DNA from: Bimastos eiseni
Lineage: Eukaryota > Annelida > Clitellata > Crassiclitellata > Lumbricidae
DNA length: 64,000 nt
Assembly (NCBI GenBank): GCA_959347315.1
Contig: OY365806.1
Coordinates: forward strand, 26,418,015 to 26,482,014
Reading direction: 5' to 3'
Below the pieces are notes generated by a model. That model had not been told where the DNA came from. It did no database searches and saw only the letters and a program-made list of their open reading frames with translations. Positions within the stretch are counted from its first letter, which is position 1, and the number at the start of each line of letters is the position of its first letter. Below are positions 1 to 64,000 of this stretch, one piece after another. A program made the translations under genes and the position numbers.

Positions 1-669
1 ACTGAGATTGAGAATCTAATCTATAGAGCATGGTATTGAAAATAAGTAACGGAATCAAACCGATCATAATCAGTCCCTATACAAATAGCAAGGTTTTCAG
101 AATAGGCCTATGCCTGAGGTGTTTCGGTGCTACCAAAGGTGATTATCCAAGACTGCTACGTGAATACGTGTACATTGTAGCAGTGGGTCTCAAGTGTCCT
201 CAGTCGTTAACTGTTGCGCTTTGCTTCTCATACAAGCAGAGGGTGCGATTCAGACTCGCGGCACGCGCCCATTGTACCTACTTATGTAATATACCGTCCT
301 CCTTCAATATTTTTATTTTTACATTTTCGCGCTCTTGCACTTGAATCTGTTCAAAAACATCGTCGAATTTTAGATATTATGTTGTGTTGTGTTCAAAATT
401 GTCATGCCCTAATTCGACAGACAACTGTTGTTTGTCAGTCAATGCAGCAATTTTGAAATGTTATTTGAGATATCATGAGACACAAATTCACACAATAATA
501 ACAAATCAGAGTGCATTATTTTGTTACATCGGTTGCCTGTTGATGGTAATCTTGTTGTCAAATACTGATGCTTTAACTTGATGATGAGGCTGATGATGAC
601 GACGACGACAATGCAGACTACGATGATGATGACCGTCAATTAAGGCTAATCTGTTCGACGTACATGTAG
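1..669. other. No gene seen; intron or flank of the lectin gene
   Basis: No exon with supporting splice sites or a domain match was found. A short imperfect GAT/GAC trinucleotide tract lies at about 580-635. The first recognised exon, at 670, starts in the middle of a discoidin domain with a phase-0 acceptor, so the exon encoding the first half of that domain should lie upstream, probably outside the window. This stretch is therefore probably intronic. Confidence 0.5.
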
Positions 670-808
670 GTGTTTGAAGGAAACACGGATTCGTACGCAG
701 TGAAGCACATCTACCTCGACGATGCAGTTATCGCACGTTTTGTTAAGTTCCACACTCTGCAATGGCATCGGCATCCAAGCATGCGAGTAGAAATAATCGG
801 ATGCCAAG
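670..808 (+). CDS. Exon: C-terminal half of F5/8C domain 1
   Basis: The acceptor is ACATGTAG before GTGTTTGAAGG. The exon encodes VFEGNTDS, a YLDD loop, then ARFVKFHTLQWHRHPSMRVE and IIGC. This is the classic F5/8C C-terminal pattern of FxGNxD, the F(V/I)RFxPxxWH strand, SMRxE and the closing GC. It reads from phase 0 to phase 1. No GT donor gives phase 1 close to the closing GC; CAAG followed by GCAAGG fits the GC-AG donor consensus. Confidence 0.82.
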
Positions 809-3800
809 GCAAGGATTCGTACAGTGTAACTTTCTATCTGAGCGATGCAAAAAAGGAATAGCAAGATAAATAACAATGTTGCTGACGTTGGTTAAGATTT
901 GGGTTAGAAATTATTTGCAGAAATATTGACCAATGAACATCCATCCTTTAACCGCAATTTCCTCAAGTATATTTGAAAATTTTGTAGGCGCATATTATTC
1001 TTATTCTGTTTTCTTCAATTTGCGACAGAGTTTGTTGAAAAAATTAATAATATATAATTATAAAGCGTAATTAGAAAAACATTGCAACCCATGCGCCAAA
1101 AATCGTAGGGAGCGACAACTGCCAGCAATCAACAGCACGACGACTTTGAGGGTGATGACGACGACGACGGTGATAATGATGAGATTGGTATTATGATGAA
1201 CGTTGTAGTCTGTCGAATTCCAATTGCTCTTCCTCCATACGGGAAAGCAACCGCGTCGAGTGAGAAGTCACCGGAGGGAGCCAGTTCATGCCAGGCCAAC
1301 GATGCTTTCATTATCACGAACAAGGCATGGTGCGCCAAGCTCGACAACAGTAAGCACTGATGTTCCTTCAAAGCCCACGGGCCTTGGAGCCAGCGCACGC
1401 AAGAGTTTAATGTGCGCAAATAACGAATCACGGTTTCTTTCTATGGAACTACATAAATCAGTCCACCTTACTCCAGAAACTCTGGTTCCTAGACTGATAC
1501 GTCTTTATATTTACCTTTAGACAAGGGACTTTTCTTTAGTTGTCAGATCTTATCACCATAGACTTTTATATGGTCTTTATTTAACAGTCATCGCATTCAG
1601 CTCGGACCTGCGCACAAAAGTGTCAATCATGTATAAAATGTTGCGCAAAAAATTTCTTGAGCACACTATCTTCAAAAAATTAGAGGGAACACTACAGAAG
1701 TTTTGACCCTTCTCCGGTAGACCATCTGCGCGCTATTTCAGCCAAATGTTCCTTTGGCGGAGGTCAACCATTGCTTACCATTGACTGTATTTCCATGGGC
1801 ACTGGATGAGACCCAGTTGGGTTTTATAATCTATATATGTCCACAGTCCAGCATGAGAACAGAGAGTCCATTTGAGCTCCATGTGGGAATGCTGACTGAA
1901 TGGATTGTCTCCCATGTTAACATTCTATTGTTAATAATAGTCGTGTATTTATACATTTCTATATTATTTTACAGAGTTGTTTTGTATAAACTTTTCCCTC
2001 GGTAAAATGATCACAATGAAGTTAGAAGCTAATACCTTCATTTGAGTTATTTAATTGTAGTCAGTAATATTTAATTTCTGTACGTATGATTTCCTCTAAT
2101 GGGCTATATAAATGCATCCATATAAACATTGGTGTATGAATGTAACTCTGCGTGTGTTACGAAGGCGATCAATGGCTGCAGTTTGACATTGGTCCTCCAA
2201 CTCTCGTCACTGGATTGGTGACGAAGGGAAGAGGCGAAGACAACAAGAAGCATTGGGTCACTCGATTTCGAATCTCATTCAGCAACGACAGTCGCATTTG
2301 GCATTTCTACCGCGAAAACTCCGCCAAGATCAAGGTCAATCGTCGTCACTACGGAGGAATGAGTGCATGCTGAATGAATACGTCTATGTTAATAAATGTG
2401 TGAATGAACGAGCAAGGAAATGAACGAGCAAATGAACGGACGAATGAATATATGCGAACGAATGACTGCACGGATGAATGAACGAACGAATTAGTGAACG
2501 AGTGCACGCATAAAATTAACGACTAAATGGACTAACGAATAAAATAGATATCTGACTACATCTTAAGTGTCTTCTATAGACCTATATCAGACATTAACTG
2601 GAATCTACCACGTATACAAATCGCACTGTGGAACGTATTATTGTATACGCGGTGTACACACTTCAGCCAAGTATTTGTAGTAAGAGGGTGTCTTCTATAT
2701 TATCTATGTAGGAGTTTCAAGGGAACGTCGACAAGGACTTGGATCGACATCATTACTTGAACGAACCATTTGTCGCCAGATTCATTCGCTTTCATCCTAC
2801 TGATTGGCATCGACACATTAGCATGAGAGCTGGACTTCTCGGCTGTCCATACGTAGGCAAGTCATCCGTTACTATGATACAAGCACAATGCTCAACGGTA
2901 GCCTATACACTACAAGTCCCATTCTACTGCGCTGCACAGCATTAATATTTATACTGTGCAGTGGGGTCTGTACCATGCACCCTACCTTAAGCATCAAATA
3001 GTTCACAGTATACTGTAGACCACACTGCGGTGCATTATACACTTGGCACCACAGGCTGTTAGCTTAGATCTCCTATACTGCGTTAAATAGCACTAAACTA
3101 CTCCATTCTATTCAGTCTTATTCTTTTATACTCTCTTTTAGTCTAATCGAATATAGTATAAGCTCTTCCATATGTATATTATATATATTTTATTTTATTT
3201 TATTTATGCAATGTATAGCTGAGTTTCTCTTCATTGAACAATTTAACAGTTTCTCACAGTAACAAAACATCAGCGCAAATAGGCCTATCGTTGAAGTTTG
3301 CTTAGTGAAACTGTCTGTTTGCCTTACAGGCGAATGTTCACTGGGATTCATGCGAGTAAATGATTACACCCCTTGTGGTAAGTCGAAGAATAGCCTACGC
3401 ATTGTAGGGTGCCTCGTCTCATCGTTTCCATTGTCGAATAATGTAAAAAGAAGGTTAGGCCTAACACAATTTATTTTGAACCCAATTCTTTTCAACGTCT
3501 TTGTTCTCGCTTTGAAAGAGGGATGTTTCTCGTCAACTTGATCGCTTCACTTCGTCGCATCGAACCATAACTGAAAGGCCTTCTATTCTTTCTGTCTTTC
3601 GCCTGTAGACTCAAACGTCAATTTCCAAACCATGTTTTGGAACCAGTTTACGATCCTTCAATCACATACGATTTCAATGTCTTTCTAATGAACGTTACAT
3701 ATAGCTCATTAGCTATAGTTTACAATAACACCTGCTTCTATTTAAGAATTCGAATTAATGCTACAAATTTCTTAGGTGACCCTACCTAGCGGAATTATCG

Positions 3801-5200
3801 ATTGTCCTTTCTGGGTCTCCTGTTGTTGCTGATTGATGAAAAAAATAATTTTCATTCTCCTTGGTTTTAATGGCTGCAATAAAATGAATTGAATTGAATT
3901 CAGGAGACCTATAACATAAGGCAACAGTTGCAATGAAGGTAGGCCTATATACACCACGAACTGCATATAATTTCCTCTGCCATAAGTTCACGCACCATCT
4001 CATTTTGTCTGATGACGACATCACATGTTTCAACCGTCATCGTTACAGTGGAGAACCTCGCCTATCGCAAGGAGTCGTTTATCAACAGCCGTAAGACCCA
4101 GTACAAGAGACACGTTCAGAGTCAGTGGGTCCACGCGCAGGCGGCCAGGGCGGTCGATGGCGGAACAGACCCAACGATCCACAGCTGTACCATCCTCGAC
4201 AATTTCTATGTTGAGACACCAGTCTGGATGGTAGACCTCGGTCGGAAAACGACGATTTCCGGTGTCGTCATAATGACGTGGACAGATAAGAAAAGCGGTG
4301 AGAAATTTTTTGAAGTATTCCATACATGATCAAATAAACGTCTGCTCATGAAGCACCTAGTGACCCTATACAAATCTTGAGATATTCTATGGGGCTGACT
4401 GTTTTTCGGCCAAGAACTGCACGTGGCCAATCCATTTATGAGACGCACTTTTGATTACTATTTAGGACTCTGAAATGTTCCCTCTTGTTCACCAGCTGAG
4501 CAAAATCTTCTCTCTAAGCTTCCTCCTTTTCTTATTTCCCTCATTCTCATCTCACCCTTAACTTCCATCAATCAATCAACCATAGTCATCACGGCTGCAA
4601 TCACTTTCCAATCAGTGAATCTCTGCCTGTCTTTTGTATATCCCTATTTTTGCCTTCTTGTTCGAGCTTTGTCTACTCTAAACGTCTCCCTTTCTGTGAA
4701 AATTTGCTACAGACATGACCAATTAGCCATTATTAGATGCAGTGCAGTCCTGCATATAAAAATGTAGTTAAAAATTAACACAATTAACACAAGCTAGGAA
4801 TCAATACAAAGGCCCTACATATGAATTCATGCTAGCTGATGAACGCATACATATGTTTACGTATGCATGCATTCATACTCATGTTATTATGACCATTGCA
4901 GAGGGACGCAGTTCAGCTGGGGACTACATGCATAATCTGGAGCGACTTACAATCTACGTGAGTGCCCGCGGTGGCAGCCCATCCGGGGCGGGAAAGACGG
5001 AGGCCGAGGCATTCGACGCACCCCAGAATAGCTGTGGGTCTCTGTCGCGTCTCAACGACGCCCTCTTCCGTCCGAGGCTTCATGTGCCCTGCCATCGACC
5101 GATGAATGGGCGCTTCGTCTACGTGGAAGCGGCTGGAGTGACCAATCGACAGGGCCGTCTCTTTGGGGCCGTCCTCTGCGAAGTACTCGTATACGAGTAG
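670..5200 (+). CDS. F5/8C (discoidin) plus fucolectin (FTP) domain protein, 3' part of gene
   Basis: Seven exons can be joined: 670-808, 1209-1349, 2165-2334, 2712-2856, 3330-3377, 4049-4297 and 4902-5200. They total 1191 nt, or 396 residues plus stop. Phases at the six junctions are 1, 1, 0, 1, 1, 1 and every acceptor matches the preceding donor. Domain order is the C-terminal half of an F5/8 type C domain, a complete F5/8C domain, a 16-residue linker with two Cys, then an FTP/fucolectin-type domain ending at the stop. Both families are beta-sandwich folds that usually bind carbohydrates or membrane lipids in secreted or surface proteins. A secreted lectin or adhesion/immune recognition protein is inferred; no signal peptide is visible because the 5' end is missing. 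Two donors (after 808 and 2856) appear to be GC rather than GT. The terminal exon is clearly more GC-rich than its surroundings. Confidence 0.82.
1209..1349 (+). CDS. Exon: N-terminal part of F5/8C domain 2
   Basis: The exon runs from an acceptor after GTTGTAG to a donor at A|GTAAGC, phase 1 to phase 1. It encodes a segment with GKATASSE, then NDAFI and AWCAKLDN, typical of the first strands of a discoidin domain (xITASSx and the conserved W before the DQWLQ strand). It was identified by translation and splice phase; it is short and has no start codon of its own. Joining to the next exon gives SDQWLQFDIG, as expected for the family. Confidence 0.72.
2165..2334 (+). CDS. Exon: middle of F5/8C domain 2
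   Basis: This encodes DQWLQFDIGPPTLVTGLVTK, then GRGED, HWVTRFRISFSND and IWHFYRENSAKIK. These match the F5/8C strands (WLQxDLG, VTGVxTQGR, WVTxFxISYS). It reads from phase 1 to phase 0. The donor is AAG|GTCAAT, which is weak but in the right place. An in-frame stop just upstream (about 2142) forces the acceptor to be the AG at 2163-2164, since no other AG lies between. Confidence 0.82.
2374..2540. repeat. Degenerate GAAT/GAAC tetranucleotide repeat
   Basis: Imperfect runs of GAATGAAC and GAACGA follow directly after the 2165-2334 exon, within the presumed intron. It is a decayed microsatellite. Confidence 0.7.
2712..2856 (+). CDS. Exon: C-terminal half of F5/8C domain 2
   Basis: The acceptor is CTATGTAG before GAGTTTCAAGG. 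It encodes EFQGNVDKD, then VARFIRFHPTDWHRHISMRA and LLGCP, closely parallel to the exon at 670-808, so the two are duplicated exons of successive domains. The exon reads from phase 0 to phase 1 if the donor is GTAG|GCAAGT, a near-perfect GC-AG donor. The nearest GT (TAC|GTAGGC) would give phase 0 and break the frame with the next exon. Confidence 0.82.
3330..3377 (+). CDS. 48-nt linker micro-exon
   Basis: A pyrimidine-rich acceptor (TTTGCCTTACAG) and a strong donor (TGTG|GTAAGT) bound a 48-nt exon that is phase 1 at both ends. It encodes CSLGFMRVNDYTPC, joining the discoidin domain to the fucolectin domain. The two Cys may form a small loop. Support comes from splice signals and phase rather than homology. 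Confidence 0.62.
4049..4297 (+). CDS. Exon: first part of FTP/fucolectin domain
   Basis: The acceptor is CGTTACAG before TGGAGAAC and the donor is AGCG|GTGAGA; the exon is 249 nt, phase 1 to phase 1. It encodes ENLAYRKESF, then AARAVDGGTDP, SCTI and PVWMVDLGRKTTISGVVI. This is the fucolectin/tachylectin-4/pentraxin-1 signature: NLAxxK, AxxAVDGxxD, and WWxVDLGxxxxIxxVxI with W changed to VW. The domain's C-terminal half follows in the next exon. Confidence 0.82.
4902..5200 (+). CDS. Terminal exon: C-terminal part of FTP/fucolectin domain
   Basis: The acceptor is CCATTGCAG and the stop codon TAG is at 5198-5200; reading starts in phase 1. It encodes LERLTIYVS, then NSCG, HVPCHR, GRFVYVEAAG and LCEVLVYE, matching the second half of FTP domains (R+xxxxxVG, xxC, xxxFxCxxxxxGRYVxI, LxLCEVxVY). 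Two Cys pairs are likely. The insert between the IYV strand and NSCG is longer than I expect for the family. The exon is GC-rich, in contrast with the surrounding AT-rich DNA. Confidence 0.82.
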
Positions 5201-6647
5201 AAGGACTCACGTAACCGGTCCACTAATTACCCAACCAAGATCACCAAACCCACATGGCCAAACGCACCCGTGAAGAAGAATGGTCCCACACACTAGAACA
5301 CGTGCCTTGACTCGCCCTACTCACATAGGCCCACTGAGCCAGACACTCAGTCACTTAACTAAACTTACACAAGCATACAACCAACAACTCAGAACACTAA
5401 CGTAAATCTAATTGTGGACATAAACCAGCGGAAAAGGACGACCAGTCTCAAAACATAATATGAAAAGTGATACATAATAGTGTTGGCGTTGTTGTAAAGC
5501 ACAAATTGTATCGCTCGGTGGCTAATTGTATATGGATCTAACATATTCCGAATCAGAGTAGGCCCTATATAACCAGAAGAATCAATCGATGCCAAACCAT
5601 GGAGTTTCTATGGAAGATAAACATTCCAAGGAAAAGAGCCTCGCAAAAAGGAATTCTCATGCAACAACCCATCCGCCCTCGTTTGCCTTATCCGATGAAA
5701 GTTTTTAATATTATTGTAAAAATCAATTCGAAAGTAGCGTAATGCACAGTTGTAGCCGCATTTCTCAGTTCTGCCAACATAAATAGGCCTATCGATGATT
5801 CTGTCAGAATTTGAAGTTTTCTCCTGCGGACAGAAGTGAACACATAGTAGGCATATACCAATGACTGCAACCGTCGCCATTTTGCATACCAAACCGTTCG
5901 CTATTTTTAGAACTATATTTTTAGAACCGTTAAAAATACGTGGTTTGGTCGGGTTCTAACAGTCCATGTTTTGAATAGTTGTACGTTACACAACACTCTC
6001 AGCTGGGTTAGACCTATTCACTGTTTGTCTATATACATGTAATGTAGGCCAACTGCTTTCCGAGTTTCATTATACACGACATTGGTTTTTGTGCGCCAGT
6101 GCTGATGCTTTTCGCATTAACTTAAACACGGGCGCTATAAAAGTAGCTTATTATCATTAATCATGTGAAAGTGACATGCGGTAATTTTATGTGAATTAAT
6201 GCAACTTGCAATGAAAGACTGTTCAGTAGTTTTATTGTTGCTTGAGCTTATAAGCCTAAAGTTTTGTGAATGCTTCGTTAACTTATGTTACACTAGAGGG
6301 TGGTGCATTAGTGATTACCTCGTCTTGCCGTCTAATTAATTGTGAACAATGAAGTTTCTTGTTAACAAAACTCTACTGACCTTCTTGAACTAATGACAGT
6401 TTGTGAAATATGTGTTCTGCAATTTATTCCGTTTCAAAAACGGGTTGATAAAATTTGGATCATTCACTGGGACAGTTTTAAACGAAATGCACTATCAATA
6501 GGTTCTTTTCGTAATCCTAAACACTAATTTTCAAAGTTCTAGGCCTAGTTATATAATGGAAAGTATCAATTTACATTGTCTGTATATCAAATATAGCCGA
6601 GACCATTAAAATACTTCGCATTTATTTGTTCCAGCAGCAGGCATTTG
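5201..6647. other. No gene seen downstream of the lectin gene
   Basis: No coding pattern or recognisable mobile element was found. The 3' UTR of the lectin gene should start here, but I found no clear AATAAA within about 100 bp of the stop. Several short ORFs on the minus strand have no recognisable motif. Confidence 0.4.
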
Positions 6648-8214
6648 CAGTAGCGTGTCCCTTACTATGGGAAGGCCCCCAGTACGATTCTTGATGGGAT
6701 TTTACCTGCACTACTTCGTGGCTTAAAGACCTTCCTTTTCACGGGATATCATGCTGAGAGCGATTTAGTCTTGCTGTGATAGGCGCTTTGCAAATGTCCA
6801 TATAAGATGTACCAGTTTTGGAGAGATAGCAGTTGCAGTCTGCAACTAATTATCCAATTATGTATATCACACCGCTGCACAGCGTTCGATTAATACAATT
6901 TAATATTAGCTATTTTATGTTCCTGATTGACACAATTATAAGAATCATATGAATGATAAGCTAGCGGTGAATTTGATAGTTCTTACTTTAAGTTTAAGTA
7001 AAAGCCGCATGCGCCGTGTCTGATCACTACTGTGTTTGAATTTGTCAACAATACTGTCGAAACTTTTTCAATCTGCAGCAAATCTCGCTCGATGGAAATT
7101 AAGGATAGAGACGCGAGGCGCTCGTGCCCCGTGGTGCTGCGCAAATAACTTTTTAAGCGCTTCACAGCACGAAAATGATCGCTCAAAGGACGCTGTGATG
7201 CAGGAAGCGTTATACTTATTTGTAGTAAGCTCATCAGCATTTTGAATGCGCCGTATTTTTGTATCTCCTCATACACGCCATTAATCGAAAGCAACTTCTT
7301 CTCTGCAGATGAGTTGAGAAGAGTTAATCCAAAGTGCAATTCTTTTCAGTTGGCATAATAACTATATACTCGAGTGTCACATATATAATGCCATGCACAT
7401 TATATTAGACATTGCCCTATATGTGGTCAATTTGTGTGGGGCGAGAAACAGGTTTTAGTGGGCGTAAATGAAAGAGCCCTCTGTTCGACCGACACTGCAG
7501 GGTCCATGCCTCCATGGCTGCAAAATAATTGACAAAATAGCCTACGCACAAGTGCACAAGGTCAAGCCTCACCACGGCAACTTTATTTGCCGTCGATCAT
7601 GAAGGTAACGTGCCGGAGAACCGGATATATGGATACACTGAGTGAATGAGATGAAGAAGGGTGCAGGAGAGGAAATGGGAGCCGCACAGAGGGAGGACGA
7701 GACAGCGAAAGGCAGGGAAGACTGGTTGCGCTACAAGCTCCTAGATAAAAATAAAAATAAAAGATATTTCAACCCTCCTAGCCGATATTGTCAGAAGAGA
7801 CTTCGTCACCTATGATTTCAGATCTTGGCCTCGGCTCGAAGGTAATTAATGCCACTGCAGTGCATTATGTGATTAACGATACCTGGGCTACACTCATCGC
7901 ATATATATATATATAATTATGTATATATGCCCCTACGATAAGTTTGCCATATGGCGATATATGCAATGAAGTGTGGGCACCCGTACCCAACGCAAATGCA
8001 TCTCAACGGATTTCGACAAATCCCAAAATAAGCTTTGATCAAACATGGGACAGCCTGTGTCAATTCACACAGGCTGCGTATGAATCAATGAAAAACTCAA
8101 AATATAGTTTTAAAATTTCTCGATATTTTGGGCTAGGGGTAGTAGCCGAAACCGGGCAGAACAAACTGCAGCCCAGGCACTGCCAGTAATTGCCCTGGCA
8201 TGGTTACGCCACTG
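6648..8214 (-). mobile_element. Decayed hAT-type DNA transposon
   Basis: The left end reads CAGTAGCGTGTCCCTTACTA; the right end, reverse-complemented, reads CAGTGGCGTAACCATGCC. These resemble the common hAT TIR beginning CAGTGGCGTA. A hAT transposase C-terminal remnant on the minus strand lies between them. No convincing 8-bp target duplication remains, so the left boundary is less certain than the right one. Confidence 0.55.
6983..7339 (-). pseudogene. hAT transposase C-terminal remnant (ZMYM1-like)
   Basis: The reading frame contains LLQISITLPASQRPLSDHFR followed by AVKRLKSYLRSTTGHERL and SIERDL. It aligns with the hAT C-terminal dimerisation region, whose usual pattern is a LP.S.A..ERSFS core, then LRRIKTYLRSTM..ERL. 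The CERSFS core is altered to PLSDHF, and most of the transposase (BED finger and catalytic domain) is missing, so it is not an active enzyme. Confidence 0.75.
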
Positions 8215-9039
8215 AACTACATATAAAATCATTTAATGAGTTAGGGGTCATTGCATAATTACGTAACCGTCGAGGGTGAGTTCGTGGGGTGCTACAAAAG
8301 TTACGAAACGTTACGGGGGCGGGTTAGCTGAACGTTACGCAACGCTTTTTATTTTTAAACTAATTAGTAATTAAATAAAAATACTCAATCAAAACTACAA
8401 ACTAAAGATTAAGTTTTTCTTTGAGTCGTGAAGGCTCACGTACGGAACGCTTTGGCGATATGACATTTCTACAAAAGATTCCTCTCCCAATTTCTCAGCT
8501 CACGTGAATATTTTCAGAAAGGCGGGTTTAATCTAAGTCATACGAAAGCGGGGCGAAATTCATTATGCAAATCAAGTCCGTTTGTTATGCATCAATGTTA
8601 CGATTGCCGATGGCTTCAAGGTAAAGCAAATCAATCAAGCTAAATCAGATCAAAGCGAATGACACGATAAATCGTCTACATTTAACTTCCGAAATTTGAA
8701 CAATTTAGACTCAAAATTCAGACAACCGCCATTTCCAATCACATCATCTAAAGGCATAGGCCTATAAGTTAAAGACCTCGTGACGACTAAAATGCAAATA
8801 GGGTACTAGTTAGGAGCACAAACAAAAACGAACGGATCTGCCGCGTGAAATGACGGACCCGCTTCCTAAAGCGGTCTGGTGATGCCTGCGTTAGCTACGA
8901 AAGAAACAATCGGAGCACACTCGGCGAGTTCAAAATTCAGTATAAAGCGAAGCTGGGTTATAAGGCTAGCAGGCCAAGCCTATAAATTTACACTAGACTA
9001 GTCTTTAGCCTAATTAATTAATTAAATATTAATTAATTA

Positions 9040-10130
9040 ATATAGCGACATCTGGACATTTATACGGATGGATCTAAATTTGAAAATATTGGATTGATCT
9101 AAATTTGAAAATATTGGATGGATCTAAATTTGAAAATATTGGATTATTGCAAATGAAAATTCAACTAACTACATCATTCTTACTGATTCACTAAGTGTCG
9201 CTACATCTATAAAAGAAATAGATCTGTTGCAAGACCTAATTTATTTCTTGAGTTTACAGATAATGTGAATAAACTAAAGCATAGCAATATTGTTGTAGCA
9301 TGGATCCCTAGCCATATCGGTCTATATGGAAATGAAATGGCAGACGTTCTTGCAGAAAGGACTAGAAGTATTTTAGATCAATTCAACAAATTACTTAGAA
9401 TTACAAGAAATTAGATCTCTGATAAAGAACTATGTAATTAATATAAAAATTATGGACTCTAAGGAAACGTGACTTTCAAACTACTAAACTTAAATTAGGA
9501 CACATTCTAAACAATAAATGGTTGAAAACTATGGGAAAAAGCTCAACATATTTATGCTCTAAATGTCAGATGACTGAAACAATAGAGTATTTATTATTTA
9601 CTAGTAAAAAATGACATTTCACACTAATTAAAAAATGAGCAGAAAAAAGTTGATCACACTGTAACAAATATATTATCAATTAGAGATATCTATACTGAAG
9701 GATATAACATACTCATGATAATAAATAATGGAAAGATTATTTAAAGATCATAGGTTAATAATATTTAAAACTACATTCTTTGAGTACAGTGTCCAAATTC
9801 AGAACTTAACTGAAGGAAATAAATATGGTTAGTGCAGTTGGATAAAGAATATGGGAAAAGCCATATCACTAACTATTTTGGACACCAGTATTTGATTACA
9901 ACACATAAGTGAGTTTGTTTTGGTTTGCTTTGTAATAATAATAAATGTATGGATTAATTATCAATACTTTGATTATGTTGTTATACATTATTGAATATTG
10001 TATTATAAATGATGGCCTATGAATATATGGGCTTGTAAATATGATATAGATAGTCTGACATTAAGGTTATGAAATTGCTTTGTAAACACTGTACATAAGA
10101 TAGAGATAAACCTTAATGGTAAAAAAATAT
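9040..10130 (+). pseudogene. Non-LTR retrotransposon 3' fragment (RNase H and CCHC-like tail)
   Basis: At about 9050-9130 the DNA reads as the RNase H opening strand (IYTDGSKFENIG), but its 3' half is triplicated. At 9170-9220 comes ILTDSLSVATSIK (the conserved TDSxS). At 9291-9375 comes VVAWIPSHIGLYGNEMADVL, the RNase H strand with the WxPxHxGxxGNExAD motif. At 9480-9610 come LGHILNNKW and CSKCQMTETIEYLLF, a degenerate zinc-knuckle tail as in I/Jockey-type elements. Stops and frameshifts are frequent. The A-rich stretch near 10125 may be the 3' end. Confidence 0.75.
9071..9144 (+). repeat. Three near-identical tandem units within the RNase H remnant
   Basis: The motif GATCTAAATTTGAAAATATT is repeated three times in a row with short TGGAT spacers. 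It appears to be a local slippage duplication of the retrotransposon sequence encoding the DGSKFENI stretch. Confidence 0.85.
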
Positions 10131-10344
10131 GAAATAAGAAAAGAACCGATACGGTCAAAAAAAGAACCTACAAAAAGAAAACATATGGCCAACTAACTAA
10201 CTAACCAACTAACTATGCATACATATATGTACATGTATATAAATGTAAATTAAATAATGATATATATGTTATGAAAAACATAAGATCCATCTGTTAAATA
10301 TTGCCGTATGAACAAGTGTCAGAAACGGAATCAATAACCAGACA

Positions 10345-10405
10345 AACGAAAGAAAGACAAAAGAAAGAGAGACAAAAGAAAGAAAGAAAGAAAGACAAAA
10401 GACAT
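10345..10405 (+). repeat. GAAA/GACAAAA microsatellite
   Basis: Repeated GAAAGAAA and AGACAAAAGA units are visible, with some interruption. Confidence 0.8.
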
Positions 10406-10744
10406 TGAACTAACACGTAAATAACTTTGAAGATGTCAGCAGTCTGTGATGCTTTAGTATGTCGTTAAACTCTGGTATAATAATAGTTTAGCCTCATAGC
10501 CTACACACAGCGGTGAAATCGAAGTTCAGACATAATAGTTAAAAAAATTTATTATCTACCATTGATGGAGGCTAAATTTGGAGACCTAGAACTATATAGC
10601 ACCCTTGTAAGCGACATGGCTGTGTTACGGCGCTTTAGAAATCGATCGTTTACTGATAATAATAGGCCCAGGTAAAACGACACTGAGTTTTGTTCAAAAT
10701 AAATACGGAACGCTCAGAGGGTGGGCGGGTAGGTATGTGTGTCT

Positions 10745-11019
10745 TATAGTCCGAAGGTTCGATAGTCCAAAGATTGCATGGTATTCGATCGACAGGTGAT
10801 ATATTGCAGTTTTAATGGAAGTTAGTTGATGTAAAGAATCATGCTTGGCTGAAGCTGGATTGCACCATTTTCTTCATTCATCCAGCTTCCATTTAGGCAT
10901 GATTCTTTTCATATCAATCCAGTTCCCAGTTTTACACATTCTTTTCATCAATTAATCCAGCTTATATTTAAATTAATGTCGGAGTATAGAATCTTCGGAC
11001 TATCGAACCTTGGGACTAT
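10745..11019. mobile_element. Small fold-back element with GATAGTCC-type ends
   Basis: The left end has two tandem copies of a roughly 15-bp unit (ATAGTCCGAAGGTTCG then ATAGTCCAAAGATTG). The right end has the inverse, ending in TCGAACCTTGGGACTAT. The interior holds opposed copies of the shared minisatellite: AAAGAATCATGCTTGGC on the left and CATCCAGCTTCCATTTAG with ATTAATCCAGC on the right. It sits inside the 8244-11135 element. Confidence 0.75.
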
Positions 11020-11138
11020 TGAGCCTACACCGGGTGGGTGACGGTGAGTGGGTCTATGGAAACGTTACAATGCGTTACAGGGTGGTTGGGTGAAAAGCGG
11101 CCATTTTCAGCGTTACGTAATTATGCAATGACCCCTTA

Positions 11139-11584
11139 TCATTCTTCAGTAGATTCACTTGACTCTAAACATAAGGAATCTATAATAATGGTACTTCGCT
11201 CTAAACAACCATTTCATATCAAATATATTTATAAACCTACACTTTTTGAACAATAAAATTTTAGCATAAACAATGCCTTTCTAAAACAATTAGTTCCACC
11301 AAACTGAATTTAGTATTTACTAAGCCTACCGTTTCTCCACAGAGCAACGCATTTCATTCGTGGCACTGCACTTAAACACTTTCGATAAATTGCTTCCTTT
11401 GTAAAATATAACATAATCGAATTATTTTACAACTCTGCTACCAGGTCTAATCTCATAATAATCTTTCATATAGAATACATAAATGTGGAAAACAAATATC
11501 TAAAGAAAATAAAGCTATTTTCTCTTTTGATGTCCCAAATCAACGAAAGTGTTTTGTATCTTCAGAAGATCTTAATTCTCTCTG
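11139..11584. other. 3' flank of zinc-finger gene 1
   Basis: AT-rich sequence downstream of the minus-strand zinc-finger stop codon and up to the TTA boundary of the neighbouring transposon. It presumably contains the 3' UTR. No obvious polyadenylation signal was picked out. Confidence 0.4.
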
Positions 11585-13348
11585 TCACATTTCTCCGTTG
11601 TGTTTTCTTGCATGTTTCTTCATCTGGCTAGACTGTGCAAATGATTTACAACATACCTGGCATGTGTAAGGTTTTTCTCCAGTATGCATTCTTGTGTGAT
11701 ACTTAAGAGCAGTATATCCTGTGTATCGTTTATTACATAACAGGCAGAGGTAGGGTTTCTCTCCTGTATGTATTCTCATATGAGTCTTAAGAGCCGAGGA
11801 TTGTATGAATGTCTTTTCACATAATAGGCAAACATAAGGCCTTTCTCCATCGTGGATCCTCATGTGAGTCTTCAAGTCAGAGGATCGTGCAAATGCCCTC
11901 CCACACAACTGACACTGATGTGCTCTCTCTCCCGTATGAATTTTCTTATGGTTATTCAATGTTGAAGCATAGGCAAATGATTTCTCACATACCTGACATT
12001 TGTATGGCTTTTCATTTCGATGGGATCTCATGTGCTTGCTTAACGTTGAAGAATGTGTGAATGCTTTATCGCACACTTGGCATTCATATGGTCTCTCACC
12101 TGTATGGGATCTCAAGTGAGCCTTCAAACCAGAAGATCGAGTGAATGCCTTCTCACACAACTGGCAAGAATGTCTTCTTACTTTCATGTGAGTTTTCATG
12201 TGAGAATTCAAATCAAATCTTGTGAATCTTTCCAGACAGATCTCACACTGTAACTTATTTTCATCATCATGAGTCCTCTTGTGGTTCTTCAGATTCCTGA
12301 TACAAGAATATGAAAGTTGACAAATCTGGCAAGTGTATGGTTTTTCTCCAGTATGTATTCTTGTGTGAGCCTTTAGAGCATCAGAACGAACAAACGCTTT
12401 GTCACATAACATACACTTAAATGGTTTTTCTCCAGTATGACTTCTCATATGTACGTGCAAATGAGAAGACTGCACATACGATTTTCCACATAGTTTGCAA
12501 GAGTGCATTTTTTGGCGTCTTTCTCCTGTATGGAGCCGAATGTGATATTTTAGATTGAACAATGACAAGAATGATTTATCACAAATTTTGCATTTGAATG
12601 GTTTTTCTCTGTTGTGGATAAACAAGTGCTTTTTCAGAGTATTAGAACGGGCAAATGCCTTTGTGCACAACTGACACTGGTATGGTCTTTCGCCAGTATG
12701 GGTTCTCATGTGCAGCTCTAATTGAGAACGTTGCATAAATGATTTCTCACATATTTGACATGCATGCGATTTTACCTGTTTGTCTCCAGTATGAACTTTC
12801 AAGTGCTTCTTTAGGTTGGAAGTTAACAGGAATGACTTTTCACATCTATCACATTTGTTTGTTTTTTCTCCAGTATGAATTTTGATGTGCTCATTTAGAT
12901 GAGTATTGTCATAGAATGTTTTTTCGCATAAATGACACTGGCAATGTTTTTCTTTGCTGTGGATTTTCACGTGTGCTTTGAGACGAGATGAGTGTACAAA
13001 AGATTTATCACACAGTTCACATGTGTATGGTTTATCTCCAGTATGCAGTCTAATATGCATTTTTAGATTTGAAGCCTTCAGGAATGATTTTTCACATAAT
13101 TGACATTTATACAATTTTTCTCCAGCATGTGTTTTGAGGTGGGCATTCAGGCGGAAAACCCTAGGAAAAGATTTCTGACATAGCTGACACTGGTATGTTG
13201 TTTTTTCTGTATGAGGATTCCCATTGTTGTCCTGGATATTAATCTGAGCAGCTGATTCTTTGCAGAAAGTGCTTTCATTCGCCATTTCCTCTCCTTCTCT
13301 TTTGATATAGATTTCAGTACCACTTTCTAAGACTATACTTTCTGACAT
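11585..13348 (-). CDS. Poly-C2H2 zinc-finger protein, 587 aa (paralogue 1)
   Basis: A single uninterrupted exon encodes a 51-residue N-terminal region (MSESIVLESGTEIYIKRE) followed by 19 consecutive C2H2 fingers from about residue 52 to the end. Eighteen have the canonical CX2CX12HX3H pattern with TGEKP-type linkers. Finger 12 (about residues 366-391) is shortened by a residue between Cys2 and His1. Linkers after fingers 5 and 8 are longer. No KRAB, SCAN or BTB domain is present. Such arrays normally bind DNA in the nucleus as transcription regulators; the target is unknown. ATG is preceded by A at -4 and T at -3, a modest context. An acceptor-like TTTGTATTGTAG lies about 60 bases upstream, suggesting a non-coding first exon. 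The paralogue at 18470-20386 starts with the same residues. Confidence 0.93.
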   Translation of the reverse strand: MSESIVLESGTEIYIKREGEEMANESTFCKESAAQINIQDNNGNPHTEKTTYQCQLCQKSFPRVFRLNAHLKTHAGEKLYKCQLCEKSFLKASNLKMHIRLHTGDKPYTCELCDKSFVHSSRLKAHVKIHSKEKHCQCHLCEKTFYDNTHLNEHIKIHTGEKTNKCDRCEKSFLLTSNLKKHLKVHTGDKQVKSHACQICEKSFMQRSQLELHMRTHTGERPYQCQLCTKAFARSNTLKKHLFIHNREKPFKCKICDKSFLSLFNLKYHIRLHTGERRQKMHSCKLCGKSYVQSSHLHVHMRSHTGEKPFKCMLCDKAFVRSDALKAHTRIHTGEKPYTCQICQLSYSCIRNLKNHKRTHDDENKLQCEICLERFTRFDLNSHMKTHMKVRRHSCQLCEKAFTRSSGLKAHLRSHTGERPYECQVCDKAFTHSSTLSKHMRSHRNEKPYKCQVCEKSFAYASTLNNHKKIHTGERAHQCQLCGRAFARSSDLKTHMRIHDGERPYVCLLCEKTFIQSSALKTHMRIHTGEKPYLCLLCNKRYTGYTALKYHTRMHTGEKPYTCQVCCKSFAQSSQMKKHARKHNGEM

Positions 13349-14128
13349 AATGAAAACTATGCAGATTTTAGTCAGAATTTGGCCACAAACTGAACGAACC
13401 TACAATACAAAGTACTTTCTGATCAGCATAAATTATTTTTTTATGTATGAATTATAACAAAATGAATACAATTACGTCTTTAACATTTTAGATTAACTAT
13501 CATACAGTTGAAAAGACAAGACCAATTATTAATCTAATCAAGACCTAGGCTAGGCCTTTGACAAACTTTAGTTTAATCCACTGAGGTATTTGTGCAATAT
13601 CAATTTCCTAATTTCTATTGCGCTGCTCTAAAGCTAAGCACACGGAAACAGGTTATTCATGAGTGCTGAATAAGTCACTGCTATTAAAAACTATTATAAA
13701 CAGAAATATTAACAAGAACTGTCAAGGTTAATAGTCCAAAGACAGTATTAGGACTTGGTACTACTCTCTTGTAATACTCTGCACTTAGCAGAAAATTGAC
13801 ACTCAGTTCATCCCTAATTAAAGCATCGTGTACTTGGAAGTATTGCCAATAGCAGATGAAGATGCTTAGAGTAGAAACTAAAGCTCCAAACTATTAGCAT
13901 GCCTCAAACCTATATTTTCTTGTAGTCTTACTGATATCAACATAAACTGTTACTCTTGATGGCAACTAACTAAATATTTATGATGGTCATCCTTACCACA
14001 GCTCAATTGTTTTGCTAATCTTCCTATTATTATTACTATTATTAGTATTACTACTACCACAACTACTTCCAATACTACAACAACTATTAATCTTATTATT
14101 GCAACCATTCTGGGAAAATCTTTAGATG
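13349..14128 (-). other. Presumed 5' intron of zinc-finger gene 1
   Basis: There is no coding sequence. A stretch at about 13786-13817 (TTGACACTCAGTTCATCC) matches one at 21445-21475 (TAGACACTCGGTTCATCC) upstream of the second zinc-finger gene, supporting shared ancestry of the two introns. A short ATT/ACT-rich tract occurs at 14030-14105. Confidence 0.55.
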
Positions 14129-14785
14129 GTAAAAGTCTATTTTAGCATATTTTATTAACGCCATTATGCTTGTATTACAATTTAGCATATTTTATTATTT
14201 GACTTGAATAGATGTCGAACTGTAGCTTAAATTGAAAAGGGATCGATGAAAAAGAAGAATATGCAAGTAGAAAGTGGATTGATGAATGGAATTATGCTTA
14301 AATAAAAGCTGGATTGATGAAAATATCATGATTCAGCAGAAGCTGGTCTGATGCGAGAGTGTCTATACGACGGATGTAAACAAAGTTGTGGACGCAAACA
14401 CTTGACTGATGAAACGAAATATACTTAAATGGAAGTTGAATTGACGAAAAGACATATACCTAAATGGAAGCTGGATCGATGAAACGAAATATGCATGAAT
14501 TGAAGCAGGATCGATAAAAAAAACCTGTATCGATGATAATAATTATGCTCAAATGGCAACTGGATCGCTGAAAAGAATTTAAAAGTGTATTCTGAGTATT
14601 AAATTCAACAAAATGTTGATCAGAAATTCCACTAGCTTCATCGATTCAGTTTCTACTCACAAGATACATGATATAATGAAGGAAATAATTAGATATGCTA
14701 AAATACACATAATGAAGGAAATAATTAATCATGCTAAAATACACGGCAAGCACACGAGATAATAAAATACGCTTTTACACTTTAG
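14129..14785. mobile_element. Fold-back element with minisatellite arms (copy A)
   Basis: The left end GTAAAAGTCTATTTTAGCAT is the inverse of the right end (AATACGCTTTTAC). The left arm holds five or more head-to-tail copies of the minisatellite (AAGCTGGATTGATGAAAA type). The right side has the opposite orientation (CATCGATTCAGTTTCTACT). It is the same subfamily as 24850-25480: both have CTGTAGCTTAAAT at the start of the array and ATGAAGGAAATAATTA near the right end, and lie in equivalent introns of the two zinc-finger genes. Confidence 0.8.
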
Positions 14786-14829
14786 ACAAGTCCGACAGGA
14801 ACTACTAATAATGAGGACAACGGTAATTG

Positions 14830-15690
14830 GCATTTTGATGATTGTTATTATTACTAGCTGTTAACACGTGATGAATCACGGGCCGGAAAATATAATAGCT
14901 CATGATTCAACCAGTTTGCTCCCATTGCACAGAAAGGCTACAACTTGCACCCCGAAGGCAACGAAATTGAGCGGATCTCACAATGCCCTCACAATGTTAA
15001 CCCATGAAACGCCGCCCTCTGAACAACATTGTTTACACCAACGGCGATTCAACCGATTCAAAATCAAGTTTCATCCGTTAAGTGTGCATTTCATGCTAAT
15101 AGATGCATATAAACTTACATGCAAACTTACACGATGCTTTTGATTTTAATAACTGCAAATATAGTTACAAAAATGTTAATAAAACATTTCTGAAACTCGA
15201 ATCGGACATACTCAGACACGATGTTTAACTAACTAACTCGTAAACAATAGCCTAAGTAAGTCAACAGCAACGCTTGCGCGCTGTCTAATCACGCGCTGTC
15301 CAATCACGCGCCGTGAATATGACAGACACGCGTAGACACGTGATTTAGGTAATTATATAGATAGATTATTAATATTATTTTAACACATCAACATTTATTT
15401 TCATTAACAAAACTAGTATGTGCGGTTTTACATATCCGGTTATAATTAATCAATTGGCTAGGTGAAAAGAACTATTTTAAACCATATGAAGCCTTTCTTT
15501 GGATGAACAGTCATAGGAATTCGCTTCTTCTTGCAATCTTAGCATAAGTAGACTCACGCTGACACTGGGTAGATGATCTGATCACATAGCCATCGTCGTA
15601 TAAAAAATTGATCATGGTTCACAGTGCACGGGAATTATATCAAACTAAATACAAGTAAATACGTGTCAAAAACGTCTCATAAAGTACACA
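14830..15690. other. No gene seen; partly tandem GC-rich motif
   Basis: No supported exon was found. At about 15274-15325 there is a short local repeat of TCTAATCACGCGCTGTCCAA type with CACGCG motifs, followed by ACACGCGTAGACACGTGAT. The rest is AT-rich. Confidence 0.4.
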
Positions 15691-15694
15691 AGAA

Positions 15695-15870
15695 AACGAA
15701 TTTTTTATTGTGTAATCTGAAATTCTCAGATTCACTCAGACAAAATGGCGAACATTAACATGGAGACGATAAAAATTCTAGCGCAGAGATAAAAGAAGTC
15801 CATAAAACGGTAGTACTGTCATCTAGCGACTATAATATGTTCTGACTAGGAAATATCCACTAACGTAACA
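15695..15870 (-). promoter_or_regulatory. Candidate promoter or first exon of zinc-finger gene 1
   Basis: On the minus strand this block contains GTCGCTAGATGACAG followed by TTCGCCATTTTGTCTG and CAGATTACAC. The same ordered motifs occur at 26028-26170, upstream of the second zinc-finger gene. CGCCATTTTG resembles a YY1-type site common at metazoan core promoters. The block lies 2.35 kb upstream of the ATG, with an intron acceptor near the ATG. Assignment as promoter is inference from conservation and position. Confidence 0.5.
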
Positions 15871-16418
15871 TAACTTTAATGTTTAAAGCATTTCAGAAGA
15901 CCAAAGTTTGCATAAGGACCACTATAATTTTAATATCTCATTTGTCCGAGCTTGAGATTGAAGTTGCTGAGTAACTCCACCGAAACTCACTCACGGTTGC
16001 TTGCGAACTTATTCATAACTTAGAGCTCTCTATAAACAAAAACGCGTGGGCTTGATTTCCTGAAAGCAGTTCGATAACATTATCTTTGATCCACAACTGT
16101 ACAGACGAAAAGTTCGCATTGACTGTTTCGTTCTAATGGCAAACCTCGTGCTAACAGACGTGTTTTTACCGATGAACTTTGCGATTATAAGCTCCACCGA
16201 GACCATATGTATACTCCACTGGCTTCCTTGAACACAGCGCATTGTTTATCGGGTTTCTGTTCTGGTATGGCGCTGTACTGAAGGTTTAGCGCCACTATAC
16301 TTGCGGAGCTCTGCTGCTCCACTACGCGTGTTCAGCGCCGTTGCTCTCTCCGCTCAGCTGCACAAGCTGAACTTATTGCATCCCGTTCCCGGACTGCTAT
16401 GAGGCCTATATCATATAT

Positions 16419-16893
16419 GACGCTTTGGGGCAGAACGTTTTGACGCAGATCTCTGATACAATAATGTTGCATAATATATAAATATATTATATGGCAATCT
16501 AACACTTTAGTGTCGTAAATTATTCTCCATGGCAACTCAAGTTAAGCCTGGGGAGCGTCGCTGCTATAGAAGAGGGATTGGTGAAGAGAATCATGTTTAA
16601 CTAGAACATGGATCAATAAAAAGGATACTGTTAAATTGGGAGTTAGATTGATGAAAAGAATAATACTTACATGGAAGTTGGATATATGAAAAATGATGTT
16701 TAAATGGAAGCAGGATTGATGAAAAGATTGTGACTAAAGGGGTTCCACGACCAGCAGAATTCTCGTATTCATCCTACTTCTATTTAAGTATGATTCTTTT
16801 CGTCATTCCAGTTCCAAGTTTAGCATAATTATTTTCATTGATCATGCTTCATATCATATTATATATTGTATCAGATATCTGCGCCAAAACGTC
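16419..16893. mobile_element. Fold-back element with TTTTGGCGCAG ends (copy 1)
   Basis: The left end has two tandem roughly 15-bp units (ACGCTTTGGGGCAGA, ACGTTTTGACGCAGA), then TCTCTGATACAATAAT. The right end is the inverse (ATTGTATCAGATATCTGCGC). Arms of opposed minisatellite lie between: AGATTGATGAAAAGAAT on the left and ATTTAAGTATGATTCTTTTC on the right. The roughly 95-bp terminal domain is nearly identical, inverted, to the right end of the element at 27692-28412, including TAATTTACGACACTAAAGTG. Confidence 0.82.
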
Positions 16894-17732
16894 CAGCTCC
16901 GTGTTTTTCATTAATTTTTTCACAAGTTCGTAAGGTTAGACACACGCTGGTGAAGTACATACTAGTGGAATAATCAGATAAGACCTTGAAACGCTTGTGT
17001 TGCATTGGCCTTGATAGGTTTAACATGACATGATAATTTATTGTAGCAGTGAATGTTGCACTAAGTTGCTGAGCACGAACATGACCAATGGAAAAGGAAG
17101 AAGTCAGCAGTAGTCATAATTCGATGGGCTACATTTACATAAATAATGACATAATCCAACTTGGTCGGAAACTACACTATTTAGGCAGTTCTTCACAACA
17201 GCACTGTTTTACTTTTAGTAAAAGGTAACGCAGTTCTTGGTCATTCCGGAAGTTTACTCGCTTGAGCACTTACATGTTTATGCACACAATAGGGCTGATG
17301 CAATTAAAATGAAGGATGCAAACTCGAAAGTCTCTTGAAGGCCTATATTAAAATGTTAGTCACTGGCACTATTTTACTCAAAACCAGCGGAGTCGAATCC
17401 AGGTTGCATAAATCAGGCCCTGCCTATAGTCTTTTTGTCCTCGAGACCAAGGTCTTGGTCTGGAGAGAACTAGAGTTCGTTTTTCAAAGAATGGGTCGAG
17501 ATGAAAGGCCTTGAGGTTTCAAGTCGTTGCATCGATCGAGACTGATACTCGGATGGCTGCATCACCAGTGCAGCACAGAGCTGTGAGTCTGTCAAACCCA
17601 GAGCAGACTCTGATTATTTCTAGTCTGTACTTGAAAGTCCGTCAATCATGACTTTTCCAGTAAATTTGCACTATATATTTGGAGCTGATCTTCTGTTTAG
17701 TGAATTTTATTACTTAAACTGTCAAGTACCAA

Positions 17733-18216
17733 AGGACCGTCCACATATTACGTACGCAGGAGGGGCAAGGGGGTTTAAAATATCGGCGATATTGCGTACG
17801 GGTGCGTATGGTGGGGGGGAGAGGGGTCCCGAAAATATGTACGTACGCAAATATAATTGTCCAGCTATGACGACCACAATACATAATATGAAAATCAGAA
17901 CTGTAAACCCAATCACAGACTACATTCCTGCTTAATCAATTGTATGTAGCATTAGAACTGTTTCAAATGCAAGTGTTTTGTTTCTTCATAAGAATTAACA
18001 AATTGAAGCTGTTAGATATGATGCCTAACAAAAATATATAGCCTCTGGTAAAATCAATGTCTTATACATGTTTTAGTTATTTAACCCTTGCAATGGAGGG
18101 GGGAAGCTCAAATGTGCGTACGCGTGGAAGGAAGGGTCCACGAAATGCACGCGGTGCAACAGGGAGGGGGTAAAAAAAATCCGATTTTTTTGCGTGCGTA
18201 ATATATGGATGGGCCC
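17733..18216. mobile_element. MITE with GGACCGTCCACATATTACG ends
   Basis: The left end GGACCGTCCACATATTACGT is inverse to the right end (GCGTAATATATGGATGGGCC), and both flanks carry CAA. The subterminal regions are G-rich (AGGGGCAAGGGGG; GGGAGGGGG), and repeated CGTACGC motifs are present. The end sequence resembles the element at 42583-43783 (GGGGCCGTTCACATATTAT). No transposase ORF is visible, so it is non-autonomous. Confidence 0.7.
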
Positions 18217-18469
18217 CAACCAACATCCTTAGCCCATGGGTGCTAGTCTATCTGCATCCATACATAAATATATTATTACTAGCACATGTAGAGTGAAATT
18301 AATGCAAACAGTAAATTTTCAGTAAAATGAAGTGTTTCAATTGGAGAGAAATACAACTGAGGCTCAGTACATTAATTGAAAGAACAGGCTATGTTGCATT
18401 TCAGACTTTTTGTAGGCAAACCCCAGTGCCTTGCAATAAAATGGTCTCCATATGTAGAACATGCTGTTG
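18217..18469. other. 3' flank of zinc-finger gene 2
   Basis: AT-rich sequence between the MITE and the stop codon of the minus-strand zinc-finger gene. It presumably holds the 3' UTR. Confidence 0.4.
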
Positions 18470-20386
18470 TTATAACCTATCCAGCATATGCTTTCTTTCA
18501 TGTTTCCTGAGATGGCCTGCCCGCGTGAAAGCTTTATGACATACTTGGCAAATGTGTGGTTTCTCTCCAGTATGCAATCTAGTGTGATACTTCAGAGCAG
18601 TACATCCAGTGAAACTTTTGTCACACAACAGACATATGTACGGTCTTTGTCCTGTATGTATTGTCATGTGAGTCTTAAGAGTTGAAGCAAGCGCAAATGT
18701 TTTCTCACATAAGAGGCAGACATAAGGCTTTTCTCCGTTATGGGTTTTCATGTGAGTCTTCATATTCGACGAACGAGTAAATGTCTTCTCACATGACCGA
18801 CAATTATAAGTTCTCAATTTAGGAGTTTTCATGTTATCATTCAAAACAATAGATTGTGTAAATCGTTCCTTTTGTATTCCATATTGACATTGGTTTTCAT
18901 CCATGTGAGTTCTCATGTGCTTCTTTAGAGTATTAAAGTGTGCAAATGCTTTCACACACACCTGACACTGATATGGTTTGTCACCAGTATGAATTCTCAT
19001 GTGCTCATTTAGCTGAGAAACGTAGTTGAATGATTTCTCACATATTTGGCAGGCGTGTAGTTTTGGCAGCGTATCTCCAGTATGAATTCGCATATGCTTT
19101 CTAAGAGTAGAAACAGTTATAAATGATTTTTCACAGATTTTGCACATGAACGGTTTTTCTCCAGTATGAGTTCTCGTGTGTGTTTGCAATTGAGAGGAGT
19201 GCATGAACGACTTGTCACATATATTGCATGCATGTATCTTTTGCTTCTTTTCTCCAGTATGAATTTTCATATGTTGCCTCAAGTTAGAAATGGATAAAAA
19301 CGATTTTTCACATCTTTCACACATATGCGGTTTTTCCCCTGTATGGATTCTTAAGTGTTCATTCAGGTGACTTTTATTATAGAATGTCTTCTGACATTCC
19401 TGGCACATGTATGGCTTTTCGCCAGTGTGCATTCTCACATGAGTCTTTAGAGCATCAGAACGTGAAAATGCTTTCTCGCATAGCTTGCACTGATATGGTT
19501 TCTCTCCAGTATGGCTCCTCACATGCACAAGCAAATTAGAAGATTGCATAAATGATTTGCCACATAATTTGCAAGTGTGTAAGTTTGGCTGTCTCTCTAC
19601 AACACTTTCCAGATTTTCTCCATTGTGGGTACCAGCATGCTTCTTCAGAGTATTAGAGCGGGCAAATGCTTTTTCACACAGCTGACATTTGTATGGTCTT
19701 TCACCAGTATGACTTCTCATATGTGACCGTAAATGAGACGGCTGCACAAATGATTTTTCACATATTTGGCATGCATGTAGTTTTAACCGTTTAACTCCAG
19801 TATGAACTCTCGTATGTTTCTTGAGGTTAGAAGCCAACAGAAATGACTTTTCACATCCGTCACATTTGAATGGTTTTTCTCCAGTATGAACCCGTATGTG
19901 CTCAATCAAATGAGCATTGTCCCGAAATGTTTTCTCACAGATGTGACACTGGTAATTTTTTTCTTCTTTATGGATTTTCATGTGTACTTTCAGACGAGAA
20001 ATCTGGATGAATGATTTCTCACACAATTCACATGTGTATGGTTTATCTCCAGTATGCAACCTCGTGTGCACGGCTAGCCTTGTAGCCTTCAGGAATGATT
20101 TTCCACAAACGTTACATTTGTGTGGTTTTTCAACAGTATGCAATTTTATGTGGGCATTTAAAAGAAATATCATGGGAAATGTTTTCAGACATAGTTGACA
20201 CTGATATGTTGGTTCTTGTTGATGCAGATCACAACTGGTAGTAACTAGATGATTAAGCTGTGCAGCAAATTCGTTGCAGATAGTTCTTTCATTTGCTAGT
20301 TCCTTTTCTTCTCTCTTAACATGTATTTCATTGCAACTTTGAGCAGAAACAATTTCCGACATATTGATATTTAAGAAATTGTTCAC
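18470..20386 (-). CDS. Poly-C2H2 zinc-finger protein, 638 aa (paralogue 2)
   Basis: A single large exon encodes about 60 residues, then 20 finger units to the C-terminus. Nineteen are canonical C2H2. Unit 16 (about residues 500-525, genomic 18812-18890) has lost its second Cys and both zinc-binding His and is presumably dead. The N-terminus (MSEIVSAQSCNEIHVKREE) matches paralogue 1, so the second Met at 20362 is the likelier start than the first at 20386, as in the paralogue. Long linkers follow fingers 5, 7, 11 and 13. Fingers 1-7 and the last four align one-to-one with paralogue 1; the middle block differs in composition. No KRAB or SCAN domain is present. A nuclear DNA-binding role is inferred from the family. 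An acceptor-like TTGCATTTTAG lies about 60 bases upstream of the second Met. Confidence 0.93.
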   Translation of the reverse strand: MNNFLNINMSEIVSAQSCNEIHVKREEKELANERTICNEFAAQLNHLVTTSCDLHQQEPTYQCQLCLKTFPMIFLLNAHIKLHTVEKPHKCNVCGKSFLKATRLAVHTRLHTGDKPYTCELCEKSFIQISRLKVHMKIHKEEKNYQCHICEKTFRDNAHLIEHIRVHTGEKPFKCDGCEKSFLLASNLKKHTRVHTGVKRLKLHACQICEKSFVQPSHLRSHMRSHTGERPYKCQLCEKAFARSNTLKKHAGTHNGENLESVVERQPNLHTCKLCGKSFMQSSNLLVHVRSHTGEKPYQCKLCEKAFSRSDALKTHVRMHTGEKPYMCQECQKTFYNKSHLNEHLRIHTGEKPHMCERCEKSFLSISNLRQHMKIHTGEKKQKIHACNICDKSFMHSSQLQTHTRTHTGEKPFMCKICEKSFITVSTLRKHMRIHTGDTLPKLHACQICEKSFNYVSQLNEHMRIHTGDKPYQCQVCVKAFAHFNTLKKHMRTHMDENQCQYGIQKERFTQSIVLNDNMKTPKLRTYNCRSCEKTFTRSSNMKTHMKTHNGEKPYVCLLCEKTFALASTLKTHMTIHTGQRPYICLLCDKSFTGCTALKYHTRLHTGEKPHICQVCHKAFTRAGHLRKHERKHMLDRL

Positions 20387-22350
20387 AAAATAATAATTGG
20401 CAGGAGCAACTGGGTAAACCTAAAATGCAACACCACAGTTATTGTGTAAGGAAGCTTAGCACAGACCCATCACAATCATTCATCTCATGTACCTGGTATA
20501 CTTAAAACTAGAAACAAGTACAGCTTGAATTAGAGTAGCCAATTAGTTATTATCACAGAAAGCTAACCACGTGACCCGGTTGATAAATGATTTAAGTCTG
20601 GGATAATGATTGATTTAAAATATTGTAGCTGGCCAGAATTCATGTTTTAAATCATGTTTCAATGTTTTATAACAGAAAAATGGTCGAAAACAATAATCCA
20701 CAGAGCAAATTCGCTCAGATGAAAGATGGTACAAAAGAAAACATTCAATCTTAACAGAATTTCAGAATGTCAAACAACAGTACATGGCGCATACCATCCA
20801 CAAGCACATTATGAACCATTGAACTTTTGCAGAAACGATGAAGAAGCAAACGACACATACACATGTGCAATTTATTATGAAGATAGCGTACTACAGGTTA
20901 CTAATCAGGAGTGGGCACGACTGACTAGGACAGTTTTAAGGCGAGTACAAAAATAGCCAGAGTCGACACTGGTGAACAGTGCTGATAATAGACTGTTAAC
21001 TGCTATTATATTATGCAGTTAAGCTTATTCAATAAAGCAATGACAGGATAGCATCTGAAATGAAACAATTTTTGTACTATATTGTGTGACAGGTCACAAT
21101 TTTGGATAGGTATTAACCGAAACAGGGCTCGGCTGAGTTTCATAATACTCGTTATTACTCAAACAATGGGTACGAGTTACAATAAAATTGGCTATACAAT
21201 TTTATGTTTTGAAAACGAAAATTGGATTTTATTATTTATAAAACAACCGACCTAACTAAAAACACAAATACTGTTACTAGTAGAACTTACCAGATACTAC
21301 TTACTAGTATAAACAGAGGCAAACCCAAAAATTCATTAAAAAATTTCAAATTGCCAAACTAAAAATAAAGAGAATGAGGCTTTTCAAAAATTCAAAACTC
21401 GGCATTGGCACAACTCAACTGGTAAAACTCAGTACTAGAACTTGACAGGAAATAGACACTCGGTTCATCCTAGTTATGGACTGTTTACAATATAAAATTG
21501 TATTTTGTAGAAGACATGATACACAACCTTGTCTTTTCAAGTTCTTTGTAATTTAGTTTGTAGTTTCTAATAACATGAATCCTATAAAGTTGTTATCACA
21601 CGATGTGCAGAGATGGGCGCAATTAGCTCAATTGTTAACCAAAAATTTAATAATCGATCTGAAATAGAATACACATAATCTTGAAGCCAATTAATTAGAG
21701 TTGGAATTTACAGTAGCTATTCAATTTGCAATTAGAATTAGATTATCATAGTTGATAAAAATATTTCCTTCATGAATTTTTTCAACAAATTCAGAATAAT
21801 TGTTAACACCGATTTCATGCTCAGCTATTGTAAGAAGCATAAAATTAAGAACAGAAATAAGAACTTGTATTGGCTCTCTTGTTTTATAACCAAGAACAGA
21901 CAATTGATACAGTTCTGAAGCTCATTATTATAAACTCATTCTTAGTTGACTCGTTCATATAACATAATGAATAAATCTAATCGATCAGCTAATCGTTTTA
22001 AATTGGAAGTAGCTACTAATTGTTAATCGATCAGAATACAACAAATAAAGCAGAATTAGATGCTTGTCCAGTAAATTAGTCAACCTAACTGATTAGTTGC
22101 CAAGGTCACACACCCCAAAAAACAAACATATCAAGTTAATTCGAAAGGTCATGCAACAACAGCTTATTTAGCATATTGCACTTGCATAGTTATTCCCCAG
22201 ATGTAATCGAATCAGAGAGAACATTTTAAATCTTTGTATTGTATATCTTGCACTGCACCAACAAACGGAAATGTGGAACTCAGACAATCTAAACATTTTA
22301 TCATGACCTATTTTTATAGTCTCACAATGGAAACGATTCTGCTTGGTGTG
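20387..22350. other. Upstream intron region of zinc-finger gene 2; no coding support
   Basis: This contains the stretch at about 21445-21475 that matches the intron of paralogue 1. A 76-codon plus-strand ORF at 20726-20956 has no recognisable motif. The AT-rich stretch from about 21610 to 22110, opening with GAGATGGGCGCAATTAGC and rich in AATTAG and AATCGATC, looks like an old hAT-type interspersed repeat, but no partner end was confirmed. Confidence 0.4.
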
Positions 22351-22357
22351 CATTGAA

Positions 22358-22869
22358 AAGGGTGGTGCAAAAATTTATTGATGCAGTACAAGAAAAAATT
22401 TCCTGAATTGAGCTCTGATCGAACGTTAAAACTTCTAACAAACATTCCATTCCCTCCCCAGATAAGCCACTTTTACAAACTGTCACTTTTGCCTAAAATG
22501 ACGGCCAGCAGAGATGACATAACTGTGCCCAGGATAATTAAGCGGGCACTATGACTCACTCTGCACAAAAGCTATGTTTTGACACTTTCTCATGGCTTAA
22601 ACTAGCACAATGCCTACTGGGTCGTCCGAATTCCGAAGTAGTCATGCTCGACGAAGCCCGAGTTCCACACACTATGGGAATGGAACAGAATGCTGTCCCT
22701 CACAGACCCAATGATGTTGCTGACATCATTTTGTTCATAAAGATTGAAAATAATATTATAAATTTATTTTAAAATATTGGCGCCGATTATCTTACCCCTC
22801 GCTGATACCGCCGATATCTCTATAATCAGACCCGATTAAGAGTGCTGCCGATGTATCGGTACAGCCCTA
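22358..22869. mobile_element. Possible small hAT element
   Basis: The right end, reverse-complemented, reads TAGGGCTGTACCGATACATC, a hAT-like TIR. The left end reads AGGGTGGTGCAAAAATTTAT, which is similar only over the first bases. ATTG is shared by the two flanks, but an 8-bp duplication is not intact. The right end is convincing; the left end is tentative. Confidence 0.4.
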
Positions 22870-22929
22870 ATTGTGGAGCATATCAGCGGTGGGCATTTGG
22901 CGGCGGTTGAACCAGATAAGCTATGTCTC

Positions 22930-24345
22930 ACAGGAAGAGATGTATAAAGATACCATTGAGTTTTAGGTGCTTAGATGCACACCATGTTTGGATATGACAG
23001 AAATAGACGTATAAGCAAAAAAATAGCAATTAGCAATGTTTTTGGCAGACAGTTTGATGTATAGCTGTGTATCATTGGCACAGAGATGTATAAAGATATC
23101 ATTAACATGGATTGGAAAGCAACAGGTTAACATGTAACTGAATTACAAATTACCAATTACTGGTGAAAATGTAAGTGAATTACATATTAAAAACTACTTT
23201 CAAGTTTTGTTGAAAATTACTAATTACAAATTATGTAACTTCAATCATCCCAAATTACAAACACTATCAGGATCAATAAATGCAGGCAAGATTCTGCAAG
23301 AAACATAGGCCTTTTCTATTTTCCATTTATTTTGCATAACATTGTCAGAAACCAATGACTTATTCTAATTTTCTTTCAGAAGCAGCAGCTGTCTGAAATA
23401 TCAATTTTCAGTGGTGGAAATAATTATTGTATCACCCTGTGATCAAAGCTAGCTATGATACATCGATATATATTATAAGTAGGCCTAATAAGCAGAACCA
23501 ATGAACCTTCATTATTTTCTTAGTTGCATCGACCAACAGAGTTGAGCAGATATTCCTGAAAATATGTGAATAACCGGTAGCACTGAACACCAAAAAGATA
23601 TCAAAAAGTCTAAGAAAATACTGAAAAAGCCCTAAAAAGGACGTACATGAGGGTCGGTCAGGATAAGCATCGTGAGGGTCAGTTAGAGTTAGTGTAGTTT
23701 ATCGATAACAGAGCTGCAGAAGTAATTTCTTTGTACTTTCTCGGTATCTTTTTGGTATTTAGTGCTAACCGTGACTAACGGATCTTTTGCTTGTTTACAT
23801 CATAATATGAGCGACATCGCTAAAAAAACTAACTTCAAATGTATTTAATCGATTGTTAGCTTATTGCAGAGTGATTGGATAATTACTACCATCAGTGTAT
23901 CCCAGAGAGTGTCTGAAGACTCTCTCTAGCAGTGCAGAAGAAGGCAGAGCAACATTAAATTGCAAAAATCAGTAAGACAATTTTTGACCCTATTAATTTT
24001 TACATTACGAATTTAGTACTCAAGTAAGCTCAATATAAAGTAATTTGTTTTCGTAATGTAATTTTAAATTACAAATTACAGGCAAGAATGAATTAGAGAT
24101 TACAAATAAAATCGATTTTGGGCAACAAATTACAAATTAACAATTGTAATTCAAATTATTACTCTCATTCACTCAATGAAATTACTGCTCATCCCAGCAT
24201 ATTAAGAAGCAATGTGAACAATGTCTGAGGGGACGAGGATAAACAAAAGGGGCCAGGAATGGATCGTTGAGGGACACCAAAAAGGATGTTGAAGTTCTTT
24301 GAGGTACAAAGACGCACTGAGCGTAAACGATCTGTAACTAATGAT
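22930..24345. repeat. Interspersed repeat split by an AATTAC-rich insertion
   Basis: Sequence at 23045-23100 (GTATAGCTGTGTATCATTGG) and at 24205-24345 (CGAGGATAAACAAAAGGGGC, then GGACACCAAAAAGG) looks like two halves of one widely dispersed animal repeat. Between them (about 23105-24196) lies a region rich in AATTACAAATTA at both ends, ending ATTACTGCTCATCCCAGCA. That region looks like an inserted hAT-type non-autonomous element. Boundaries are approximate. Confidence 0.45.
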
Positions 24346-24499
24346 CTGTAAAAAAGTCCGATCTAGACTAGGAGACTAGCAGAGAGGCCATCATGCCAAA
24401 TTGCATCTGAAGACCTTCAAGAAGAATGGACCGATTAAGACAGTCAAAGCAGAACTGAAATCCAGCAAAAGCAGAGCAGTGATCAAACGTGTGTGTAGA

Positions 24500-24749
24500 G
24501 AATCGTTGAAACCCGAATCCCTGAAACTGATACCCGTCATATCCCCGAAAACGAAGCTGGATTGATGAAAAGGATTCAGCATAAATGGAGGCTGGATCAA
24601 TTAAAATAATTCATGCAGAAGCCGGATTGATGAATGAATTGCGCTGTTTTGAGACAGTTCAGTGTTTTTCAATAGTACATTTGTTTTCTGAGAATCGGGC
24701 ATTTTGGTCTTTTTAGTGTTTTCGGGTTCCGATAATTCGGGTTGATCCC
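24500..24749. mobile_element. Small fold-back element with AACCCGAATCCC ends (copy 1)
   Basis: The left end has GAAACCCGAATCCCTGAAAC and the right end the inverse (TTCGGGTTCCGATAATTCGG). The interior has three minisatellite units (GAAGCTGGATTGATGAAAAG), then TTGCGCTGTTTTGAGACAGT. It is an inverted copy of 25635-25883, and the two flank the element at 24850-25480. Confidence 0.8.
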
Positions 24750-24849
24750 TATGAACCAGAATAAAGTGCTAAGATTATGCCGTCGTAAACTTTAACACAG
24801 CTGTTTCTTAGTCTTTCAGATTACAAACTCATTTAGTTAAAACTCTAGT

Positions 24850-25480
24850 TCAGCACATTTTATTCAACAATATTTTATCCAAAAAAATAGCATATTTAGT
24901 TATTTGGTATAAACTGTAGCTTAAATGGAGAAGAGGTCGATAAAAAAGAAGAAGGTGCAAGTAGAAACTGGATTGATGAAAGAAATCATGCTTAAATGGA
25001 AGCTGGATTGATGAAAATATCATGCTTGATTGATGCGAGAATGTCGCCATGATGAACGTGGAATTGATGTAAACAAAGTCGTGTAGGCGCGCAAAACCAG
25101 ATTGATGAAAAGAAATATACCTAAGTGGAAGCTGGATTGATGAAAAGAAATAAACTTAAATGGAGGCTGGATCAACAAAGAGAAACATGCATGAATTGAA
25201 GCTGAATCGATGAAGATGTCATGCATAATTAGAGTTCGATTGATGACAAAATGGCGTCGTGATGCAATCGCATGGAATTTCTGATCAACATTTTTGTTTA
25301 ATTAAATACTCTAAAACACACTTTGAAAATTCTTTTCATCGATCCATCTTCCATTTAAACATTATTATTATCATCAATCCAGTTTGTACTTACAATGATA
25401 CAATGAAGGAAATAATTAAATATACGCTGAAATGCACTGCAAGCACATGAGATAACAAAATATGCTAAAATACACTTTTA
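24850..25480. mobile_element. Fold-back element with minisatellite arms (copy B)
   Basis: The left arm contains repeated AAATGGAAGCTGGATTGATG units. The right arm is inverse (CATCGATCCATCTTCCATTT). The right end AATATGCTAAAATACACTTT is the inverse of the left end of the element at 14129-14785, identifying the same subfamily. Internal landmarks CTGTAGCTTAAATGG and ATGAAGGAAATAATTAAATA are shared with that element. Confidence 0.8.
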
Positions 25481-25634
25481 CCCAGGTTTACCCTCATTTA
25501 GTTAGTTAATATGAAATATTTCTAATAAAATTAAACCACTTCATACAAACAGCAAGAACAATTGTTCTCTTCTTGCGCCATGTGCACAAATCGACATAAA
25601 TAACTCAGCTACGTATGTATACGCATCCGTGGAA

Positions 25635-25883
25635 GGGGATTAACCCGAATCATCGAAACCCGAATCCCCGAAAACGCTGAAAAGGCCAAAAAACCGATTC
25701 CCCCAAAACAGCAATGTACTTTTGAAAACCACTGAACTGTCTAAAAACAGCGCAATTCTTTCATCAATCCAGCTTCTACTTGAATTCTTTTCATCCATCC
25801 AGTTTCAATTTAAGCAGAATCCTTTTCATCAATCCAGCTTCGTTTTCGGTGATACTGCGGGGAATTCGGGTTTCGGCGATTCG
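25635..25883. mobile_element. Small fold-back element with AACCCGAATCCC ends (copy 2, inverted)
   Basis: It is the reverse complement of the copy at 24500-24749 along its whole length: TTAACCCGAATCATCGAAAC at one end, TCAATCCAGCTTCGTTTTCG at the other, and TCTAAAAACAGCGCAATTC in the middle. Together the pair makes the 24.5-25.9 kb region a large imperfect palindrome. Confidence 0.82.
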
Positions 25884-26027
25884 CTACGCACCCCGTGGAA
25901 GACACATTTGGATTACTTACTTTCGTTTTAAAAATAGTCAAATTTTATTCAGTATTTATATGAACAAAGGTTAACCTTATATTACAATGCAATCGAAGTT
26001 GAAAATACGCTACGAAATAATGAGAAC

Positions 26028-26170
26028 GACATTTTTCTCGTGTAATCTGTAAAATCCAAATAACCAGACAACAAAATGGCGAACAAAAAAATCGTCACGA
26101 TGAAAAAACTTCTAGTGCTAGGATGAGGAACTTAATGCAAAACGCATATCTGACATCTAGCGACTGAGCT
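26028..26170 (-). promoter_or_regulatory. Candidate promoter or first exon of zinc-finger gene 2
   Basis: On the minus strand GTCGCTAGATGTCAG is followed by GTTCGCCATTTTGTTG and CAGATTACACGAG, in the same order and similar spacing as at 15695-15870. It lies about 5.7 kb upstream of the ATG of paralogue 2. The conserved block outside any coding sequence, beside a CGCCATTTTG site, suggests a retained promoter; this is inference. Confidence 0.5.
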
Positions 26171-27246
26171 TGAATGTATACAGATCGATGGACTTCTATA
26201 CAAAATTTTGATTAATTGTACTTGGTGTCTGTATTTGGCGCGTGCACTTGCACTCGAGTACCTTATATACCTTAACGACGAGATGCATTGTTCTCTAAGT
26301 CACTTTTTCAGCGCACGTGAATAAGCTGCTGCCTTGTGCTTGTATTTCAAGTGGCGCTTTAGTAGTCTAGAGGTAACGATTACGATTTTTGCACACGCGT
26401 CTTTGGAGTTTTAAATAGCGTACATGTACTTGCACTTGAAACCAAGGTGCTTACACCTGTATTTGTAACTGAATTTGAGACTTTACTTATGCCTATATAT
26501 GACAATTGTTCCTAAAAGGGATACATGACGCATGATGAATTTGTTCGGGTGCGAATAGATTTCTGCCTTCCGTAACACTTGCGACGTTCCACCGCCCAAC
26601 CCAATCAATGCGCATATTTTTACAATTGCTCAACTCTAGTGATTTCAGAGTGAGCTTTAATTACAGCTTTGGCTTCAAGATCATGCTCATGATCACTGAA
26701 GTGTCTGTTAACGCATTTTATCTGTCATGGACACCTTGCCCAAGTTTAATTTGTTACAAATGCTATCACAAAATGATCAATCCCAAAAACATTTTTATTC
26801 ACCAATTTAATCGACTGCTTGCTAGATGACGTCAAAATGATTTCCATATGCGACAATTTCCAGTTTCTTTTCTCAATAAAAATAATTACGAAGTGTGTTT
26901 TATTACAACAACTTGAAATGTGACTTCTCATAAATTCGCTTTTAATAACTTTCTGCGGCGTTAAATGTTTATTGACCATCAACAATCAGCGGTTGCACTC
27001 ATTAAAAGTGATATAACTTCTGTTCTATATGAAATATTTCAGTCAATTTTGGCGGTGATATGCAAATATGAATTGGCATTCAGCCTGTAAAATTTCATTT
27101 AATATTTCCTACATTTGGTCGAAATAATAGCAAAACACCGCAAGGGGTTAATTTTTTAGGCCCACCCTGTACATAGAATACAATGAGATCTATGGCGGCA
27201 AAACAATTTAGCTAGTTGATCATCACCGGCGAAAAAGAACATTTTT
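26171..27246. other. No gene or clear element seen
   Basis: AT-rich intergenic DNA. Short ORFs on both strands have no motif. The stretch 27150-27180 (AGGCCCACCCTGTACATAG) may be the edge of a dispersed repeat. Confidence 0.4.
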
Positions 27247-27662
27247 GGTACGTAATTATCGGTTAATTCACCCGACTTAAATTTCCTATATTAGAATTAC
27301 ATATATGGAATTAAAAAAAATTTACGATGTCTCCAGCTTACATTTTTTTCAATCCAGCCTTGATTTAAGCATGATTCATTTCATCAACCCAGCTTCCATT
27401 TCCACGATTCTTTTCGTCACATACAGCTTCAATTTGCGTAGGAATCTATTCATCACCTCCAGCTTCCATTTGCATGCGATTCTTTTCATCACATCCAACT
27501 TCCATTTAGGTATATTTTTTCATCAATCCACCTTCCATTTATGTGCATATGTTTTCATTGATCCAGCTTCCATTTATGTGTATCTATTTTCATGAATGTA
27601 CGGAAGAGCGTCATGGCCGATAACTATAGGAAAATTAATTCGGTGAATTAATGGATAAGTAC
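27247..27662. mobile_element. Fold-back type element with GGTTAATTCACC ends
   Basis: The left end GGTACGTAATTATCGGTTAA, then TTCACC, is inverse to the right end (GGTGAATTAATGGATAAGTA). The interior is a one-directional array of about seven minisatellite units of the type TTCATCAATCCAGCTTCCAT. Unlike other copies, only one arm orientation is seen. Confidence 0.72.
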
Positions 27663-27691
27663 CCAAAGCACCCTATCGACCACCATCACAA

Positions 27692-28412
27692 TCGGAGCAG
27701 GACGTTTTGGCGCAGCCGTTTTGGCGCAGGGCGTTTGGGCGCAGATAGCTGATACAATATATAATGTAACACGAAGCATGATCGATGATAATAATTATGC
27801 TAAACTGGGAATTGGAATGATGAAAAGAGTCATGCTTAAATAGAAGAGGGATGGATATGAGAATTCTACTCGTCGTGCAACCCTTTTAGTCACAACGTTT
27901 TTATCAAGATCGCTTCCAATTAAACTGCATTATTTTCATCAGTCCAGCTTCAAATTAAGCACGATTATTTTCATCAATCCATCTTCCATTTAAGTATAAT
28001 TATTTTCATCAATCCGGCTTCCGCTTAAACGTGAAACATGATTATTTTCATCTATCCGGCTTCTTTTTAAGCATGATTATTTTCATCAACCCCGCTTCCA
28101 TTTAAGCCTGATTCTTTTAATCAATCCAGGTTCCATTTAAGCATGATTATTTTTATCAATTAAGCTTCCATTTAAGCACGAATCTTTTCGTCAATCCAGT
28201 TCCCAGCTTAACAGTATCCTTTTCATTGATCCGGCTTGTAGTTACAAATGATTATTTTCACTGATCCATCTTCTACAACCGACGCTCCCGAGGCTTCACC
28301 TGATTTGCCATGTGGAATAATTTACGACACTAAAGTGTAGATTGCCATGTAATATATTTATATAATATGTAATATACAATATTATTGTATCAGAGATCTG
28401 CGCCAAAACGTC
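27692..28412. mobile_element. Fold-back element with TTTTGGCGCAG ends (copy 2)
   Basis: The left end has three tandem roughly 15-bp units (ACGTTTTGGCGCAG, CCGTTTTGGCGCAG, GGCGTTTGGGCGCAG) followed by ATAGCTGATACAATATA. The right end has one inverse unit (ATCTGCGCCAAAACGT). The body is a long array of ATTATTTTCATCAATCCAGC units with about two opposed units on the left. The number of terminal units varies between ends and between copies, as in TU-type fold-back elements. Confidence 0.85.
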
Positions 28413-29297
28413 ACGTACCGCATAACAATTAAGTATCAGTTAAGTATTTTGTAACAGGAAGGTTGTAGTGGCCTCGAATGCGATTCTTTAAATATCTGGA
28501 AATGCAGAAAACCTGGCATCAGAAAGTTATACGAACCAACACTTGAGTGTGCTGTACATGTAGTTATGTACAATTCAATAAAAAAAACTTAGGTAGCCTG
28601 TTTATGTTAAAAAGTTAACTAAAAATCTTCAAAGGTGATAATTATGTTTTTTTAAGGTCTTGTTTTAATTGAAGTCAAAATTTATAAATTTATTGGAATT
28701 GTGATTTGTGACGTTCACATCATTCCTCACTCACTGAATTTGTTGAATAGCAAGAAACAGTCTATGGGAATTTCTTCTAGGCCATCTCGATCGTAATTTT
28801 GGTCCTATGCGCGACTGTGCATACATTAAAAAAGTCTAACACCTTACAACCAAAAAAACTTTCTTGAAAAACAACTTATGTTTGGCAAACCCTGCCTCCT
28901 ACTCACTGCCTATTGGTCATGTCTAGCTTTAATGCATACCTTTGCGCTAAGCTTCAGAAATAGGCCTATGGCACATGTGTTGCAACTGATCTAAACAAGT
29001 AAATCCAATATTTATGATAAGCAGAAGCCTCTGAATAGATACAGATTCATTTCAGTACTTGTTTATTCGTTTATATTCCCTTGATTTGATATAACAATTG
29101 ATCCGGTCCTATTTCTTTATCTATGTTTCGTTTTTTTTTAAATTTCAGTTCACTTAATATTTCTTTACTCATTATAAAATGTAAAAATCAGCAAATAAGA
29201 TTAATTAGTAATCTGTTGCCAAGGTCGGTAAAGTTGTACAAGTAGCCAATAAAATATGCAGATAGTGGAGAGTCATTAATCCACTACCAGACAATAC
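28413..29297. other. No gene seen
   Basis: AT-rich sequence with no supported exon. It may contain the 3' UTR of the minus-strand exon ending at 29298. Confidence 0.4.
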
Positions 29298-29603
29298 CTA
29301 GAAATTGTTCGAGGAGTAGCCATTATTGAAACCACAACGGTAGTCATCATCAGTATTGGAGGTCATGTAGCTATTGCATCCAGAAGTTCCGAAACCGAAA
29401 TGCTCATCTTCTTTATCATCACCGCAATAGTTCATATCATCGGTCATTGGGGAATCGTTCCTACGGTTGTTGGTCCTGTATCCGAAGTTGTGGTCCATCA
29501 TGTCCGGTGGATTGTAAGACATCATCGAAGACATTGGAGGACGGTTACTTTCGTAGCCGGTAAAACCATTTGATCGATTGTTGTAGCCCGCAGAGGATCC
29601 CAT
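29298..29603 (-). CDS. Terminal exon of a Ser/Asn/Gly/Tyr-rich protein
   Basis: This encodes 101 residues beginning MGSSAGYNNRSNGFTGYESN, with PPDMMDHNFGYRTNN and an acidic DDKEDEHFGFG stretch, ending at a stop at 29298. The sequence before it on the minus strand (TTTGATACCTTTCAG directly abutting ATGGGATCC) is a good splice acceptor, so the ATG is probably an internal Met rather than a start. Composition (N, G, S, Y, D, M) is low-complexity and similar to the exon at 33399-34638, and phase 0 fits that exon's candidate donor. I do not recognise the family. Confidence 0.55.
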   Translation of the reverse strand: MGSSAGYNNRSNGFTGYESNRPPMSSMMSYNPPDMMDHNFGYRTNNRRNDSPMTDDMNYCGDDKEDEHFGFGTSGCNSYMTSNTDDDYRCGFNNGYSSNNF

Positions 29604-30072
29604 CTGAAAGGTATCAAATGTGTCAACTGATTAAAATTTATTCAGATTTAAAAGCGATTAGAAAGAAATGAAAAAAACGGATCAGTGATGGATGAAATTT
29701 GATATATTTGTGAAATAATTTTTGTGAAATTCTACTAGGCTAAATCATAATAATGAAATTCATTTGAACAGGAAATGCATTTGAAAATTACACAAGAATA
29801 ACTTCAAAAAATTAAAATAACTTCGAAAATCATTGAAAGATTAAGAAAAGTATTTCAAAATGATAAGTACGTGTAACAATAAATTCAGTGAATTTATATA
29901 ACTTTCATAAATTGAGCACAATTGTAAGAGGAAAAAAGCCTGTAATGCAAATGACTTTTAATAGAATATAGTTACAGGATAAAATGGCAGCTCACAAGCA
30001 AATGCGAAATTAATTTGACAAAATGGAAATACATTTTAGGAAATACAAATCATTTTGAGACTGCTCTATTCT

Positions 30073-30178
30073 GATAACGCAATTTCAAAGAGATGACTTT
30101 GACAGACAAAAGAATATTCCTAAATTAGGAAAAAAATTCTTTTGTCTTTCAATGTCAACTCCTTGAAATTGCGTTCTC
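30073..30178. repeat. Near-perfect 43-bp hairpin
   Basis: The left arm at 30073-30115 begins GATAACGCAATTTCAAAGAG. The right arm at 30136-30178 is its inverse with about five mismatches, separated by a loop of about 20 bases. It could be a small palindromic MITE or a precursor-like RNA hairpin. It lies in the presumed intron of the minus-strand repeat-protein gene. Confidence 0.7.
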
Positions 30179-30369
30179 GGAAAGTGGCACGGAAGGCATT
30201 GACGGATGTCGATTAGGGGTCTGCGGGTATACTGGTAGTATGTGCAACATAATTATGTCGCCTATCCGATATATATACTCGGACGTAGTCAGAATTTCAG
30301 ATCTCTGCCGTTCGCAGTCCCAACGACAAAGCGAGAATAGTACGATCATGCAGAAGACGGTCTGTCACC

Positions 30370-30830
30370 TTGTCTGACCAACGTCTCTTAAAAATAAGAA
30401 AGAGAGCCAATATAATGAATACCTCGTCGACAATGACAAAGAATATGGAGAAAAAGATCAACGCATGCGAAATGTGGATATGGAGGAAGATTCAGAGACT
30501 ATCATGGACGAAGAAGAAGACAAACGAATGGGTGCGCAGGGAGATTGGAGTTGAGAATGACGAGACGTTAAAACAGCGTTGAGAAGGAAGCTGGGGTTCT
30601 TTGGACATGCTATGCGATCAGATAGACTGGAGAAGGAAATTATGCTGGCGTGTGGAGAAGGAAAGAAGAAAAGAATGCGCCCAAGAAAAAATTGGATGGA
30701 CGAGATACACGAAAACACCGGAACGAACCTGGAGGAACTAAAGGACGCGACTTCGGAAAGAAAGACACGGAGAAGGTTGATCATGACGGTCGTTAGAGTT
30801 CGACGAACTGACAGCACAAGGTATGTGATA
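30370..30830 (+). pseudogene. RTE-type retrotransposon C-terminal fragment
   Basis: The frame encodes KINACEMWIWRKIQRLSWTK, then NEWVRREIGV, a stop, then RRKLGFFGHAMR, RPRKNWMDEI and VRRTDSTR. This is the characteristic C-terminal region after the reverse transcriptase in RTE-like elements (pattern EMWxWRRMxRISWT, RRRKLxFFGHxMR, GRPRxxWxDxI). Only the tail is present, with at least one frame disruption near 30583. Confidence 0.8.
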
Positions 30831-31410
30831 AAAATTTATACTTCTCTTTGGTCCTGCAGGCCAGCCCACTCATTCTTTGACTAATCTGTTCATTGTTCTT
30901 ACTAGGTTGCTGTCTGTCTTTATGAACGAATCCCAAGGAAATATTAAATCGTTGTTGAAACACGCAGGACTACTGTATACACCAACTGCAACTGGAATTA
31001 CTGCGGCGATCAGAAAATGGTAGGACTGCCACTAGGAATGCAACTCGGAGTCCCTGATAGACCAAATAAGCACTGCTGCCTCATTTGAGTTAGACGTATA
31101 AAGAGTAGGACCCATAGCTATAAATAAGCAAGCGGGCCGTTCCGTTTCTGTATATATGCGCTTGGTTCGAGAAAGTAGAATTGGGGCACACAAATAAACA
31201 TCGGACAGATAAGAAATCTCGTGAAAGAGATGAACAAAGAAGGTGAACGATTTCGATTCTTAAGAACGATCTCTTCAAGCGTACTTGACGCCTAGACCAA
31301 TGAAGGCATTTATGTTGGCCTCCGATTACACATATCTTTAATGACACAGAAGCTAGAAGATCTGCCAGTGGGGCCCAAAAATGGCACGGAAGGCATTGAA
31401 GGATGTCGAT

Positions 31411-32526
31411 TAGGGGTCTGCGGGCATACCGTACCAGCGGGTAAGCCGTAACCGACCCGTACCCGCGGGTACAGGTAGGGTACGGGTACGTATTTTAATG
31501 GTCGGTCCGGTACGGGTAGAATAATCACGGGTACGGGTATACCCGGTTATACCCGTGTTAACGTCAGGTTTTAGGGTTACAATGTCAACATTAAATATGT
31601 TGGTGAGTCTTGCGTCCTCAAAGACTTAATTACTATTACAAACTAGCAAATTCGAAACCTAAGTACTATATATCTGTATGTAATGTTTCCCCATCTATTT
31701 TTTTCATGTTAATTGCTGTTTTTCTTATTCCTCTTCCTCCTCCTTTCCTTGTTAATCATCCTGCTGATCCTCCTCTGCCTTTCCGCCTCCTTCACCTCTT
31801 CTTTCTCCAGCTCCTAATTTCTGCTTCTGCTCTGCCTATAGCTCTTTCTCTCCCTCTTACGCTTCCTCTTCTTCCTCCTTCATTTAGTCCTCTTCCTCCT
31901 CTATTTTGTCCTCATCTTCATCCTCCTCTTCATCTTCATCCTTCAGCTTTTCCTTCTGCTTCTGACCGTCTGCAGTCTCTCCTCCTTCGTTCTCTTTTTC
32001 TTCTTTTCCTACTCCTCATCCTTCTCTTCTTCATCTCATCCTCAAGTTCCGCACTCCTCTTCTAAGTCTTCCTCTTCCTCCTGCCTCCGATCTCTTCTTC
32101 TTCCTGCTTCTCCATCTCCGCCTGTCCCATCTGCTGCCTCTTCTTTCCTTCATCTTCCACTTACCCTTCCTCCTGCTTCCGTTCTCCTCCTCTTCCTCTC
32201 CTTCCTTGCCTTTATCCTCCTCCACTCCCTCCTTCTTCTTCTGCTTCCGCCGCCATCGCTACCTCACGGACGCTGTTACTGATGCCGTTGTTGTTGTTGC
32301 TGCTACTACTACTACGACCGACAACAGCATAATGCTTAATAAGATGTGATCCTATTAGTCTGGCAGGCAGCAGGACTATATGAAGGCATGCTAATAACGT
32401 CACGGGTACGGGTATACCCGCGAGTACGGATCGGGTAGGCATTTTTAGCACTGGTTGGGTACGGGTAACGGTTCTGGGATACGGGTACGGGTCGGGTAGA
32501 AAAAACTCTCTACCAGCAGACATCTA
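31411..32526. mobile_element. hAT element with TAGGGGTCTGC ends
   Basis: The left end TAGGGGTCTGCGGG is inverse to the right end (CCAGCAGACATCTA). Flanking octamers are ATGTCGAT (31403-31410) and ATGTCAAT (32527-32534), a 7/8 match that fits the 8-bp target duplication of hAT transposons. Subterminal DNA is full of ACGGGTACGGGTA-like repeats in both orientations. The interior is a roughly 520-bp pyrimidine tract and there is no transposase, so it is non-autonomous. Confidence 0.8.
31718..32240 (+). repeat. Long polypyrimidine tract (CTT/CCT-rich)
   Basis: Over 500 bases are almost entirely C and T on the plus strand, with many CTTCCTCCTCTTCC runs and occasional G or A. It lies inside the hAT element. 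ORFs predicted on either strand here are artefacts of composition. Such mirror-rich homopurine/homopyrimidine DNA can adopt triplex structures. Confidence 0.85.
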
Positions 32527-33104
32527 ATGTCAATGAAAACTTTCTTTGCAACAGCAGAACGCCAAACTATGCCAAGCTAGTTAACATACTTCAAGAATAC
32601 AAAACCTTGAAGTACAACATGCCGCTGAAGATTCAGTTTCAGCATTACCAATTCTTACTAGTCTTAGTGCAGTTAAGTATGACAATGATTAAAGGTTTCA
32701 TGATGCCATTGTGACCAAGGATGCGCGGAATCAGGGCAACTGGAACACAATGCTAACCGACTATTGCTGGACACTGAAGCAAGAAGCAACAGACGCACAA
32801 AAGGGTCGGCAGCAAAAAACCTATTCGTACCGTTTAGGCTTCAGCCAAGGCAATAATTACCTCGGTATAATCGAAATGCAATTTCACATTTATACAAATT
32901 CCTAAATTTTGTGTTCAGTTTGAAGTTCTCCATCATAATGATAAAAAACGATTTCAGAAAAAAAGAAATGATTATCTTCATCGTTGTCGCCTAAGTATCT
33001 TCAATAATTTCCGCAATGTTCAGTACCATGAATCCTCAACCTCGTCATCAGTATCACCATTCACCACCATCGTAATCAACTTTAGCAATTTGCATACATA
33101 TCAT

Positions 33105-33332
33105 CAACAACAGCAACACCACCACCACCACCATCATGCATCATCATCATTCATCATCATCGTCGTCATCATCATCGTCATCATCATCGTCATTCATCAT
33201 CATCATCATCGTCATTCATCATCGTCATTCATCATCGTCATCGTCATCATGCATCATCATCGTCATTCATCATCATCATCATCATCGTCATTCATCATCG
33301 TCATCGTCATTCATCATCGTCATCGTGCATCG

Positions 33333-33377
<45 letters not shown>

Positions 33378-33380
33378 ATA
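33105..33380 (+). repeat. ATC/GTC trinucleotide microsatellite
   Basis: Some 275 bases of CATCATCATC with interspersed GTC and TTC units. The Ser-, His- and Ile-rich ORFs over it are frame shadows. It directly abuts the end of the minus-strand repeat-protein exon. Confidence 0.9.
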
Positions 33381-33398
33381 ATAACTGAACATAATCAC

Positions 33399-34638
33399 CA
33401 TCGAAAAGTTCTGTGTGTTCATTGATTCAAATGGGCTGCTGGATCCGAAAGGGCTGTTGGTTGCATAAGGGTCATTCGATTCGCGAAGGTTGTTGGATCC
33501 AAAAGATCTGACGGATCCAAAACGGCTTCTGCGTCTATAAGAATTTTTGGATGCAATAGAGGTGTTGGATGCACAAGGGTCCTTGGATTCACAAGTGTTG
33601 TTGGATACATACGGGTTGTTGGATCCAGAAGGGTTGTTGGATCCATACATGCCGTTGGATCCATAAGGGTTGTTGGATCCATATGGGTTGTTGGATCCAT
33701 ACGTGCCGTTGGATTCATAAGGTTTGTTGGATCCATATGGGTTATTGGATCCATACGTGCCGTTGGATTCATAAGGTTTGTTGGATCCATATGGGTTGTT
33801 GGATCCATACGTGCCGTTGGATTCATAAGGTTTGTTGGATCCATATGGGTTGTTGGATCCATACGTGCCGTTGGATCCGTAAGGGTTGTTGGATCCATAT
33901 GGGTTGATGGATCCATACGTGCCGTTGGATCCATAAGGGTTGTTGGATCCATATAGGTTGTTGGATCCATAAGGTTTGTTGGATCCATACGGGTTGTTGG
34001 ATCCATACGGGTTGATGGATCTAAAAGAGTTGCTGGATCCAAACGTTCTGTTAGATTCACTAGGGTTGTTGGCCGCACAAGGGTCTTTGGCTGCAAAAGG
34101 ATCGTCGTTGGTTGCACAAGGATCGTCGTTGGCTGCACAAGGATCGTCGCCGTTGGCTGCGCAAGGATTGTCGTTGGCTGCACGAGGGTCTTTGGCTGCA
34201 CAAAGATCGTTGTTGGCTGCACAAGGGTATTTGGCTGTACCAGGATCATCGTTGGCTGCACAATGGTCATTGGATGCACAAGGGTCCTTGGATTGAGAAT
34301 AACAAGGGTCTTTAGTTCCACTTGGGTCCTCTTGGCCACCAAAGTCGTAATTACCTTGAGAATCTTTCAACTTCCGTCTGTCCCACACGCCAAAGGCCTT
34401 GATGCCACTGGTCTTTAACATGAAGGTCTTGATGAGACTTCTGCACGAGAAACGTTGATTGACTTTGGTTTCAGTGCACCAGTCTTCAACTGCCGCCGAA
34501 GCACCTATGCAGCTAGCGTCCTTGGGAGCTGCGGCGGCCATTGGCATTTGTTGGCACGTGTCCACCTGCATGCATGCGTCTTGCGGCCTTCCTTTGGATT
34601 TCGATATTTTCTGTTCCGTTCTCGCCGCCCCATCATCT
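33399..34638 (-). CDS. Exon of a tandem-repeat protein rich in SNNPYG and AANDDPC units
   Basis: On the minus strand a good acceptor (ATCGCCTTTTTCAG) precedes an exon beginning A GAT GAT GGG. It opens DDGAARTEQKISKSKGRPQD, continues through a Cys-containing region (ACMQVDTCQQMP, AAVEDWC, RFSC) and a basic patch (VWDRRKLKDSQG). About 12 imperfect AANDDPC-like units follow, then about 25 GSNNPYG-type hexapeptides. A 398-residue ORF starts at Met 34571, but the upstream extension to the acceptor stays open, so this Met is likely internal. The frame runs to a stop at 33375 inside an ATC microsatellite. A candidate phase-0 donor (TCGATG|GTGATT) at 33399 would instead join it to the 29298-29603 exon. 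Function is unknown; a structural, secreted or adhesive protein is possible. Confidence 0.55.
33590..34050 (-). repeat. 18-bp coding minisatellite (GSNNPY unit)
   Basis: The 18-bp unit GGATCCATACGGGTTGTT (plus strand) is repeated about 25 times, with a higher-order 72-bp period in the middle (ATACGTGCCGTTGGATTCAT recurring). Each unit keeps a GGATCC core. The 18-bp period preserves the reading frame on both strands. Confidence 0.88.
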
Positions 34639-35649
34639 CTGAAAAAGGCGATAACATATGATGTACTTATGTACGCATCCGTTGTAAGAATGTTTGTTCA
34701 GTTGTTTCTCTGGATGTATATATGTATGTGTTGACGACTTCTGGTGTCTGTCGACTGAATTTAGAACCACTGATTTGCCCGATTTAGGTCTGTAGTATAG
34801 CGTTAATTGAAGAAAAGAAACATGTCTTTTCAGAGGCAGAGTCAGCCATTTTTGTAACCAGAGTATTGCACTGGTTACTCAAGGGCATTTTTCAACCAGA
34901 AAAATTCTGTTCTAGGCAAATTTATGGCGATCTCGTGGAAGGGCAACGACCAAGGCAGCAGTTTTTTAGCAGGGCATTTGGTCCTGGCTTGCCATGCTGT
35001 GGCGCCGCCAATGTTGTCTTTCATAATCACCCAATTAAATCGCAACAATACTTCAGAATTCGACATATATAAATCACACTGTACATACACGAATTTATCA
35101 TTGTCGTTTGTAGCGTAAAATTTCAACTTCGCACTTGATGTAGGCCTACTACTTGTATTAAATTGTACAAAATTAATAAGCCAATGACGATATGAAATCT
35201 TCCTACCTAAACATGGCGCCAAACAAGTTAATGACACGAAGACTCAAACATTGCGTCGTGGAGAATTCCTATAAAAATTGAACGAAAGCGTTGAACTTGA
35301 ACGTTCCCAAAAATTACCCGATTGAACGTAATATTATATTCATAACATTTATGTATTTTGCATGCATGTGTTTTTATAAAGTTATGAATGTAGAATTGTA
35401 GCTATGTATCTGTGTGTATCTAAATCTGTATCCATAAATCTCGCATCTTCCCGTATTTTGTCCTCTCCTCTATAATAGCCTACGATAGGCAGGTTCGTAC
35501 CTCCAATGTCGCCCTTCGTCTCCCCTTCAACTTGATGTAACCTTCCCTCATTATCCAGTCTATTAACATCACTTTCAGCCACCCTCTCTTGTGTTTTTCA
35601 CTTCATTCTTCCCTCAATAGTTCTTAGGAAGAGCGTCCCTCATTATGTA
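34639..35649. other. No supported gene
   Basis: A 120-codon minus-strand ORF (34875-35237) has no recognisable motif and no nearby splice or codon-bias support. Exons 5' of the repeat-protein gene may lie here but were not identified. Confidence 0.35.
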
Positions 35650-36200
35650 TCACAACCATTTCTCTGTCGGCTTCTTTTGAGTCCCAAATTTTTCGTCAAC
35701 CATTTGTAGCATCTCGTCATTGGTCCTGCGTTTCATCCAGCGGACTCTCTCCACCCTTCGCCATATCCACATCTCGAAAGACCTCAACTCTTCTGGTGTT
35801 TTCCTTCCCCGTGGTCCATGTTTCCAATCCACATAGCACAACACCAGGGGTGTAACAAGCAGGGGCAGAGGGGGCACCGCCCCCCAGTTTCATAACTGGG
35901 GGGCAGTTTCAGTGCACAGTGCCCCCATGTGCCCCCCCCCAAATCGGTTCTTTTATGTTTCTCCAATGGCTGTTTAAGATGACTTTTGTTAAGATAATTT
36001 GTGCCTCCCATTTTTAAAATTTCTGGGGGGGGAAATTTCAAAAAGTGGGGTGGGGTGGGAGAATTTTCTGCGCTTCGCGCAATAATATAAAAATTATGGC
36101 TTCCCTTTCAAAACCTTGTTACATCTCTGCACAACACCTGATTTCATAGACTTGTTCATCCGTTTCTTCAGATTTTACTTAGCTTACCTCTTTAAAATTC
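35650..36200 (-). pseudogene. RTE-type retrotransposon fragment interrupted by a hAT MITE
   Basis: The minus-strand frame at 35650-35836 encodes EELRSFEMWIWRRVERVRWM and KRRTNDEML, the same family as the fragment at 30370-30830. The preceding part (RMNKSMKS) continues on the other side of the MITE at 35845-36129. The MITE and one copy of its target duplication exactly separate the two halves of the conserved element segment. Confidence 0.78.
35845..36129. mobile_element. hAT-type MITE, 285 bp, perfect 8-bp target duplication (copy 1)
   Basis: The ends are CAGGGGTGTAACAAGC and, inverted, CAGAGATGTAACAAGG. CACAACAC flanks both sides (35837-35844 and 36130-36137). Internal features are opposed GGGGGG runs and GCGCTTCGCGCAATA. 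An inverted relative lies at 41074-41366. It has no coding capacity. Confidence 0.93.
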
Positions 36201-36429
36201 CTTTTTTTTAGTTCGTTCTTTTCCAACTACAACTATATTTAGGGTTGTTTTCTTTCCCGTGTTTATCCTCACGATCTTTGTTTTTTGATGTTTATTTTCA
36301 TATCGTACTACGTCGAGATCTTAGTTACCCAATCCGTCATTTTCTGTAGCTAACATGGTCTACGAGCAGCGTCATGGGTTGGCCTACGTTATTTTCGATT
36401 CTTCATGCTGGTATGCGCAAACGGTGACC

Positions 36430-36912
36430 GCTCATTTCGTCGAAGTTCATTTCGTCGCCTCTTTAGGGTAGCGCACATTATTAAAAACACTACCGAATGG
36501 TGACAGCCACGCACAGTGTACATATACCGAACCATCTAACAAAACACCTGGCTGCATTGATGAAAAGTATGCGGTTTAAATGGAAGAGGGGATGATGAAA
36601 AGATATTGACAGGAAGGTGGATTGACGAGAAGAATGCCGTTTAACTAGAAGCTGAATTAATGAAGAGGTTTCTGCCTGAATGAATGCAGAAATTATGGAA
36701 AGATACATGTCTAAATGGAAGCGGGAATTATGAAAAGATTTATGCCTTAATGGAATAGAAATGCTGAAGATATATCTGCCTAAATGGAAGCGGGAATGAT
36801 CAATAGATTTCTACTTAACTAGAATCTTGTGTCCAGGATCCTTATCATTATTTCTGCTTCCAGCTAGACATAATTCTTTTCATCAATCCAGCTTCTAGTT
36901 AATAATAAATGT
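36430..36912. mobile_element. Fold-back type element, probably right-truncated
   Basis: The left end has two tandem roughly 15-bp units (CTCATTTCGTCGAAG, TTCATTTCGTCGCC). A long array of minisatellite units (TAAATGGAAGCGGGAATTAT type) follows, then a short opposed segment (TCAATCCAGCTTCTAGTTAA). No matching right terminal repeat was found. Confidence 0.65.
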
Positions 36913-37734
36913 TTTGTTTCAATATTTGATTTATATTACGTCATATTCTCAAGAAGAGTCAGGTAGGACCCTATTGCTCATCTCTCTTTTGATGGATCGA
37001 CGTCTTGTGTAAAGTGAAATGCAAGGCCATGGCTGGATTGCCCCACCCCTCTGGATCTACCCCTGATATACAATCTGTGACAAAAGAAAGCATTACTAAG
37101 CTATATAGTAGTACAGCTTAGACTGAATGAGGCGGAGTTACAGTGAATAGGCCTATAATTCTTCTTCTTTCAATTTCTTTCGGACGGCGTACCCTTTAGA
37201 CGTTGAGTGAGTGACCTTTGTAGATTCGCTCGCTCGCGGATCTTTCGGTTGAGCCTTGTTATTCAGAAAACAGACAAATAAAAATCTACAACCATTTAAT
37301 GTAATCAACTCCTCCCCCGCAGAATAGTGTGCCACTGTGACAGACAACTTCTAGATGCATTGATTCCTACATGCAAGCAACCCCTGACTGCGACAGAACA
37401 GCGATTATGCAAGATGTAAAACATAGAACATTTATATCACAACATGACACTCATCTAGTCTTTATAGACTAACCATCGCTCTCATCAATAGCTCTGATAT
37501 AGCGTTCGTCACGGATTTGGAACGCAATCTAACTCGCATTTGTGGTAAAAGAAACTAGTCAAAACATTCAACGACTCGCGTTAGAAATACAACGTTTCAC
37601 TGGTTTCAGCATCGTTTTTTGTTACTGTCAGCCTGTATTCTGCTCAACAGAAGTGGATGAAGCGCAGACGTTACAAATGTCAGTAACAATTTGGATACAG
37701 TTTTATCACTGTATCATGCCACTCAAAATTATTA

Positions 37735-37805
37735 TTATTGTCATCATCATCATCATCATCATCATCATCGTCATCGTCGTCCTCATCATCATCACCACCA
37801 TCATC
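37735..37805 (+). repeat. ATC microsatellite
   Basis: About 20 ATC/GTC units in a row. The Ser- and Ile-rich ORFs across it are not credible genes. Confidence 0.88.
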
Positions 37806-38465
37806 ATTATATTTATTATTACTATTATATATGACAACGACGATGTTCAAGATGTTGACGATGATTATGATTGCAGATGTGCCGTCAATTATACGAATGT
37901 CTACACAGAGGTATATAATATTGTTATAATTATACTGCTACAGGTACTATGGTTCCTAGGCCTAGGTACACGTGCTGCGTCGTAAATGGAACGGGACATC
38001 ATTTGTATCTAAAAAAGAGTGGTCAAGAAATGCCGTATGAGTTCAACATTTAAGGCAAGGATGAACAAGGAGATTGACGTTTTGCAAATGACGTCACTAT
38101 GATGTCATGTTTGGATTGCATAACCTTACATATTTTATGCAGTAATAGATAAATAGGCTACGTCTGGATTAAAACGGTTTGGGGATTTTAAAAAATCTAC
38201 GAACATTTATTTACTAGTTAGTTTCATATAGTCATTAGGGGATCGTTTTTCCGGACACATTGTACTTATACTATTAAATGCTGGGCTTTAAATTTGTGTG
38301 CAGAACATACGCAAAGCTACGGTTGACTACACCAACGTGAAAGTAAGCACTGTGCGCTTGGCCGTAAGGTACAAGTCAAGGTTGGTATACGACCAAGAGG
38401 TGAACAATGTGTAACGAAGGTGTAACCAGTGAGATGGGTAGCAGAGACGGTGCCCATCTAAACAT

Positions 38466-38620
38466 ATAAAGAAGAAAAGTGTGTTTGTGACTATGTTCCA
38501 CAAAAATGCTTGATCATCTCTACCGATTGCTTCCAAATTTTGCAAGAAAACTTCTTTCCAGCCGAGGAAAACATAGAGGAGGGGGGGTAGCGATTCTAAA
38601 ATCTTACCCCTTCTCCATTT
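38466..38620 (+). repeat. Dispersed repeat family, copy 1 of 3
   Basis: GTGACTATGTTCCAC, then CTACCGATTGCTTCCAAATT, then AGCCGAGGAAAACATA and TCTTACCCCTTCTCC. The same ordered blocks occur at 39212-39345 and 42055-42205, all in plus orientation. The shared segment includes ACCGATTACTC and TTTTGCACGAATACTT. No ends were determined; it is a fragment of a larger mobile element. Confidence 0.72.
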
Positions 38621-39211
38621 TTTTCCAGTATTGTATGCAAGACTTGAAACTTCAAGACCAAGATGAGACCGAGACAGTGAGGTGCCGAGACCGAGACAGT
38701 GACACTAGGTTCTAGACAGTACGAGACAGTAAAGACAAGTCATCTGATATAAAGGACTGTAAAATACTAACGTATCAGTTTATGGGAATAATGTTCATTT
38801 GTAATTTCAATTTGAAACTTAGTTATAATGTATATAGTACCAATTCTCGAGAACAGCTTTTATATTGGCGCGTTTTATCTTTTTCGATATCTCTTCTTCG
38901 GACAATCTTCTGAATAGTAAATCCCGTTTCTGCCTAAATATGATCCTTTATTAAAACCCGCTTCTTGCGCTTAATGATACAGACATTTTTGGGGCGAGTA
39001 AAACCATAAATTACTCAAAAGTGAAATATCCGATTTAACACCAAGTTTGTCCAGAGTCATAAGTGGCCAGTCAGTTGCACATTGTAAATGAATCCTTATT
39101 GGCGACCATGGGGAAGCATTGTTCAATTCCAGAATTTGTAGATGTTTCGTTAACGCTTCAAAATGCCTAAAAAGAAATTCATTGGCCAAATCAATCCAAA
39201 GGTTACTGTAT

Positions 39212-39345
39212 AAAGAAGAAAAATATGTATGTGACCATGTTCATTACACAAAACGTTTGATTCACTGGACCGATTACTCCTAAATTTTGCACGAATACTT
39301 TTGAGTAGCCGACAACAAACAAAATGGGGTTCGCGATCACAGAAC
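39212..39345 (+). repeat. Dispersed repeat family, copy 2 of 3
   Basis: Contains ACCGATTACTCCTAAATTTT, GCACGAATACTTTTGAGTAG and ATGGGGTTCGCGA, as in the copy at 42055. A fourth partial block occurs at about 39582-39632 (TCGCTCCCAAAGTTTGCACG). Confidence 0.72.
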
Positions 39346-40394
39346 TTTCCCCCTTACGATCATTTATTTACAGCGATCATTTCAACGAATGCAAAAAATA
39401 AACCGCCATTTTGTGTCGAGTTACACAGTACAGCGTGGCAAAGTTCGACGACGCGGGGAATTCTTCAACGAGAAAACCCGACGTCACGGGACAGTCCGGG
39501 CGGCGGCCACAACATTTCACAATACAGGCGATCCGCCGTAGGCGGTGAATAGCAGCAACAGCCAGAATACTTTCGAGCAACTCGAGCGATCGCTCCCAAA
39601 GTTTGCACGAACACTTGTAAGCATCGGAGAAAAAAGCAATCAGAAAATATGGTTCAATCCGGGTAAAGCCGGGTACTTTAGCTATAGTGGTCTATGAAAG
39701 GCAGTAACCCCACACCGGACGGTCTGATAGTATTGGTTGTCATAGTTAAGGTTTGACGTCGGGTTTCCGGCTCGTGGGCTCTTCAAATGTGTGACATAGA
39801 CTGAACCAACATCTTTATTTAAAGTTCAATCCACCGCGGATCCTGCCCAGATATATATGGCTGACGAAATACTTCTTGCTCATTCAGTTTCTTCCCACCG
39901 TCCACTTCGTTCGTCCAATAGACCTCTTTGTTCATCGCATAAGAACTTGCATGGCTCAGTCTAAGTCTTTTGCGTCACTAGTCAATTAGTCAATATAGAT
40001 AGGGAATGCGCTTTCCCTTTTTGTTCGCTCTAAAATTATATCTGGTATTCTCTCATCCTCTTTCGCTTTTCTCAAAACCTGCTTACTCGTCGGGCCTTGC
40101 TCACAGACAGCGCTTCTGATGGCTCATCCTACCAGTCTCTTTACAAATACTACTATATACGATGCATGCTTAAGCAAATTCACGGAGCGGTGGATGGAGA
40201 AGGTAGAGAAAAGAAGAGCAACCACATTAACTTGTGCATTTTGAGCAGAGTTCAAAATTGATCAGGTCAACTTGCCATACCTATACCCATACGAGGACGA
40301 CATAAATTCCAGGCCTCTACATGCAGAGCAGTCACAGGCGCCCACGGCCTCTCTAGAGAAATATGTTTTCTCGATTCAGTTGGCTTGATTAGAT

Positions 40395-41861
40395 CAGTGG
40401 TTCTAGCCTGCCTACCATCTGTGGTCCGCGACCATCTGCCTGTTGGTCCGCGAGCAGGAGCAAAAAAATTAATGTGTCTTTTTAAATTGAATCCATGTAA
40501 AACAGATACATTTTCTCAATGTTCAAATTATAATTTTATTTCAATCGCTAGATTGCAGCACAGAACTAGTAATAGGGCCTACATTTACGGTAAAAAATAA
40601 GTTTATATCAATTTGTTACTTAACATCCCACATACCTTCACACGTTCAAAATTTTTTCAAACTACCTAGACAGACGATCAGAGAGAGAATGCAAACTTTG
40701 TCTGCTTGTTTCCTCAAGACCAGAAAAATATTAATCACATCTACCACGATCACGTAAGTTTTGTTTATTGTCTACAAGATGGTGCACCCGGCGTTCGCCC
40801 CGGTTGAGACAGTTTTTTGACCCTGGAGAGGAGGAAGACGCCGGCCGCGGGATTCACCAACTCCTCTACCGGATGTCCGGCGAAGGTTTTGAGTCAATAG
40901 GTCTAAAAGTGTGCAAATGCATACAAAGTACATACCGACCTGAGCGATTGTGCAAACGTATATCTCCCAAACCGTCCATTCATTCCCCGAGCGAACGGCG
41001 AAAGTTTAGTCAATAGCTGTATAAGTGTTCAAAATTTATACAAAGTACAAACCACCAGACAGACCGTGCAAACCAGAGGTGTAACAAGGTTTTGAAAAGT
41101 GGGAGGCATAATTTAAAAAATATTGCGCGAAGCGCCAAAAAAATTCTTGCCCCCCACGTTTTGAATTTTTCCCCCCAAAAATTTTAAAAATGGGGGGGGC
41201 AAAATTATTTTAACAAAGGTAATCTTAAAAAGCCATTGGATAAACAAAAAAGAACCGATTAGGGGCACATGGGGGGCGCTGAGTACTAAAACTGGGGGCT
41301 TTGCTCCTCCAGTTTTGAAACGGGGGGGGGCAGGTGGCCCCCTGCCTCCCGCTTGTTACACCTCTGGTGCAAACGTATATCTCCCGTACAAAAGGCGTGG
41401 CAGAGAGATGTCACATGCAGGTGTTTCGGCGAGACGCCTTTGGCGACTGAGAAGGAAACTTTCGTGGGGGAGTCCTGAACCACAAAATACTGCATGTGTC
41501 AGATGTTTCCCGAGCCAACGGTTAAGGTTTCTAGTGAATAGCTCTAAAACTGTGCAAATGTATCGCCGGACAAAGACACACAGACAGACAGAATTCTCTA
41601 TTTATATAGATTTCAATAGCCAGAAAGTACTAACTGCTGCAATAGGCCTTCAAAATGCGTTTTGCTATTAGGCTATGTTTGCTTTTTAGTTATACTGGAG
41701 ATCGCACGTACGTCTGCATGTTTCCATATATTTTAATTAAATAAAGCAATACAATTTAGTAACTATTGGATAAATCCATAGTAAACACTTTAGTGATGCT
41801 GCGCGAACCAGACACACGATTTATAAGTGGTTATTGATGCTTAAAAGGCTGAGAACCGCTG
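40395..41861. mobile_element. hAT-like element carrying tandem repeats and a nested MITE
   Basis: The left end CAGTGGTTCTAGCCTGCCTA, then TGTGGTCCGCGA, and the right end, inverted, CAGCGGTTCTCAGCC, are hAT-like. Flanking octamers GATTAGAT and GATTAAAC agree at six of eight positions. The interior includes two or three copies of a segment with GTGCAAACGTATATCTCCC and AGTCAATAG. One copy is interrupted by the MITE at 41074-41366. No transposase was found. Confidence 0.65.
41074..41366. mobile_element. hAT-type MITE, 293 bp, perfect 8-bp target duplication (copy 2, inverted)
   Basis: The ends are CAGAGGTGTAACAAGG and, inverted, CAGAGGTGTAACAAGC. GTGCAAAC flanks both sides (41066-41073 and 41367-41374). 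It is the reverse complement of the MITE at 35845-36129, sharing GCGCGAAGCGC, a poly-G segment and AGAACCGATT. It has inserted into a GTGCAAAC motif of the internal tandem repeat of the host hAT element. Confidence 0.93.
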
Positions 41862-42054
41862 GATTAAACTACACTGAATTGGTACGGATTAAATCAAATA
41901 ACATTGGATCAGTAAAATCCTTCGATGGACCTCAATATCGTATCTTATCTAATCTAATTCCATATAATTGTTTTTCTTTTGATTTCACAAGCTTCGATCA
42001 GATTTAATTTTTGGGGGACATGTTTTATTCTATTTAACCTATACCTATAAAGAA

Positions 42055-42205
42055 GTAAAGTATATAAGTAACTAACTATGTATGTTTCACGAAAACTTTT
42101 GATCCACTCCACCGATTACTCAAAACTTTTTGCACGAATACTTCTGAGTAGCCGAGGAAAGACATATGGGGTTCGCGAACCCAAAATCTTACCCCTCCCC
42201 ATTTT
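42055..42205 (+). repeat. Dispersed repeat family, copy 3 of 3
   Basis: Contains TCCACCGATTACTCAAAACT, TGCACGAATACTTCTGAGTA and ATCTTACCCCTCCCCATTTT. It is the best preserved of the three related copies. Confidence 0.75.
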
Positions 42206-42582
42206 ATTGGGTGAAACTTCACGCACACGAAAAAAAATACGTCTTTCTGCCTAACGCATTTTATGTAATTATAGCAATACCGATCTAGCCAGTGGCGTCG
42301 ATATAAAATTGGTGTATTTCAAACTCAGTCAATAGCCTGGCATAAACGAAGATCTACGCGTGAATAAAACTAAACCAGGTCGCCATCACGTGATGATCTA
42401 GATTGGAAGATATCGGATTGGTCGGCAATTTAGGTTGAGATCAACGCGTATGATTGTTGAGTTAAACTGGCTTACGGAGACATTATTAATGTGGTCTATC
42501 ACCATTGGTTAGATGTTGTGAACAAGAATCACCATCATCGTTTTGCTTAAAAGAAATAATAATTATTTTCAATCAATACTTA

Positions 42583-43783
42583 GGGGCCGTTCACATATTA
42601 TATAACGCTCAAGGAGTAGGTGTGTGGGTTTCTGTTTTGTTAGCGTTATATTGTGTAGGGTGGGGTAGGTTGAAGGTTTTGTTATATAACAAACTTTGTC
42701 AGCTTATGCTATGTTGCCTGATTGCCTGCCAATTGGAAACTGCAAGTACCACGGGCCTTCATTCATTAATCAAAGTTCACAATACGCTGTGAACCAAAAC
42801 TAGCACCATTAACTGCCACCTGGCGAATTGATTTGACGTTCTTACTTATTATTTATAAATCCACTTTTATCAATTTCCTGTTTACAATTTTAACAATTTC
42901 CTGTGTATAGCTTTAAACGCTCTTAAATTCAATTCTGTGCTTCGTTTTGATTTTGGTTTAAACTTAAATTAATTCCCTTGAAATAATTATTTCGGTAGGT
43001 ATTATCTAGATGTTTGATTTCATTTTTTATAGTATGTGTAAATAGTATATATATATGTTTGCTTAAATACCCAATTGTAGTATACACTATGTATACATCA
43101 TACGCTATTAAATAGGTAGAGTTGTTCTGCGAACCTATCGATAAATAGGGCCTACCTGATAACGCAATATGAAACCAATCCATTCTGCGTGATACTGCAA
43201 TGCTCATTTCTAGTGCAAAAAGGGAGGCAAAGTAAAGTGGTGCTTTTGATATGAATTACGTCACTACCATGTATTACTATGCTGTATTAGTAGGCCCACA
43301 TGTAGATACTTGGTGACAAGCGTCGACTACCCAATTAGTTACCGTAATTAATACAATTGAATTTAGCGCAATTAAAAGTCCGATTATTAAGATGCATAGG
43401 AGCTCCATACATCCGGTCTAATCATCATTGGCAGGAAAGAGTACACAATTTTAAGATGGCCTTTGTTACATAGCTAATTGGGCGTATGATGATTTTTTTA
43501 CTGCAGTTCTTGAAATGGATAAAGGCAATTATCAGCTGAATCACTACTATTAAAGTGCTAACTAACATTGTATTGTTAAAAAAGTTTCAAATTGCGCAAT
43601 ATATTTATGTCGATTGTATGTTTTTTATAATGTGCTTATAGTCTGGGGTGGGGTAGGGGTTAGGTAGCATATCAGTTATATAATATAGGGGTGGGTCACA
43701 GCTGCTGTTATATAACGTCATTAGGGGTAGTGGGTGGGGCAAAAATCGAGATTTTATGCGTTATATAATATGTGAACGGTCCC
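42583..43783. mobile_element. 1.2-kb Harbinger-like MITE with TTA target duplication
   Basis: The left end GGGGCCGTTCACATATTATA is inverse to the right end (TATAATATGTGAACGGTCCC). TTA flanks both sides (42580-42582 and 43784-43786). Subterminal regions carry GTGGGGTAGG-type G-rich runs and ATATAAC motifs in both orientations. The TSD length is as in PIF/Harbinger; no transposase is present. Confidence 0.82.
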
Positions 43784-43799
43784 TTAGATTATTAACTAA

Positions 43800-43895
43800 T
43801 TAAGAGATGCGACTTCAAAAAGAAAGCAATGTATCATAAGTGTTGTCGTTGCAATCGCTAGAGTTCCAAGAACTGACAGCACAAGGTGACAAGGT
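43800..43895 (+). pseudogene. RTE-type retrotransposon 3' tail scrap
   Basis: GATGCGACTTCAAAAAGAAA, then a frame reading VAIARVPRTDSTR. This matches the end of the RTE fragment at 30370-30830 (DATSERK, then VVRVRRTDSTR). Only the last 30 or so codons remain. Confidence 0.7.
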
Positions 43896-44191
43896 GACTT
43901 AGATTATGGCCGACTATATCGCGAAGCTTCTGAATTCAAAGAAGTCAGATACGGAAAAGTCAAACGCAGTCCCTCAAGATTATCTACGAGCAACTGATGA
44001 CTATATGGAATATTCCATAATTGTAGTGAGCCAACTATAGACGCAATTTTCTTGGATAAATAGTTTCCGCAGTGCGTATAGTCTTTTTATCCATAACTTC
44101 GATCACAACTTAGATAGAATGATAATTTAATTGTAATTTGAGGACTATCCGAGCAAATCCGAGTATTTTAGCCAGCTAACTATAAAGATCA

Positions 44192-45205
44192 TTAACTTGC
44201 CTTTTGCTGTCCATGACCAGAGGGATGTGGTCCACTGGAAGCCTTCGGTTGACCATTCCCTACATTGGAAGTGGGGGTCATGGAAACCTTGGGAACGGAG
44301 GCATCTGGTACAGGAGGATCAGGACCGGACTTTGGTTTACCACCAGTGGCGACCTTTCTTTTACCATCACCAGATGCTTTTGATTTACCAGAAGCAGATT
44401 CACTTGGTGTATCAGCAGCAGCCCCGGAAGCAGGTGCTTTTGTTTTATCTGGAGATTTCTTTCCTTTATCCTTACCAGCAGCTGCTTTCTTTCCTTTACC
44501 AGCAGGAACAGCATCTGAGGCCACTGATATAGAGGAAGTAGATCCCCTTGCTCCTGCAGCAGATTTCTTACCAGCATCAGATTTCTTTCCATCAACAGAC
44601 TTCTTTCCAGCAGCAGATTCCTTTCCAGCAGGAGAAATAGAACCCTTTGAACTAACCGAAACGGAGGACGCAGACTTCTTTGCTTCGGTAGCAGATTTAT
44701 TTCCAGCAGGAGAAATAGAACCCTTTGAACTAACCGACATAGAGGAGCCAGATTTCTTTGCCCCGGTAGCAGATTTCTTTCCAGCAGGAAAAATAGAACC
44801 CTTTGAACTAGCTGACAGAGAGGAGTCAGATTTCTTTGCCCCGGTAGCAGATTTCTTTCCAGCAGGAGAAATAGAACCCTTTGAACTAGCTGACAGAGAG
44901 GAGTCAGATTTCTTTGCCCCGGTAGCAGAATTCTTTCCATCAACCAGCGTAGAACCATTTGAGTTAACTGTCATAGAGACAACAGATTGCTTTTCTCCAG
45001 AAGCCGCAGATTTATTTCCTTTAGCAGCAGTTGATGCCTTTTTACCAGAAGAAGAAGGCTTTGGTTTGGCAGTTGATGCCTTTTTACCAGAAGCAGAGGC
45101 TTTTGGTTTACCAGGTGTAGCAGCTTTACCTCTTGGCCTGTCCTTTGCTTTTGCACCCTTCCCTCCATCACCATCTTTTCCTTTGCTAAAGATTTGTGAA
45201 AACAT
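44192..45205 (-). CDS. Lys/Ser/Ala/Gly-rich basic repeat protein, 337 aa
   Basis: The ORF starts at ATG (A at -3) with MFSQIFSKGKDGDGGKGAKA. The N-terminal third carries two GKKAST blocks among Pro/Lys/Ser runs. Residues about 88-190 contain four tandem 26-residue units of the form GKKSATGAKKSDSSLSASSK (78 bp each). Then follow short GKKS repeats, a KGKKAAAGKDKGKK stretch and a Pro/Ser-rich C-terminus. It is very basic and almost certainly disordered, reminiscent of histone H1-like or nucleolar low-complexity tails, but no globular domain is seen. It could also be one exon of a larger gene. Minisatellite period and frame are both maintained, which supports a real coding region. Confidence 0.6.
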   Translation of the reverse strand: MFSQIFSKGKDGDGGKGAKAKDRPRGKAATPGKPKASASGKKASTAKPKPSSSGKKASTAAKGNKSAASGEKQSVVSMTVNSNGSTLVDGKNSATGAKKSDSSLSASSKGSISPAGKKSATGAKKSDSSLSASSKGSIFPAGKKSATGAKKSGSSMSVSSKGSISPAGNKSATEAKKSASSVSVSSKGSISPAGKESAAGKKSVDGKKSDAGKKSAAGARGSTSSISVASDAVPAGKGKKAAAGKDKGKKSPDKTKAPASGAAADTPSESASGKSKASGDGKRKVATGGKPKSGPDPPVPDASVPKVSMTPTSNVGNGQPKASSGPHPSGHGQQKAS

Positions 45206-45599
45206 AATCTTTAATAGATTGGATTAGATTAACTTGGATCTGATTCTATTAGATGATTTGATCATAAGTAATTAGATCGGAGAACATTAATGTACATAAT
45301 GTATAATGTATATTTATCTTTTATTTTATTGTAGTGGTATAAGAATAATCAGATACTACTCTGGTATAAAATACGTATATAAACACCCAAATATCACATG
45401 GCAGAGCAAGAGACTAACATTAGTGACCAATGGGTGTTACCCAGCGGTGCAACCACCGTCTAACAGTCGTGATGACCTGCTAGGTCGCTCGAGTGGGAAA
45501 ATTGCACGCCACGCGAAGCCGAAATTTCAGGAGGCAGAAGGCCCTATATGTGGGTCATCGTGAGCGTTATAAGCTTTGCTTTAGAAGCATACGCATCTT

Positions 45600-45800
45600 T
45601 AAGCCCATTTTGGGCTTCTTGAGCCAATAAGGGCTCATCGAGCCTTCTCGTGCATTGGTTGTCCTTGAACCAGGCTTAATTGTCCTTTATTGTCCTTCCT
45701 TATAGTCCTTCTTTGAGGTAGGCCTTATCATACCCATATCATACCCATATCATACAGATTATCATACCCATCATCAGTCTCATACCCATTTGCCACAGAC
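45600..45800 (+). repeat. Series of small hairpins and CATACCCATAT repeats
   Basis: AAGCCCATTTTGGGCTT, GAGCCAATAAGGGCTC and GGCTCATCGAGCC are three adjacent small palindromes at about 45600-45645. They are followed by repeats of TGTCCTT and then CATACCCATAT. Confidence 0.6.
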
Positions 45801-45894
45801 AGCTCGAGACAGTTGCAGCATGTCTTCAGTCGCACCTTTTTATATCGGTCACGGTTGGCGTTATCTCTTTATAAATAGCCATTAGCCACGTATA

Positions 45895-46085
45895 TATACA
45901 TACAACTGTGTTCAATGTTCATGTATGTATCGTACATGTATGTTCATGTATGTATCGTATCTGTATGTAATTTTGTTTGTATATATACATATATATATAT
46001 ATACATATACATATATATACCCATCATCAGTCTCAAACACAAACCGTATACATTGCAATATATATATATATATATATATTCATGT
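45895..46085 (+). repeat. TA/TACA microsatellite
   Basis: Mixed ATGTATGT and ATATATAC runs, including a pure TA stretch at about 46058-46080. Confidence 0.85.
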
Positions 46086-46329
46086 CTAACTTTTATTGTG
46101 CATGCATTTGTTCAGTTATTTGTCCATTTTAGTCCATTCATTCTTGTTGTTTCAATATCTTGATAACTGCGAACAAACACTCGTTCGCCAGTGGCTTCCA
46201 TACGCTCGCCAGTCTTTGTCAGTCTGCTTATCAAGAAAAGACGTGCACATACCTTTTACTGCCCTTAACATCGTCATCAGAAGGTGCCTAAAATACAGAA
46301 AAATTATGGTGATGATTTGATTAGGCCTA

Positions 46330-46610
46330 CTATGATGAAAACCGGGAGATAGTTGAACGGTAAGACAGTAACACACTGTCACGAAGCTCAGAAGAACGCA
46401 GGTTCGATATCCGCTAGCCCTATGAGGTTGACTAATCCTTCATTTCGCTAGGTGGCACTAGTAAAATGAGTAGCAGTATAGATGAGCGCCTTGTAGCGGC
46501 TGCCATTCAGTTATATTCGATTCCTGTTAAACTTGTTAACATCTGATACTACTGTATCCTGTTGTCATGCTGTGGATAGTGGGTTAGAAAGAAATAAACA
46601 AATTTTATAT
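46330..46610 (+). mobile_element. tRNA-derived SINE candidate
   Basis: The head resembles a tRNA: an A-box-like TAGTTGAACGG and a B-box-like GGTTCGATATCC lie about 45 bases apart. The tail reads GATGAGCGCCTTGTAGCGGC and then an A-rich end (GAAAGAAATAAACAAA). RNA polymerase III promoter boxes plus A-rich tail suggest a SINE; the source tRNA was not identified. Confidence 0.6.
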
Positions 46611-47280
46611 ATATATATACATACATAGTGATTCGAAACGCCTAAAATTCATTTAATATTAATTAGTGATCGCACTGCAAAGACTTGGGTCGGGAGCGTC
46701 TCTGAATCGCTGAGTGGCGATTTATGCATATTCGATTGCAATTATAATTATTCAGCTGTCAACTAGTCAGCTAACTATCAATTTGCCCACTGTACTTCTT
46801 CAAGATAACACGTACTGAACATGGTGTGGATAGGGCTATGAAGGTTGAGATTAAGGTCCATGTTTTTGAGAATCTGGCGATAGTCACATTTTTAGTAGCT
46901 CAGACTATGTTCCATGTGCTCAATTTTTCTAACTGGCTTCTCTAGGGAACTATGATGCGAACCTCGAACAATTGATGCCCCTACGCAACATAATGACGGC
47001 GCTATAGAAATCACCTGATAAGATTACAATAGATAACTACTTGTTCTTAATCAATTATAAAAACCAACAGATTGATGAATAGATAGGTATATAGATTGAC
47101 GGGCAAATACATATATAGCAGAGAGGCACAGAAGCAGAGAGAGAGAAACAGACAGAGTTCACGACCTACCTCGGTGGCTTCTGGATCAAACCCCATTTGG
47201 TCGGTGTTGACAGTTTCAGTCGTTTCCTTCAAGTCGTCTGCTTCTTTGAAAATATAACATTAAAAAGACTTATGTGCATA

Positions 47281-47425
47281 GAGATGGATGGATGGATGGA
47301 TGGATGGATGGACGGATGGACGGATGGACGGATGGACGGATGGACGGATGGACGGATGGACGGATGGACGGACGGACAGACAGACAGACGGATGGACGGA
47401 CAGACAGACAGACAGATAGATAACA
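47281..47425 (+). repeat. GGAT/GGAC/AGAC tetranucleotide array
   Basis: Runs of GATGGATGGATGGAC grade into GGACGGACAGACAGACAG. ORFs on either strand here are repeat artefacts. Confidence 0.9.
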
Positions 47426-47659
47426 ACTTCAGTGCAAAGAACTTCAGGCGCAACCACTTTGGATTCCGAAGGTGACGAGATGGCTCACTTGTGACATAGA
47501 TTAAAGGCTCCACTGTAGCCTCTTATAAATCTAATTTATTCATTCTTTATAGCGTCCTGCCTGCCATACAGCTATGTCGTGCATTGTAAACATTCTGGAA
47601 TGAATGCTGTCGGTAATAAAATAAGAAATATTTGATCTACTCTTGACAAAAGAACAATT

Positions 47660-47810
47660 CCAGAAGTTCTGGTCAGAAATGAATGAAACACTCGTATCGA
47701 ACCCGCGTCACTTTCCCTTTCAGACAGTGAGTGAGGTTCAGGCCACTCATGCAGTCGGGGTAATGGGGTCTTCCCGACTGGATCCGCTGCGATCAACAGT
47801 CATACGTGGC
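47660..47810 (-). mobile_element. Possible SINE head fragment
   Basis: On the minus strand a B-box-like GGGTTCGATACGAG follows GAGTGGCCTGAACCTC by about 40 bases. This resembles a tRNA-type Pol III promoter, but the A box is weak. Confidence 0.35.
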
Positions 47811-47978
47811 GAGTAAATTAGGCCTAAATGTTGTGTATATGGGGTCTCTTTTGGCCACGTTAGGTAGCACTGGACTACTCATATGAGTAAGCAATGCTAT
47901 ACTACCAACTGTGTCTCACCCTACTATAATCTAATAATATAATATAATGAATAAATGTATATATACATGTATATAGGG

Positions 47979-49125
47979 CAGCGATGCCCACCCAACCTGA
48001 GGCCCGCGGGTCAAAAGTGACCCGTGAGGCCTACAAAAGAGGCCCTCGACCTATCAAAGAAAAGGCCTATAAAAATACGTGCAAAAAATGAATATTTGAC
48101 AGAATAATTATTTTCTATTATAAATTTACATATTTTGTTTACGTTTATAAGTGTTGTTCAATTTTAACAATTATGTTTATTAAATGTTAGTACACTTCTA
48201 GTCTATGCCAGCCGCTGATACTTTTAAGTATTCTTGCTTGCGTAAGCTACGTCAGGTTCTTTGGTCTATGTCCAACACATGTATACATTTGATTCGCTAG
48301 ACAGCGATGTAAATCGTAAAACGAAAATATGATTAGCGGCTCAGCCTACTATAGATTCACTTTTAGTGTCTGTTTGGTTGCACATACACATGTGAACAGT
48401 CATTTTCTGCAATGAAATTGACTAAAAGTAAAAATCGTCCACGGCTGAATAATTCCAATTTGAATTGTCTAATGTCTAATGATTCTGGCTACAAATAATC
48501 TTCAACAGGACATTTAAAAACTTGCTAACAATATTCAGCAACACATATCGCATTACTGATTAGTAAAGTACCAAGTGATTAAACTTGAAATAAATATTAC
48601 TAATCTAAAATTATTAAACCGGAATTTATCCATGTGTAATTGTATTCTATTCTTTAAAAAAATCTGCTAAATTTTTTTTATAATTTGGTAGTCATGTATT
48701 TTAGGTTCCCAAATTATTTGAAGCAAATTTTCTCTTTAAGACAGCTTCTACTTACATATGATTCTTTCCATCAACCCGGCTTCTATTGAAGAATGATTCT
48801 TTTAATAAATTCCGCTTACATTTAAACATATATTTCTCATCAATCCAGTTTCTATTTCAGTATGATTTTTTCATAAATCCACATTCTACTTAAATATAAG
48901 TAAATTGTTTTCATTTATTCCGCTTCTACATCTATAAACCTTTTAGCCATTGAAACATTCCTGATGACAGCTAACATTGCACAGTAATCAAAATTCAGTA
49001 GAACAATACAAAATAATTTTGGCACCTAAAATACAGGATTGCCTAATTTTTTTAACCTTGTGGCCCATCATGTCTTCCAACTAAATAAAAAATGACCCTA
49101 AATCGAAAAAGGTTGGGAACCACTG
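47979..49125. mobile_element. hAT-type element with embedded minisatellite array
   Basis: The left end CAGCGATGCCCACCCAACCT, then GAGGCCCGCGGGTC, and the right end, inverted, CAGTGGTTCCCAACC, are typical hAT termini. No 8-bp duplication is evident. At 48740-48930 it carries five or six units of the CATCAATCCAGTTTCTATTT minisatellite that also builds the fold-back elements. No transposase coding is recognisable. Confidence 0.65.
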
Positions 49126-49201
49126 AATTTTACATACATGCAAGTCTTGTTTAATACATTAAAAATAACATCGGAAGTCGAATTCGGGTAGATACAACTA
49201 G

Positions 49202-49495
49202 ATGTCCGTTTCTGTTAAGAAACGGCAGATGCCCGCATTACAGTGACATTGAGGACTACGACGACAGAATATTGGGGGGCGGCGGGCTCAATGTCTGGTC
49301 AAACCCGACGCTTCAAGCATACACTCGAGCCTTGAGGCTTGCGGGAATCTACGCCTATGCAGTCAAGCATGTAAGCAATGGATAATTCAATCAATCATCT
49401 ACCGTCTCCTTGTTCTTCAGGCTGCTTTGGCTTTCACGGAACTTTTCCGATCAAGCAGCTGGGATCGAGAAGACTTCGTATTTAAGAAAAGATGA
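49202..49495 (+). CDS. Two small exons of an unrecognised protein (3' end of a gene)
   Basis: The first exon, 49202-49370, follows ATACAACTAG and encodes CPFLLRNGRCPHYSDIEDYD, then DRILGGGG, NVWSNPTLQAYTRALRLAG and IYAYAVKH, ending at a consensus donor CAT|GTAAGC in phase 0. The second, 49421-49495, follows a strong acceptor (TCTCCTTGTTCTTCAG) and encodes AALAFTELFRSSSWDREDFV, then FKKR and stop. The intron is only 50 bp. The joined reading stays open, with mixed-composition, helix-like sequence unlike low-complexity neighbours. I do not recognise the family, and upstream exons were not found. Confidence 0.45.
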
Positions 49496-50855
49496 ATGGT
49501 GAAGATCTTGATCAACACAGTTTACGCCCGTTGAGTCCACTTTGAAGGAGACGTCGAATCTATATACTTTGGAGAATATTTTATCATTTTATCAGACCGT
49601 TTTATAGGTAACGTTACTAATTTAATACAATTTTAAGCATTTTTTTATATTTTCTAAATAAGCGCAAAGTCGTATCTGATGCTAGACAACGGTATCTAAT
49701 GACGTCATGGACAAGTTTATATTGCGCTGTAGTTTATACATTATGTATTCCACGCTATAGCATCCAATAATTTTGTCGTATTATATTAGGCTATTTCACT
49801 ATTCACATCATGCTGTAATATTAAACCTGATGTGTCTAGACCTACCAATATTTATTTATTTTAATTGCGTAGACAGTGAATATGACTCTAACGCAAGATC
49901 ATTGCTGACTCTAAGTCGATGTGAAGTTACCTAAAGCTCCGATTGCTATATTTTGTTGCTCGTCAAATATCCGTGTACACTCTACATCCGTGTAAAGTAT
50001 GAGAGCGTAGGTATGTCTGGCGTCTCGGGTGTAAAGGATCACAGCCATTGAAGTGCGATCTTTCGTGGTTTCCTATTCATGACAGATTTTGGCAGTTTTC
50101 TGCTTCATTCGTCTCTTTGTGGCTTCCTTCTATTTATCTCACTGTCTGTCTGCCTGAGCCCTTTGGATCTTGAACTGTGACCTATTCGGACTCTAACACA
50201 TCCATCATTTTTTTTACTAAACGTCTGTGAATTAGTTGATTGCCGCGATTCTACATTTTGGGCTCTGTAGAAATGGCTGAAAGTAGAAATCTACAGACTG
50301 CGACAATAATTCCACTCACGCTTCATCTCATTAATAGGGCACACCTTTTAGATTCGCATTCCCTGGTCAGTTTTCAATTCCAACTTACTAGAAAATAATG
50401 TGTTTTTCGTTGTTATTTCACGACCTGATTTTCATTTACGAAATATGGTATGTGATAGAAAAAGTGAAACACAGTCAAACTGAGAAACAAAACTGAGATG
50501 TGTTCTATCGACATCGACATTGTTGATGGCTAATTTTATTACATGTCCAATGACGTTCATTTTGGTGATATTTAATATATTTTGAGGTTGTCTTTGACAC
50601 AATTGACCTGTGAATAAATGATGTAAACCCTATTTAAATGACGGTCTCTCTAGATGTCGGAGGATTTATTTACTGATCAAAAAGTATTAGGAATCAGCTA
50701 ATTTTATCATCAGACTATTACATAATTTATTTAGGTAGTCCTAGTATTTTAATAAAAATATGATAATATATAGATTTAGGCCTACATATGCCGCAATAAT
50801 ATATTATATATGTATTATAATATAATTAGGCCGATATTAAAATATTATATTATGC
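49496..50855. other. No gene seen
   Basis: AT-rich sequence with no exon or repeat structure that I could support. Confidence 0.4.
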
Positions 50856-50859
50856 AGGC

Positions 50860-51260
50860 CATGGGCATGAGAAGAATAATAACAGCAGCTGGAGCAATGG
50901 AGGAGATTGGGAACATTTAGAAAAGCTGAAGTGGTTTACTACAATGCGTGTGTAGGGCAGCCTCATAAGAGCATGACAAGGACAACTTGCTGGGGCATTT
51001 GAGATTAGATTTTACTGAATGGTGATAAGCATAACATGTTAGCAGAAAAGATTGAATAAGGAAGTGCGAAGAAAACCAGCGTAAACCAGCAACATCATAC
51101 AACTACAAATGAAAAGAAAGCTAGACTTCTTTGGACATATGGAAGGATGGACGCAGACGCACAGGAGACTGCTAAAGATAGTACGGGATGGAGAGCTCTT
51201 GTCGACCATTGTTCCAACTAAGTATAAGTAAGTAAGAAGGATGGACAATACCATCCTAGT
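50860..51260 (+). pseudogene. Highly decayed RTE-type retrotransposon fragment
   Basis: A short frame at 51108-51140 reads MKRKLDFFGHMEGW, resembling the RRKLxFFGHxMR motif of the RTE C-terminal region seen better at 30579-30620. The rest is too degraded to align by eye. Confidence 0.5.
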
Positions 51261-51376
51261 TAAACAGATTATGATCGGAATGACCTACGGAACAGCTACT
51301 AGACCGTTTTGAAGTTGACCAAACAGGTAATGACAGGATGTCCTAGATTGGTGCAAGTGCTGATATAAATGGGTGA

Positions 51377-51917
51377 CCGGACAATTCGGCGCCGGACAGT
51401 TCGGCGACGGAGAATTCGGGGCCGGATGAGTTTGTAAGTGTATTTAGATCAGATATCGGTATGTAATAACTGACAATTTTAAAGTATCCAGAATGGGAGC
51501 GAAATATTTGTCTCCATATTATCCAGCACAATGTTTGGCTATTTTAGAGTCATAGTCAACACATAGGGACCGTGTAACCTTCTAACTAGAGCAGTCCTCC
51601 AGACCTCCACTGCAGAGAAAACTAAAGAATGTTACAAGTTACATCGATTTCGGTTTCTGACTCACATAGTATTTATTAACGGGAGTAGAAGTTGATAAAT
51701 CCATGTCTTAATGTTATTGTGTTCTTTAATCGCAATTACCCAAAGTTAGTATTTTAGGGCTGTTGTCTTCACCAGTCTCTATAATAACCAGACATGTTCT
51801 GGATAATATGGAGAATACTATTTCGCTCCCATTCTGAATATTTAAAAATGCCAGTTACTACATACCAATATCTGGTCCAAATACACTTACAAACTCATCC
51901 GGCGCCGAATTGTCCGG
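51377..51917. mobile_element. TIR element with tandem ACAATTCGGCG ends
   Basis: The left end has three tandem roughly 16-bp units (CCGGACAATTCGGCG, CCGGACAGTTCGGCG, ACGGAGAATTCGGGG). The right end has one inverse unit (CGCCGAATTGTCCGG). Inside these, about 100 bp are inverted repeats (ATGAGTTTGTAAGTGTATTT; AGAATGGGAGCGAAATA). The minisatellite core of the other fold-back elements is absent, and there is no coding sequence. Confidence 0.85.
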
Positions 51918-52029
51918 GAACCTATAATTGATTCACTTAAGTATCTACTTCCTCTTGCTCATAATTTTCTTCAGACCTACTTTTAGTTTTTTTCTCTTGG
52001 TTTGGTTCTTCGTGTTTGGACCAAGATTT

Positions 52030-53210
52030 CTGGTGTAGGTTATACCTGTACTGACTTAGTTAAGTGTAAATTATGTGCACAGTTCATTGCTGAGCCTCAG
52101 GAGGTAATCGCCTGTGCTCTCTGCAATAGCTGCTAACAACAAACCCACTTTCAAATACCCGTCATTGAAAGGAAATCCTGGCTTTGCACTCACTGTTTGA
52201 CACACCTTTTTCCATATAACCAACTAGTGGATGAGGATGAATATAAAGCATTTGTTGCTACAATAGAGATGATCAGCAAGTGGATCGGCTAAAGGATGGT
52301 CCAACTTTGAACTTATTTGCTGATTTAGGATCCAACCGACCATTACTCAATAATTATGACCTTGACCCTAATGAAAACTATTAAATGGTTAAGCCTAGGG
52401 AACGCAATTATAATACGTATACTTCACTTGTATCCACAGTTTAAAAAAAATGAGGCACTGCTATCCATGATGCATGTAAATTGTCGTAGCATAGGCTACT
52501 ATCCAAACTTGCTAGTCTTGAATATTTACTCAACACTCTCAACATAGATATACTCGCCGTAACAGAGACCTGGCTCGATGACAATCTTGCTAATTCAACA
52601 TTTATCTCAGAATATAATTTCGAGTTTAAATGTCGTGCTACGGGACGGGGTGGCGGTGTAGGCGTTTTTATCAAACAGGATATTTCTTACCAGCCCTATT
52701 CTTTACCACCCTAATATACCACCAACGGAACCCATGAGTCTATATTCCTCCGCTTTCCTCAACCTAATGGATCCTACTTTCTAACAGGCGTTATCCATAC
52801 ACCTCCTGCCCATGACCTGAAACTGTTTAATGAGGATTGGAATCGAGTGTTCTCAGCTCTCCAGCACAGGAACAGAGTTGTCTATATTCTAGGGGACTTC
52901 AATATCGATGTATCAAAAATCGAGGACCACAAGCCTACTAGCAACTTTATGGACATAACTTCTTCTAATCACTTTTTGCCAGTCATAACTCGTCCTACTC
53001 GAATCACCACTACAACTGTTACATTAATTGACAACCAGGTGACTAACAGATTAACTGAAGTTGTTGAAGCCACTATGATGGTAGAAGACCTTACAGATCA
53101 TCTTCCTATTGTTGTCTGAATAGAAATTTGCCACTAAACCTATTAAGAGCTTCTCAATGTCTTACAGTCGCAGAATCGATGATAGTTCTATCATAAGGCT
53201 AATATATTTA
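52030..53210 (+). pseudogene. CR1/L2-type non-LTR retrotransposon, 5' part (zinc-finger and endonuclease)
   Basis: At 52064-52250 are a PHD-like Cys/His region (CKLCAQF, CALCNSC, WLCTHCLTHLFPYNQL). From about 52450 comes an APE-type endonuclease: HVNCRSI, ILAVTETWLDD, GRGGGVGVFI, then VVYILGDFNIDVSKIEDHKP, FLPVITRPTRITTTTVTLID and LTDHLPIVV. Catalytic-type residues in the TETWLDD, GDFN and DHLP motifs remain. Stops and frameshifts are scattered, so it is inactive. The coding similarity stops at about 53205. Confidence 0.85.
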
Positions 53211-56200
53211 TGCACTATTATATACATGTTGCTATGATATATAAATAATAATTATTGAGGCAATTCTATTGGTCAGCAGGATATGAGTGGTTCCTACCTT
53301 CCTAGTATACCTGGAACTTGTGGTGGGCCGTATTCTAAGAAGTAGCTCCCAGGTTTTCTAGGATTGGCTTCAGTGACTACATGCCTTAGCTCACTTAGAT
53401 ATATAATACCCTGCCTAAGTGTTTAGTCGGCTCTTGACGGTTCAGCTCATACGAGGTAAAGTCTGTGTAACGTGATTCCTATTATTATATAGGCAACTTA
53501 TTACTACGTAGTTTATTTGAAATATTATTATTATTATTTTATTATTATCATCGAGACTATGCTCTTGAATTATTGTTGCCCCGTGAGGCTCACCTATATG
53601 AGAAGGATTATAAGACGAGTATTAGGTCACTGATGATTAAAGATGATTAAGTAGTTACGAACTTATGATTATGAGATTATATGACCAAGGCGTTTATTAC
53701 TTGTATGTCATTTCTTCGTAATGAATTGTCAACTGATTATTGAGGTTATTATTATGAACATTGTCATGATTGCTAAGTTAACTTATTATTGATTATCTTC
53801 ACTGGAAAGGTTGATTTAGTCTGGTTCTTATATTCGTGAGCGAAATGATAAGAAACTGATGAAAACTATTTATGAGTCGTTTATCGGGTGTTCGTGTGAG
53901 CTAGTTCATAGGTCCGAATAGCATGGCGGTATGAGTGGAAGCTGATCGATTGCTGAGTGTGATTACGCGTGATCGAGAATTCATCAATATATATAGATTA
54001 AGTAATTAGTTGATTGAATGATCATGTACAGCCGTTGCTGCATAATCTTGATTGACATAGGTTTATGCCAATCTTATATTGTATATACAGATACAGCCAT
54101 TGGTTACAGCGTACTGGCCAGGCAAACTTAGTGATGGCTCCACTTTCACTGCGTCACGCATTCAGGGATTGATTGGTCGATACTCTAGCGCCACCTAACG
54201 GTCCCATGAGAATTCTAAGCAACTGTTTAAAGACGAAGGTTTCTGGGCGGGCAGTTGCGCGACAAACTGCTCTGTACCCCACCCACCTGCGAAAAACTGC
54301 TTGTCAAGCAAACCTGAGCTCATTGAGTGGGGCTACAGTCAAGAAGTGCCATATTCAAGTCCACCGCCGGTCAATTCCTTTCAATTGAAATGCCTGCATG
54401 CCTCTGGGCCGTTCTCTGTCTGTCTGTCTCTGTACATACATCTACTTATATTATGTATATATATATATATATATAAAGCCATGAGCCAAAGCGCAATAGG
54501 ACGCATACAGGATATCAGCCCATGGACCATTATAGATCACTCGGCTCGTGAAGCAATCTTGGCGATTGCCTGTGGTCACTGCTGTTTGCGTTTGTTTCTC
54601 TGTGAGCTGGTCCGCACACACACACGCACACACAGGCTGTTTATATTTATATCTCTGAGCTGAAGGACTACCTGTGAATTTCTATCTCACAGTTTTGTCT
54701 TAGCATTCAATCATTATAGTAAACGCCTTTTCGCCCGGTATATTTATTTCATATGGTCTTCACGGGCGCGTTGAGAATATGGCACACAACCCTGAATTGC
54801 AAGACTGAGACATTGTGAAATAATGTAAATAGATAACTAATTGTAATGCCATTCAATGCAATGAATCTATGTATATTAATATATATATGTGTGTGTATGT
54901 ATATAATGTTTGTCTCATAGAGTCTGTATGAGAAGAGAGTCACCTTCTTTGAAATAGAATCTTCCCTCTCTCGTACAAGCAATAGGCCTACGTACCTTGT
55001 ATTGACAGGTGTCAAAGTTAGTCCCATCTGTTTATGTTCTTGCAGAGTGGCAGTATGTAAACAATAATGGCACCGCTACCCCTACCCCGCCTCCCCTTCT
55101 CAGACTAAACCACTCAGATGTTCACTCTTTTGATGATCGATATATGCATACAGCACTCTGTAGTTGATATTACATAGTACCATGCAAAAGTACGATCTAA
55201 CAACTCGTGTCGATCGTGATCAGGAAGAAGCGATAAGAGCCTTTTTTATTCATAACGACTGGGATTTTGAACAAATTGGTAAATACAGAATGCAGTATAT
55301 GTATTTATTCCAAAAATAGCTTTTGTGTAACCTAAGAACGTACTGTATTTCAGGTCTTATGCATGCCATGATTATTCAGGCCACTATAGTATATATATAT
55401 ATATATATATTATAAGGGCATCAATTTGAATACAATATAGGCATTCAGCGTGGTCATGATAAGAAACATATATCTGTACTGAATAAAACAACTGAAAATT
55501 TGGGAGCTCTTGAATGATCAGCTTCTGATGCAATAAGAATGAAGACTCGTATGAAACGTATTTCAAGGTACATTTGCTTTTGATATCTGATTGGATATAG
55601 GTTGTCACGTGTGTATAACAGTTCAGGTTTCCCAGATCAGAGAAACCATATAACAACACTGACCCCAGCCAAACGCCATATATATATATATGGTCCAGGG
55701 GCTGGTGGGCCCGTTGAGAGTCGTGCTCTCTGAATAGCGCTGCATAATTTAGGTCACATGTCAAACCTAGGAAGAATATATCAGCCAGCATATAATATGA
55801 TCAATTATAATACCTGGGAACAATAAGCAGATCTCTCACTCTCCGTATATATATAAACATATTTGCATACATATATACGCACACTTATATATACATGCAG
55901 CATTTGATAGCATTCATCCAGTATTCTTTTCAGTCTATTTCTCAATTACACTAGCATCGGTCATCATCACATAAAAACAAACGCAAACAACAGTGACCAC
56001 AGGCAACCGCCAAGATTTGGCTCATGACTTCATCCCTTGAAGTCGCGATTTACAAAACTGCAGCAAACTTCCCGCATGGGTTTGGTTGCACTTTTCACAC
56101 GTTTGACGGGAGGCTGTCCACGAGCAGCTTGCAAGATGGTCGTACTGGCTAAAGCTGCGCACGCACACACACACGCACACACACGAATACAGGCACGAAG

Positions 56201-56540
56201 GCATATGAGTGGCATATCAAGTACAGATGTGTAGATGCATATAATTATAAAGACTATGAAGCACGATCATTGTTTCAATTGTTATTTCCAGTGCATTTCC
56301 CTCAGCTGTCTACTTGGCCCATTTGAGCCTATTCAGATAGACTGACCACACCGGTCCATTTGGTTAAGGTTGTACCCCAGGAGGATGAGATGCTTTGGAG
56401 AGATCTGATTGGTAGCTAGCAGACGGCAGGTATTCATTAGACCGCGCCTTAAAAACTTGGCCTTTAAGCACTCACTGGAACTAGTTGACTGGGCCTGTCT
56501 TGAGGAATGTTGCAGAAATAATGATTCCGCAGTCATTTAC
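53211..56540. other. 3.3-kb interruption of the retrotransposon; no gene seen
   Basis: The reverse-transcriptase N-terminal region expected here is absent. The sequence includes TA/CA microsatellites and an inverted duplication: 54555-54595 (CTTGGCGATTGCCTGTGGTC) matches the reverse complement of 55984-56023 at about 38 of 40 positions. Both arms lie near CA-rich CACACACACGCACAC stretches. These opposed arms 1.4 kb apart suggest an inserted element, but its ends were not located. Confidence 0.5.
54555..56023. repeat. Inverted repeat arms about 40 bp, 1.4 kb apart
   Basis: The left arm CTTGGCGATTGCCTGTGGTC continues with ACTGCTGTTTGCGTTTGTTT. The right arm read on the minus strand is CTTGGCGGTTGCCTGTGGTC followed by ACTGTTGTTTGCGTTTGTTT. 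Only two differences are seen. Confidence 0.8.
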
Positions 56541-56544
56541 ATAA

Positions 56545-57277
56545 CAGGTACCATCAGGTACAGTGTAATGGCTTCTTGTCCACATTAAAACTTCTAAGGT
56601 ACGGTGTTCCAAAGGGGTCTATCCTGGGCCCTCTGATGTTCCTGCTTCTTATGAATGATCTGCCCAATGCCTCCTCCTTACTAAACTTTTTTTCTTTTTG
56701 CAGATGACACCAATATTTTTGCCTCACATGAATCCTACGAAATATTATTCCAGCTTATGAATCAGGAACTCTTCCATGTGAACGACTGATTTATTTCTAA
56801 TAAGTTATTATTGAACATCTCTAAGACTAACTATAAACTCTTCTGCTCACGTTATAAACGTTTGTCTAATGAAAATTTTAGATTAAGTTAGATCTGCTAA
56901 ATTTCTCGGTATTTATATTGATCAATTTCTCACATGGAATGACCATGCATAATGAGAATATTTCAATAAAATTAGCAAACAATATAGAGATTTTTTCGAG
57001 AATTGCCAACTTGTTGCCTATAAACATTTGAACCAACTTATATCACACTATGAATCATCCATATTTTAGTTACTGTAATGTAATTTGGGCATCCAATTCC
57101 CAATCTAGACTAATCAGATTACACGCTCTGCAAAGAAGGGCAATACGCATGATCACTAGCTTATCTCACCTCCTCAAAATGGACCACATGTTCAAGCAGC
57201 TTCTCACACCTAGGCTTGACCAAATAACCCGATTGCAATTAAACGAATCCATGTATACATATAACAATAATCTGTTG
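56545..57277 (+). pseudogene. CR1/L2-type non-LTR retrotransposon, reverse-transcriptase part
   Basis: Frames encode LRYGVPKGSILGPLMFLLLM and NDLP, then FADDTNIFASHE (the catalytic FADD motif). Later come AKFLGIYIDQFLTWNDHA, then CNVIWASNSQSRLIRLHALQ and RRAIRMITS. These are RT palm and thumb motifs in the correct order. Several frameshifts are present. The fragment is cut at 57277 by the fold-back element. Confidence 0.87.
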
Positions 57278-57957
57278 GCATCGCGTCAATTGATTCCCCG
57301 TCAGTTGATCCCCGTCAATTTATCCCCACGACAATTGATCCCCACGTCAATTTATCCCCTGCCTATTCGTCCTAAATGAATCTCCAGGCTGGGCGTCACA
57401 GGCTTGTAGCTGAGACCGTTAGTAAACAAACGATTGATTTTACAGACTTGGAAAATGACAAAGCAATGCCCAGGGTTCATGTCACTAGTCCAGGTTTCGT
57501 GTCACTCGTCCAGAGACGGACTATATAATTATATTTCTACACGGAGTTGTCGGTATGGAACATCAGGCAATGAAAAAATATCGCTTGCTTGAGGCTCGTG
57601 TCTATCGCACTGTAAACGCTTACGGCCGGTCGGAGATTCTGTCATGTCTTTGAGCAATGGCTTATGCTTAGGACTGTATGCTCATAAATTAATCATATTA
57701 TGACTCTCAATTACGCTTTTGTAATTTCTTATCATTTTAAAATTTCGTGCGTTGTTACGATGCTCTTTTAATAAATGGATAAGGTCGCGAGTGCAACATG
57801 AATGTTGTATCAAAAGGGCTGGGTTCAATAGGCAGAGGATCGATTGACGTGGGGATCAATTGACGGGGATCAATTGACGGGGATCAATTGACGGGGATCA
57901 ACTGACGGGGATCAACTGACGGGGAATCAACTGACGGGGATCAAAACACGTAGAACC
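57278..57957. mobile_element. 680-bp fold-back element with tandem GGGGATCAATTGAC ends and 9-bp TSD
   Basis: The left end holds about five units of CGTCAATTGATCCC type; the right end holds about seven inverse units (GGGGATCAATTGACGGGGAT). The target duplication is AATCTGTTG (57269-57277) and AATCTGCTG (57958-57966), 8 of 9 identical. It disrupts the retrotransposon ORF exactly; on removal with one TSD the flanking frame is continuous. The roughly 480-bp unique middle has no coding sequence. Confidence 0.9.
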
Positions 57958-58200
57958 AATCTGCTGCCTCCTATATTTAAGAACTACTTCATACTAACTT
58001 CACTCGCTAATCCTTACGGCTTACGATCCTCTAAAAATTATAGACCTGTTTATAGTCGGACTATTACTAGAAAATTTTCCATAAATGTGCTGGCCCTAAT
58101 GCTTGGAATCAAATCCCTCTTGATATACGTGTTTCTAGCAGTTACCATTCCTTTAAACTGAAACTGAAAGATTGCCTGCTATCAGATTCGCCTGAGTAAC
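57958..58200 (+). pseudogene. CR1/L2-type non-LTR retrotransposon, C-terminal end
   Basis: This resumes with LPPIFKNYF, then SSKNYRPVYSRTITRKFSI and ends near LKLKDCLLSDSPE and stop. The pattern NxRxxxxxRxxxxxxxxSI, then WNxxP, then FKxxLKxxLL is typical of the C-terminal end of CR1-like ORF2. A frameshift lies around 58085. Confidence 0.75.
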
Positions 58201-61200
58201 TTGTGTGCACATTTGTTTCTGTTTTTTCTGTTCCTTCTGTTTTGTCAATATTGGTTTAGTTAACTAGTTAAGATTATTTTGTTCCAAGTGATCAATGCAT
58301 TGTTATAACCTGCTGTTAATGATTATGGACATATATGGTCCCGTTAGGGTTTTTTCTATATCCCTATTGTTCTCAGCTCATGTCAATCGAATATTATTTT
58401 TGAAGTATTTGCCATTAACTGTTATACTGTTGAGTTCAATAAAACGCATGATAATGGTCATGGTTAAGTTGGATGTGCAAAGGCTGCACCTGGTGATACA
58501 AGATCGAAACCAACAGAGAAAGACAGCGAGACCAACAGCTCTCATGGATAGAAAGAAGAAAGGAATAAAGATTATGTTCACAAAATTCAGTACGTCGACA
58601 TTATATATTTTATATAGGATGCATAGGCCCTACTGATACATTTATAGGCCTATAAACTTGTGTAGGCCTATACAAAAACTATATACTTGAGGACAATAAT
58701 GAGCAATTGAGCATGAAGCTGAATTAAATTGGCTGCGTTATTTGTATTGGGACTAATCATTTATATTAAAAATGCATCGATGAGCTACGAAGTACCAAAA
58801 ACGCTGGACAAATTAACAATAACCGAGCACAGGTCTTTATACAGAGAGCCTCAAACTACCGTCATCGTAGATGAGATGTAGATAATTTAACAACAGCAGG
58901 CTGCAGGTCAACACTTCATCAAACCTTCACATAGGTGGAACTAGAAGTTTTCAACGTTTCAATTATGCAGAGATCCGTACTAAACCTCGGTGTACATTTT
59001 TATTATCTGATATATTCTAGTGTTTCATTCGCCAGGCGAGGCGTCGTTGATGTTATATCGGATGCATAATGGGCTGAACGCCTTGCATGGTTTCCGACAG
59101 TTAAATCTCACGCCTGTAATAACTTGTCATTATCCGTTCTTATTATAAACTTTTAATAAAGCTGCGAGTTCTCAGTTTAAAATTACATGAAAATTATTAT
59201 TTTGAAATTTTGGTGAAGTCTGCAAAATGGCTGTTGCGTTAACTTAGTCATGCCAGGGTTTGTGCTTCTCTTGAGAATCTGTTTCTCATGAGGACCAGAT
59301 TTATTTACATTTCAAGGTTTTCGAGGTCTATTCAGAGTAATGAAATATAGGAAGGATCCAAGTAAATTTTTTTTCAATACATTCGAAAATTAAACGTCAA
59401 TAACAAGTAATGTAGGCTTAACTAAATTTGCCAAGACTTAATGAGGCAGGACATAAATCTATTTTAATTTATTTTCTTTTTACAGGCCCTGAATAACATG
59501 CAATTTTTATATACATGCGAAGTAAGCGTTTTTAGTATACCTATTGGCTGGATCCCGCAAAAACCAACTACTCATCTAGTTATTTGAGCAATGTAAGTAA
59601 GTGCGTAAGTAAAGAAATGTGCATGTTCTTTATTTAAAAGGCTGCAGAAAGATCACAATCCGGTGTACAGCTTTCGTAGGGGAAATAAAAAATTGATATC
59701 AGTAGGCCTACTGAATTCATCACGTGAGTGCTATCCTAATGCTATAATGGTCAATGAGAGTCAAGATTCTCTCCTGAGACTTTTAGCGGAGGGCATGGGT
59801 ATTTGATGTCATTTGTCGAAACACTCTATTAAAATTATGCACTATGTTTTTGTCCCCTGCCTATAAAATTTTAGTCAAAGTTGTTGTAATTATTAATTAA
59901 AGATATAAACATAAGAGCAAATTCAACTTTTCATTTGGTGTAGATCATTCCAGTTCAAATGTTCTCCATGACAAACTGAAAAAATTAAATCCACAGAAAC
60001 GTTTTAAAAGTCACATATTTATGCCCTATTGATGTACGTATGAAAATAAGTAAAAATCTAGGTAGGCCTAATATTAAAAGCTACATTGGTTGAATATACT
60101 TAGCGGAAACATAGGCATATGTACGAAAACGTACACTTTAAGAATAGCCTACACAAATAAATGATTAAAAATATAATTATTAAGATCGAATAGATAAAAT
60201 ACGCAAAGCAGATCAAATTTGTTTCGAATTTCTTAAAAAATTTGCCGTTTACTCCTTGAAACGGTGGTAAAAAATTTCTATTTCTTCTAAATTAATTTGT
60301 GGAAATAACGACTGTCCAAATTACGAGCGTACATTCATTCAGTTAAAAATCAGTTGAAGTAAGTTAGTCTTAGCCTAGGTTTGTCAGTAATCGCACACCG
60401 CTAGCCTTTGCAGCCTTCGGTCTCTTAGCCTAACTCTTTATATCTCTGGTGCTCACACATGATGTCATCGATCATTTTTTTGCGCATTGGGGGCCTATTT
60501 ATAAATTTGCTTCTTTGTCTCCTAATAGGTTTATTTATTTGCTGCAACTATAATATTACTTCATAGTTGCGATAATGATGTTAACCTATTTCTGTCTTGG
60601 TAGACTAAGATAAGCCTGCTGTGAGTGTGAGTTGCACGTTATAAAGATGTAAACCAGTCTAATCAAAAACAATAAGCCATCTAATTTGTATGAAACTGAC
60701 AATTTTTGAAACTGTGAAAATGACAGTAGACCTAACAGTATAAGAATTTATGACGAGGCAGACGTAGCCCACCTTGTGTCTATAAAAACAGCAACAGGGA
60801 TAAGCTATAATTATGCATATCACCCTTGTCATGGATGCGTCGTTAACTAAACTTATTACACACACAAACACACACACACGCTATAATTATTGGGAAACGG
60901 ATTTGAAGTTGCAATCTTAAGGACTGTGCGACTAATAAAAGCAGTGAAAAAACAAGAATTATCTACATAGTTCAGTGAATCTAGTTTTACGTGTCTGTAG
61001 AATGTATATTATGTGCATAGCTTCATGAACTGTAAGAAACTCCTCCACTGTCTGGACTTTGACAGTGCCAGTCCCAAGCCTAGAGAAAGAAGTAGGGCGA
61101 CATCAAATCATCTTCGAAATGAAACGATATCGTTAAAATATCAACAACAACATGCACTGTAAGATAGCTGGCATATCATTATGTTGCAAAGGTTTGAATT

Positions 61201-61730
61201 CTGGTAATCCACATATCATAATGCGGAATACTAGGGTGACCTTATTATGGTCAACAGACTAGGGGACTTGAGTTTTTTCAGGGCATTTTCTTCCTTTATG
61301 GCCCCTTTTCTCATTACTAGGTTTGAATCATACTTGTATTACTTATTTTGGGATCAATAAAAACAGTTGTTTTGTTGTTATGTTTGCTTGAAGTTATCAC
61401 GAGTGATTTTGATTTCAATGTCGTAGTAGACACATTTTCCTTTTACCCCAGCTTTTATTTTATTCCCCCAAGATGAATATGTTTTACGGGTCTTAAGATC
61501 GTAGGTTCGTTGTCTTTATGATATTGAGCAAATAATTGTTAAAATCACGATTGCATGGTGCTATAAAATTCAACAAGTAGGCTCAAAAAATATAAATCAC
61601 CAGAGAGGCTGAAGGACAGATGATTGCGGGGCAACAGACAGAAATACAGACACCTTGAGACATACAGTATATAGATATTTAAGCAAATCAGACATCCAGA
61701 ATTGTAATTATAATTGACACTTATATTGTG
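58201..61730. other. No gene or element supported
   Basis: AT-rich intergenic DNA. GGCCTA motifs are frequent (three within 60 bases at about 58620-58675). A short CA run occurs at 60860-60880. ORFs are short and featureless. Confidence 0.4.
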
Positions 61731-61732
61731 GG

Positions 61733-62215
61733 TGGATAGATGGATGGGTGGGTGGATGGAGGGATGGAGTTACTTCTGATGACAATAATAAACACCACCT
61801 TCTGAATGCTTCTCAATTGCCTGCAGGAGACAGACACTGACTGAGAGATGGAAGTGTTTGTCCATGCAATGGAGAATAAGAAAACCAGTGGATTTCACAA
61901 CCTCATAGTATATTATAACAGCTACTACTTCCTTTATTAAGTGGAACTGGTGCTAAGCCATCCAGTTTTTTTAACAGTTTATGGATATACAGACGGATGG
62001 ACGGACGGATCGATGAAGATGGATGGATGGATGGATGGTTGGATGCACGGATGGATGTACGGACGGATGGATGGATGGAAGGAAAGAGGAAAGGAGGGGA
62101 GTAAGGACTGAGGGATAAATGTATGGATGGCTGAATGAATGAATGAATGAATGACTTAATTAACTAATTAATTAATGCATGCATGCATGCATGGAGGAAT
62201 GAATGGATGAACGGA
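61733..62215 (+). repeat. GGAT/GAAT tetranucleotide repeat cluster
   Basis: Interrupted runs: GGATGGATGGATGG at 61735-61770 and 61985-62090, GAATGAATGAATGAATG at 62135-62152, and CATGCATGCATGCATG at about 62177-62192. They are separated by unique sequence. Confidence 0.8.
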
Positions 62216-62556
62216 TGGTTGGGCTGATATCCAGAGAGAAAATTGATACCTAGACAGAATGAGCAGACCTGCAGAATGATAGTGAAATAATAATCCTAAA
62301 AAACGACAATCCGCAAGCCATAAAGATACGGGATAAAGAAATACAACCAGTTAGACAAGACCGATAACAAAATCTTACCTCATTCTTCAGATGATGATAA
62401 ATGAAAATCCATGTCACATCATTGAATCAGTGACGCTGAACAAGTAATAAGTAATCCGCACGTACTTAGTAATCCACAAGTACCTAGTAATCCACAAGTA
62501 CTGAGTAGGCCTACATATGATCCACATGTCGTAATCAACCACAAGTCCTGAAGTCC

Positions 62557-62703
62557 TCAATAGATGGCCACTGCAGTCTTCCTGTTGCTTTCCTCTCTAT
62601 TCCTCTGCCATTGTCTGATATCTCCAAACTTCTCTGACATGATAATATCCAGCTCCATTTCTCTGTTGCTCAGTTCCAGTCGTTGATTGTTGCACACGTT
62701 TCT
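62557..62703 (-). CDS. Possible short terminal exon, charged helix
   Basis: On the minus strand, after an AG (ACAAGGTAG), a 48-codon open frame reads RNVCNNQRLELSNREMELDI, then SEKFGDIRQWQRNREESNRK and TAVAIY, then stop. It is hydrophilic with Glu/Arg/Asn alternation and could be a coiled-coil end of a protein or a transposon scrap. There is no homology or paired exon to support it. Confidence 0.2.
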   Translation of the reverse strand, partial: RNVCNNQRLELSNREMELDIIMSEKFGDIRQWQRNREESNRKTAVAIY

Positions 62704-64000
62704 CTACCTTGTTACTCGTTCCTTTCGTCTGTTGTTAGGCAATCTATAATCTTGTCTACTGTTCGTATACAATTGTTAAGCCGACTTCGTCGAGCAATCA
62801 AAGGTCTCTGATTGGCTCCTCTAAAAATCATAGTCGGAAGCTTTACATTTGTAAAGCGCTAAGCATCAGCTCATTCAAGAGCGCTACGTCACGTTAGAGG
62901 TGTTGTCTAGTGAAACCGTGCAAGGTGCAAGTTTCGATTGTTATTGGAAGCCAGAGGAGGATGGGGGAATAGGAGCTGTTGGAACAGAGGAAGATCCTTT
63001 AAAATGATCATCAGACACATGTTTGTCCAATGAGCTTCCCTCGCTAGACCAGCTCTCTTAAAGCTATTATTCACATTATATATCGTAAATGTGCCCTATA
63101 TTTAGCACAACAATAATTACTTAATTTGCACAGATGATCGCCCTGCTGTCTGACTATATTTGCGTCCAATGTGTCACATATTAGTTTGAGAATTCAGCCT
63201 ATACCTCACGCAAGATCTGTGCACCATATTTTGTGAACGCTATTTGTACTGTTTCTGCCTTTCTACTATTGTGTATGATCTTAATTTGCCAGTTACGATC
63301 GAAATCAACGATCTGCTACCCACCAGAAGTATGTTGGCTTGTATAGGCCATATATATGGTCAGTATGACTCACGCCTCTATTTTCATTCACTAAGTCAAT
63401 ATCTGAGTATCTTCCTGCTTTATTAACCGCTAATCCTAATCAATCTCTCTGCATCCGTTTCTCCCTCTTTCTCCGTGTGGTTAAATTTTTTTTGTCATCG
63501 CTCTGTTTCTCTGTCTCCCTGCTTCGCTCTCTGCAAGCGGGTCTAATTCTTTTTATGTCTAAATAATTGTTTCACTTTCCCGACTGTGCACGCTAGCGTC
63601 GGCTACGCGCAGTGGTGCTAAGAGGACAATCAGTCGTTACTATAGCCATTAAAATGCCTCGGTCCTTTAATCTCCGAAGGCCTTCGAAAGCCAATCGAAC
63701 GTTTTAGCAACTCGCTCAGAGGTCAACTTGAGACTGGGTTTACTGTGAGGTCATACATGTATAGGCGCATTCGAATTACTTCATTCATCTCCTAAAAGCC
63801 TAAGTGATCGCGCATCGTGTCTGCATTTTCTTGCTTGTGTATCTGTAGCCCATATCCTTGCGTCTGTAAATGCGTCCGTCAGTCCTTATGTATCTGTTTA
63901 TCCGTCTGTATGTCTGCCTCTTTCCAGCATTCTGATAAGAGACATTCCTTCAAACACGCACAGGCACATTGATGTGAAATGCAGGCTTCAATCTACAACT
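62704..64000. other. No gene seen
   Basis: Intergenic-looking DNA with CT-rich stretches near 63440-63540. Nothing else can be supported. Confidence 0.4.

What the first reader, a model, noticed from the sequence alone, without database searches (positions are those of the whole stretch)
10745..48930. One minisatellite core shared by fold-back elements with many unrelated terminal repeats
The same 33-35 bp unit (core ATCAATCCAGCTTCCATTTA and its inverse) builds arrays at 10745-11019, 14129-14785, 16419-16893, 24500-24749, 24850-25480, 25635-25883, 27247-27662, 27692-28412, 36430-36912, and inside a hAT-like element at 48740-48930. Most have opposed arms. Their outer ends fall into at least six unrelated sequence types (ATAGTCCGAAGG, TTTTGGCGCAG, AACCCGAATCCC, TTCGTCGAAG, GGTTAATTCACC, AGCATATTTTATTA). 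Sea urchin TU fold-back elements are known to have outer domains of about 15-bp tandem repeats and variable interiors, so these look like TU relatives. Termini appear to have been exchanged around a common core, or the core colonises different transposons.
Basis: partly seen in the sequence, partly recalled or inferred. Interest (0 to 1): 0.88.

Follow-up and report, generated by a model that had tools for sequence, protein, structure and literature searches.

The report
One repeat inside many earthworm transposons
In the genome of an earthworm (family Lumbricidae), small non-coding jumping elements with clearly different ends carry the same 35-letter repeat block inside, and some copies are mosaics showing that ends and interiors have been swapped between families.

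Summary
Observation confirmed. A 35-bp unit builds ten arrays (66 units) in the window; where both arms are seen, minus units lie left and plus units right. The genome holds 4708 near-exact 20-mers, the reversed control none. The arrays sit inside short transposons: nine of ten have both ends, and four of ten have target duplications of at least 7/8 or 8/9. The host is not a sea urchin: mitochondrial ND4 is 88% Aporrectodea, a lumbricid earthworm. I label 13 terminal classes, several from one locus. Class-consensus cores are nearly identical, while the window's seven end types do not align once the core is masked. Nearest-neighbour units share a class in 179 of 217 cases (83 expected), so arrays are inherited within families. 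Direct mosaics exist: n83 joins D interior to an n21-like terminus at a sharp breakpoint; L089 does so with G interior; L050 combines B and D interiors. A, D and G have 15-16-bp end arrays and 9-bp duplications; two FLYWCH-MULE transposons in this genome share that anatomy, with other 15-mers and no core. B duplications are 8 bp, transposase unknown. Best reading: modular fold-back MITEs, at least partly MULE-driven, whose minisatellite interior passed between families. hAT fails; TU is unsupported.

The parts
10728..11031 (.). Element A: 16-bp terminal arrays (ATAGTCCGAAGGTTCG), asymmetric GGT... ends, 3 plus core units by profile; target duplication GGGTGGG[C/T]G (8/9)
14128..14779 (.). Element B: ends GGTAAAAGTCTATTTTAGC / TGTAAAAGCGTATTTTA, 8 core units (-------+), duplication CTTTAGA[T/C] (7/8)
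16420..16900 (-). Element C: same family as G in reverse orientation; GACGTTTTGGCGCAG 15-bp end arrays, 8 core units (-----+++); no target duplication recognised
24489..24749 (-). Element D1: AAACCCGAATCCCCG 15-bp end units, 3 minus core units; same family as D3, opposite orientation; no clear duplication
24836..25492 (.). Element D2: B family, 8 core units (------++), target duplication CTCATTTA (8/8; the exact repeat runs to 12 bp)
25636..25892 (+). Element D3: ends GGGATTAACCCGAATC / GGTGCGTAGCGAATC, 3 plus core units, exact 9-bp duplication CCGTGGAAG
27247..27663 (.). Element F: ends GGTACGTAATTATCGGTTAATTCACC / GGTACTTATCCATTAATTCACC, 5 plus core units by profile; no duplication found
27694..28419 (+). 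Element G: ends GGAGCAGGAC.. / GGTACGTGAC.. plus GACGTTTTGGCGCAG arrays; 14 core units (---+++++++++++); its right end is an exact copy of a terminus with 444 matches (up to 2 mismatches) in the genome; no duplication recognised
36423..36905 (.). Element H: left end GGTGACCGCTCATTTCGTCGAAGTTCATTTCGTCG with 15-bp units, 8 core units (------++); right end not found, end coordinate is the end of the last unit
48687..49043 (.). Element I: ends GGTAGTCATGTATTTTAGG / GGCAATCCTGTATTTTAGG, 6 plus core units; not a hAT element by its own ends; no clear duplication
51372..51922 (.). Element X (comparison): fold-back with CCGGACAATTCGGCG 15-bp arrays and NO core; duplication TATAA[A/T]TG (7/8)
57278..57957 (.). 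Element Y (comparison): fold-back with CGTCAATTGATCCCC arrays and NO core, inserted in a reverse-transcriptase-like reading frame; duplication AATCTG[T/C]TG (8/9)

Best explanation
The arrays are the interiors of small non-autonomous fold-back transposons (MITEs) in a lumbricid earthworm. SHOWN: one homologous 35-bp unit lies inside elements of 13 terminal classes as I label them; elements are bounded by mostly class-matched ends, often starting GG, with 8-bp (B group) or 9-bp (A, D, G, n23) target duplications; two FLYWCH-MULE transposons in the same genome have the same end anatomy (short G/GG start, 15-bp arrays, duplication of at least 9 bp); several loci are mosaics joining one family's terminus to another's interior at sharp breakpoints. 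INFERRED: each class is moved in trans by the transposase that recognises its own ends (FLYWCH-MULE for the 15-bp-array ends, unknown for the GGTAA..TTTTAG ends). The opposed minisatellite arms are cargo acquired a few times, by template switching during gap repair or ectopic recombination between abundant, hairpin-forming copies. Each new end/interior combination then amplifies as a family, with little further exchange.
For: 66 of 67 profile units in the window lie inside the ten elements. 4708 genome matches, control 0. Core-masked BLAST between window elements gives no cross-class similarity beyond two marginal hits (B-I, X-Y; E 0.04-0.05) and hits caused by overlapping query windows, while unit consensuses of the eight classes with 7 or more units differ by 5% per site in the core. 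None of 47 elements has a plus unit left of a minus unit (listing). Of 20 loci fetched by the G terminus, not by the core, 18 carry core units (L061-L063 are near-identical). 56 of 63 adjacent end pairs around arrays match by class, 40 of them with the class defined elsewhere. Target duplications, up to 2 bases of play: D 4 of 7 at >=8/9 (null .08), A 4 of 4 (.05; the window copy was misplaced there and is 8/9), B 4 of 11 at >=7/8 (.31), n23 1 of 1; also L048 9/9 and L058, L060, L064. Mosaics: D against n83 consensus identity is 15-42% in windows outside and 79-100% inside the breakpoint, about 48 nt of it non-core, in 4 n83 loci and 9 D copies; L089 and L050. MULEs: L094 and L095.
Against: Nearest-neighbour units are in the same class in 179 of 217 cases, so exchange is not ongoing at high rate. 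No autonomous element with exactly the A, D, G or B ends was found: only 3 of 93 MULE loci were read, and none of the 100 listed (of 444) G termini lies within 12 kb of a MULE match, although a G-type array ends about 480 bp from the L094 element. X has 15-bp arrays but its best duplication is 8 bp (7/8), and 8 bp does not exclude a MULE, since Phantom elements are listed with 8-10 bp (PMC6446971 table passage); the two duplication lengths therefore do not prove two superfamilies. In one search only 1 of 17 G pairs gave a duplication; inner array repeats were often taken as the end. In the window C, D1, F, G and I lack a clear duplication, and H lacks a right end. Six of the seven mixed end pairs are weak or lie in nested clusters; only L050 was worked out in detail. 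How modules are transferred is inference.
Confidence: 0.7

Rival explanations
1. Vertical descent: all classes derive from one ancestral core-bearing fold-back whose short terminal repeats turned over fast (concerted evolution of 15-bp arrays), while the core stayed because it is functionally constrained.
For: Of the six outer unit types compared, five were taken as 15 bp and one (A) as 16 bp, and the set is weakly more alike than composition-shuffled sets: in inward orientation 1 of 200 shuffles reaches the sum and 1 of 200 the best pair (G and X, 11 of 15); with both strands allowed 5 and 10 of 200 (B and F were left out). Core positions vary less than spacer positions.10-.19 against .20-.40 differences per site from class consensus, and .843 against .759 major-base frequency in 60 units held in register. 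Units group by class.
Against: Window end types are unalignable after masking while unit consensuses differ by 5%; target-duplication length differs between B and D; X and Y have 15-bp arrays but no core; mosaics with sharp breakpoints exist.
Confidence: 0.16
2. The 35-bp unit is a protein-binding site (transposase or host factor) kept by selection in every family, so sharing reflects function more than history.
For: Constant outward polarity and near-identical class consensus; core positions vary less than the spacer, though part of this is an alignment effect. The Galileo paper reports secondary transposase-binding sites in internal tandem repeats (PMC3573991, passages).
Against: X, Y and both FLYWCH-MULE transposons lack the core. 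The core/spacer contrast shrinks when only units in exact register are used. No binding data exist here.
Confidence: 0.1
3. The unit is an ordinary satellite/minisatellite into which transposons inserted, or which spreads on its own.
For: Tandem 35-bp organisation; 2 of 40 and 7 of 20 core loci show no library end outside the core. L016 shows A and D inserted in core-like sequence.
Against: Arrays lie inside, not outside, matched ends, with duplications in part of the elements; in the loci read, arrays are short (up to 18 units in one element) and often form opposed arms.
Confidence: 0.04

Closest known systems
Tm1 (Mutator/Foldback family of root-knot nematodes, PMC3169594; abstract and passages seen)
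   Same: Composite ends: short asymmetric terminal motifs outside the inverted repeat, 13-15-bp tandem arrays, mostly 9-bp target duplications, MITE-like members, Phantom-type transposase, FLYWCH discussed
   Different: Tm1 is defined by one terminal sequence family; here many terminal families share a separate 35-bp minisatellite interior and show mosaics; host is an annelid; sequences were not compared
Galileo of Drosophila (PMC3573991; abstract and passages seen)
   Same: Long internally repetitive ends; chimeric copies, including the centre of one subfamily with the ends of another; exchange proposed by ectopic recombination or conversion
   Different: P superfamily with 7-bp duplications; the exchange is among subfamilies of one element
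Rehavkus and Phantom MULE groups (PMC6446971; passages and section 8 seen)
   Same: 9-bp (Rehavkus) or 8-10-bp (Phantom) duplications, long terminal repeats; Rehavkus is reported from insects and annelids with a minisatellite before the 3' terminal repeat; Phantom may carry FLYWCH
   Different: Rehavkus transposase has a PHD finger; the two array-bounded MULEs read here have FLYWCH and no 35-bp core
Tetris of Drosophila virilis (PMC4079207; abstract and passages seen)
   Same: Non-autonomous modular fold-back with internal tandem repeats in its ends
   Different: About 220-bp repeats, one element family
pearl-type MITEs and satellite-TE networks of bivalves (PMC5139131; abstract and passages seen)
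   Same: Short satellite-like arrays as modules inside mobile elements
   Different: The elements there are Helitrons or pearl-family MITEs; opposed arms with many terminal classes were not described in what I saw
TU elements of sea urchin (recalled; only the citation of the 1983 paper was seen)
   Same: Fold-back form, outer ~15-bp repeats and variable interiors, as recalled
   Different: Different phylum; here the interior is shared and the outer ends vary, the reverse of what is recalled for TU; no sequence comparison was possible

Membership tests
Fold-back (FB-like) elements | Inverted, internally repetitive arms able to pair | tested here: met
   Opposed unit arms in 5 of 10 window arrays; element G folds far better than shuffles (z -5.9, 20 shuffles; only G was folded). 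A, D1, D3, F and I show one arm only.
DNA-transposon MITE | Matched terminal inverted repeats, target duplication, no coding frame | tested here: met
   Ends in 9 of 10 window elements, duplications in 4 of 10; no frame of 110 aa or more inside the ten core elements. Not met for H (no right end); C, D1, F, G, I lack a clear duplication.
MULE (Mutator) for A, D, G ends | 9-bp target duplication | tested here: met
   D3 9/9, L048 9/9, L087 and L016 9/9 at one-base offset, A 4 of 4 at >=8/9, G L032 9/9 and L058, L060, L064 at >=8/9 next to the end. Not seen in most G pairs.
MULE (Mutator) for A, D, G ends | Transposase with MULE domain acting on these very ends | tested here: inconclusive
   Two of three MULE loci read have the same end anatomy but other 15-mers; 90 of 93 loci were not read
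MULE (Mutator) for B, n21, n83 ends | Target duplication of MULE length and a MULE transposase | tested here: inconclusive
   8-bp duplications: L019, L040, L014 8/8, D2 8/8, L022 and L083 7/8; unusual for MULEs but within the 8-10 bp listed for Phantom; no transposase found
TU elements | Sea urchin host and TU outer-domain sequence | not testable with these tools
   Host is a lumbricid earthworm; no TU sequence was available to compare
hAT (element I) | Paired hAT ends around the array with 8-bp duplication | tested here: not met
   Only one hAT-like end, outside the element's own 38-nt repeats; the hAT motif is recalled
Rehavkus | PHD-finger transposase and minisatellite before the 3' end | tested here: inconclusive
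   L094 and L095 carry FLYWCH and MULE domains and no 35-bp core, but they are not the proven partners; Rehavkus itself was not searched for
Satellite DNA | Long head-to-tail arrays without element ends | tested here: not met
   In the loci read, arrays of up to 18 units per element, mostly inside matched ends

The most novel reading that the evidence does not exclude
The 35-bp array is a transferable amplification module, in effect a parasite of transposons: whichever terminus captures it founds a high-copy family. It has crossed between two differently acting groups (9-bp FLYWCH-MULE-type ends and 8-bp GGTAA..TTTTAG ends), so transposon 'families' here are combinations of interchangeable end, interior and core modules.
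Probability: 0.25. Interest if true: 0.8.

Novelty: new variant of a known kind. Interest (0 to 1): 0.62.

Why it matters
If ends and interiors recombine often enough to found new high-copy families, then classifying MITEs by terminus or by interior gives different trees, and repeat libraries will merge or split families wrongly. This earthworm genome supplies thousands of core matches in elements with recognisable ends and target duplications, with which the old question of how MITEs and fold-back elements acquire their interiors can be tested quantitatively. It also ties 15-bp-array fold-back ends in an annelid to FLYWCH-MULE transposons of the same build.

Tried and rejected
Sea urchin origin: rejected by mitochondrial ND4; earlier attempts with a zinc-finger protein (hits across animals) and a lectin-like exon pair (named hits annelid and snails, 40-51%) were uninformative. 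hAT host of array I: rejected (see membership). Single long D1-D3 fold-back with D2 nested: rejected because D1 and D3 each have both ends. Exact core in bacterial genomes (two Bacteroidetes MAG contigs): a single 20-mer each in the same context, no array, judged coincidence. Viral contigs: 0 matches. First family graph by flank BLAST chained 57 nodes together through nested repeats and weak core copies and was dropped. L055 and L068 as autonomous copies: no long frame in 1.1 kb. A strong 'conserved binding site' reading: after restricting to units in exact 35-bp register the conservation contrast shrank. L050 was first read as an accidental join and then found to have its own similar ends; its duplication is unclear.

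Rows and limits: the G-class target-duplication script took inner array repeats as ends in most of 17 pairs, so its count is not a fair estimate; n83 and n21 rows there overlap (L042, L083 counted in both), and the window A start was misplaced. The scan of G loci slid the left 9-mer over about 970 positions, where about 0.1 chance hits per locus are expected; the three hits quoted lie within 2 bp of an end. L003-L010 duplicate L011-L018 and were left out of counts. Classes n15, n21, n23, n29, n30 and n47 were defined from loci in which they are also counted; F, H and I rest on one element each. B and F units were left out.
Full report
WHAT IS THERE. The window contains ten arrays of one 35-bp unit (consensus TGATTCTTTTCATCAATCCAGCTTCCATTTAAGCA). 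A profile built from it finds 67 units; simulated sequence gives 0.63 hits above 10 bits per run, the largest 20.1 bits. All but one lie in the ten arrays. Where both arms are seen, minus units lie left and plus units right (B, C, D2, G, H), and D1 (minus) and D3 (plus) keep the rule as reverse copies of one element. None of 47 elements listed has a plus unit left of a minus unit. Element G folds much better than shuffled sequence (z -5.9 on 20 shuffles); others were not folded.

ENDS. Comparing elements with and without the core masked shows three two-member families in the window (B with D2, C with G, D1 with D3) and four single types (A, F, H, I). After masking, no cross-class similarity remains except two marginal matches (B-I and X-Y, E 0.04-0.05) and matches caused by overlapping query windows. 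For several classes the ends start with GG and lie a few bases outside the 15-bp arrays: A GGTAGG../GGTGTAGG.., D GGGATTAACC../GGTGCGTAGC.., G GGAGCAGG../GGTACGTGAC... With ends so placed, window target duplications are A 8/9, D3 9/9, B 7/8 and D2 8/8, and for the core-less X 7/8 and Y 8/9; C, D1, F, G, H and I show none. X and Y are fold-backs of the same style without any core. Y interrupts a reverse-transcriptase-like frame (by eye).

HOST. The window is G000:C1:26418015-26482014 of a 660-Mb genome in 118 contigs. The last contig, C118 (15,339 bp), carries frames read as ND4L (by eye) and ND4. ND4 is 88% identical to Aporrectodea tuberculata and 85% to Eisenia fetida. The host is therefore a lumbricid earthworm (taxonomy), not a sea urchin.

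GENOME-WIDE TEST. The core 20-mer has 4708 places at up to one mismatch, reversed control 0. Of about 79 separate exact-match loci in the listed part (contig C1), I read 40 with 2.5-kb flanks and 20 with shorter flanks; 20 more loci were chosen by the G terminus. After discarding end hits that are really core sequence, 38 of 40 (not L011, L017) and 13 of 20 (not L073, L074, L077, L080, L082, L084, L085) show at least one library end. The end library was partly built from the same loci. Of 63 end pairs that directly bracket an array, 56 match by class (40 with the class defined elsewhere, 16 with library sequence from the same locus) and 7 are mixed: L050, and L014, L015, L016, L019, L046, L056, which involve weak hits or nested clusters. 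Of the 20 loci fetched by the G end, 18 carry core units; L061-L063 are near-identical copies.

DO CORES FOLLOW THE ENDS? On 285 units of 47 elements in 13 classes, mean identity is .709 within an element.711 between elements of one class and .700 between classes; the class effect is small (23 of 1000 label shuffles reach it). Yet the nearest neighbour of a unit outside its element is in the same class in 179 of 217 cases for the four large classes, against 83 expected. In the window alone the figures are .628.637 and .607 (8 of 500 shuffles). Units thus descend position by position within a family, while the founders of the families were almost the same unit: consensuses of the eight classes with at least 7 units differ by 5% per site in the 24-bp core and 28% in the spacer. 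Units differ from their class consensus at .10-.19 of core sites and .20-.40 of spacer sites. Part of that contrast is an alignment effect: in 60 units flanked on both sides in exact 35-bp register the major-base frequency is .843 against .759.

MOSAICS. Family n83 (L042, L076, L078, L083) begins GGTAATTTATGGTTTTAGCGTC, 85-88% like family n21 over 26 nt, but from AATGTACT inward it is D-family interior. In sliding windows D and n83 consensus identity is 15-42% outside and 79-100% inside; about 48 nt of the shared part are non-core. L089 has ends with GGTAAAATCTTATTTTAGC and G-family interior on its left side (44 nt, 75%, E 2e-5); its terminus also resembles B weakly (38 nt, 74%). L050 has its own similar ends, B-type interior on the left and D-type on the right. 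These junctions lie in non-repeated sequence next to the arrays, so terminus replacement, not only recombination within the repeat, has happened.

TARGET DUPLICATIONS AND TRANSPOSASES. With ends located by pattern and up to two bases of play, duplications of at least 8/9 occur in 4 of 7 D (null .08), 4 of 4 A (.05), 1 of 1 n23 and 1 of 17 G pairs; of at least 7/8 in 4 of 11 B (.31) and 3 of 5 n21/n83-type pairs (.05). The G figure is depressed by misplaced ends; a scan of the 20 G loci finds L058, L060 and L064 next to the end. B-type repeats are exactly 8 bp in L019 and L040, D-type exactly 9 bp in D3 and L048. X, with 15-bp arrays, fits 8 bp better than 9, and Phantom MULEs are listed with 8-10 bp, so duplication length alone does not separate superfamilies. 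The genome has 93 matches to the MULE transposase domain. Of three read, two (L094, 501-aa frame; L095, 479-aa frame) encode FLYWCH and MULE domains and are bounded by inverted arrays of 15-bp units (ATCAAAAGGGCGAAA; GGACGATTCATCCC), with exact duplications (ATTTATCCC, within an 11-bp exact repeat; GCTGGGGTC) and no core; the third (L093) shows no such arrays. The 15-bp-array classes therefore look like non-autonomous relatives of FLYWCH-MULE transposons. None of the 100 listed G ends lies within 12 kb of a MULE match, though a G-type array ends about 480 bp outside the L094 element. The transposase of the 8-bp group is unknown.

RELATION OF THE OUTER UNITS. Six outer unit types (A, G, D, H, X, Y) are weakly more alike than composition shuffles in inward orientation (1 of 200 for the sum and for the best pair; with both strands 5 and 10 of 200; G and X agree at 11 of 15), so some may share distant ancestry (B and F not included). 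That the B, n21, n83, L089, L050 and I ends share GGTA..TTTTAG is read by eye and was not tested.

READING. I conclude that these are modular fold-back MITEs. Steps shown: common core, class-specific ends, 8- and 9-bp duplications, mosaics, FLYWCH-MULE transposons of the same end build. Steps inferred: trans-mobilisation, and transfer by template switching or conversion. Known parallels are Tm1 for the ends, Galileo for chimeric exchange and Rehavkus for an annelid MULE-like element with a minisatellite (passages and one section seen). My ten searches of the held library (several lists were cut short, for example 15 of 90 and 10 of 81) listed no paper that by title and abstract start describes one minisatellite interior shared by many terminal classes in an annelid; most subscription papers and Repbase reports are not in that library.

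Noticed in passing
57032-58130: Element Y sits inside a reverse-transcriptase-like reading frame (by eye); the flanks read on across its target duplication AATCTG[T/C]TG.
   Followed up: partly
L016:2961-3546: An A and a D element stand back to back, each bounded by copies of the same target CTCCATTT[C/G], itself resembling part of the core unit.
   Followed up: partly
L094:1-170 and 640-2735: A G-type 15-bp array lies about 480 bp from a complete-looking FLYWCH-MULE transposon.
   Followed up: partly
L073:607-924: A core-bearing stretch bracketed by a 28-bp perfect inverted repeat that matches none of the classes.
   Followed up: no
11585-13399 and 18470-20419: Two long frames of C2H2 zinc-finger repeats on the minus strand, open over 604 and 649 residues (the second searched, the first judged by eye).
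   Followed up: partly
33375-34697: A 440-residue minus-strand frame with NPYGSN-type repeats, next to an ATC microsatellite; no Pfam hit.
   Followed up: no
L061, L062, L063: Three near-identical loci within 95 kb on C2 carrying a G end, three core units and a core-less X-type element: probably a recent segmental multiplication.
   Followed up: no
6983-7345: Minus-strand frame resembling the C-terminal part of hAT-type proteins (by eye; no Pfam hit).
   Followed up: no
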